Shown here one piece after another: positions 1 to 33,301 of a stretch of DNA of 33,301 nucleotides. The position numbers were made by a program, and so were the translations under genes. The stretch is from Fulvivirga sp. (lineage in GTDB: Bacteria > Bacteroidota > Bacteroidia > Cytophagales > Cyclobacteriaceae): NCBI GenBank assembly GCA_028280565.1, contig JANQLQ010000064.1, positions 1 to 33,301 of the forward strand. Reading direction: 5' to 3'. Position 1 is the stretch's first letter. Every line of letters starts with the position of its first letter. The notes under the pieces were generated by a model. That model saw only the letters and a program-made list of their open reading frames with translations. It was not told the DNA's origin and made no database searches.

Positions 1-880
1 GCGATGACGAAAAATGATAGTTTTTTAAGCTTGTTATACCCAAAAATGGATTTTGTGAAATTTTGATTTTCATCACTTTGAAAAAGTATGTCATAGGTAG
101 GCTGGCGATGCCATTGCAGGGGCTACGAAGCTGCCCCCTCCACGAGATATACTACATGGACTTTACTACCGCTTTTCGAGTAGGGGATGGCTTCACCGCT
201 GGCCCTACAAACCAGCCCTGGGTTCGCAATGACGATAAGAACAGGGTTGTCATAGGTAACTCCGTGGGTTGGCTTCAGTGAGGAGTGAAGCGATCCTCCA
301 CTCGTGGAACGAGAACAAGGTCCATTCGCTCACCTACGAGAAGTGGGCAGCTTCGTAACCCGCCCACCGGCCCCGCCAGCCTCCCTGTGACGGTCAGTTT
401 CTTGTTTTTTCCGCCTAACTTCACCCAGTTTTTGCGAAAATGTGCTTATTCGTAATGACGATAGATAACCATCTTTTATCCCGAACTTCGGTTAATAAAT
501 TGTAATCTAAAAGTTGATGTTGGGTAACGCTTTGGTGTTTCAGCATGACGTTAAAGGAGGTCTTCAATAGGAGTGAAGGTGGTCGTTGAAATACCCACAT
601 TACAAATGCCGGCAGTTGTGCCTTATAGTACTCAATGGTCCTCCCTGTAAGCAAGGACCAGTTTGTTGCAATACCATCCAGTCAATTTTCTCGTTAATTA
701 TAACTATGTTCCTTACAGTATTTTCATACCATCGGGGTTTAAAAATAAGGACCCGAGACTCCATATTTTTACTAACGCGCATGGTTGTGATTGCTAGCTT
801 CCGACTCTTGGTATTCGGTCCTAAGCCAAAAAAACTTCACCGAAAGTTCCAAAATTGAAAATATATGCTTAAAATTGAAA
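1..880. other. Gene-free left margin
   Basis: I see no convincing gene here. The open frames begin at TTG or GTG codons, have mixed composition and resemble no family I know. The stretch holds an inverted-repeat element (listed separately) and a 15-nt direct repeat, TTCGYAATGACGATA, at 223-237 and 450-464, which suggests decayed intergenic repeats. The sequence becomes AT-rich from about 840, just before the operator pair that precedes the symporter gene. Confidence 0.6.
99..382. repeat. Inverted-repeat element, MITE-like or structured
   Basis: Two perfectly complementary blocks form symmetric 38-nt arms. AGGCTGGCG (99-107) pairs with CGCCAGCCT (374-382), and TACGAAGCTGCCC (124-136) pairs with GGGCAGCTTCGTA (345-357). 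Both blocks are separated by exactly 16 nt on each side. CCACGAG (140-146) also matches CTCGTGG (301-307). The 208-nt interior contains TTCGCAATGACG and a small hairpin around GAGGAGTGAAGCGATCCTCC (279-298), both reminiscent of the widespread CGTCATTGCGA-type intergenic repeats. No transposase and no clear target-site duplication is visible. It could be a non-autonomous element or a relic. Confidence 0.5.
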
Positions 881-915
881 TGTGTACGTGCACATTATAA
901 AAGTGTTCGAGCACT
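881..915. promoter_or_regulatory. Paired LacI-type operators before the symporter operon
   Basis: Two imperfect palindromes, TGTGTACGTGCACA (881-894) and AGTGTTCGAGCACT (902-915), each match the inferred consensus TGTGCTCGAGCACA at 11 of 14 positions. Their centres lie 21 bp apart, about two helical turns, so a dimer at each site would sit on the same face of the DNA. The pair ends 67 bp before the symporter start codon. The central CG dinucleotide is typical of LacI-family operators. Over 43 nt (880-922) it matches the minus strand of the pair before lacI (10356-10314) at 34 positions. A weak -7-like element, TAAGCTTTG, lies at 927-935. Confidence 0.7.
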
Positions 916-982
916 TTAAGAAATTATAAGCTTTGATACTGCGATTAAAAGTATCCACGGTTTAGCACCGGCTCAACGTATT

Positions 983-2806
983 ATGCAAATAAAAACCCTT
1001 GATATTCTAATTATCTTAGCTTACTTGGCCCTGTCGGTCGCGATCGGTTTTTATATTTCCAAAAGAGCTTCGAAAAACCTTCAGTCTTATTTTCTCGGGG
1101 GTAATGCTATTCCATGGTATTTGCTGGGAGTTTCCAATGCCTCCGGTATGTTTGATATTTCCGGGGTCATGTGGACGGTCACGATCTGTTTCGTGTATGG
1201 CCTCAAAAGCGCTTGGATCCCGTGGCTCTGGCCGGTATGGAACCAGGTGTTTGTCATGGTGTTCCTAGCGATCTGGCTAAGACGATCAGGCGCCATGACA
1301 GGGGCAGAATGGCTCTCTACGCGTTTCGGAAATAGTCATGGCCAGCGTTTATCCCACATCGTGGTGGTCACCTTTGCCGTGATCAGTGTGATCGGTTTTA
1401 TTGCATACGGCTTTAAAGGGGTGGGTAAATTCGCTTCCATCTTTTTTTCCTATGACTTGTCATTTTCTCTAGGGAGTATGGCTATCTCTTCTGAAAATGC
1501 CTATGCGCTCATCATTATTGCCATTACGACGTTGTACGTTGTCAAAGGTGGAATGTATAGTGTGGTGGGCACGGAGCTATTACAGTTTGTGCTCATGACC
1601 TTCGCTTGTTTTGCTATTGGATACGTGGTCATGACCCAGGTCACTGCGGAACAGATCGATCAATCTGTGCCCGCAGGTTGGAAAGATATTTGGTTCGGAT
1701 GGCAACTGGACCTGGACTGGTCTAACCTTTTACCCGCCGTAGATAACTACATCCGGCAAGACGATTTCAATTTATTCGGCCTTGTGGTCATGCTCATGGT
1801 GTTTAAAGGCATTTTTGCCTCGCTGGCAGGACCCGTTCCCAGCTACGACATGCAGCGTATACTGGCGACAAAATCTCCCAAAGAAGCCGCCCAAATGAGT
1901 GGTTTTACGATAGCGGTCTTATACATGCCCCGGTATTTGATGATTGCTGGCCTCACCGTGCTAGGGCTTGTTTATTTCAAACCCCAGCTTCTGCAAATGG
2001 GGGACAATATGGATTTTGAGATGATCTTGCCCTACGTCATCAATAATTTTATTCCTACTGGAGTCCTCGGCCTGATCTTGGCCGGGCTCATGGCTGCCTT
2101 TATGTCGACCTTCGCCGCTTTTGTAAATGCCGCCCCGGCGTATTTGGTCAATGATATCTATAAAAACTATATCAATCCGGATGCCCCTGCCAAACAATAC
2201 ATATACATGAGCTATGCGGCGTCCGTCCTCATCGTATTTGTAGGGGTATTTGTAGGTTTTTTTATTGATTCGATCGATTCTATTACCAAATGGATCGTAG
2301 CGTCGCTTTATGGTGGTTACACAGCCGCCAATGTCTTGAAATGGATATGGTGGAGGTTTAACGGGCATGGGTATTTCTGGGGAATGATCATGGGGCTGAT
2401 CGCTTCTATGGTAGTCCCCAAGGTCTTCGTGGGCGTGTTTGACCTGTACTTGTACCCGGTCATACTGGTAATCGCCCTGGCAGGGTGCCTTGTGGGCACT
2501 TACTTGACCCCTCCCGAGGATGAAGATACGCTTAAAAAATTCTACAAAACCGTACGACCATGGGGGTTTTGGAAACCGATCCATCAGAAAGTGATGGCGG
2601 AGGATCCCTCGTTTCAAGGAAATAATCACTTTGGAAGGGACGTCTTTAATGTAGTCATCGGTGTGGCTTGGCAAATGACCATGGTGGTGATACCTATTTA
2701 CTTGGTGATACGTGAGTATTACTCGCTGGGAATCAGCATTGCATTGCTTATAGCATCAAGTTTCTTGCTAAAGAAATTTTGGTGGGACAGGCTACCCGAA
2801 AAATAA
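983..2806 (+). CDS. Sodium:solute symporter family transporter
   Basis: This 607-residue, very hydrophobic protein has the pattern of the sodium:solute symporter (SSS) family, inner-membrane carriers that import sugars, sialic acids or similar solutes with Na+. I see about 13-14 membrane segments along nearly the whole length. Family-like motifs are AEWLSTRFG near residues 108-116 and GGMYSVVGTELLQF near 188-201. The length is within the family's usual range. It is the first gene of the left operon, 67 bp after the operator pair and 35 bp before the DUF4434-like gene, so it most likely brings the locus's mono- or disaccharide into the cytoplasm. The substrate cannot be read from the sequence. 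Confidence 0.9.
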   Translation: MQIKTLDILIILAYLALSVAIGFYISKRASKNLQSYFLGGNAIPWYLLGVSNASGMFDISGVMWTVTICFVYGLKSAWIPWLWPVWNQVFVMVFLAIWLRRSGAMTGAEWLSTRFGNSHGQRLSHIVVVTFAVISVIGFIAYGFKGVGKFASIFFSYDLSFSLGSMAISSENAYALIIIAITTLYVVKGGMYSVVGTELLQFVLMTFACFAIGYVVMTQVTAEQIDQSVPAGWKDIWFGWQLDLDWSNLLPAVDNYIRQDDFNLFGLVVMLMVFKGIFASLAGPVPSYDMQRILATKSPKEAAQMSGFTIAVLYMPRYLMIAGLTVLGLVYFKPQLLQMGDNMDFEMILPYVINNFIPTGVLGLILAGLMAAFMSTFAAFVNAAPAYLVNDIYKNYINPDAPAKQYIYMSYAASVLIVFVGVFVGFFIDSIDSITKWIVASLYGGYTAANVLKWIWWRFNGHGYFWGMIMGLIASMVVPKVFVGVFDLYLYPVILVIALAGCLVGTYLTPPEDEDTLKKFYKTVRPWGFWKPIHQKVMAEDPSFQGNNHFGRDVFNVVIGVAWQMTMVVIPIYLVIREYYSLGISIALLIASSFLLKKFWWDRLPEK

Positions 2807-2841
2807 ATGTAGACGATAGGTCAGATAGAGATGAGTAAAAT

Positions 2842-3843
2842 ATGGAACTAACTAGAGGTATAAAAATTACTGGGACATTCCTAGATGAAATTAGCCACGA
2901 TATCCCCCATCAAAACTGGGGAGTTCATGAGTGGGAAAAAGACTTTCAAGCCATGAAAGCCTTCGGTATCAATACGGTGATCATGATACGATGTGGCTAT
3001 AAAAAGTGGATCACCTACAACTCGGAGATCCTGCTGGGACAGGAAAATTGTTTTAGGCCTGCCATTGACTACTTAGACCTGTTCCTGCGCCTTAGCGAAA
3101 AGTACGGGATGGACTTTTATTTTGGACTGTATGATTCGGGTAATTATTGGGTGAATCAACAATATGAGAAGGAATCAGATCTGAATCGTTCTATTGTGGA
3201 TGAAGTATGGGAAAAATATGGCAAGGCCAATGCGTTTAAAGGCTGGTACATTTCCCACGAGATCAATCGTCATGTGCCGGGTGTGGTCGACAACTACGTG
3301 AAATTAGGAGAGCATTGTAAGCAGTTAACAGGATTGCCCGTATTGATCTCGCCCTACATTGATGGGAAAAAAGCGGTAGCCGCCAATAGCTCGGTATTGG
3401 CCAAAAAAGAGAGTACTTCCATTGTGCAATACGAGGAAGAATGGAACGAGGTCTTTGACAGGATCAAGCACGCCGTGGATATTGTTGCTTTCCAAGATGG
3501 GCACGTAGATTTTCATGAGCTGCAGGATTATTTCGAGATCAACCGGCGGTTATCTAAAAAGCATGGTATCCGTTGTTGGAGCAATTGCGAATCGTTCGAT
3601 AGGGATATGCCGATCAAATTTTTGCCGATCAAATGGGAAAAGATGCTCATGAAACTAAAAGCGGCCCAACAAGCCGAGGTGGAGAAAGCGATCACTTTCG
3701 AGTTTTCTCATTTTATGAGCCCCAACTCAAGTTACATCCAAGCTCATCATCTTTATAACCGTTATGTTGAACACTTTGGAAAAAGTGTAGAAACCGAAGC
3801 TTTGTTTCGTACCATCCAGCCGGGTAATTCACAAAAGGTATGA
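2842..3843 (+). CDS. DUF4434-like TIM-barrel protein, probable glycosidase
   Basis: The 333-residue protein has no signal peptide, so it is probably cytoplasmic. Its start (IKITGTFLDEISHDIPHQNW) and alternating strand-helix pattern resemble DUF4434 proteins, TIM-barrel proteins of Bacteroidota that look like clan-A glycoside hydrolases. Candidate catalytic glutamates, by inference only, are Glu140 in GWYISHEI and Glu250 in SNCESFDRD. They follow successive barrel strands, as the acid/base and nucleophile do in retaining clan-A enzymes. The stop codon overlaps the AGE-family start (ATGA), which implies translational coupling. A role acting on a disaccharide delivered by the symporter fits the position. 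No activity is assigned with confidence. Confidence 0.75.
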   Translation: MELTRGIKITGTFLDEISHDIPHQNWGVHEWEKDFQAMKAFGINTVIMIRCGYKKWITYNSEILLGQENCFRPAIDYLDLFLRLSEKYGMDFYFGLYDSGNYWVNQQYEKESDLNRSIVDEVWEKYGKANAFKGWYISHEINRHVPGVVDNYVKLGEHCKQLTGLPVLISPYIDGKKAVAANSSVLAKKESTSIVQYEEEWNEVFDRIKHAVDIVAFQDGHVDFHELQDYFEINRRLSKKHGIRCWSNCESFDRDMPIKFLPIKWEKMLMKLKAAQQAEVEKAITFEFSHFMSPNSSYIQAHHLYNRYVEHFGKSVETEALFRTIQPGNSQKV

Positions 3844-5021
3844 ACCCCGCCATTCTCCCATATGCTGAACGATACCATGCCTCCCTTCTTCATGACGTGC
3901 TGTACTTTTGGGAAAAGTACAGCATTGACCGGGAGAAAGGAGGATACTTTACTTGCTTAGACGAAGTAGGGCAGGTATACGATACGGACAAATTCACTTG
4001 GCTGCAAGCCCGTCAAGTATGGACCTTTTCCAAGCTTTATAACGAACTCTCTCAAAATGAGGCTTGGTTAGAAATTGCGGGTAGTGGGTCGGTATTCCTG
4101 GAAGGGTTTGCCTTTGATGAAAATGGAGATTGTTATTTTGCGCTGGATAGGGAAGGGAATCCTTTAGTGCAGCCTTACAATATTTTCTCCGATTGTTTTG
4201 TGACCATGGCCTTTGCTCAATATGGGTTGGCGGCCGGGGATCAGTATTACATGGAACACGCGAAACGGCTGTTTTCCCGGATTTTAGAGCGTAAAGAAAA
4301 CCCAAAAGGCATATACAATAAAGTCATCCACCAGCATAGACCATTAAAAGGCTTTGCTTTGCCCATGATCCTGAGCAACTTAGTGCTGGAGTTGGAGCAT
4401 GTGCTTTCTGAAGACCAGGTGCAAGATACCATTGCCCAGTGTGTAACGGAGATCACGCAACATTTTTTATGTGCTGAAAGTGGGCTCATTTTTGAAAATG
4501 TACTCCTGGATGGAAGCCAACATGATTCTTTTGAAGGACGCTTGATCAATCCCGGCCATGGTATTGAAGCATGCTGGTTTCTCATGGACATTGCCCAAAA
4601 AATAGGTGATACTGAATTAATGGAAAAAATGGTTTCCACCAGTCTATCCTTAATTGAATACGGGTGGGATGAACGATATGAGGGTATCTTCTACTTCTTG
4701 GACGTCAAAGGACATCCGCCCCAGCAGTTGGAGTGGGACCAGAAATTATGGTGGGTGCACTTAGAGGCGTTGATTGCCTTGGTAAAGGGCTTCAAGTATA
4801 CTGGGGATCCCAGGTGCTGGCAGTGGTTTGAAAAGCTCGATGAATATACTTGGTCACATTTTAGAGATCCCCGTGGAGGATTAGAATGGTACGGCTACCT
4901 TAACCGGCAAGGAGAGGTGCTCCTTCCGCTCAAAGGGGGGAAGTGGAAGGGGTGTTACCATGTACCACGTGCCCTGCACATCCTATCGTCTGAATTGAAA
5001 GCAATGTCTGAACAAGGGTGA
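3840..5021 (+). CDS. AGE-family sugar 2-epimerase
   Basis: This 393-residue protein belongs to the N-acylglucosamine 2-epimerase (AGE) superfamily, an (alpha/alpha)6 barrel that interconverts GlcNAc and ManNAc, or in other branches glucose and mannose at a free or terminal reducing end. The diagnostic histidines are visible: His240 in NPGHGIEACWF, His307 in KLWWVHLEAL and His374 in KGCYHVPRAL. The first and last match the catalytic pair of AGE and cellobiose 2-epimerases. There is no signal peptide, and the length is normal for the family. It overlaps the DUF4434-like gene by 4 nt and lies 7 nt before the GH92 gene. With a mannosidase next door, mannose-to-glucose conversion is as plausible as ManNAc-to-GlcNAc. 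Confidence 0.9.
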   Translation: MNPAILPYAERYHASLLHDVLYFWEKYSIDREKGGYFTCLDEVGQVYDTDKFTWLQARQVWTFSKLYNELSQNEAWLEIAGSGSVFLEGFAFDENGDCYFALDREGNPLVQPYNIFSDCFVTMAFAQYGLAAGDQYYMEHAKRLFSRILERKENPKGIYNKVIHQHRPLKGFALPMILSNLVLELEHVLSEDQVQDTIAQCVTEITQHFLCAESGLIFENVLLDGSQHDSFEGRLINPGHGIEACWFLMDIAQKIGDTELMEKMVSTSLSLIEYGWDERYEGIFYFLDVKGHPPQQLEWDQKLWWVHLEALIALVKGFKYTGDPRCWQWFEKLDEYTWSHFRDPRGGLEWYGYLNRQGEVLLPLKGGKWKGCYHVPRALHILSSELKAMSEQG

Positions 5022-5028
5022 TAATAGA

Positions 5029-7278
5029 ATGAGAACAAAGCGAAATACGACAATTTGTTTTTTGTTAAGCTTCCTTATACTCGCAGCATGTGATTATATG
5101 ACCTGTGAGCGGCAAGGTTTGGACCCACTGTCGTACGTGGACCCGTTCATTGGTACAGGAGGACATGGGCATACTTTTCCCGGTGCTACCACGCCGTTTG
5201 GTATGGTACAGCTAAGCCCGGATACACGGCTGCTAGGCTGGGATGCTTCCAGTGGCTATCACCATTCAGATTCTACGATCTATGGTTTTTCTCACACCCA
5301 CCTCAGCGGAACAGGGATAGGAGACCTAGGCGATGTGTTGTTTCTCCCTTACACCGGGGAGCAGTCTCCAACGCCCGTAGCCACCTTTAAAAAAAGTACC
5401 GAACAAGCCCGGCCCGGCTATTACAAGGTTCACCTCGAAAACTTCGATGTCAAGGCCGAACTCACAGCCTCACCTCGTGCCGGGTTTCATCGTTATACCT
5501 ACGGTCAAAACGCAGAAAAAAAACTCCTGATCGACTTAGGGCATGCGTTACAATCCGATTGGGGGCATAAAAGTACGGGTGGCTCGCTGGAACTGGTCAA
5601 TGATCGCGAGATCAAAGGGGTTACCATGACATCGGGATGGGCGTATGATCATAAGGTATATTTTCATGTAAAATTCTCATCGCCTTATGAAGTGATACAA
5701 CTGTGGACTGGCAAAACCCCGGTAGAAGGTGAAAAAGTGGACGGGGATTCCCTCAGGGCGTTTATCCGCTTTCCAACCATGGATTCCCAGCAACTGCTTG
5801 CCAAGGTAGGTATTTCTGCCGTGAGCGAAGAAGGCGCCTTAGAAAACCTGGAAGCTGAGATCGAAACATGGGAATTCGCTGCCGTACGTTCCGCTGCGGA
5901 AGAATTGTGGAGAAAAGAGCTATGTAAGATCACGGTGAAGACGAAAGACCCCGGGTTATTGAAAAGTTTCTATACAGCCCTTTACCATACCCATATGGCT
6001 CCCCGGCTTTTCCAGGATGTGGATGGGAAGTACCGCGGAATGGATAAAAAAATACACCAAGCCGAGGCAGGCTATACTAATTACACGATTTTTTCGCTTT
6101 GGGATACCTTCCGTGCTTGGAACCCCTTAATGACCATAATCAACGAAGAGAGATCGGCGAATTGGATCAATTCATTACTCAAAAAGTACGAGCAGGGAGG
6201 CATCTTACCCAAATGGCCACTGTCGGCAAATTACACGGGTACCATGGTAGGCTACCCGGCAGTAGCCGTTTTTGCCGACGCCATAGCCAAAGAAATGGGA
6301 GGTTTTGACCAGGCGCTCGCCTTAGAGGCGTCAGTACATAGCTCGCAGTACCATCCTGACCTGGGCCTGGCCGAACCTCGCGCTTCGAGGGTATCACCTC
6401 GCCATCATTACTACTTGGAAAAACACGATTATATCCCCGCGGATTCTGTCGCTTGGTCCGTTTCTTATGGACTGGAATGTGCCTACTACGATTGGTGTAT
6501 CGCGAAGATGGCTTCGCACTTAAACAAAGAGGAGCTTGCAGACCTCTATTTTGGCAGATCGCAAGCCTATAAAAACTATTTTGATCCGGGTGCCAGGCTC
6601 ACGCGGGGGAAGCTGGGCCGCGGGCAATGGAAAGAACCTTTTAGCCCTGTACAATCTGATTTTCATGGTGATTTCGTCGAAGGGAACTCGTGGCAATGGT
6701 CTTGGTTCGTACCCCATGATATCCCGGGTTTAATGGGGCTCATGGGAGGTAGTGCGGCCTTTTCAAGCCAGCTCGATGCCTTGTTTCAAGCGGATACAAC
6801 ACTGGAAGGAGAAGATATCCCGCTGGATATATCAGGCTTGATCGGCCAGTATGCTCACGGCAATGAACCAAGCCATCATGTGACACACCTTTACAATTAT
6901 GCAGGTGAACCGCATAAGACCCAACAAAGGGTGGATCAAGTCCTTTGGGATTTGTATCAGCCTACGCCGGGGGGCATCGCCGGGAATGAAGACTGTGGTC
7001 AAATGTCTGCATGGTTTGTCATGAATGCTATGGGTTTTTACCAAGTATGTCCGGGTACGCCTGTATACTCTATCGGCAGGCCATTGTTTGAAGAGGTCAT
7101 TATTGATGTGGGGGACGGCAAGCACTTCACCATCAAAGCAAACAATGTAAGCCGGGAAAATAAATATGTTCAGCAAGCCTCGCTATCCGGGCAATTGTTA
7201 GAGACCCCGTTCTTTTCACACCAAGCGCTTATGGATGGAGGTACCTTAGAACTAAATATGTCAGCAAGTTATGAATAA
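5029..7278 (+). CDS. GH92 family alpha-mannosidase lipoprotein
   Basis: The 749-residue protein is a GH92 glycoside hydrolase, calcium-dependent inverting exo-alpha-mannosidases of Bacteroidota. The N-terminus opens with the family signature DPFIGTGGHGHTFPGATTPF and GMVQLSPDTR. Glu613 in HGNEPSHH fits the general acid and Asp655 in GNEDCGQMSAW fits the catalytic base. A lipoprotein signal ends in LAAC (Cys at about residue 21), so the enzyme is membrane-anchored in the periplasm or at the surface. Length and C-terminus are complete for the family. It starts 7 nt after the epimerase gene and overlaps the next gene by 8 nt. Linkage specificity (alpha-1,2, -1,3, -1,4 or phosphomannose) cannot be decided here. 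Confidence 0.93.
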   Translation: MRTKRNTTICFLLSFLILAACDYMTCERQGLDPLSYVDPFIGTGGHGHTFPGATTPFGMVQLSPDTRLLGWDASSGYHHSDSTIYGFSHTHLSGTGIGDLGDVLFLPYTGEQSPTPVATFKKSTEQARPGYYKVHLENFDVKAELTASPRAGFHRYTYGQNAEKKLLIDLGHALQSDWGHKSTGGSLELVNDREIKGVTMTSGWAYDHKVYFHVKFSSPYEVIQLWTGKTPVEGEKVDGDSLRAFIRFPTMDSQQLLAKVGISAVSEEGALENLEAEIETWEFAAVRSAAEELWRKELCKITVKTKDPGLLKSFYTALYHTHMAPRLFQDVDGKYRGMDKKIHQAEAGYTNYTIFSLWDTFRAWNPLMTIINEERSANWINSLLKKYEQGGILPKWPLSANYTGTMVGYPAVAVFADAIAKEMGGFDQALALEASVHSSQYHPDLGLAEPRASRVSPRHHYYLEKHDYIPADSVAWSVSYGLECAYYDWCIAKMASHLNKEELADLYFGRSQAYKNYFDPGARLTRGKLGRGQWKEPFSPVQSDFHGDFVEGNSWQWSWFVPHDIPGLMGLMGGSAAFSSQLDALFQADTTLEGEDIPLDISGLIGQYAHGNEPSHHVTHLYNYAGEPHKTQQRVDQVLWDLYQPTPGGIAGNEDCGQMSAWFVMNAMGFYQVCPGTPVYSIGRPLFEEVIIDVGDGKHFTIKANNVSRENKYVQQASLSGQLLETPFFSHQALMDGGTLELNMSASYE

Positions 7279-9235
7279 CCAGGTATCTTTTTTTGAAATA
7301 TTCCCTTGGCAAAGGTTGCTCAGCTTTTGGTTAAGTATCGTAGTAGCTTGTTTAGTTATGGCTTGCCAGCAACAGCCATTGGAAATACGGCAAACGGATG
7401 TCTTGGTGATAGGAGGGGGGAGCAGTGGGGTGGCTGCCGGCATACAAGCTGCCCGGTCAGGGGCGGCCGTGATCATTGCAGAGGAAACCCCATGGCTGGG
7501 TGGAATGCTAACCTCCGCAGGGGTCAGCGCGATAGATGGTAATCACAAGCTGCCTTCCGGGCTATGGGGAGAGTTCAGGGAAAAGATCTACGAACATTAT
7601 GGAGGTGCCAGCGCCGTGGCCACCGGCTGGGTAAGTAACACACAATTCGAGCCCCATATAGGCAATAAGGCTTGGAATGAATTGGCCGATGAGCAGGCGG
7701 CTTTAACACGGTTGCATGGCTTACAGTTGGTAACAGTGCTTAAAGAAGGTAAAAAAGTGATCGGTGCGGTATTTTCGAAGAATGATGGCACCCAAATACA
7801 GGTCAACGCAAAGGTCACCATTGACGCCACAGAGCTGGGAGATGCCATAGCCATGGCCGGTGCAGAGTTTTTTCAAGGGCAAGACCCCCAATCGCTGACC
7901 GGTGAAGCTGCCGCTCCTACGGTAGGAAACGATTATGTTCAAGACCTCACCTATGTGGCCATTCTAAAAGACTATGGCAAGGGAGTCGATAAAACGATCC
8001 CGAAACCGAAAAACTATGATCCTAGTCAATTTAACTGCCTGTGCGCAGATGTTTGCGACCAGCCTGGGGACGGCCCCATAGCCTGTGATAAGATGCTTCA
8101 GTATGGCAAACTACCCAATGAAAAATACATGATCAATTGGCCGAATGACGGGAATGATTATTACGTTAATGCATTGGAAATGACCCCTGCAGAAAGAGAA
8201 ATAGCGTACCAGCAAGCGAAGGAACATACGCTATCGATGGTCTATTTTATACAGACAGTGCTTGGATATGCTCACTTAGGCCTGGCCGAAGATGAATTTG
8301 AAACATCGGATCGTTTACCCTATATCCCGTATCACCGTGAAAGCCGCAGGGTAGCCGGGGAGATGTTCCTTACGTTAGAGTCGTTAGAAGATCCTTACCG
8401 TGACCCTACACGACCACTTTTTCAATATGCCATCGCTGTTGGGGATTACCCCTTGGATCACCATCATAAGAAAAACCCTTTGGCGGTTCAAGTGGATTTC
8501 CCGGCTATTCCTTCCTTTTCCATCCCCTTTGGAGCCTTGCTTCCGCGGAACATCGAGGGAATGCTTGCCTGTGAAAAGAATATCTCGGTGAGCCACTTCG
8601 TAAATGGCGCTTCCCGGTTACAGCCTTGTGTGATCTTGATCGGACAGGCTGCCGGTGCTACAGCAGCACTTGCGGTAAAAGCAGGGATCGGACCAAAAGC
8701 AGTGAATGTACGGGAGCTACAACAGCAGCTGCTAGACGCTAATTGCTGGCTACTACCGTTTATTGATGTTTCACCGGCGAGTCCTTACTTTCAGCCACTG
8801 CAAAAACTGGGGGTAAGCAGCCTACTAAAAGGACATGGTGTACCCTACAAGTGGGCTAACCAGACTTGGATCTACCCGGATTCTGTCGTGTCTTATGGAG
8901 AATTGATCAATACGCTTGAAAAATGTACGGGTAGGTCAGTGAGCCCGGAGAAAATGCCACGCGACCTGGCCGGCACCGTAAAAGTGAAAGAAGCGATGCT
9001 GCTAATATGGAAGTGGGCCACGGATGCCCCCGCAACTCGCACCCCAAGCAACCGGGATTACCAACTAAGCTACGCGCATTTTGAATCCAACGGCTGGCTG
9101 GAATTATGGAAAGCAGGGGATGCTGATCAAGAAAAAGAACTTACTCGCAAGGACCTGGCGTTTTTCATCGACCAAGCCTTTGACCCTTTTAACCAATTGG
9201 CTGTGCCGGTTCCACGTAAAATACTTCCGGATTAG
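7271..9235 (+). CDS. FAD-dependent oxidoreductase lipoprotein
   Basis: This 654-residue protein has an N-terminal hydrophobic segment ending in VMAC, a likely lipobox, followed by an FAD-binding Rossmann motif GGGSSG (residues 48-53) and ETPWLGGMLTSAG. It matches the FAD_oxidored family (PF12831 type), often annotated as FAD-dependent oxidoreductase or, loosely, as xanthan-lyase-associated. The reaction is unknown; oxidation of a sugar hydroxyl is a guess from context. The C-terminal part (about 497-555, and again near 620-634) resembles S-layer-homology-like repeats: FIDVSPASPYFQPLQKLGV, then WIYPDSVVSYGELINTLEK. The start codon sits in the end of the GH92 gene (ATGAATAA overlap), so co-translation is likely. 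It converges on lacI with 15 nt between the stops. Confidence 0.85.
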   Translation: MNNQVSFFEIFPWQRLLSFWLSIVVACLVMACQQQPLEIRQTDVLVIGGGSSGVAAGIQAARSGAAVIIAEETPWLGGMLTSAGVSAIDGNHKLPSGLWGEFREKIYEHYGGASAVATGWVSNTQFEPHIGNKAWNELADEQAALTRLHGLQLVTVLKEGKKVIGAVFSKNDGTQIQVNAKVTIDATELGDAIAMAGAEFFQGQDPQSLTGEAAAPTVGNDYVQDLTYVAILKDYGKGVDKTIPKPKNYDPSQFNCLCADVCDQPGDGPIACDKMLQYGKLPNEKYMINWPNDGNDYYVNALEMTPAEREIAYQQAKEHTLSMVYFIQTVLGYAHLGLAEDEFETSDRLPYIPYHRESRRVAGEMFLTLESLEDPYRDPTRPLFQYAIAVGDYPLDHHHKKNPLAVQVDFPAIPSFSIPFGALLPRNIEGMLACEKNISVSHFVNGASRLQPCVILIGQAAGATAALAVKAGIGPKAVNVRELQQQLLDANCWLLPFIDVSPASPYFQPLQKLGVSSLLKGHGVPYKWANQTWIYPDSVVSYGELINTLEKCTGRSVSPEKMPRDLAGTVKVKEAMLLIWKWATDAPATRTPSNRDYQLSYAHFESNGWLELWKAGDADQEKELTRKDLAFFIDQAFDPFNQLAVPVPRKILPD

Positions 9236-9250
9236 GGCAGTACCCCTGCA

Positions 9251-10273
9251 TCACAAATAGCAATCTACATTTTCGGAAACCACGATATCCAACGGCAAAA
9301 GCTTCACTTTTGGCACTTCTTTTTTGTAAATGAGATAATCGGAGAGTAAGGAAATACCATCATACCCTTGAGATATGGGGTTTTGATGGATGAGGATATC
9401 AATTTTTCCTTCTTTGAGCTGTTGTACATTTTTAGGGATCAGGTCATACCCGATAACTTTTATATTTTCATGCTCACGCATATGATCTGCTAACAGGTAG
9501 GTCTTGGACGTAGTCATGAAGATACCGGCCGTACCCGGCAGAACGGTACGGAGGTCATTAAGCTGTTGCGCCTCTTTAAAGGTGAACACTTCTATGGGCT
9601 GTGTGATGTTGTGGTCGTTGTAGAACTCTTTGAATCCCTGCTCTTTTTCGTGCAGGTGGGTCGAGTTCTCTAAGTGTTGTTCCACATGGATCACCAAGAT
9701 CTTTTTGTCGTGTGGAGCCAATGCATTCATCAATTGTGCTGCCACACGTCCGCTTTTACGATAGTCCTGTCCTATAAAAGTGTGATAGGCGACCTCCTCT
9801 ATAGGGGTATTGATCAGGTTATACGGGATCCGTTTTTCTTCGAGCCGGTGAAAAAGTTCAAGCGAATCTTGATAATAGACCGGGGCGATCAACATGGCGT
9901 CAGGATCCAATGCTATAGCCTGGGAGAACTTCTCGTTATAATCCTCCGGTGTTTTAGAGTATTCAAAGTATTGCAGAAAAATACCGAACTGGCGAAATTC
10001 CTTTTCCGATCTATGGATGCCGTTAGCACATTGTCGCCAATAATAGTCATCGCTATAGTCGGGGATGACCACAGCAATCACATGATCTTTATGAGCTTTA
10101 AGTGACCGGGCGATCAGGTTAGGCTCGTAATTGATCTTTTCTAATACTTCCTGAACCTTCTTTGCAGCCTCTTCTGACACCGTGCCCCGGTTATGGATCA
10201 CCCTGTCCACGGTTCCCCTTGAGACGTTGGCCATGTCGGCAATATCACGGATGGTATAGCGCTCTTTTCCCAT
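9251..10273 (-). CDS. LacI-family transcriptional regulator
   Basis: The 340-residue protein has an N-terminal LacI helix-turn-helix (TIRDIADMANVSRGTVDRVI, about residues 7-26), a hinge helix ending in PNLIARSL, and a periplasmic-binding-protein-like sugar-sensing domain to the C-terminus. ARSL carries the leucine that LacI proteins insert at the central CG of the operator. It is the only DNA-binding regulator seen in the locus; there is no hybrid two-component sensor, no SusR and no ECF sigma/anti-sigma pair. Palindromes with a central CG occur before its own gene, the symporter gene and the nagB-like gene, so it is inferred to control the whole PUL and itself. The inducer is unknown. Confidence 0.93.
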   Translation of the reverse strand: MGKERYTIRDIADMANVSRGTVDRVIHNRGTVSEEAAKKVQEVLEKINYEPNLIARSLKAHKDHVIAVVIPDYSDDYYWRQCANGIHRSEKEFRQFGIFLQYFEYSKTPEDYNEKFSQAIALDPDAMLIAPVYYQDSLELFHRLEEKRIPYNLINTPIEEVAYHTFIGQDYRKSGRVAAQLMNALAPHDKKILVIHVEQHLENSTHLHEKEQGFKEFYNDHNITQPIEVFTFKEAQQLNDLRTVLPGTAGIFMTTSKTYLLADHMREHENIKVIGYDLIPKNVQQLKEGKIDILIHQNPISQGYDGISLLSDYLIYKKEVPKVKLLPLDIVVSENVDCYL

Positions 10274-10320
10274 AATGTAAAAGTAGTATTCGAGCGGCTA
10301 ACTAGCAACAGGGTTCTTTA

Positions 10321-10355
10321 AGTGCTCGAACAATTTTTAATTGTTCTCGTGCACA
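10321..10355. promoter_or_regulatory. Paired LacI-type operators between lacI and susC
   Basis: AGTGCTCGAACAAT (10321-10334, 10 of 14 consensus positions) and TGTTCTCGTGCACA (10342-10355, 12 of 14) have centres 21 bp apart, the same spacing as the pair at 881-915. Read on the minus strand, the 43-nt block 10356-10314 matches 880-922 at 34 positions, so the module faces lacI as the other faces the symporter gene. It lies 47 bp upstream of the lacI start and about 316 bp upstream of susC. Autoregulation of lacI is likely, and control of susC is possible. Confidence 0.7.
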
Positions 10356-10671
10356 ATTTGTTTTTTAACCCAAAAAAAACTACTTTTAATTGATTGAAAA
10401 ACAGTTGAAACAAACTACCAGGCTTATGGAAAAGAAGAAGTACAAATGTGGTCTTATTGGCGCCTCTCGCCCGCTTGGAAATGGGGTGGCAGGTACAGAC
10501 TGAAAGGGTGGAATCACGGATTTCACATGATCTGCATAAATGAACCATACACATGAAATGTCCATGCTCACGGGTGTCCCTGCAAGCAAGCCAACACTGG
10601 TAACGAGATCGCTGGGAGGGTCAAAAGGCTTGGAAAATGCCATGTGATCATAGAAAACCAGTAAAATATAC
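10356..10671 (+). other. Long susC leader with a possible short leader ORF
   Basis: About 316 nt separate the operator pair from the susC start. No family-level gene is visible. A 25-codon frame begins at ATG 10426 (MEKKKYKCGLIGASRPLGNG and five more residues) and stops at 10503. Its lysine-rich start followed by GLIGASRP faintly recalls the N-terminus of Gfo/Idh/MocA oxidoreductases. A second short frame starts at 10541. They could be leader peptides, gene remnants or chance. Long untranslated leaders before susC, sometimes with antisense RNAs, are known in Bacteroides. Confidence 0.3.
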
Positions 10672-13600
10672 ATGAAACGCTCACTAATTTTTTTATTCCT
10701 ATTGTCTATTGCCTCCACCCTTTGGGCACAGGAGAGAATAGCCGTTAGCGGGAGAGTGATATCTACGGATGACAGCGCACCATTGCCCGGTGTAAGTGTC
10801 TATGTTAAAGGCACTACCATCGGTACTGTTACCGATGTCGACGGGAACTTCAAATTAGATGTACCGACTGCCGATGATATCTTGGTCTTTTCTTTTGTTG
10901 GCTACAATACGGAAGAGATTCTCGTAGGTAATCAAACCTACATCGACCTTAATATGTCACCTGATATTTACGAGTTGCAGGCCATTGTGGTTACGGCTTT
11001 GGGTATCGAACGTGAAGAAAAAGCCCTGGGATACACGTCACAACAAATTGACGGAGAGCAGCTTAACGTAGCGAAGGAGATCAACGTCGTCAACTCGCTG
11101 GCAGGAAAAGTGGCCGGCGTCTTCATCAACCAGGCGGGTACGGGCCCCGGTGGAACGTCTAACGTGGTGATCCGCGGGTATGCCTCGCTCAATCCTACCA
11201 ATGACGCTAGCAATGCCCCGCTGTATGTAGTGGACGGTGTGCCCATGAATAACCCCCAAGGAGGAGGGGTCGAGTTCGGGGGAATTGACCTTGGGGATGG
11301 GATATCAAATCTTAATCCTGACGATATCGAATCCATCAATGTACTTAAAGGCGCTAGCGCTACGGCATTGTACGGCTCCCGGGGGCAAAATGGGGTGATT
11401 ATGGTCACGACAAAAAAAGGTACTCCCGGCAAGGGCATTGGGGTAGATTTCAGTAGTAGCTTGGTCTTAGAACGACCGCTGGTACTCCCCGAGTTCCAAG
11501 ACGAATACGGCCGGGGCTCCAATGGTAATTTCCCGGTAGATAATAACGGTAACTTCTCTGATAATGCCCGCATAAGCTGGGGAGAGCGCATGCTCGGGCA
11601 GACCGAAGTGGATGGACAAACCTTGGTGAACTGGACCGGAGAGCCTACTCCCTATTCTCCGCAAGAAGATAATATCTCGGATTTTTTCAGGACCGGGAAG
11701 ACCTTTATTAATAGTGTTACCCTATCGGGAGGCAACGAAAAATCCCAAGGCATATTATCCATTTCTAACCTCCAGAACGAGGGAATCATGCCGAACAATG
11801 AACTTGATCGTACCACGGTCAACCTGAGGATCAGTCACCAGCTATCAGACCGGTTGTCCTTCGACGGTAAGATCAATTATATCCGGCAGGAAGCGTTCAA
11901 CCGGCCTAACCTGGCCTTGAGTCCTGATAACCCGATGAACAGCTTGATCCAGATGCCCCGGTCCATCCGGCTGGATGACTTGGAGGATTTTCGTAACCCG
12001 GACGGGTCCCCCAGGGTGTACACCAATGCCGCGGGCACAGACTTTTGGCAAAACCCGTATTGGGCGGTAAATCTCAATACCAATAGTGACAACCGCGACC
12101 GTGTGATCGGCTTTGTTTCTGCCAAATACAAGTTCACCGACTGGCTAAGCTTACAATTACGCTCCGGGAGGGATTTCTACAATGATCGTCGCGAATTCCG
12201 TAACGCTACCGGCACAATTTACCGTACCACCCCGGACAAGGCGTATTACAGTACTACAGATGTTCGGGTCTCCGAAAGTAACTCAGACTTCCTGCTGGCG
12301 ATCAACCCGGCTTCCACGGGAGACTTTACTTTTTCAGGCATGGCCGGCGGTAACCTGCTGAGAATAGAGACAGAATCCCTGAATAACATTGCTTTAGGCC
12401 TGAACGTACCCGACTTTTTTATCATACAGAATGGCCTCAGCGTACAGGCTACCGAAGGACGGAGCTCCAGGGAGATCCAATCGCTTTATGGTTCGGCACA
12501 AATAGATTATAAAAACATGATCTTTTTGGAATTGACGGCGAGAAACGACTGGTCCTCGGCGTTGCCTTCCGATGAGTGGTCCTACTTCTATCCATCGGCC
12601 TCCGCTAGTGTCGTTTTTACTGACTTGTTAGAAATGGAGGATGACATTTTGAGCTTTGGAAAATTCAGGGCCTCCATTGCTGGTGTCGGCAATGATACTA
12701 ACCCTCATCAGCTTGATTTACTTTATTTCGTCAACGCGCTGGACCATGGTGGACAGTCCTTTGGGCAGGTCACCTCATCACGTCCGCCAATCGACCTAAA
12801 GCCGGAATACACCACTTCATTCGAGGTAGGGGTGGACTTAGCTTTTTTCCAAGGACGATTCAATTTAGACGCTACCTATTACAATGCAGGTACACGTAAC
12901 CAAATCTACAACACCCCGGCATCTAAACCTTCCGGGTTCAGGAACGCACTGATCAATGGCGGCCTGGTCCGTAACCAGGGCGTAGAATTAATGTTGTCAG
13001 GAGATATTCTCAAACAAGGAGATTGGCGGTGGAACTCTATCATCAATTTTGCCCGTAATCGATCCGACGTAGAGGAGCTTTCCGATGATGTTACCGTCAT
13101 CTCTTATGGCACTTTTGACCAGTTTGGTGTTCGTGTGCAGGCCGAAGTGGGCGACCCGTTCGGCAATATTTATGCGGATCGCAGCTTCCTTAGAGACCCG
13201 GAAACAGGGCAACGTATCATCGGGGATAATGGCTTACCTGTTCCGGATCCTTCCCCGGACCCGGTGAAAATAGGCAACTTCCAGCCCGACTGGATCGCGG
13301 GGATCACGAACACGGTCACTTATAAAAGCTTGAGTTTAAGTTTTCTAGTGGACATACGCCAAGGCGGGGATATCTTTTCATTCTCCAATGCCATTGCCGC
13401 CCACAACGGGAATGCCGAGTTTACCCTGGACCAACGGGCCGAATGGTATGCAGGGGCTGGCGGCTATATTGCCGACGGTGTTCGGGAAGATGGAAGTCCG
13501 AATACCATAGAGGTAAACCCGCAAGAATACTGGCAATTCGTAGGAGGGCAGGCTTCCGCCTTTGGAGAGGAATTTGTTTACGATGGCAGTTTCGTGAAAC

Positions 13601-13827
13601 TGAGAGAACTGACCCTGGGGTACCAATTGCCGCAAAAAATACTTGAAAAAACCTTCTTCAAGCAGGCAAGACTGTCGTTTGTGGGAAGAAATCTCTTTTT
13701 CATTCATAAGAACACTCCCGGTTTCGACCCCGAAGCCACCTTCAATTCCGGTAAAGTGCAGGGGATCGAAGCTTTTGCTTTTCCCAGTACAAGAAGTTTT
13801 GGTTTTAATCTAAATCTATCCATATGA
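10672..13827 (+). CDS. susC: SusC/RagA-type TonB-dependent outer-membrane transporter
   Basis: The 1051-residue protein has a signal peptide ending in LWAQ, a carboxypeptidase-regulatory-like domain (about 24-100, with GRVISTDDSAPLPGVSVYVK), the TonB-box-like segment AIVVTALGI, a plug domain (about 110-245, with PLYVVDGVPMNN and SINVLKGASATALYGSRG), and a long C-terminal beta barrel. This is the standard SusC layout and length. It imports oligosaccharides across the outer membrane, powered by TonB, with SusD as a lid. The stop overlaps the SusD start (ATGA), so the two are translationally coupled. There is no N-terminal DUF4880/STN-type sensor extension, which fits regulation by LacI rather than an anti-sigma factor. 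Confidence 0.96.
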   Translation: MKRSLIFLFLLSIASTLWAQERIAVSGRVISTDDSAPLPGVSVYVKGTTIGTVTDVDGNFKLDVPTADDILVFSFVGYNTEEILVGNQTYIDLNMSPDIYELQAIVVTALGIEREEKALGYTSQQIDGEQLNVAKEINVVNSLAGKVAGVFINQAGTGPGGTSNVVIRGYASLNPTNDASNAPLYVVDGVPMNNPQGGGVEFGGIDLGDGISNLNPDDIESINVLKGASATALYGSRGQNGVIMVTTKKGTPGKGIGVDFSSSLVLERPLVLPEFQDEYGRGSNGNFPVDNNGNFSDNARISWGERMLGQTEVDGQTLVNWTGEPTPYSPQEDNISDFFRTGKTFINSVTLSGGNEKSQGILSISNLQNEGIMPNNELDRTTVNLRISHQLSDRLSFDGKINYIRQEAFNRPNLALSPDNPMNSLIQMPRSIRLDDLEDFRNPDGSPRVYTNAAGTDFWQNPYWAVNLNTNSDNRDRVIGFVSAKYKFTDWLSLQLRSGRDFYNDRREFRNATGTIYRTTPDKAYYSTTDVRVSESNSDFLLAINPASTGDFTFSGMAGGNLLRIETESLNNIALGLNVPDFFIIQNGLSVQATEGRSSREIQSLYGSAQIDYKNMIFLELTARNDWSSALPSDEWSYFYPSASASVVFTDLLEMEDDILSFGKFRASIAGVGNDTNPHQLDLLYFVNALDHGGQSFGQVTSSRPPIDLKPEYTTSFEVGVDLAFFQGRFNLDATYYNAGTRNQIYNTPASKPSGFRNALINGGLVRNQGVELMLSGDILKQGDWRWNSIINFARNRSDVEELSDDVTVISYGTFDQFGVRVQAEVGDPFGNIYADRSFLRDPETGQRIIGDNGLPVPDPSPDPVKIGNFQPDWIAGITNTVTYKSLSLSFLVDIRQGGDIFSFSNAIAAHNGNAEFTLDQRAEWYAGAGGYIADGVREDGSPNTIEVNPQEYWQFVGGQASAFGEEFVYDGSFVKLRELTLGYQLPQKILEKTFFKQARLSFVGRNLFFIHKNTPGFDPEATFNSGKVQGIEAFAFPSTRSFGFNLNLSI

Positions 13828-15371
13828 TACGGCGGTTGCAAAATATTCACGGTTTCACCCGTACAGTGTTTAAAACGGTGCTTCTGTCCCTGGTCTTTAC
13901 AGCTTGTACGGGAGACTTTGAAGAATTGAACGAAAGCCCCACAGGCTTAGAGGAATCCAGGGCAGATGAGGACCTGCTCTTTACCCGGGCATTGGTCTAT
14001 GGCATGTTGCGCTACACGGAGTTCCAGCGCGCCCAGCATTTATATGCTCATCATTATATCCAGTATTATTCTGTGGCAGTGGATTACTTCCCGACCGGCC
14101 GGTATATCACACGTGACGATTGGCTTACCGATTACTGGGAAGAAGCATACGCCGATTACGCTATGAATTGCCAGCAGGTGATCAACCTAACGCAAGATGA
14201 ACCGGAAAAGATCAACAAAACCTCCATAGCGCGTATATGGAAGGTGTTTATCATGCACCGGATCACCGATTTCTGGGGTGATGTTCCATATTTCGAAGCT
14301 TTCCAAGGGGACTTGATGATTGCCTATGACCGGCAAGAGGATATTTACCGGGATATGCTTTTAGAGCTTGAAGATGCCGTAAACCAGTTTGACCCGTCCA
14401 GGACACTGAATTTTAGCGCCAATGATGTCATGTATGGAGGGAGTATTGATCGCTGGACGCGGTTTGCGAACTCCCTGCGCTTGAGATTGGCCATGCGTAT
14501 TTCAGGAGTGGATCCTGTCCTTGCCGAAGAAAATGTAAGGGAAGTATTGGCAGATAACCGGCTTATCGAGAATAATGAGCAATCGGCGATCATGAATTAC
14601 GGCCGGGACTTTGGGGGAGCGGATGAGAATGTACAGCCGATGTCCCTGATCAAAAGCTTCAACGAATATCGTTTCAGCAACACCCTCATTGATTACTTGC
14701 AGGATAATAACGATCCCCGGCTCCCCGTCTACGCCACCCCGGTGAACGGGAATTATGTAGGGCTTACCAATGGATTGAATCCCATTGAAGTGAACGCGAT
14801 CAATCGTAATGACTTCTCCCAAGACAGTGATATCATTTCCGGGGCGTATTCCCCAAGTGCAGCGTTGCAATACGCCGAGGTTTGTTTCTTGAAGGCCGAA
14901 GCCGCATTAAGAGGTTGGGCCGCGGGCAGCCCGCAAGAACATTACGAAGACGGCATCCGCGCTTCCATTAACTATTGGCTGGAGGTCTACGACAACCTGC
15001 AAGGACGCGTTCCCGATGCAGGGAACGTATTGCCAGTGATAGAGATCACATCTGCCGATATCGATGCGTTTTTAGACGAACCCGCCATACGCTACGATGA
15101 CAGCAACGCATTAGCGCAGATCATCACTCAAAAATGGGTTGCGAACATCAATAATGGCTTCGAATCCTGGGCAGAATATAGACGAACTGGATTCCCGGTA
15201 CTGAATCCGATCCCCAATACCGATGGGCTTAGCGAAACAGGTGGATCTACCGTGCCTACACGTGTACGATACCCTGTCGAAGAGCGGACCTTGAACGCAG
15301 TAAATTACGAAAGAGCTGTTCAAAACAACCCAGACCTTGTAACCACCCGGGTGTGGTGGGACATAGACTAA
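13824..15371 (+). CDS. susD: SusD/RagB-type glycan-binding lipoprotein
   Basis: This 515-residue lipoprotein has a signal peptide with lipobox FTAC and an alpha-helical TPR-rich body. IMHRITDFWGDVPYFEAFQGD in the middle and the closing segment NYERAVQNNPDLVTTRVWW are typical of the SusD-like_2 type. Such proteins sit on the outer face of the SusC barrel and capture oligosaccharides. The gene overlaps susC by 4 nt. It is followed after 56 nt by two Asp-tethered lipoprotein genes, the usual position of surface glycan-binding proteins in a PUL. The ligand cannot be predicted because SusD specificity is not readable from motifs. Confidence 0.95.
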   Translation: MIRRLQNIHGFTRTVFKTVLLSLVFTACTGDFEELNESPTGLEESRADEDLLFTRALVYGMLRYTEFQRAQHLYAHHYIQYYSVAVDYFPTGRYITRDDWLTDYWEEAYADYAMNCQQVINLTQDEPEKINKTSIARIWKVFIMHRITDFWGDVPYFEAFQGDLMIAYDRQEDIYRDMLLELEDAVNQFDPSRTLNFSANDVMYGGSIDRWTRFANSLRLRLAMRISGVDPVLAEENVREVLADNRLIENNEQSAIMNYGRDFGGADENVQPMSLIKSFNEYRFSNTLIDYLQDNNDPRLPVYATPVNGNYVGLTNGLNPIEVNAINRNDFSQDSDIISGAYSPSAALQYAEVCFLKAEAALRGWAAGSPQEHYEDGIRASINYWLEVYDNLQGRVPDAGNVLPVIEITSADIDAFLDEPAIRYDDSNALAQIITQKWVANINNGFESWAEYRRTGFPVLNPIPNTDGLSETGGSTVPTRVRYPVEERTLNAVNYERAVQNNPDLVTTRVWWDID

Positions 15372-15427
15372 ACCCCACTGAACAATGAACCCAATGATCT
15401 TTGAAAATAATCTAAATCCTAACAACA

Positions 15428-17056
15428 ATGAAAAGTAAGTACTTAAATCTAAACACCTTATTGAGTGTGTTATCTTGTTTCGCCATGCTCACGTTCTTTG
15501 CCGCCTGTGGCGACGATGACGATGATAATGGCGAACCCTTAAGTGATGCCAAAGAGATCTTATCTTTTGTCTTTGCTGATCTCACCCCAGCCGTACAGGG
15601 CAACATAAACGGAACGGCTATTACGGCCATGGTACCTTTCGGTACAGATGTGACTGCGTTAGAGCCTACGGTTACCATATCGCAAGAAGCTACCGTAAGC
15701 CCTGCCAGCGGCCAGGCACAGGATTTTTCGAGCCCGGTCACCTATACCGTTACCGCTGAAGATGGCTCCGAAGCCACGTACACCGTGACGGTGAACGTAA
15801 CGGCTGGTTCTTCAGAAAAAGAGCTCACCACTTTCATATTTGAAAGTCTCGATCCCGATGTTGCGGGAGTCATCACGGGCAACGATGTGGCCGTTGACGT
15901 ACCTTTTGGTACCGATGTGAGTGCTTTGGCCCCTACCATCACCCTTTCAGACCTGGCCTCAGTGGCGCCGGCCAGTGGTGTAGAGCAAGATTTTTCCAGC
16001 CCGGTCGATTATACAGTGACTGCACAGGACGGGAGTACGAATGTGTACCAGGTTACGGTGACCATACTTCCTAAGCCTGGTCTTGCGATAACGCCGGTAT
16101 GGGAAAAGGTATTGAGAGTGGCAGGGACTGATGCACTCCCTAACTGGTTTACAATCAATAATGATGCTGATATCGCTGTTGGTAATGGGTCTGTTTATGC
16201 CATGAATAACCGTGATAAAATACGGATACTGGACCCTTCCACAGGTGACGAAAAGGTAGTAGATGATTTTCTAAGCCATACAGTGACTGTTACTGGTGTG
16301 TATGCAAATATCGTTGCTGTTAAAGTGGACGCCGGAAATAATATCATCGGTAGTTCGGGTTCATTGCCAGGGGGCAATTGGCATGTATATCAATGGGACG
16401 ACGAGTCAGCCACTCAAGAAGTAATCTTAACTTGGGAGAGCGTCCCGTTCAGGATAGATAATTTCGCCGTGGTCGGAGATATGGATGGAGAAGGATATAT
16501 CTATGCTGCTAGCAATGATTCCAACCAAATATACCGTTGGGAAGTGAGTAATGGTACAGTATCAAGTTCCACTCCTACCATAACCACAGTGTCTGAAGTG
16601 GATAACTTTGGAAGCTTTACGGCCATCTTCCCGCTGTCAGCGGACGCCAATTCTGATCTTTTGGTCAATGGAAACAAGATCCAGCCTATTTTGGTAGGTG
16701 CGGATGGTACGGTCAAGGAAGAATTACCTGCAGCAATCATTAATGAAGCAACCGGGGTTTTGACAGGCTTTACTTCAGACCTAGTCTATTTTGAATTGGG
16801 TGCTAATAAAGTCTTAGTCACTATTAACACACCTAATCCTAGTACGCAAGACCTAGTATTTATCGATGTAACCAACGGGCTGCCACAAGTTACAGAAGAT
16901 GATATACAGCGTGTAGAATTTAGCGATAATTCTTTGGACGCTACCAATATTAATGCTACTGGAGGACTTGCTTTTGAAACAGCAGGTAGCACGGTAACGG
17001 TTTATGGCTTAATTACCAATAATGGTATAGGCGCTTACACCGTTGAGTTAAACTAA
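15428..17056 (+). CDS. Asp-tethered lipoprotein with two DUF5018-like modules
   Basis: This 542-residue protein has a signal peptide and lipobox FAAC followed by an Asp-rich tether (GDDDDDNG), a surface-export type signal in Bacteroidota. Two Ig-like modules of about 85 residues follow (roughly 43-125 and 136-218), each with VPFGTDVxALxPT, then DFSSPV, YTVTA and DGS; this matches the DUF5018-like pattern. The C-terminal half (about 225-542) has repeated short strands such as VYAMNNRDKIRILDP and IYRWEVSNG, suggesting a beta-propeller, perhaps the DUF4623 type. Its place after SusD suggests a surface glycan-binding protein. No catalytic motif is visible, and the ligand is unknown. Confidence 0.8.
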   Translation: MKSKYLNLNTLLSVLSCFAMLTFFAACGDDDDDNGEPLSDAKEILSFVFADLTPAVQGNINGTAITAMVPFGTDVTALEPTVTISQEATVSPASGQAQDFSSPVTYTVTAEDGSEATYTVTVNVTAGSSEKELTTFIFESLDPDVAGVITGNDVAVDVPFGTDVSALAPTITLSDLASVAPASGVEQDFSSPVDYTVTAQDGSTNVYQVTVTILPKPGLAITPVWEKVLRVAGTDALPNWFTINNDADIAVGNGSVYAMNNRDKIRILDPSTGDEKVVDDFLSHTVTVTGVYANIVAVKVDAGNNIIGSSGSLPGGNWHVYQWDDESATQEVILTWESVPFRIDNFAVVGDMDGEGYIYAASNDSNQIYRWEVSNGTVSSSTPTITTVSEVDNFGSFTAIFPLSADANSDLLVNGNKIQPILVGADGTVKEELPAAIINEATGVLTGFTSDLVYFELGANKVLVTINTPNPSTQDLVFIDVTNGLPQVTEDDIQRVEFSDNSLDATNINATGGLAFETAGSTVTVYGLITNNGIGAYTVELN

Positions 17057-17116
17057 AATGTATGAAGATCGACAACGTCTTCGATAAAGTTTCTTTTAAA
17101 TATGAGTTTTAATGCT

Positions 17117-18511
17117 ATGAAAAAAGTGTCAAACATTTTCTTGTCTGTCATCTTTTTACTTGGGATAATGGCCATTGTCTCTTGTGGTGACGATGACGGT
17201 GACGACGGCCCATTACTCAGCAAACGAAAAGAGATCACATCGTTTGAATTAGAGGGAGGATGCCTGGGTGGCAATGTCACCGGGGATATTAATGGCGATA
17301 ATTTCACGGTTAGGGCCACCGTTCCTTTTGGTACGGATGTGACCACGCTGGCACCTATGATCGGGATCTCGCAAGAGGCGAGCGTACAGCCTACTTCCGA
17401 GACACCACAGGATTTCACTACACCGGTAGTGTATACCGTTACTGCCGAAGATGGCACTACCCAGGACTGGACAGTGATCATCACCGTAGCAGGGGAGGAT
17501 AGCCAGCCCGTACTTACATTAAGTAGTGCAGTTTGGGCTTTAACAACTTTTCAAGGCACTTTGCCTGACTGGTTTACGAGTAACGGGGAAGATGGGATAG
17601 CGTATGGCAATGATCACGTATACGCTTCGTTCAACCATGATCAAATTAAGTTTTTGGATCCTGCTAACGGAGATTCCCGTGGCGACCTGGACATGACAGG
17701 AGTAGACGGTGGAAGCTTGAAGATCTCCGATGTGGAAACCAGTGCCGACGGATCCATTTTGGCCTGTAATGTGGTCGATCATAATGGCAACGGGACAGCC
17801 ACTTTTAAAATATACCGGTGGGCCTCAGAAACCAGTGCCCCCGAGGTATACCTTGAGTATGAAGTGAGCGATGTGGTCAGGTTAGGAGATAATCTTTCAG
17901 TGATTGGCGACGTTACAGGAGACGCCGTGATCTACACGGCCTACGGAAGGAATTTTTCTGCCGGCCAACGCGGAGCCGATGTATACCGCTGGGAAGTTAC
18001 AGGCGGAATACTCAACGAAACCCCTACCATCATACGCAGTAGCGATTTTGGGCTTTCTGGCCTGGGGTCCAGGGCACATGCCACTGCACTCAGTGTAGAC
18101 GATGACGTAGTCTGGGTGAACGGTAACGACGTAGATGTAGCTACGCTGTCTCTCACCGATGGCAGTATCCAACAGCAGCTTCCGAATGAAAATCGAGACT
18201 TGGTGGATTTCTTTTACAATAACTTCGTGGTCTTTAACCTATGTGACAGGACGGTCATTGCTTCGGTTTTCCCAAGAAGTGCCAACGAAAGCCGTTTGCT
18301 AGTAATTGACGTGACGAACGGGCTTGACAACGTGACCGCAGACGAGGTGATCTATTCCGAGGATTTTGTGCAAGGAAATACGACCGACAATGCAGATGCC
18401 AGTGGAAATGTCACTTACAATAAAGTAAGTGAATCCGAAGCGGAGGTCTACATTTTGATCACTAACCAAGCGCTGGCTAAATTCAGGCTTACCTTAGAAG
18501 CAGGAAGTTAA
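17117..18511 (+). CDS. Asp-tethered lipoprotein with DUF5018-like and propeller-like domains
   Basis: This paralogue of the preceding protein has one DUF5018-like module (about residues 37-125, with VPFGTDVTTLAPM, DFTTPVVYTVTAEDGT) and a similar C-terminal region with VYASFNHDQIKFLDP and VYRWEVTGG. The signal peptide ends in IVSC followed by GDDDGDDG. I prefer the ATG at 17117 (MKKVSNIFLS), which gives a standard lipoprotein signal; 17102 is an in-frame alternative adding five residues. It starts 60 nt after the previous gene and is followed by a terminator-like hairpin, so it probably ends the susCD transcript. It is a likely second surface glycan-binding protein; binding is inferred from context only. 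Confidence 0.8.
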   Translation: MKKVSNIFLSVIFLLGIMAIVSCGDDDGDDGPLLSKRKEITSFELEGGCLGGNVTGDINGDNFTVRATVPFGTDVTTLAPMIGISQEASVQPTSETPQDFTTPVVYTVTAEDGTTQDWTVIITVAGEDSQPVLTLSSAVWALTTFQGTLPDWFTSNGEDGIAYGNDHVYASFNHDQIKFLDPANGDSRGDLDMTGVDGGSLKISDVETSADGSILACNVVDHNGNGTATFKIYRWASETSAPEVYLEYEVSDVVRLGDNLSVIGDVTGDAVIYTAYGRNFSAGQRGADVYRWEVTGGILNETPTIIRSSDFGLSGLGSRAHATALSVDDDVVWVNGNDVDVATLSLTDGSIQQQLPNENRDLVDFFYNNFVVFNLCDRTVIASVFPRSANESRLLVIDVTNGLDNVTADEVIYSEDFVQGNTTDNADASGNVTYNKVSESEAEVYILITNQALAKFRLTLEAGS

Positions 18512-18551
18512 ACGTATTGATTTTTGGTTAGTTGATGATTCATGCTAATGG

Positions 18552-18584
18552 AAAAGGTGCCCTGTCAAGCGGCACTTTTTCCTA
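18552..18584 (+). terminator. Rho-independent-like terminator after the susCD group
   Basis: The stem AAAAGGTGCC (18552-18561) pairs with GGCACTTTTT (18571-18580) with one G-U pair and a 9-nt loop, and runs into T-rich sequence. It lies 40 nt after the lipoprotein gene and 31 nt before the first GHL10 gene. It could separate the two groups or reduce downstream expression. Confidence 0.7.
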
Positions 18585-18614
18585 TTTTCCAAAGGCAAAA
18601 AGGTATACAAAAAT

Positions 18615-19763
18615 ATGTTTGTAGATCGGCTTCACGGCTTCGTTTTCTTAGGCATGGTTGCGCTCTCTATGTGCTTATCGTGCTCGCCTAGCCCCCCGCG
18701 AGAAATAAAAGAGGCGGTTAGGGGAGTCTGGCTTACCAATGTGGCAAGTGATGCTTTGCGTTCCAAAGAAAAAATAGAAGAAACGGTCGCTTTACTAGAT
18801 TCGTTGAATTTCAATACGATTTTTGTCGTCACTTGGAATAGGGGGTATAGCTTGTATAAAAGCGAGGTGATGAAAAACCTTACCGGCTACGAGATAGACC
18901 CGGTTTATGGAGATCGTGATCCTTTGCAGGAAGTTATTGAAGCGGCACATCGGCGGAACATTAAAGTATTTGCCTGGTTTGAATTTGGTTTTGCGTCTTC
19001 CTATGACGAAGCGGATGGCGGCATGTTATTGCGAACAAAACCTGCTTGGGTGTCTTTAGATGCAAGCGGATCAATAACGGCAAAGAATAAGTTCCAATGG
19101 ATGAACGGGTTTCATCCCGAGGTACAAGATTTTATCTTATCGCTGGTAGGAGAGGTAGTTAAAAACTACGAGGTGGATGGTATCCAGGGAGATGACCGCT
19201 TGCCCGCCATGCCGGTAAATAGCGGGTACGATGAATACACTGTAGGGCTTTATCAGCAAGAACACAACGGGCAATCTCCGCCCAGCAACGAAGCGGACCC
19301 CGACTGGGTCGATTGGCGCGCCCAAAAGCTCAATGCCTTTATGGGTAGATTGTACCATCAAGTCAAAAAGTGGGATCCGAACTGCATCGTGTCTATGTCG
19401 CCGAGCATCTACCCTTGGAGTAAGGAAAACTACTTGCAAGATTGGCCTACGTGGGTAGAGGAAGGATATGTGGACTTGCTCTGTCCACAACTTTACCGGT
19501 ATGACCTAGAGGCCTATACGTTGTTGCTGGATGAAATACTTACCAAACAATTAGCTCAAGAGAACCATGGCATCTTCTATCCCGGTGTTTTGTTGCAGGT
19601 AGATGACTATAACCCTTCCCATGAGCTTCTAACGCGTAAGTTGGAAGAAAACCGGGCAGCAGGTATTCACGGAGAAGTATTCTTCTTTTTTGAAGGGGTA
19701 AAGAAATTCAAAGATCTTTTTAAAGATCATTATGACCATAAGGCCCCGTTCCCCACATTTTAA
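18615..19763 (+). CDS. GHL10 (DUF187-type) glycoside hydrolase lipoprotein
   Basis: The 382-residue protein has a lipoprotein signal with lipobox CLSC and a glycosyl-hydrolase-like 10 (PF02638-type) TIM barrel starting at VRGVWLTNV. The acidic active-site strand is DGIQGDDRLP, with Asp193, Asp194 and Arg195. The only studied member I can name is E. coli DigH (YddW), an outer-membrane lipoprotein that cleaves denuded peptidoglycan glycans, so amino-sugar beta-linkages are a reasonable guess. The gene lies 104 nt after the susCD group behind a terminator and 5 nt before its paralogue. The specificity is not fixed by sequence. Confidence 0.88.
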   Translation: MFVDRLHGFVFLGMVALSMCLSCSPSPPREIKEAVRGVWLTNVASDALRSKEKIEETVALLDSLNFNTIFVVTWNRGYSLYKSEVMKNLTGYEIDPVYGDRDPLQEVIEAAHRRNIKVFAWFEFGFASSYDEADGGMLLRTKPAWVSLDASGSITAKNKFQWMNGFHPEVQDFILSLVGEVVKNYEVDGIQGDDRLPAMPVNSGYDEYTVGLYQQEHNGQSPPSNEADPDWVDWRAQKLNAFMGRLYHQVKKWDPNCIVSMSPSIYPWSKENYLQDWPTWVEEGYVDLLCPQLYRYDLEAYTLLLDEILTKQLAQENHGIFYPGVLLQVDDYNPSHELLTRKLEENRAAGIHGEVFFFFEGVKKFKDLFKDHYDHKAPFPTF

Positions 19764-19768
19764 TTCAA

Positions 19769-21502
19769 ATGATCATGAAAAATACATTCAATACACTAAC
19801 AAAACGAATCGGTTTTATGGTCCTCTCCTTGATCCCTTTATTTTGGGTGGCTTGTGGAGATGATGATAGTTCCGAAGAGCCGAGCGCGGAAAATGCAATC
19901 TTGGACTTCGAATTCCAAGGCATAACAGGCAATACAGGCGCTGCCATCGACAATGTGAACTACACGGTCATTGATACGTTGCCCGCCAATACCGATGTCT
20001 CGGCGCTAGTCCCTATCATTGGTATTTCTGACAGAGCTGCCATTGATCCCCCCTCGGGTGAAGCACAAGACTTTACCAACCCCGTAGTATATGTGGTCAC
20101 CGCCGAGGATGGGACCAACCAAGTTTACACGGTAACCGTACGGTTAAAAGAAGAAGTGATCGATGTTCCTAAAAGCGATGACAACGAGATCAAATCCTTC
20201 ATCCTATCCAGTGCCTTCATCCGTGGGGAGATTGAAGGAAATGTGATCACAGCTTCTGTCCCGTTTGGCACAGCGATAAACGATATGGCTGTGGCCATCG
20301 AGCTTGATGAAGACGCCACCGTGGTCCCGTCGCTTACCGAAAATCAAGACTTTACCAGTCCCGTAAGCTATACGGTCACGGCTGAAAACGGGGATGAAAG
20401 AACCTATACCGTACAGGTGAATGTACAACCCCAAGATGTAGGTGTACGTGGAGTGTGGCTTACTAACGTGGATAGCAACGTATTGAACTCCCAAGCCCAA
20501 ATAGAAGAAGCCGTAGCGCTGTGCGACGAACTGAACATTAACACCATCTTTGTGGTGACATGGAACAAGGCGCTCACTACCTATCCCAGCCAGGTAGCCC
20601 AAGCGATAACAGGCAACGAGATCGATCCTCTTTATACCGGCCGTGATCCGCTACGGGAGCTGATCGATGCCGCGCATGCCAGGGACATCAAAGTGATGGC
20701 CTGGTTTGAATACGGATTTGCCGCATTTAACGGGAGTCCCGGCCCCATCCTCGACAATTCTCCTGTTTATTGGCAGGCGAAAGACGTCAATGGCGACATC
20801 GTGGTAAAGAATGGCTTTTACTGGATGAACGCTTTCCACCCGGAGGTGCAACAGTTCATGGTCGACCTGGTCACCGAGGTGGTAGAGAATTACCCGGACA
20901 TAGACGGTGTACAAGGCGATGATCGCTTGCCCGCCTGCCCTACGGAAGCAGGTTATGATGACTACACAGTAGACAAATACAGGACAGAACACGAAGGGCA
21001 AGATCCCCCTCGTGAATCCCGGAACACGGCCTGGTTAAGATGGCGCGCGGATATCATTAATGCTTTTGGACAGGCGCTTTACGATTCTGTAAAAAAAGAA
21101 AATGCCGACATGGTCGTAGCGATGTCCCCAAGCCCGTTAAGTTTCGGGTACGATGAATACCTGCAAGATTATACGCATTGGGTGGAAAATGAATATTGTG
21201 ATATCGTGAGCCCGCAACTCTACCGGAGAGAGAGCCAAGGGATAGAGGTATATCGGAACCTTCTCAATTCACAATTGAACCGGTTGGACCCCGCAGGCAG
21301 GTCGATCTTCTACCCGGGATTGCTTCTATTTTTAGGAGGATACCTGCCCAGCCAGCAATTCATTGCAGATATGGTGCAATCCAACCGGGCAGAGGGAGTA
21401 CAAGGTGAGGTCTATTTCTTCTATACCGGCTTTACCGATCCCGGCGTGCAAGAGGTGATCAAGGCCATGTACCCGGCGAAGGCCATCTATCCTAGTTTTT
21501 AA
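19769..21502 (+). CDS. DUF5018-like modules fused to a GHL10 glycoside hydrolase, lipoprotein
   Basis: This 577-residue lipoprotein (lipobox WVAC, then GDDDSS) carries two DUF5018-like modules (about 40-130 and 140-225, each ending VTAEDG or VTAENG) and a C-terminal GHL10 barrel (about 226-577) starting at VRGVWLTNV. The barrel is closely related to the upstream protein, with DGVQGDDRLP at Asp384, Asp385 and Arg386. The modules are of the same kind as in the two lipoproteins after SusD, which suggests modular reuse for spacing or glycan binding. It is probably an outer-membrane enzyme, possibly surface-exposed because of the acidic tether. ATG 19775 is a possible alternative start. The gene is 5 nt after its paralogue. 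Confidence 0.87.
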   Translation: MIMKNTFNTLTKRIGFMVLSLIPLFWVACGDDDSSEEPSAENAILDFEFQGITGNTGAAIDNVNYTVIDTLPANTDVSALVPIIGISDRAAIDPPSGEAQDFTNPVVYVVTAEDGTNQVYTVTVRLKEEVIDVPKSDDNEIKSFILSSAFIRGEIEGNVITASVPFGTAINDMAVAIELDEDATVVPSLTENQDFTSPVSYTVTAENGDERTYTVQVNVQPQDVGVRGVWLTNVDSNVLNSQAQIEEAVALCDELNINTIFVVTWNKALTTYPSQVAQAITGNEIDPLYTGRDPLRELIDAAHARDIKVMAWFEYGFAAFNGSPGPILDNSPVYWQAKDVNGDIVVKNGFYWMNAFHPEVQQFMVDLVTEVVENYPDIDGVQGDDRLPACPTEAGYDDYTVDKYRTEHEGQDPPRESRNTAWLRWRADIINAFGQALYDSVKKENADMVVAMSPSPLSFGYDEYLQDYTHWVENEYCDIVSPQLYRRESQGIEVYRNLLNSQLNRLDPAGRSIFYPGLLLFLGGYLPSQQFIADMVQSNRAEGVQGEVYFFYTGFTDPGVQEVIKAMYPAKAIYPSF

Positions 21503-21540
21503 AATATGTTTAGTGAATTGTTCTTTGATGTTTCAATTTA

Positions 21541-21554
21541 TGTGCTCGAGCACA
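21541..21554. promoter_or_regulatory. Perfect LacI-type operator before the nagB-like gene
   Basis: TGTGCTCGAGCACA is a perfect 14-bp palindrome and gives the consensus for the other four sites. It lies 41 bp before the start codon and 4 bp upstream of a -7-like element. A repressor bound here would block the promoter. There is no full second site 21 bp away; a half-site-like TGTTCT lies at 21519-21524. Confidence 0.75.
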
Positions 21555-21558
21555 AAAT

Positions 21559-21566
21559 TAAATTTG
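21559..21566 (+). promoter_or_regulatory. Bacteroidota-type -7 promoter element
   Basis: TAAATTTG matches the Bacteroidota -7 consensus TAnnTTTG exactly, 29 bp before the nagB-like start. A -33 TTG at the usual distance is not evident, so the call rests on the -7 box and the adjacent operator. Confidence 0.45.
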
Positions 21567-21595
21567 AATATAAGTAGGCTTAAATCATCACACAA

Positions 21596-23509
21596 ATGAC
21601 AACATTAGATCACTCTCAAACGAAGTTGGAAAAGATCCCCGTGACCCTTTTTGGAGATCCTAAAGAGGCTTCAAAATACGTGGCAGAGCATATTGCTGAC
21701 CTAGTTTTTAAGCGACAAGCGACCGGACAGCCTGTAGTGCTGGGCTTAGCCACTGGGGCCACACCTGTACTCGTATACCAGGAGTTGGTAAGAATGCATA
21801 AGCAAGATGGGCTGAGCTTTAAAAATGTGATCACGTTCAATCTCGACGAATATTACCCGATCTCCCCGGATTCTCCCCAGAGTTATCATTATTTTATGAA
21901 TTATCATTTGTTTGATCATGTGGATATCCCCAAAGAGAACATTAATATTCCCTCGGGAACCATTGATAAAGCCGAAGTCAACCGTTATTGCGAAGAATAT
22001 GAAAATAAGATCGATGCCGTAGGAGGGATCGACATCCAGGTGCTGGGGATTGGCCGTACCGGGCATATCGGGTTCAATGAGCCGGGGTCAGGTTTTCGTT
22101 CTAAAACCCGGATCGTGAAGCTGGACCCGATCACGATCAGCGATGCGACCCGGGAGTTTATAAAAGAAGAGTTTGTCCCACGCACAGCGTTGACCATGGG
22201 GGTGAAGAGTATTTTTAAAGCCCGAAAGGTGTTCCTCATGGCCTGGGGAGAAAAGAAAGCGGCCATTGTGAGTACAGCGGTAGAGGGCGAGGTTACTAAG
22301 GAGATCCCATCTTCTTTCCTTCAAAACCATCCCGATGCCGAAATCGTACTGGATACGACCGCTGGGACAGGGCTTAGCCGGTTTAAAACCCCATGGCTGA
22401 CCGGCTTTTGTGAGTGGAACGACGCCCTTCGCAAACGCGCCGTGATTTGGCTCAGCGAAAAATTGGATAAACCGATCCTCAAGTTAACGGACAAAGACTA
22501 TAAAGAGAACGAGCTCGACGAACTGATCATGTTCCCGAATTATTCGCAAGAGCTTAACGTAAAGATCTTCAATGAGCTCCAGCATACCATTACCGGTTGG
22601 CCGGGGGGTAAGCCCAATGTTGACGATACCCACCGCCCGGAACGAGCACTACCGGCCAAAAAGAGGGTGATCGTCTTCAGCCCGCACCCGGATGATGATG
22701 TGATTTCCATGGGAGGCACCTTGCTAAAATTAGTAGAACAAGAGCATGATGTACACGTGGCCTACCAGACCTCGGGTAACATTGCCGTATTTGATGATGA
22801 TGCCATTCGCTTTGCCGAATTTGCCAAGCTGCTGGAAGGAGCGCTAGGGAAAGATGACGGGGTATTACAAAACACCTACGACCAGGTGGTCGAAGATCTA
22901 AAAGGTAAAAAACAAGGGGATCAAAACAGTGACCGGCTTAAGATCATCAAGGGATTGATCCGTAGGGCAGAAGCCAGTGCGGCCTGTAGGTTTTGCAGGG
23001 TAAAACAAGAGAACGTACATTTCTTGAACCTGCCCTTTTACGAAACCGGCAACATTATGAAAAAAGAACTGTCGGACGCTGATATTGGCATCATCAAAGA
23101 GCTGCTGGTCGAAGTGCAGCCGCACCAGGTATTTGCCGCCGGCGATCTGCATGACCCGCATGGCACCCACAAAGTCTGCCTGGATGCGATCATGCTAGCC
23201 TTAAAAGACCTGAAGTCCGAGCCCTGGACCAAAAACTGTTATCTCTGGCTATACCGCGGCGCATGGCAAGAATGGGACATCGAAAAGATAGAAATGGCTA
23301 TTCCCTTAAGTCCTATCGACGTGATGCGCAAACGAAAAGCCATCTTCAAACACCAGTCCCAAAAAGATACCCCCGTATTTCCCGGGGAAGATGCCCGCGA
23401 ATTTTGGCAGCGTGCTGAAGACCGCAACAGCGCTACTGCCAAACGTTATGACAAGCTTGGCCTTACGGAGTATGAGGCCATTGAAGCGTTTGTGAAATAC
23501 ACGTTTTGA
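21596..23509 (+). CDS. NagB-like / PIG-L deacetylase fusion protein
   Basis: This 637-residue cytoplasmic protein joins a glucosamine-6-phosphate deaminase (NagB) domain (about 1-285) to a PIG-L/LmbE-type zinc deacetylase domain (about 355-637) through a helical linker. The NagB part keeps the general-base Asp84 (FNLDEY), His157 and Glu162 (GHIGFNEP), but the residue matching E. coli Asp141 is Thr155 and its neighbour is Arg154, so classical deaminase activity is doubtful. The PIG-L part has PHPDD (His364, Asp366, Asp367) and HDPHGTH (519-525), as expected for zinc binding. Fusions of this type occur in Bacteroides as NagB-like proteins. A perfect operator precedes the gene, linking amino-sugar metabolism to this PUL. 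The likely substrate is a GlcNAc derivative. Confidence 0.9.
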   Translation: MTTLDHSQTKLEKIPVTLFGDPKEASKYVAEHIADLVFKRQATGQPVVLGLATGATPVLVYQELVRMHKQDGLSFKNVITFNLDEYYPISPDSPQSYHYFMNYHLFDHVDIPKENINIPSGTIDKAEVNRYCEEYENKIDAVGGIDIQVLGIGRTGHIGFNEPGSGFRSKTRIVKLDPITISDATREFIKEEFVPRTALTMGVKSIFKARKVFLMAWGEKKAAIVSTAVEGEVTKEIPSSFLQNHPDAEIVLDTTAGTGLSRFKTPWLTGFCEWNDALRKRAVIWLSEKLDKPILKLTDKDYKENELDELIMFPNYSQELNVKIFNELQHTITGWPGGKPNVDDTHRPERALPAKKRVIVFSPHPDDDVISMGGTLLKLVEQEHDVHVAYQTSGNIAVFDDDAIRFAEFAKLLEGALGKDDGVLQNTYDQVVEDLKGKKQGDQNSDRLKIIKGLIRRAEASAACRFCRVKQENVHFLNLPFYETGNIMKKELSDADIGIIKELLVEVQPHQVFAAGDLHDPHGTHKVCLDAIMLALKDLKSEPWTKNCYLWLYRGAWQEWDIEKIEMAIPLSPIDVMRKRKAIFKHQSQKDTPVFPGEDAREFWQRAEDRNSATAKRYDKLGLTEYEAIEAFVKYTF

Positions 23510-23907
23510 TTTAGGCTCAAATACCCAAAGTCATGCTCCTTCCACTCCTGCTCATAGTCTCCTTCAAGGGACCCTGGGCTATTGAAGTATAAAGCAAACA
23601 AGTAGAAGTGAACAATCACGATTGCATCAGATTTCAGTCGGGGCATTCGTAATCATTGTATTTGTGAAATTTTTAGAGTTTTTTTCAAGCGAGCCTCAAA
23701 GTCGTCTACGAGATACTCTGAGAAAGTGCAGGAAACGCATTATGAACTAAGTTTGGAGAACACTTAGAAGGTGAAAACGAAGAGAGGTTTCATAGCCGTT
23801 ATTGAGATCGAATTATAGGCTAAACACCCATATTGCTTATGATTTAAATCATATTTTATAGTATTGAGAAAAGCAATAAACTTGTGGGAGAACCAAACAA
23901 TAAGGCC
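23510..23907. other. Gene-free interval with nested palindromes
   Basis: No gene is supported between the nagB-like gene and the CARDB protein. Near its end, TATGATTTAAATCATA (23838-23853) is a perfect 16-bp palindrome matching the CRP/FNR-type pattern TGAT-N4-ATCA. It sits between TATTGCTT (23831-23838) and AAGCAATA (23871-23878). It is centred about 62 bp before the preferred start codon of the next gene and could be an operator for it. Confidence 0.45.
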
Positions 23908-25686
23908 ATGAAAAGACTCGTATTTTTAATTATTTTCACCCATTTAACATTTGAATCTAAAAGTCAAGCTGACTTATGGTTTGATAATGCTTATTCTGGC
24001 TCCATGTCAACTATACCGGCTTATGTTGGCGAGCCAGTAGGTCATTATGCTTCTGTTTCCAATAGTGGAGATGCCACGGTGGCCAGTATACAGACCGATG
24101 TACGTTGTTATTTATCTAGTGATAATTTGTTAAGCCCGGATGACGAACTGATGGGCTCTGCGCTTGTTCCACTGTTGGAGCCGGGTACTGGTCCGGCATT
24201 GCTGGAATTCGATTATACTTTTTCCCAGTCGCAAGCAGGCTCTAAATACATCATATTTGTCATTGACGAGGATGATTTAGTTAAGAATGAATTAAGTGAA
24301 AGCAATAACATTATTGTGATACCGAAAAAAATAGGTAGGGCTGACTTATGGTTTGATAATGCTTATTCTGGCTCCATGTCAACTATACCAGCTTATGTTG
24401 GCGAGCCAGTAGGTCATTATGCTTCTGTTTCCAATAGTGGAGATGCCACGGTGGCCAGCGTACGGACCGATGTACGTTGTTATTTATCCAGTGATAATTT
24501 GTTAAGCCCGGATGACGAACTGATGGGCTCTGCGCCTGTTCCACTGTTGGAGCCGGGTACTGGTCCGGCATTGCTGGAATTCGATTATACTTTTTCCCAG
24601 TCGCAAGCAGGCTCTAAATACATCATATTTGTCGTTGACGAGGATGATTTAGTTAAGAATGAATTAAGTGAAAATAATAACATTGTTGTTATTCAAAAGG
24701 AGATAATTGGGCAGGAGCCAGACTTCGTGATCACCAATTTATCGGGACCTAATTCTGCGGATCGCGGTAATGCGATCTCCATTACCTTTAGAGTAAGGAA
24801 CCAAGGTGATGGTTTGGGTAATGCGGGTTATGCCAGAGTCTACCTTTCTGGTAGCAGCTCATCCATAGTTGGGGCAACCGAGTTGGGAAATTTTGCCGTT
24901 GGTAATCTCGGCGCTGGAAGTTCAAGTTCAGCGATTACGATAAACGGAACAGTGCCTGCTTCCTATCCTACAGGGTCCAAATATATCATTGCCATTGCAG
25001 ATGCGGACGACAACACAACAGAATTATCTGAAAATAACAACAGGAGTAATTTACCCATAACCATTGGGTTATCAGAAAGACCTGATCTAATTGTGACATC
25101 TCCATACCTGGATGGAGCTGGGTCTCAAGCTGAATTCATTGAAAATGAATCGTACAACATAGATTTGATAGTTTACAATACAGGAGCCATTTCTTCACCT
25201 GAAACTGAAGTTAAGATATATTGGTCTGAGAACGCTGATCTTGATGTTGATAATGACTTCTTCGCTGGAGTTAAGAGTATTCCAGTCATCGATCCAAATA
25301 AGAATAGTGGAGAACTTACTACTACAATGAATACGCCACCAAAATATTCCACAAACCCCTGGGAGCAGTGGCGTGTGATTTTTGTAGTTGATCCTGATAA
25401 TACTGTAGCAGAGGAAGACGAAGGTAACAATGAAAGTGACACTTATTTGGTAACACTAAATTCGAGTTCTTCAGGTGGTAGAATAGGTAAGAAAAGAGCC
25501 CAGGTAGAGAGCATCGAATTCCACCTACAAAATACAGTAAAAGTAATGGATTTACATGGAAGAACTATTTGGGAAAGAGAAAACGTCGAAGAGGCTCTTG
25601 ACTTCGATAGCTTACCTAAAGGTTTATATCTATTTCAAACCATGGAAGGAAGCAGAATGAAAACTGAAAAAATATTTAAAAAGTAA
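23908..25686 (+). CDS. Secreted CARDB-repeat protein with T9SS-type C-terminus
   Basis: The 592-residue protein has a signal peptide (MKRLVFLIIFTHLTFESKSQ) and four Ig-like CARDB-type domains with recurring ELSExNN ends. The first two are near-identical 124-residue repeats, followed by two divergent ones (about 265-385 and 385-515). The C-terminal segment KVMDLHGRTIWERE through LPKGLYLFQ to KTEKIFKK looks like a type A type IX secretion sorting domain. The protein is therefore probably exported and attached to the surface, as an adhesin or structural protein; no enzyme domain is visible. I start at ATG 23908 because it begins the signal peptide; a GTG at 23884 is in frame but unlikely. It appears monocistronic and is more AT-rich than the PUL genes. 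Confidence 0.85.
   Translation: MKRLVFLIIFTHLTFESKSQADLWFDNAYSGSMSTIPAYVGEPVGHYASVSNSGDATVASIQTDVRCYLSSDNLLSPDDELMGSALVPLLEPGTGPALLEFDYTFSQSQAGSKYIIFVIDEDDLVKNELSESNNIIVIPKKIGRADLWFDNAYSGSMSTIPAYVGEPVGHYASVSNSGDATVASVRTDVRCYLSSDNLLSPDDELMGSAPVPLLEPGTGPALLEFDYTFSQSQAGSKYIIFVVDEDDLVKNELSENNNIVVIQKEIIGQEPDFVITNLSGPNSADRGNAISITFRVRNQGDGLGNAGYARVYLSGSSSSIVGATELGNFAVGNLGAGSSSSAITINGTVPASYPTGSKYIIAIADADDNTTELSENNNRSNLPITIGLSERPDLIVTSPYLDGAGSQAEFIENESYNIDLIVYNTGAISSPETEVKIYWSENADLDVDNDFFAGVKSIPVIDPNKNSGELTTTMNTPPKYSTNPWEQWRVIFVVDPDNTVAEEDEGNNESDTYLVTLNSSSSGGRIGKKRAQVESIEFHLQNTVKVMDLHGRTIWERENVEEALDFDSLPKGLYLFQTMEGSRMKTEKIFKK
23968..24711 (+). repeat. Recent 372-nt tandem duplication within the CARDB gene
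   Basis: Two in-frame units start at 23968 and 24340, an offset of 372 nt or 124 codons. The first 333 nt of each unit differ at only 7 positions by my count, and the last 39 nt differ more. This is a recent domain duplication, or two copies kept alike by gene conversion. Confidence 0.9.
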
Positions 25687-26249
25687 ATGATTTTCAATCC
25701 CATGATTTTGACACCTTTAGCTAGGGAAGAAAAAGTTGAGTGAAAGGAGATAATAAACATACCTTAGAAAGTGTATAATTTGGGCCATACGTTAGGATTT
25801 TTATGAAGGTTCAAAATGATTGATATTAGAGCAGTTTGGCTTGGAATAGAATCTTAATGTAGGGCCCTGGGGTTGTTCGATAGCATACAAGAGTATCAGG
25901 GTATTATTTCTTATTGTGCCTCCACACTTGACTACCGTTTGCGTTTTTAATAGGAAACACATTTGTTACCCAATGGTTACGCCAGATGTATTGTTATTGT
26001 ACAAAGCCAATAGTACCTTCACCTTCATTATTACTTTAATGGCACTGAGAGTCTCCTGCAACGGATTCAGAGACATCGAATAACGAAGCAACCAAGTAGA
26101 CTTGACGAGGTCGAATGAATTTTATTTCAATCGAAGACACCTTTAATTCATTGTATCGATCATCACATTTAGAATGTGTCCAAAACCAGTCTCAGAGTTC
26201 TCTGCGAAGGTGCACCAATAGCCGGCAACCACCGCAACCCCGTACCGAG
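25687..26249. other. Gene-free interval between convergent genes
   Basis: This 563-nt AT-rich stretch lies between the ends of the CARDB gene and the minus-strand BNR gene. No coding sequence, strong hairpin or recognisable repeat was found. Short open frames near 26115-26358 overlap the BNR gene end in the opposite direction and look like shadows. Confidence 0.55.
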
Positions 26250-29200
26250 TTACTCCGCCACTATCGGCCCCCCAGCCTCCACAATAGCCTGTGCCAATTG
26301 CTCCATTTCCCTTTTGGCTTGTTGCAATTGGTTATCTAAAGCGTTTAATTGCTCTTGAACAATTTGTAACGTCTTCCGGTGAGTAGCCGTAGGCCCGTAG
26401 GTAGAATTGCTCAAACCACGATACAGGGCAAAAACCCGTTCTCCCGGGGTGGGTTTTGTCTTTTCGCCCACTAATACTTTTGCCCGGTTGCCGTGCATTT
26501 CAGTATCGATGGCATGCAAAGAATTTTGTAAACTGTGTAGCCTGGTGTCGAGGTTCCCGGGATCAGCCTGGGTTTGTAATAGTGCCTTTTGCATTGCTTT
26601 AGCGCGTTTATTGGTTTTGCTCCAATCCATTTCGAGGGCGGAGATCTTGCCGGTAACCTCTTCAAAAGACCGGTAGAAGGCGCTTACCTCGTTTTGTGAA
26701 GCTCCTTTTAATGCTCCTTCGCGTAAAGGGGTCACTTCAAAACGTACGGGCCCCGCTAATGAGGTGGTCACTCCATTTACTTGTTTGTGCAATGTTACAG
26801 AATAGGTGCCCGGCGCCGCTAGCATGCCTTTAGGTCCTTGGCCATCGGGACTGGGTGCAGGGTCAAGAGGAAGGGCGTCCGGGGCGGGATAGCGCAGGTC
26901 CCAAGCGATACGGTGGAATCCTTTTTTGGCCGGTCCTTCCACCCGGCGAACTACATTGTCACTCTCATCTTTTACAACCAGCAAGACCTTCGGGCCCACC
27001 TCGCGTTGTTCTCCTTCCAAAGCTTCCCAACCAGGAAAGGGAACATCCCTTTTTTGCTGGTTAAGCGCTTTTTCTTTTTCTTTCCTTGCTTCCGCTTTAG
27101 ACTTTACCCCCTCATTAAGATAATACGTGAATACCGCTCCAAAATCGGGGTTAGGAGCTACAAAATGAGAAGCGCCTTGTGATCCCTTCTCATCATCGAA
27201 GCTTAGCTTAGGCCGGGGGATGTACCACCAAGCTTTTCGTGTGGAGAAGAGTGCGGCCTCTTGTTGCAGCTGTTGCTCGGTCACTTCGCGCAGTACCGAA
27301 TAGTCATCTAGAACATAAAAACCCCTGCCAAAAGATGCGCCTACGAGGTCGTTCTCTCGCCGTTGGATCGCCAGGTCACGGAAGGAGATAGTAGGAACGC
27401 CTCCCTTTAGTTTTACCCAACGACTACCCCCATCTATGGTAAAGTAGATCCCAAATTCCGTGGCGGCGAAAAGCAGGCCGGCTTTTTGGTGATCTTGCAC
27501 CACTCGCCATACTAGGGTCCTATTCGGGATATTTCCTTTGATGGATCGCCAAGTCCTTCCTTTATCGGTGCTTTTTACCAGGTAAGGTGAGAAGTCCCCG
27601 TACTTATGATTGTCCAAGGCTACATAAACAGTATTGGCGTCAAAAAGATCGGCTTTGATGTCGTTCACAAAAGCGGTGGCTGGCACACCGGGAATACTGC
27701 CTACGTTGATCCTTCTCCAATTATTTCCCCCATCTTCGGTGACCTGGATCAGCCCGTCATCCGTACCGACGTAGATCAGGCCTTCTTGCTGGGGAGATTC
27801 GGCCAGTGAAGTAATGGTATTGTAATTGGACATGGCCAAGAAATCCCAAGCATTATCCCAGCTTTGCTTACGGCCCATGATCGGGAGCTCAATACGGTTT
27901 TGATTTTTAGTAAGATCGCCGGAGATCGCTCTCCATTCATCGCCTCGGTTGTCGGACCGCCATACTCGCTGAGAAGCGAAATAAATGCGTTGTGGAGAGT
28001 GCGGGCTTACCAAGATGGGAGCGTCCCAGTTAAAGCGCTCATGTCCTTCATCAGCGCCTGGCTGTGGTTGGATGTCGATCACTTCACCTGTGATCAAGTC
28101 TACGCGCGAGAGATTTCCTTCTTGGCGTTCCGCGTACATAATGTTAGGGTTCCCCGGCTCCGTCGCGGGTTGGTGCCCGTCCCAATTTAAAACGATCTTC
28201 CAATCAGAGTTTTGGATGCCATGAACATTGTCCGTCCGCGAGGGACCGCCTTGTGTGCTATTATCCTGTGTACCACCATAAACATTATAAAACGGTTCGG
28301 CGTCATCTACAGCTACTTTATAAAACTGCGTGATCGGCAGGTTTTCCATATATCTCCAATGCGCCCCCAAGTCAAAACTTTCATAAACCCCGCCATCAGT
28401 GCCTACCAGCAGGTAGTCAGGGTCACTGGGTTTGAAGGCAATGGCATGATTATCCCCATGCTTATGATCTCTATTTAGCCTTTTGAAGGTCTTTCCCCCA
28501 TCTTCGGAATATTGCATCCATGCGTCTACCAGGTACAAGCGCTCAAATTGGTGGGGTGAGGCATACAACTCTTGGTAGTAATGCGGCCCGGTAGCCCCGG
28601 CTACGGCGTCGGAACGTTTCTCCCATGTGGTCCCACGGTCTGCCGACCGAAAAACCCCGCCGGTTCTCCGGTCTAATTCGATAGCAGCATAGACAATGTC
28701 CGGTTGCTGTGGGGATATCGCTAGCCCGATCTTACCCATATTGGATTTGGGTAGCCCGTTGGTGAGCTTGGTCCAGGTCTCACCGCCGTCCGTACTTCTA
28801 TAGATCCCCGTTCCCGGTCCACCGCCCATGTACGCGGCTACGGTCCGGTGCCGGTCCCAAGTGGCGGCATACATCCAGTCGGGGTTGCGGGGGTCTACGG
28901 CAATATCTGTTACGCCCGTCCATTCGTTGTCTCCTAATGTCTTTTTCCAAGTAGCCCCGCCGTCTGTGGACTTGTAGAGTCCACGTTCCCCGCCTTTGCT
29001 CCACATAGGCCCTTGGGCCGCTACCCACATCACTGCCGAGTTTTCCGGGTGGATGATAATCTCCGAGATACGCTCCGAGGCTTCAAGCCCCATATTCTTC
29101 CAGGTAAGGCCACCGTCTTCACTCTTATATAGACCATCTCCATACCCGGCGTGCCGCCCACCAATATTCTCACCCGTCCCTACCCAGATGACATGCGGGT

Positions 29201-29534
29201 GATTGGGGTCTATGGTGATACAACCGATAGAGTAGGAGACCTGCTTATCAAAAATGGGCGTCCATGTGGTCCCGGAATTCACCGTTTTCCACACTCCACC
29301 GGAGCCTACGGCTACGTACCAAGTGTTTTCATTTTCCGGGTGTATAGCAATATCCGCGATCCTGCCCGACATAAAAGCGGGACCGATATTACGAAGTTTT
29401 AGCCCTTCAAAAGTAGAATCGGCTAGCAAAGAGGGGGGTGGGGGAGTGCTTCCTCTCCTGCGTTGGGCATCAGTAGCTACAGAAAGTAGTAAGGCACAAA
29501 CAATAAGTATAAGATTTTGATAAGGTCTTTTCAT
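26250..29534 (-). CDS. Large secreted BNR/Asp-box beta-propeller protein
   Basis: The 1094-residue protein has a signal peptide ending TDAQ and about eleven Asp-box (BNR) motifs of the S-x-D-x-G-x-T-W type, such as KSEDGGLTW, KSTDGGATW, RSTDGGETW, YSEDGGKTF and KSTDKGRTW. They fill roughly residues 70-760, the pattern of sortilin/VPS10-like multi-bladed propellers. The C-terminal third has a lysine-rich linker, an Ig-like segment with FHRIAWDLRYPAP, and a coiled-coil-like end (about 960-1085). Such proteins are often labelled glycosyl hydrolase, but Asp boxes are structural and no sialidase Arg triad or Asp/Tyr-Glu signature was identified, so activity is not claimed. It is probably periplasmic or secreted. 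It stands alone on the minus strand. Confidence 0.85.
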   Translation of the reverse strand: MKRPYQNLILIVCALLLSVATDAQRRRGSTPPPPSLLADSTFEGLKLRNIGPAFMSGRIADIAIHPENENTWYVAVGSGGVWKTVNSGTTWTPIFDKQVSYSIGCITIDPNHPHVIWVGTGENIGGRHAGYGDGLYKSEDGGLTWKNMGLEASERISEIIIHPENSAVMWVAAQGPMWSKGGERGLYKSTDGGATWKKTLGDNEWTGVTDIAVDPRNPDWMYAATWDRHRTVAAYMGGGPGTGIYRSTDGGETWTKLTNGLPKSNMGKIGLAISPQQPDIVYAAIELDRRTGGVFRSADRGTTWEKRSDAVAGATGPHYYQELYASPHQFERLYLVDAWMQYSEDGGKTFKRLNRDHKHGDNHAIAFKPSDPDYLLVGTDGGVYESFDLGAHWRYMENLPITQFYKVAVDDAEPFYNVYGGTQDNSTQGGPSRTDNVHGIQNSDWKIVLNWDGHQPATEPGNPNIMYAERQEGNLSRVDLITGEVIDIQPQPGADEGHERFNWDAPILVSPHSPQRIYFASQRVWRSDNRGDEWRAISGDLTKNQNRIELPIMGRKQSWDNAWDFLAMSNYNTITSLAESPQQEGLIYVGTDDGLIQVTEDGGNNWRRINVGSIPGVPATAFVNDIKADLFDANTVYVALDNHKYGDFSPYLVKSTDKGRTWRSIKGNIPNRTLVWRVVQDHQKAGLLFAATEFGIYFTIDGGSRWVKLKGGVPTISFRDLAIQRRENDLVGASFGRGFYVLDDYSVLREVTEQQLQQEAALFSTRKAWWYIPRPKLSFDDEKGSQGASHFVAPNPDFGAVFTYYLNEGVKSKAEARKEKEKALNQQKRDVPFPGWEALEGEQREVGPKVLLVVKDESDNVVRRVEGPAKKGFHRIAWDLRYPAPDALPLDPAPSPDGQGPKGMLAAPGTYSVTLHKQVNGVTTSLAGPVRFEVTPLREGALKGASQNEVSAFYRSFEEVTGKISALEMDWSKTNKRAKAMQKALLQTQADPGNLDTRLHSLQNSLHAIDTEMHGNRAKVLVGEKTKPTPGERVFALYRGLSNSTYGPTATHRKTLQIVQEQLNALDNQLQQAKREMEQLAQAIVEAGGPIVAE

Positions 29535-29902
29535 AGTGGTTGAAAGTCTGGTTCAAGCGATGTTAATTTAGCAGGAAGCTCAATGATTTAAAAGTAGGCG
29601 GATGAATTTGTGAAGAGCGGCAGAATAATGTGCCTATATACAAACCCTCTAGGCCTGATAGATGCCAAATCACAATTATGAGTCTAGATACCATACTCTA
29701 GTTTCAGGTGTAGATGGCGGCACTTCTAGATTCGAGGATAGAACATTCACTTAATTTTTACTGTGGGAGGATGTTCTAAGTAAGTGATGGTGTAAATGGT
29801 TAAAGATGGGTACAAACATGTTTCGTAAAAAACACTTTAGGCTGACGAAAATCATGGTATGGATAATCCATTTCATGTTATTTTGTGGTAAATCATTTAC
29901 GC
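29535..29902. other. Divergent promoter region with short palindromes
   Basis: No gene is seen between the divergent starts of the BNR protein and the next lipoprotein. ATGGATAATCCAT (29859-29871) and GTAAATCATTTAC (29888-29900) are perfect odd-length palindromes. The second ends 2 nt before the preferred start codon of the next gene and could affect its expression. No clear -7/-33 promoter was found. Confidence 0.4.
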
Positions 29903-31024
29903 ATGAGAGTATTGCCAATAATCATATCGTTAATAATTTTAATGTCCTTGATTTGTAGCTGTAACGAAGAAAAACCACAGTCAAATAATTCTACAATCCG
30001 AGGAGTGGTGATAAGTAACAACAGGCCCGTTGAGGGAGCCCATGTAACTATCGATAGCATTCAGAATTGGTCAACGATATCTGCAGTTGATGGTTCCTTC
30101 CAGATAGACAACATTACATCTGGAAGACATTCTTTATATATAAGCCAGGGAGATCAAAGGAGTGATTTCAGGCAAAAAGAGTATGAAATTTATGTTGATC
30201 AATCAAATACCGATTTAGAATATCTGTTGCTTCCAAAACGAGTTATTCTAAACGATCCTGTTAACATAAGCTCAACTAGTATGGGTTTAACTTGGAGTGA
30301 AACTGATGCTTCTGACTTTTATGAATACAAATTATTCAGGCATAACTCCCCAGGGCTTGATGAAAATACCGGCGTATTAGTTTATGTTTCGACGATTCCA
30401 GAAGATACCACTTTTATTGACGAAGGCCTTATAGTATCAAATGATTATTATTACCGAGTTTTTGTGATGAACCAATTTGGTCGATTAGGCGGTAGCAACA
30501 TTGTAAACTCAAAAACTCTGACAAGTAACCTGATACCAGGTGGAAGTTTTGAGGATTTAAAAAGTTTTGAAACTAATTGGTCCTTTAGTAATACTCAAGG
30601 TACCTTAATCACTTCAATCGTAGACACTGTATTCCAGACAGGTTCCGGAAGCCTTTACAATAGAAATGACTCAAGCTACATAAATGGAAATATTAATACA
30701 TACACTGAATTGAAACTAAAAACACCCATAAACATTGGAATAAATAAAAATTATGAAATATCTAGTTGGATTAGAGCTTATGGACAGCAAGGCACAAATG
30801 GAAGTGTATGGATAATTGTGAAACAAGGCGATGATTATGTCACAAGACTTAATCTAGGCATTGAGGCAAATGGTTTTGGTGCTAATTGGGGAATAGAAGA
30901 TACAGGATGGGTTTTTAAATCACAATCATTTTATGTAACAAAAGATGTACCTATTTCAATATACATGGTTATGCCAATCGAGCATGTATGGATTGATGAG
31001 TTAAAACTTTTGCCTACGGATTAA
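29903..31024 (+). CDS. Three-domain lipoprotein (carboxypeptidase-regulatory-like, Fn3-like, CBM-like)
   Basis: This 373-residue lipoprotein has a signal peptide MRVLPIIISLIILMSLICSC (Cys is the lipidation site). An Ig-like carboxypeptidase-regulatory module follows (about 28-105, IRGVVISNNRPVEGAHVTID, DGSFQIDNI), then an Fn3-like domain (about 110-205) with YYYRVFVMNQFGR. The final jelly-roll-like domain (about 210-373) opens with LIPGGSFEDL and ends VWIDELKLLP, typical of CBM4/9-like or discoidin-like modules in cell-surface proteins. No enzyme is present, so binding to carbohydrate or surface is a guess. I start at ATG 29903; a GTG at 29885 is in frame but leaves a poorer signal. It is AT-rich and appears to be alone. 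Confidence 0.75.
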   Translation: MRVLPIIISLIILMSLICSCNEEKPQSNNSTIRGVVISNNRPVEGAHVTIDSIQNWSTISAVDGSFQIDNITSGRHSLYISQGDQRSDFRQKEYEIYVDQSNTDLEYLLLPKRVILNDPVNISSTSMGLTWSETDASDFYEYKLFRHNSPGLDENTGVLVYVSTIPEDTTFIDEGLIVSNDYYYRVFVMNQFGRLGGSNIVNSKTLTSNLIPGGSFEDLKSFETNWSFSNTQGTLITSIVDTVFQTGSGSLYNRNDSSYINGNINTYTELKLKTPINIGINKNYEISSWIRAYGQQGTNGSVWIIVKQGDDYVTRLNLGIEANGFGANWGIEDTGWVFKSQSFYVTKDVPISIYMVMPIEHVWIDELKLLPTD

Positions 31025-31611
31025 TTCTTTAGTGAATTAGTTAAGCAAATTGCTTTAAAGACACTCTGGGATTCTTCATTTTTAATGCCGATTGTCTTTG
31101 CCTCATTATAGCCCAGACTCACTATTAAGGGGGTTAAACTATCAAAGGTATTAATTTGAACCCTCTGTATGTATTTATTCCTATAAAAAAAACAGTTAGA
31201 TGATTTGTGAAAATTATAGAAAAGTTCTTGTACGAATTTTGAACATAGAAGAGCGTCGTGATCATCCTTTCCGGTGTGGTCCAGATCATTCTCTTTGACC
31301 AACTTTAAGGGGCTTTAAAAGTACTCTGGTCAGAAAAGATAAAATCTTTTGAAGTATATAAACCCCTCATGTTAGTAACACCAAAAGCAAAAAGCGCTAC
31401 CTTCGCATTACCAAATTTTCTGGATGTTTAAGTTTAAAAAGGATTCGGTGAAGTAAATAACCTTTGGCATTCCCGCCCAAGGTTATACCCCAATGTACCC
31501 AGGCATATTCTTGCCGGGGTGATTTCTATTTACATACATTATTAATCATTAAGGCTTGACTCAAAGCATGGCTTGTTTACGTCATGTCCTTAACCTACAA
31601 TTTTAAACATC
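31025..31611. other. Gene-free interval with two adjacent hairpins
   Basis: No credible gene is visible. A 93-codon frame on the minus strand has only a TTG start. ATAACCTTTGG (31457-31467) pairs with CCCAAGGTTAT (31476-31486) with one mismatch. Immediately after it, ACCCC (31487-31491) pairs with GGGGT (31516-31520) around GGCA/TGCC (31502-31505 and 31512-31515). The two hairpins lie 92 nt and more before the methyltransferase start and could be a leader structure. Confidence 0.4.
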
Positions 31612-32385
31612 ATGAGTAACGAAAATAAATCGATCCTAGAATTCGATATGAACTTGATCTGCGAATATTATGCGAGCGTAGAACGACAAGGTCCGGGTAG
31701 CCCGGAAGTCACTCTTAAAGCGTTGAGCTTTATTGACACACTTTCCCAAGAATCGCACATTACCGACCTTGGCTGTGGTACAGGAGGTCAGACCATGGTG
31801 CTGGCACAGCATGCACCGGGGAAGATCACGGGTGTGGACGTCTTTCCCACTTTTATTGAACAGTTCAATTCAAATGCAGGCAAACTCAACCTCCAGCCAC
31901 GAGTAAAAGGTATCGTGGGGTCGATGGATAACTTGCAGTTCCAGCAGGAAGAGTTGGACCTGGTTTGGTGTGAAGGAGCTATTTATAACATCGGCTTTGA
32001 ACGCGGCCTTAGCGAATGGAAAGAATTCCTGAAAACCGGTGGGTATGTGGCAGTATCCGAAGCGTCATGGTTTACGGATGAACGACCCGCCGAGATAGAA
32101 AAATTCTGGATGGACGCTTATCCCGGTATAGACACTATTACCAATAAAATAGAACAAGTACAAAAAGCCGGGTACATTCCAGTAGCTACGTTTATCTTGC
32201 CCGAGAACTGTTGGACAGAACACTTTTATGCCCCGCAAGTTTCGGCACAAGAGGCTTTCCTAAGGAAGCACGCGGGCAATAAGGCTGCTGAAGACTTTAT
32301 TGCCTACCAACGTTATGAAGCACAATTGTATGATCAATACAAAGCCTTTTACGGATATGTGTTTTACATAGGAAAGAAGATGTAA
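31612..32385 (+). CDS. Class I SAM-dependent methyltransferase
   Basis: The 257-residue protein has the SAM-binding motif I DLGCGTGG (residues 52-59), followed by [11 protein letters not shown] at the acidic end of strand 2, and [18 protein letters not shown] later, as in a Rossmann-fold class I methyltransferase. The C-terminal [12 protein letters not shown] and [11 protein letters not shown] are seen in a Bacteroidota family often annotated only as class I SAM methyltransferase. The acceptor is unknown. It starts after a gene-free interval and ends at a terminator, so it is probably a single-gene unit. GC content is closer to the PUL than to the AT-rich genes just before it. Confidence 0.88.
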
Positions 32386-32399
32386 ATGATTAAAAGAGA

Positions 32400-32432
32400 G
32401 GACTGTCCCAGGTTTCTTGGGGCAGTTCTTTT
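32400..32432 (+). terminator. Terminator after the methyltransferase gene
   Basis: GGACTGTCCC (32400-32409) pairs with GGGGCAGTTC (32419-32428) over 10 bp, two of them G-U, with a 9-nt loop and a TTTT tail, 15 nt after the stop codon. Confidence 0.75.
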
Positions 32433-32663
32433 GACACGACACTAGCCTGCTAAAGACCTAGGAAGATGAAATGTGAAACGGACATTTGCTACACCGGTTA
32501 AGCTCGAGCCGATATAGAGCTAAAACCGGGGTTCGTATGAAAAAGTCGGCGAAGAGCCTTACATTAGAAAAGCTTAGCGGATGGCGTGATCAATACAATT
32601 TGATCCCAAATCCTCTTAGCTAAGAGCTAAAACAATCCGAATGAATCATTAAGTCCATTGAAA

Positions 32664-32895
32664 ATGAAAACAAAAATTCTATTCACTACCCTCATTGCCC
32701 TTGTGTGATTCTCTTGCAATAATGATGACGATGATATTCTCACCAGCTGCGCTTAACCGGATCGAACAGGCTATTGCTGATGGGAGGATCGTTAGTGTCT
32801 CGATCCAAACTGATGCTGGCGTTGTACCTGGTGCTCCTTTTCAAATCGAAAGGCCATTCATTGTTGTCCATAATTCACGATATAACTTATGCTAA
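32664..32895 (+). pseudogene. Broken lipoprotein gene (nonsense and frameshift)
   Basis: ATG 32664 opens a typical lipoprotein signal (MKTKILFTTLIALV), but TGA at 32706-32708 interrupts it. The same frame then continues FSCNNDDDD, i.e. lipobox Cys and Asp tether, and stops at 32754. The next frame, from about 32722, continues as AALNRIEQAIADGRIVSVSI and GAPFQIERPFIVV to a stop at 32895. A lost stop-codon position and a +1 shift would restore one short lipoprotein like those of the PUL. An AT-only hairpin (ATAACTTA/TAAGTTAT, 32882-32900) overlaps the end. No downstream domain is recognisable, so the gene was short or has decayed further. Confidence 0.55.
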
Positions 32896-33301
32896 GTTAT
32901 TTCTTTCAGTACTTTTAGCGACGGTAGCTTAACCTTGAGATTTTGAATACTTCTATAAGATGAGCAGTCTTGGACCTAAGGCCTGTAAAGCCTAGAACTA
33001 CTTTTACGGGTTTAAGTAATTGATAATGAAGTTTTTGTTTTTAAGCCTGGTGCCAGCGAACTGCAAAGGATGGGGGATCAACCTCCTGTGCTAAATCCAT
33101 CCAAAATCTATACCTAAGAACGTCATTCCTTACTTTCCAACATCGTCATTCCTTGCAGCCTGTACGTTGGGCCAGGCGTGACAAGGAATCTGCGGAGTCG
33201 TGAAACGAAAACCCAGTACACTTTAAAACAAAGGTTCACCTTCAACGATACAGCAGGTTCCTGCTCTAATGCCGTTAATTAAGGCCTGCGCTCACCCCTA
33301 A
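32896..33301. other. Gene-free right margin
   Basis: No coding sequence is supported. The region contains the REP-like sequence listed separately and otherwise AT-rich intergenic DNA with no hairpin I would call a terminator. The window ends within this stretch, so a following gene may begin outside it. Confidence 0.5.
33121..33205. repeat. REP-like intergenic repeat
   Basis: CGTCATTCCTT occurs at 33121-33131 and 33144-33154, and an inverted partner, ACAAGGAATCTGCGG, lies at 33181-33195. The CGTCATTCC...GGAATC arrangement resembles widespread short palindromic intergenic repeats known to me from many bacterial genomes. It is an isolated and partly decayed copy here, with no transposase nearby. 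Confidence 0.4.

Follow-up and report, generated by a model that had tools for sequence, protein, structure and literature searches.

By which regulator, and through which DNA sites, is a PUL of Fulvivirga sp., a marine gliding bacterium, controlled? The first-pass annotation of the 33,301-nucleotide stretch of DNA analysed here, hereafter the window, had proposed five palindromic operators of a resident LacI-family regulator that define a self-contained regulon, in a phylum where PULs are usually controlled by hybrid two-component systems (HTCS), SusR or ECF/anti-sigma pairs. On sequence evidence, the five palindromes are very probably operators of that regulator, because the sites and their spacings recur, pairs at 21 bp are common, and half-site bases covary with residue 19 of the recognition helix.

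Gene Cluster and Probable Operator Sites

The cluster (Table 1) qualifies as a PUL by its adjacent susC (TIGR04056) and susD (PF12771) genes, which are accompanied by GH92 and GHL10 genes; from their position, the two DUF5018 proteins may have a surface-glycan-binding role. The contig has 24 ORFs that reach 120 aa or more; a scan of the proteins of 17 of them, the other seven lying opposite scanned genes, showed no HTCS, SusR or ECF/anti-sigma regulator in the locus, and Rfam gave no match at the gathering threshold. The resident regulator combines an N-terminal LacI helix-turn-helix (PF00356, 54.5 bits against a cut-off of 27) with a periplasmic-binding-protein-like effector domain (PF13407, 97.8 bits), its best solved relative being 3gbv, a putative LacI-family regulator.

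Table 1. Probable operators, candidate promoter elements and genes of the cluster, with positions in the window
Feature	Position	Strand	Remarks
Operator 1a (symporter pair, upstream half)	881..894	+	TGTGTACGTGCACA; identical in Fulvivirga sp. M361 and G095
Operator 1b	902..915	+	AGTGTTCGAGCACT; 21 bp from 1a; counterpart at equal spacing in M361, G095, G010
Sodium:solute symporter, first gene after pair 1	983..2806	+	PF00474
DUF4434 protein	2842..3843	+	
N-acylglucosamine 2-epimerase	3840..5021	+	NF052547, 604 bits vs cut-off 600
GH92 alpha-mannosidase family	5029..7278	+	
FAD-dependent oxidoreductase	7271..9235	+	PF12831
LacI-family regulator, 340 aa	9251..10273	-	PF00356 + PF13407; recognition-helix residue Arg19
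Candidate -7 element of lacI	10278..10285	-	TACTTTTA
Candidate -33 element (TTG) of lacI	10306..10308	-	12 bp from operator 2a, N20, TACTTTTA; TATTTTTA at equal distance in L035
Operator 2a (lacI/susC intergenic pair)	10321..10334	+	AGTGCTCGAACAAT; counterpart in L035 (M361), L075 (G095)
Operator 2b	10342..10355	+	TGTTCTCGTGCACA; 21 bp from 2a; counterpart in L035, L075
Candidate -33 element (TTTG) of susC	10357..10360	+	TTG 2 bp after operator 2b, N20, TACTTTTA; same in L035, L075
Candidate -7 element of susC	10381..10388	+	TACTTTTA
SusC-like TonB-dependent transporter	10672..13827	+	TIGR04056
SusD-like lipoprotein	13824..15371	+	PF12771
Two DUF5018 proteins	15428..18511 (15428-17056, 17102-18511)	+	
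Two GHL10 glycosidase-like proteins	18615..21502 (18615-19763, 19769-21502)	+	
Operator 3 (single, before nagB-like gene)	21541..21554	+	TGTGCTCGAGCACA; perfect palindrome; single nagB site also in M361, G095, G010
Candidate -7 element of nagB-like gene	21559..21566	+	TAAATTTG; an exact TAnnTTTG, 4 bp past operator 3
Glucosamine-6-phosphate deaminase-like protein with PIG-L domain	21596..23509	+	NF002557

All five CG-centred palindromes were read directly where the first-pass annotation had placed them, with arms that match at 6, 6, 5, 5 and 7 of 7 positions (operators 1a, 1b, 2a, 2b and 3), and its further descriptions held: operator 3 is perfect, with 5-6 matches in the others; the start-to-start spacing is 21 bp in each pair; and the 34 matching positions between 43-nt blocks are recovered for the best blocks, e.g. 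881-923 against the reverse complement of 10313-10355. The central CG, which is typical of palindromic operators of the LacI/GalR family, is present in 5/5 sites, and two of the three target regions in the window carry pairs at 21 bp, the nagB site being single.

Motif Statistics and Conservation

Within the window, the perfect consensus with up to 3 mismatches has 6 matches against 0.87 expected from 100 dinucleotide shuffles; four are sites of the first-pass annotation, two lie elsewhere (17770, 22573), and the site at 10321 is missed. A matrix built from the five sites scores them at 16.5-21.7 and the next window match at 10.3, a circular comparison, as the matrix derives from these sites. 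Pairs of CG-centred palindromes 21 bp apart, with 4 or more of 6 arm positions matching, occur twice, against a mean of 0.13 and a largest value of 2 in 200 dinucleotide shuffles. Across the genome, single sites are not commoner than the control: the consensus with up to 2 mismatches falls at 10 places and its reversed pattern at 9, and WGTKYWCGWRMAMW is found 24 times forward and 17 times in reverse against 33 and 28 in the control, with none of its listed places outside the window's contig having a partner 21 bp away (matrix scores in the genome were computed for the places listed by these two scans). As single sites show no excess over the reversed-pattern control, the motif by itself was dropped as evidence, and the case is carried by pairing, position and conservation. 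Equally good matches in unrelated places, which had been named beforehand as counting against the operator set, thus exist for single sites, and for pairs none was seen among the places listed.

The five sites, with both 21-bp spacings, precede the same genes in Fulvivirga sp. M361 (L035, L138) and in the Cyclobacteriaceae MAG G095 (L075, L193, L194). In the more distant G010, where the cluster is rearranged, pairs precede susC and the symporter gene and one site precedes nagB; lacI here lies directly behind nagB on the same strand, and a site directly upstream of it was looked for and not found. The loss of the sites or of their 21-bp spacing in orthologous loci, the other outcome named in advance as contrary, did not occur, and the reading of the palindromes as a LacI-type operator set for the cluster is upheld in all three genomes. 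Over a wider sample of 78 homologous lacI loci, the window's among them (71 of the best 72 and 7 weaker ones, out of 150 listed), a 21-bp pair lies upstream of lacI in 50, which represent 17 of 28 genera and 37 flank clusters at 70% identity; the remaining 28 are without such a pair by the criterion used and include all 6 homologues below 35.5% identity. Spacings between motif matches in these upstream regions peak accordingly, with 21 bp seen 50 times, 2 bp (overlapping readings) 7 times and 19 bp 4 times.

Distribution of the Regulator, Residue 19 and Extent of the Regulon

A homologue of the regulator at E <= 1e-35 is present in 108 of the 295 genomes of the family, and the 77 loci fetched include 41 with a SusC-like gene nearby, 13 with a nagB-like gene (at least 50% identity) and 49 with at least one of the two. 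These homologues are common enough that the window's case is not an oddity, which weakens the earlier view of LacI control of a PUL as exceptional and points to a routine use of LacI regulators at susC/susD loci in Cyclobacteriaceae.

Positions 5-6 of the half-site vary together with residue 19: where it is Arg, 23 of 28 half-sites read C[AT] there, and where it is Val, 15 of 202 do; these counts are not independent, as 5 changes of the Arg label are needed on a tree of 90 of the 92 LacI sequences (those below 300 aa dropped, L177-L191 left out). The Val19-group core, TGTKTGCGCAMACA, occurs in 44 of the 108 genomes with a homologue and in 5 of the 187 without. A further set of 29 loci (L163-L191) includes a Lys19 clade of another family, with sites TGTGCTCG/TGTGTTCG; in family f25, 11 Lys19 loci have a spacing of 23 bp in 6 cases, 21 bp in 2 and 22 bp in 1, with no pair in 2.

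The description of the regulon as self-contained is not supported. It probably extends beyond the cluster, because an intergenic site on another contig (C104:43073), whose score of 16.4 is close to that of the weakest of the five (16.5), precedes a distant gene with a NAGPA domain, and a similar site precedes the homologue of this gene in G095. Another place, C105:46380 (16.6), was discarded, as it lies inside an FtsX/MacB-like ORF and is without the central CG.

Candidate Promoter Geometry and Possible Modes of Action

On the susC side of the pair, the promoter-like pattern TTG-N18..22-TAnnTTTG is found in 33 of 50 loci, against shuffle means of 3.4 (mononucleotide) and 5.2 (dinucleotide, largest 12), and after dereplication in 24 of 37, against 8.8% of AT-matched windows; on the lacI side it occurs in 7 of 50 loci, where shuffles give 1.6, too few to generalise. 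The pair ends 14-16 bp before the -33 TTG of susC in 28 of the 50 loci and 2 bp before it in 4. At nagB, an exact TAnnTTTG follows 1-4 bp past the site in the window, L043, L044 and L050, and one stands 3 bp past the symporter pair of L140; in L036, by contrast, the nagB site stands upstream, with a TTG 14 bp beyond it, and in L038, L089 and L090 a candidate -33 likewise follows the nagB pair. A susC pair just upstream of a conserved -33 and a nagB site that mostly abuts the -7 hint at two modes of action. For the symporter gene, no -33/-7 was found by the criteria used in the window or L035; the window and M361 share an upstream block, the symporter pair included, at 88% identity over 91 bp, so the symporter promoter may lie there.

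We consider it probable, and hold this with good confidence, that LacI-type operators, occupied by paired or single dimers and answering to an amino-sugar-linked ligand, co-ordinate the cluster. One dimer of the window's LacI would bind each 14-bp site, with two dimers side by side on one helix face (21 bp, two turns), possibly binding cooperatively, ahead of the symporter operon and in the lacI/susC intergenic region, and a single dimer before nagB. The ligand would be a sugar or sugar phosphate from glycan breakdown, probably an amino-sugar intermediate, since an N-acylglucosamine 2-epimerase and a glucosamine-6-phosphate deaminase-like protein are among the products of the cluster; by altering the regulator's hold on DNA it would co-ordinate uptake, breakdown and the regulator's own synthesis. 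Repression is most likely at nagB, where the core promoter would be covered. Both candidate -33 elements lie downstream of the intergenic pair; at susC and lacI the regulator would therefore touch or hinder RNA polymerase rather than cover the start, and this could turn susC either on or off.

Within this explanation, the sign of control may take two forms. We give roughly even chances to a regulator that only represses: all three units would be repressed, the susC pair would block alpha-subunit contacts or a global activator, and the ligand would bring release everywhere. LacI-family regulators are mostly repressors, a single ligand would then yield a single coherent response, and the TAnnTTTG elements close behind nagB sites and the L140 symporter pair fit such a role; the susC pair, however, at the distances given above, lies largely outside the usual steric-repressor region, and its distance to the -33 is kept while the flanks diverge. 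Possible, though clearly less probable, is a regulator that activates at susC, from a pair upstream of the -33, and represses at nagB, from a site between -33 and -7. Cra of enteric bacteria is a precedent for such duality, and the two distinct site-promoter geometries in one regulon favour it, but susC and nagB belong to one catabolic pathway, and it would be odd for them to be driven in opposite directions under the same ligand state, and the upstream nagB geometries of L036, L038, L089 and L090 do not suit it. More doubtful is the full elaboration for this regulator clade, which is widespread in Cyclobacteriaceae and also occurs in other Bacteroidota: two dimers at a fixed distance upstream of the -33 would activate susC, amino-sugar catabolism would be repressed by a single dimer at the core promoter, control would extend to an unlinked secreted enzyme that has a GlcNAc-phosphodiester-glycosidase domain, and the target would be a glycan of the GlcNAc-phospho-mannose type.

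Two readings would detach the palindromes from the resident regulator. They might belong to another one, such as a paralogous LacI of the same genome, which has nine LacI-family matches including the window's, one of them (on G000:C30) 40% identical and with Arg19; yet no such pair lies upstream of that paralogue, whereas in M361 and G095 it is found with orthologues of the window's LacI, and the sites persist where the cluster is rearranged, and we hold this improbable. That they are chance palindromes of AT-rich intergenic DNA, as the genome-wide parity of single sites with the control would allow, has next to no likelihood, being already contradicted by conservation of the five sites in two relatives, alongside the 21-bp peak and the covariation. 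Operators of the resident LacI thus stay the preferred reading.

Relation to Known Systems and Significance

Paired LacI sites 21-22 bp apart have been published for RafR of Enterobacteriales and ScrR of Burkholderiales; double sites are read there as cooperative binding of two dimers, and autoregulation is given for 72% of the regulators studied (PMC4052901). The likeness to the present locus is one of palindromic sites paired at this distance; here the phylum is another, the targets are SusC/SusD, a Bacteroidota-type promoter stands in fixed relation to the pair, and the rule of double sites only does not hold, the nagB site being single in the window, M361, G095 and G010. By pathway and genes, the cluster recalls that of NagR of Shewanella, a LacI-type repressor in a GlcNAc pathway whose newly assigned genes include omp-Nag (an outer-membrane transporter) and nagB-II (PMC2996990); the window adds SusC/SusD, GH92 and GHL10 genes. 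Within the phylum, the Bacteroides LacI-family regulators KdgR, UxaR, UxmR and UxuR, assigned to uronate pathways (PMC3878776), likewise have carbohydrate regulons, a comparison by assignment. For HTCS regulators, PUL genes are described as preceded by a pair of boxes some 21 bp apart, direct repeats read as the sites of one dimer (PMC3878776), whereas the boxes of the window are each palindromic and its regulator is of LacI type. LacI genes in a marine PUL are in print as well (PMC5306329). In the open-licence literature, as far as its accessible portions extend, we found nothing on the window's LacI clade or its operators in Cyclobacteriaceae, which is weak evidence of novelty.

The 14-bp site, the 21-bp pair rule, the fixed distance to the -33 and residue 19 together form a regulatory code that can be tested at many PUL-like loci beyond gut Bacteroides. 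With this code, targets, unlinked genes included, could be read from DNA, and the substrate class could be narrowed, here to amino sugar plus mannose.

Probable Operator Sites and Gene Content of the Cluster

The source genome (G000) is a 9.05-Mb draft of 337 contigs, of which the window is one complete contig, C102. The first-pass annotation had described five palindromes in two phased pairs and a single site, and a sequence check found them where it placed them, with both spacings exactly 21 bp, the likeness of the paired 43-nt blocks exact at 34 of 43 positions, and the nagB site the sole perfect palindrome among the five. Scanning the window with the perfect consensus at up to three mismatches recovered four of the five sites and two further places. 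A plausible substrate of the genes that follow these sites is a glycan with mannose and an amino sugar; GH92 enzymes act on phospho-mannans. An AT-rich block precedes the symporter pair and is strongly conserved, in Fulvivirga sp. M361 too and partly in the Cyclobacteriaceae MAG G095; it holds two AATTGAAA repeats 20 bp apart and could be a promoter or a site of another regulator. On the susC side, the distance from operator pair to gene exceeds that of M361 by 127 bp, and an Rfam search of this interval gave no match.

Probable operator sites and associated features in the window and its relatives
Feature	Location	Context
Pair 1	window 881-894, 902-915	before symporter, DUF4434, N-acylglucosamine 2-epimerase, GH92, FAD-oxidoreductase run
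Pair 2	window 10321-10334, 10342-10355	between lacI and susC-susD-DUF5018-DUF5018-GHL10-GHL10
Site 3	window 21541-21554	before GlcN6P-deaminase-like protein with PIG-L domain (nagB-like)
AT-rich block	window 827-880	upstream of symporter pair
susC-side interval	window 10400-10671	between pair 2 and susC
M361 sites	L035 2904/2925 and 12484/12505; L138 4648	
G095 sites	L193 pair from 252; L075 pair; L194 3428	
G010 susC pair	L140 6716/6737	
G010 other sites		another pair before symporter; single site before nagB
NAGPA site, window's genome	L200:3074-3087 (G000:C104:43073)	before 2294-aa frame
NAGPA site, G095	L195:2594-2607	before NAGPA homologue
G010 additional site	L196:1819-1832 (G010:C214)	before another susC-like gene

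Conservation in Relatives

By LacI, the window's nearest named relatives are M361 (80%), G095 (70%), and Anditalea andensis (39%). All five sites recur in M361 with the same genes downstream and the same spacings, and G095 has all five with both 21-bp spacings, spread over three contigs. In the more distant relative G010, whose LacI is 55% identical to that of the window, the cluster is rearranged: lacI lies on the same strand as nagB, about 100 bp behind it, and has no site directly upstream. Sites and 21-bp spacing thus came through the comparison with related loci that the first-pass annotation had proposed as a check. G010 also carries TGTGCTCGAGAACA 154 bp upstream of another susC-like gene, possibly a further target.

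The annotation's view of the regulon as self-contained fared less well. On C104 of the window's genome, TGTGCTCGTACAAA is intergenic and precedes a frame whose product has a NAGPA (phosphodiester glycosidase) domain, a calcineurin-like phosphoesterase domain, and a sorting domain at its C-terminus; an AraC-type gene diverges from this frame. The site has no partner at 21 bp. A homologue of the frame occurs in one of eight relatives searched, G095 (53%), with TGTGCTCGTGCAAA 117 bp upstream. A similar site before this gene in both genomes, few as two genomes are, argues against self-containment and makes the gene a probable unlinked member of the regulon, which points to the use of amino sugars and phospho-glycans.

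The 21-bp Pair and Its Probable Recognition across LacI Homologues

We compared the regions upstream of lacI in 78 of 150 listed homologue places, namely the window and 77 further loci. The spacing between motif hits peaks at 21 bp (50 counts); the next commonest values are 2 bp, from overlapping readings (7), and 19 bp (4). The 21-bp pair is present in 50 of the 78 loci, representing 17 of 28 genera and 37 flank clusters. Exceptions are spacings of 22 bp (L076) and 110 bp (L042) and several loci with single sites, and none of the six homologues below 35.5% identity has the pair. Among 29 loci examined outside Cyclobacteriaceae, four have a 21- or 22-bp pair; of 11 Lys19 homologues of another family (f25), six have double sites at 23 bp, two at 21, one at 22, and two no pair. 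A further family elsewhere in the phylum has, in one genome, two perfect TGTGTGCGCACACA sites at 21 bp (L176). Three loci (L043, L044, L050) carry two operators before nagB rather than one, 31 bp or three helix turns apart, and TGTGTGCGCACACA pairs on contig C1 of both G021 and G123 are likewise spaced at 31 bp. The LacI homologue of L050 (genome G006) matches in two pieces with a TAG within the second, which may reflect a broken gene or a sequencing error.

In much of the family the core TGTKTGCGCAMACA replaces that of the window type; a copy search found it absent from the genomes of the window, M361, and G010. It occurs in 44 of 108 genomes with a LacI homologue (E <= 1e-35) versus 5 of 187 without, its reversed control in two and three, respectively. 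The recognition helix of LacI proteins carries specificity residues, and at its start, residue 19, the window reads VS-R-GT. This residue covaries with half-site positions 5-6: of 28 half-sites with Arg19 (9 loci), 23 have C[AT] there, and of 202 with Val19 (42 loci), 15 have C[AT] and 90 have TG. These counts are not independent events, since on the tree Arg and Lys proteins share one 30-row group, 42 of 43 Val proteins fall in another, and the Arg label needs five changes. The window's genome encodes a second Arg19 homologue (40%; L037 on C30) beside a second nagB-like gene; it lacks a paired site, and cross-talk with the window's LacI is possible.

The window's LacI system is well supported. 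It is of an already known kind, since published accounts describe LacI inter-site peaks of 13, 22, and 32 bp, regulons with only double sites 21-22 bp apart, and a double role of Cra (PMC4052901), a lacI gene in the figure of a marine xylan PUL (PMC5306329), and, in Bacteroides, uronate regulons under LacI-type regulators (PMC3878776).

Promoter Geometry

The Bacteroidota consensus, as presented in PMC7366714, has TTTG near -33 and TAnnTTTG at -7, the -33 motif not being found in Flavobacterium johnsoniae according to the same text. Of the 50 loci with a pair, 33 have a candidate promoter towards susC when TTG-N18..22-TAnnTTTG is sought with at least five of six matches, although in some of them the gene on that side is not susC; shuffling gave means of 3.4 (mononucleotide) and 5.2 (dinucleotide, 100 shuffles, largest 12). 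Dereplication leaves 24 of 37, compared with a match rate of 8.8% in AT-matched random windows. In 28 loci the TTG starts 14-16 bp past the pair, in four (the window, L035 of M361, L075 of G095, and L039) 2 bp past it, and in one elsewhere; the other 17 have no promoter match. At nagB of the window, L043, L044, and L050, the gap from the site to an exact TAnnTTTG is 1-4 bp, as it is from the symporter pair in L140; at nagB of G095 the gap is 15 bp. L036, whose nagB site lies upstream of -33, is an exception, and the nagB pairs in L038, L089, and L090 are others. No clear -7 element was found at nagB of L138 or at the symporter of the window and L035.

Two site-promoter geometries therefore occur, upstream of -33 and within the core promoter. 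Set beside the usual reach of steric repressors, the former is compatible with polymerase contact and the latter with occlusion, and the sign of LacI action at susC is the most interesting point of the system.
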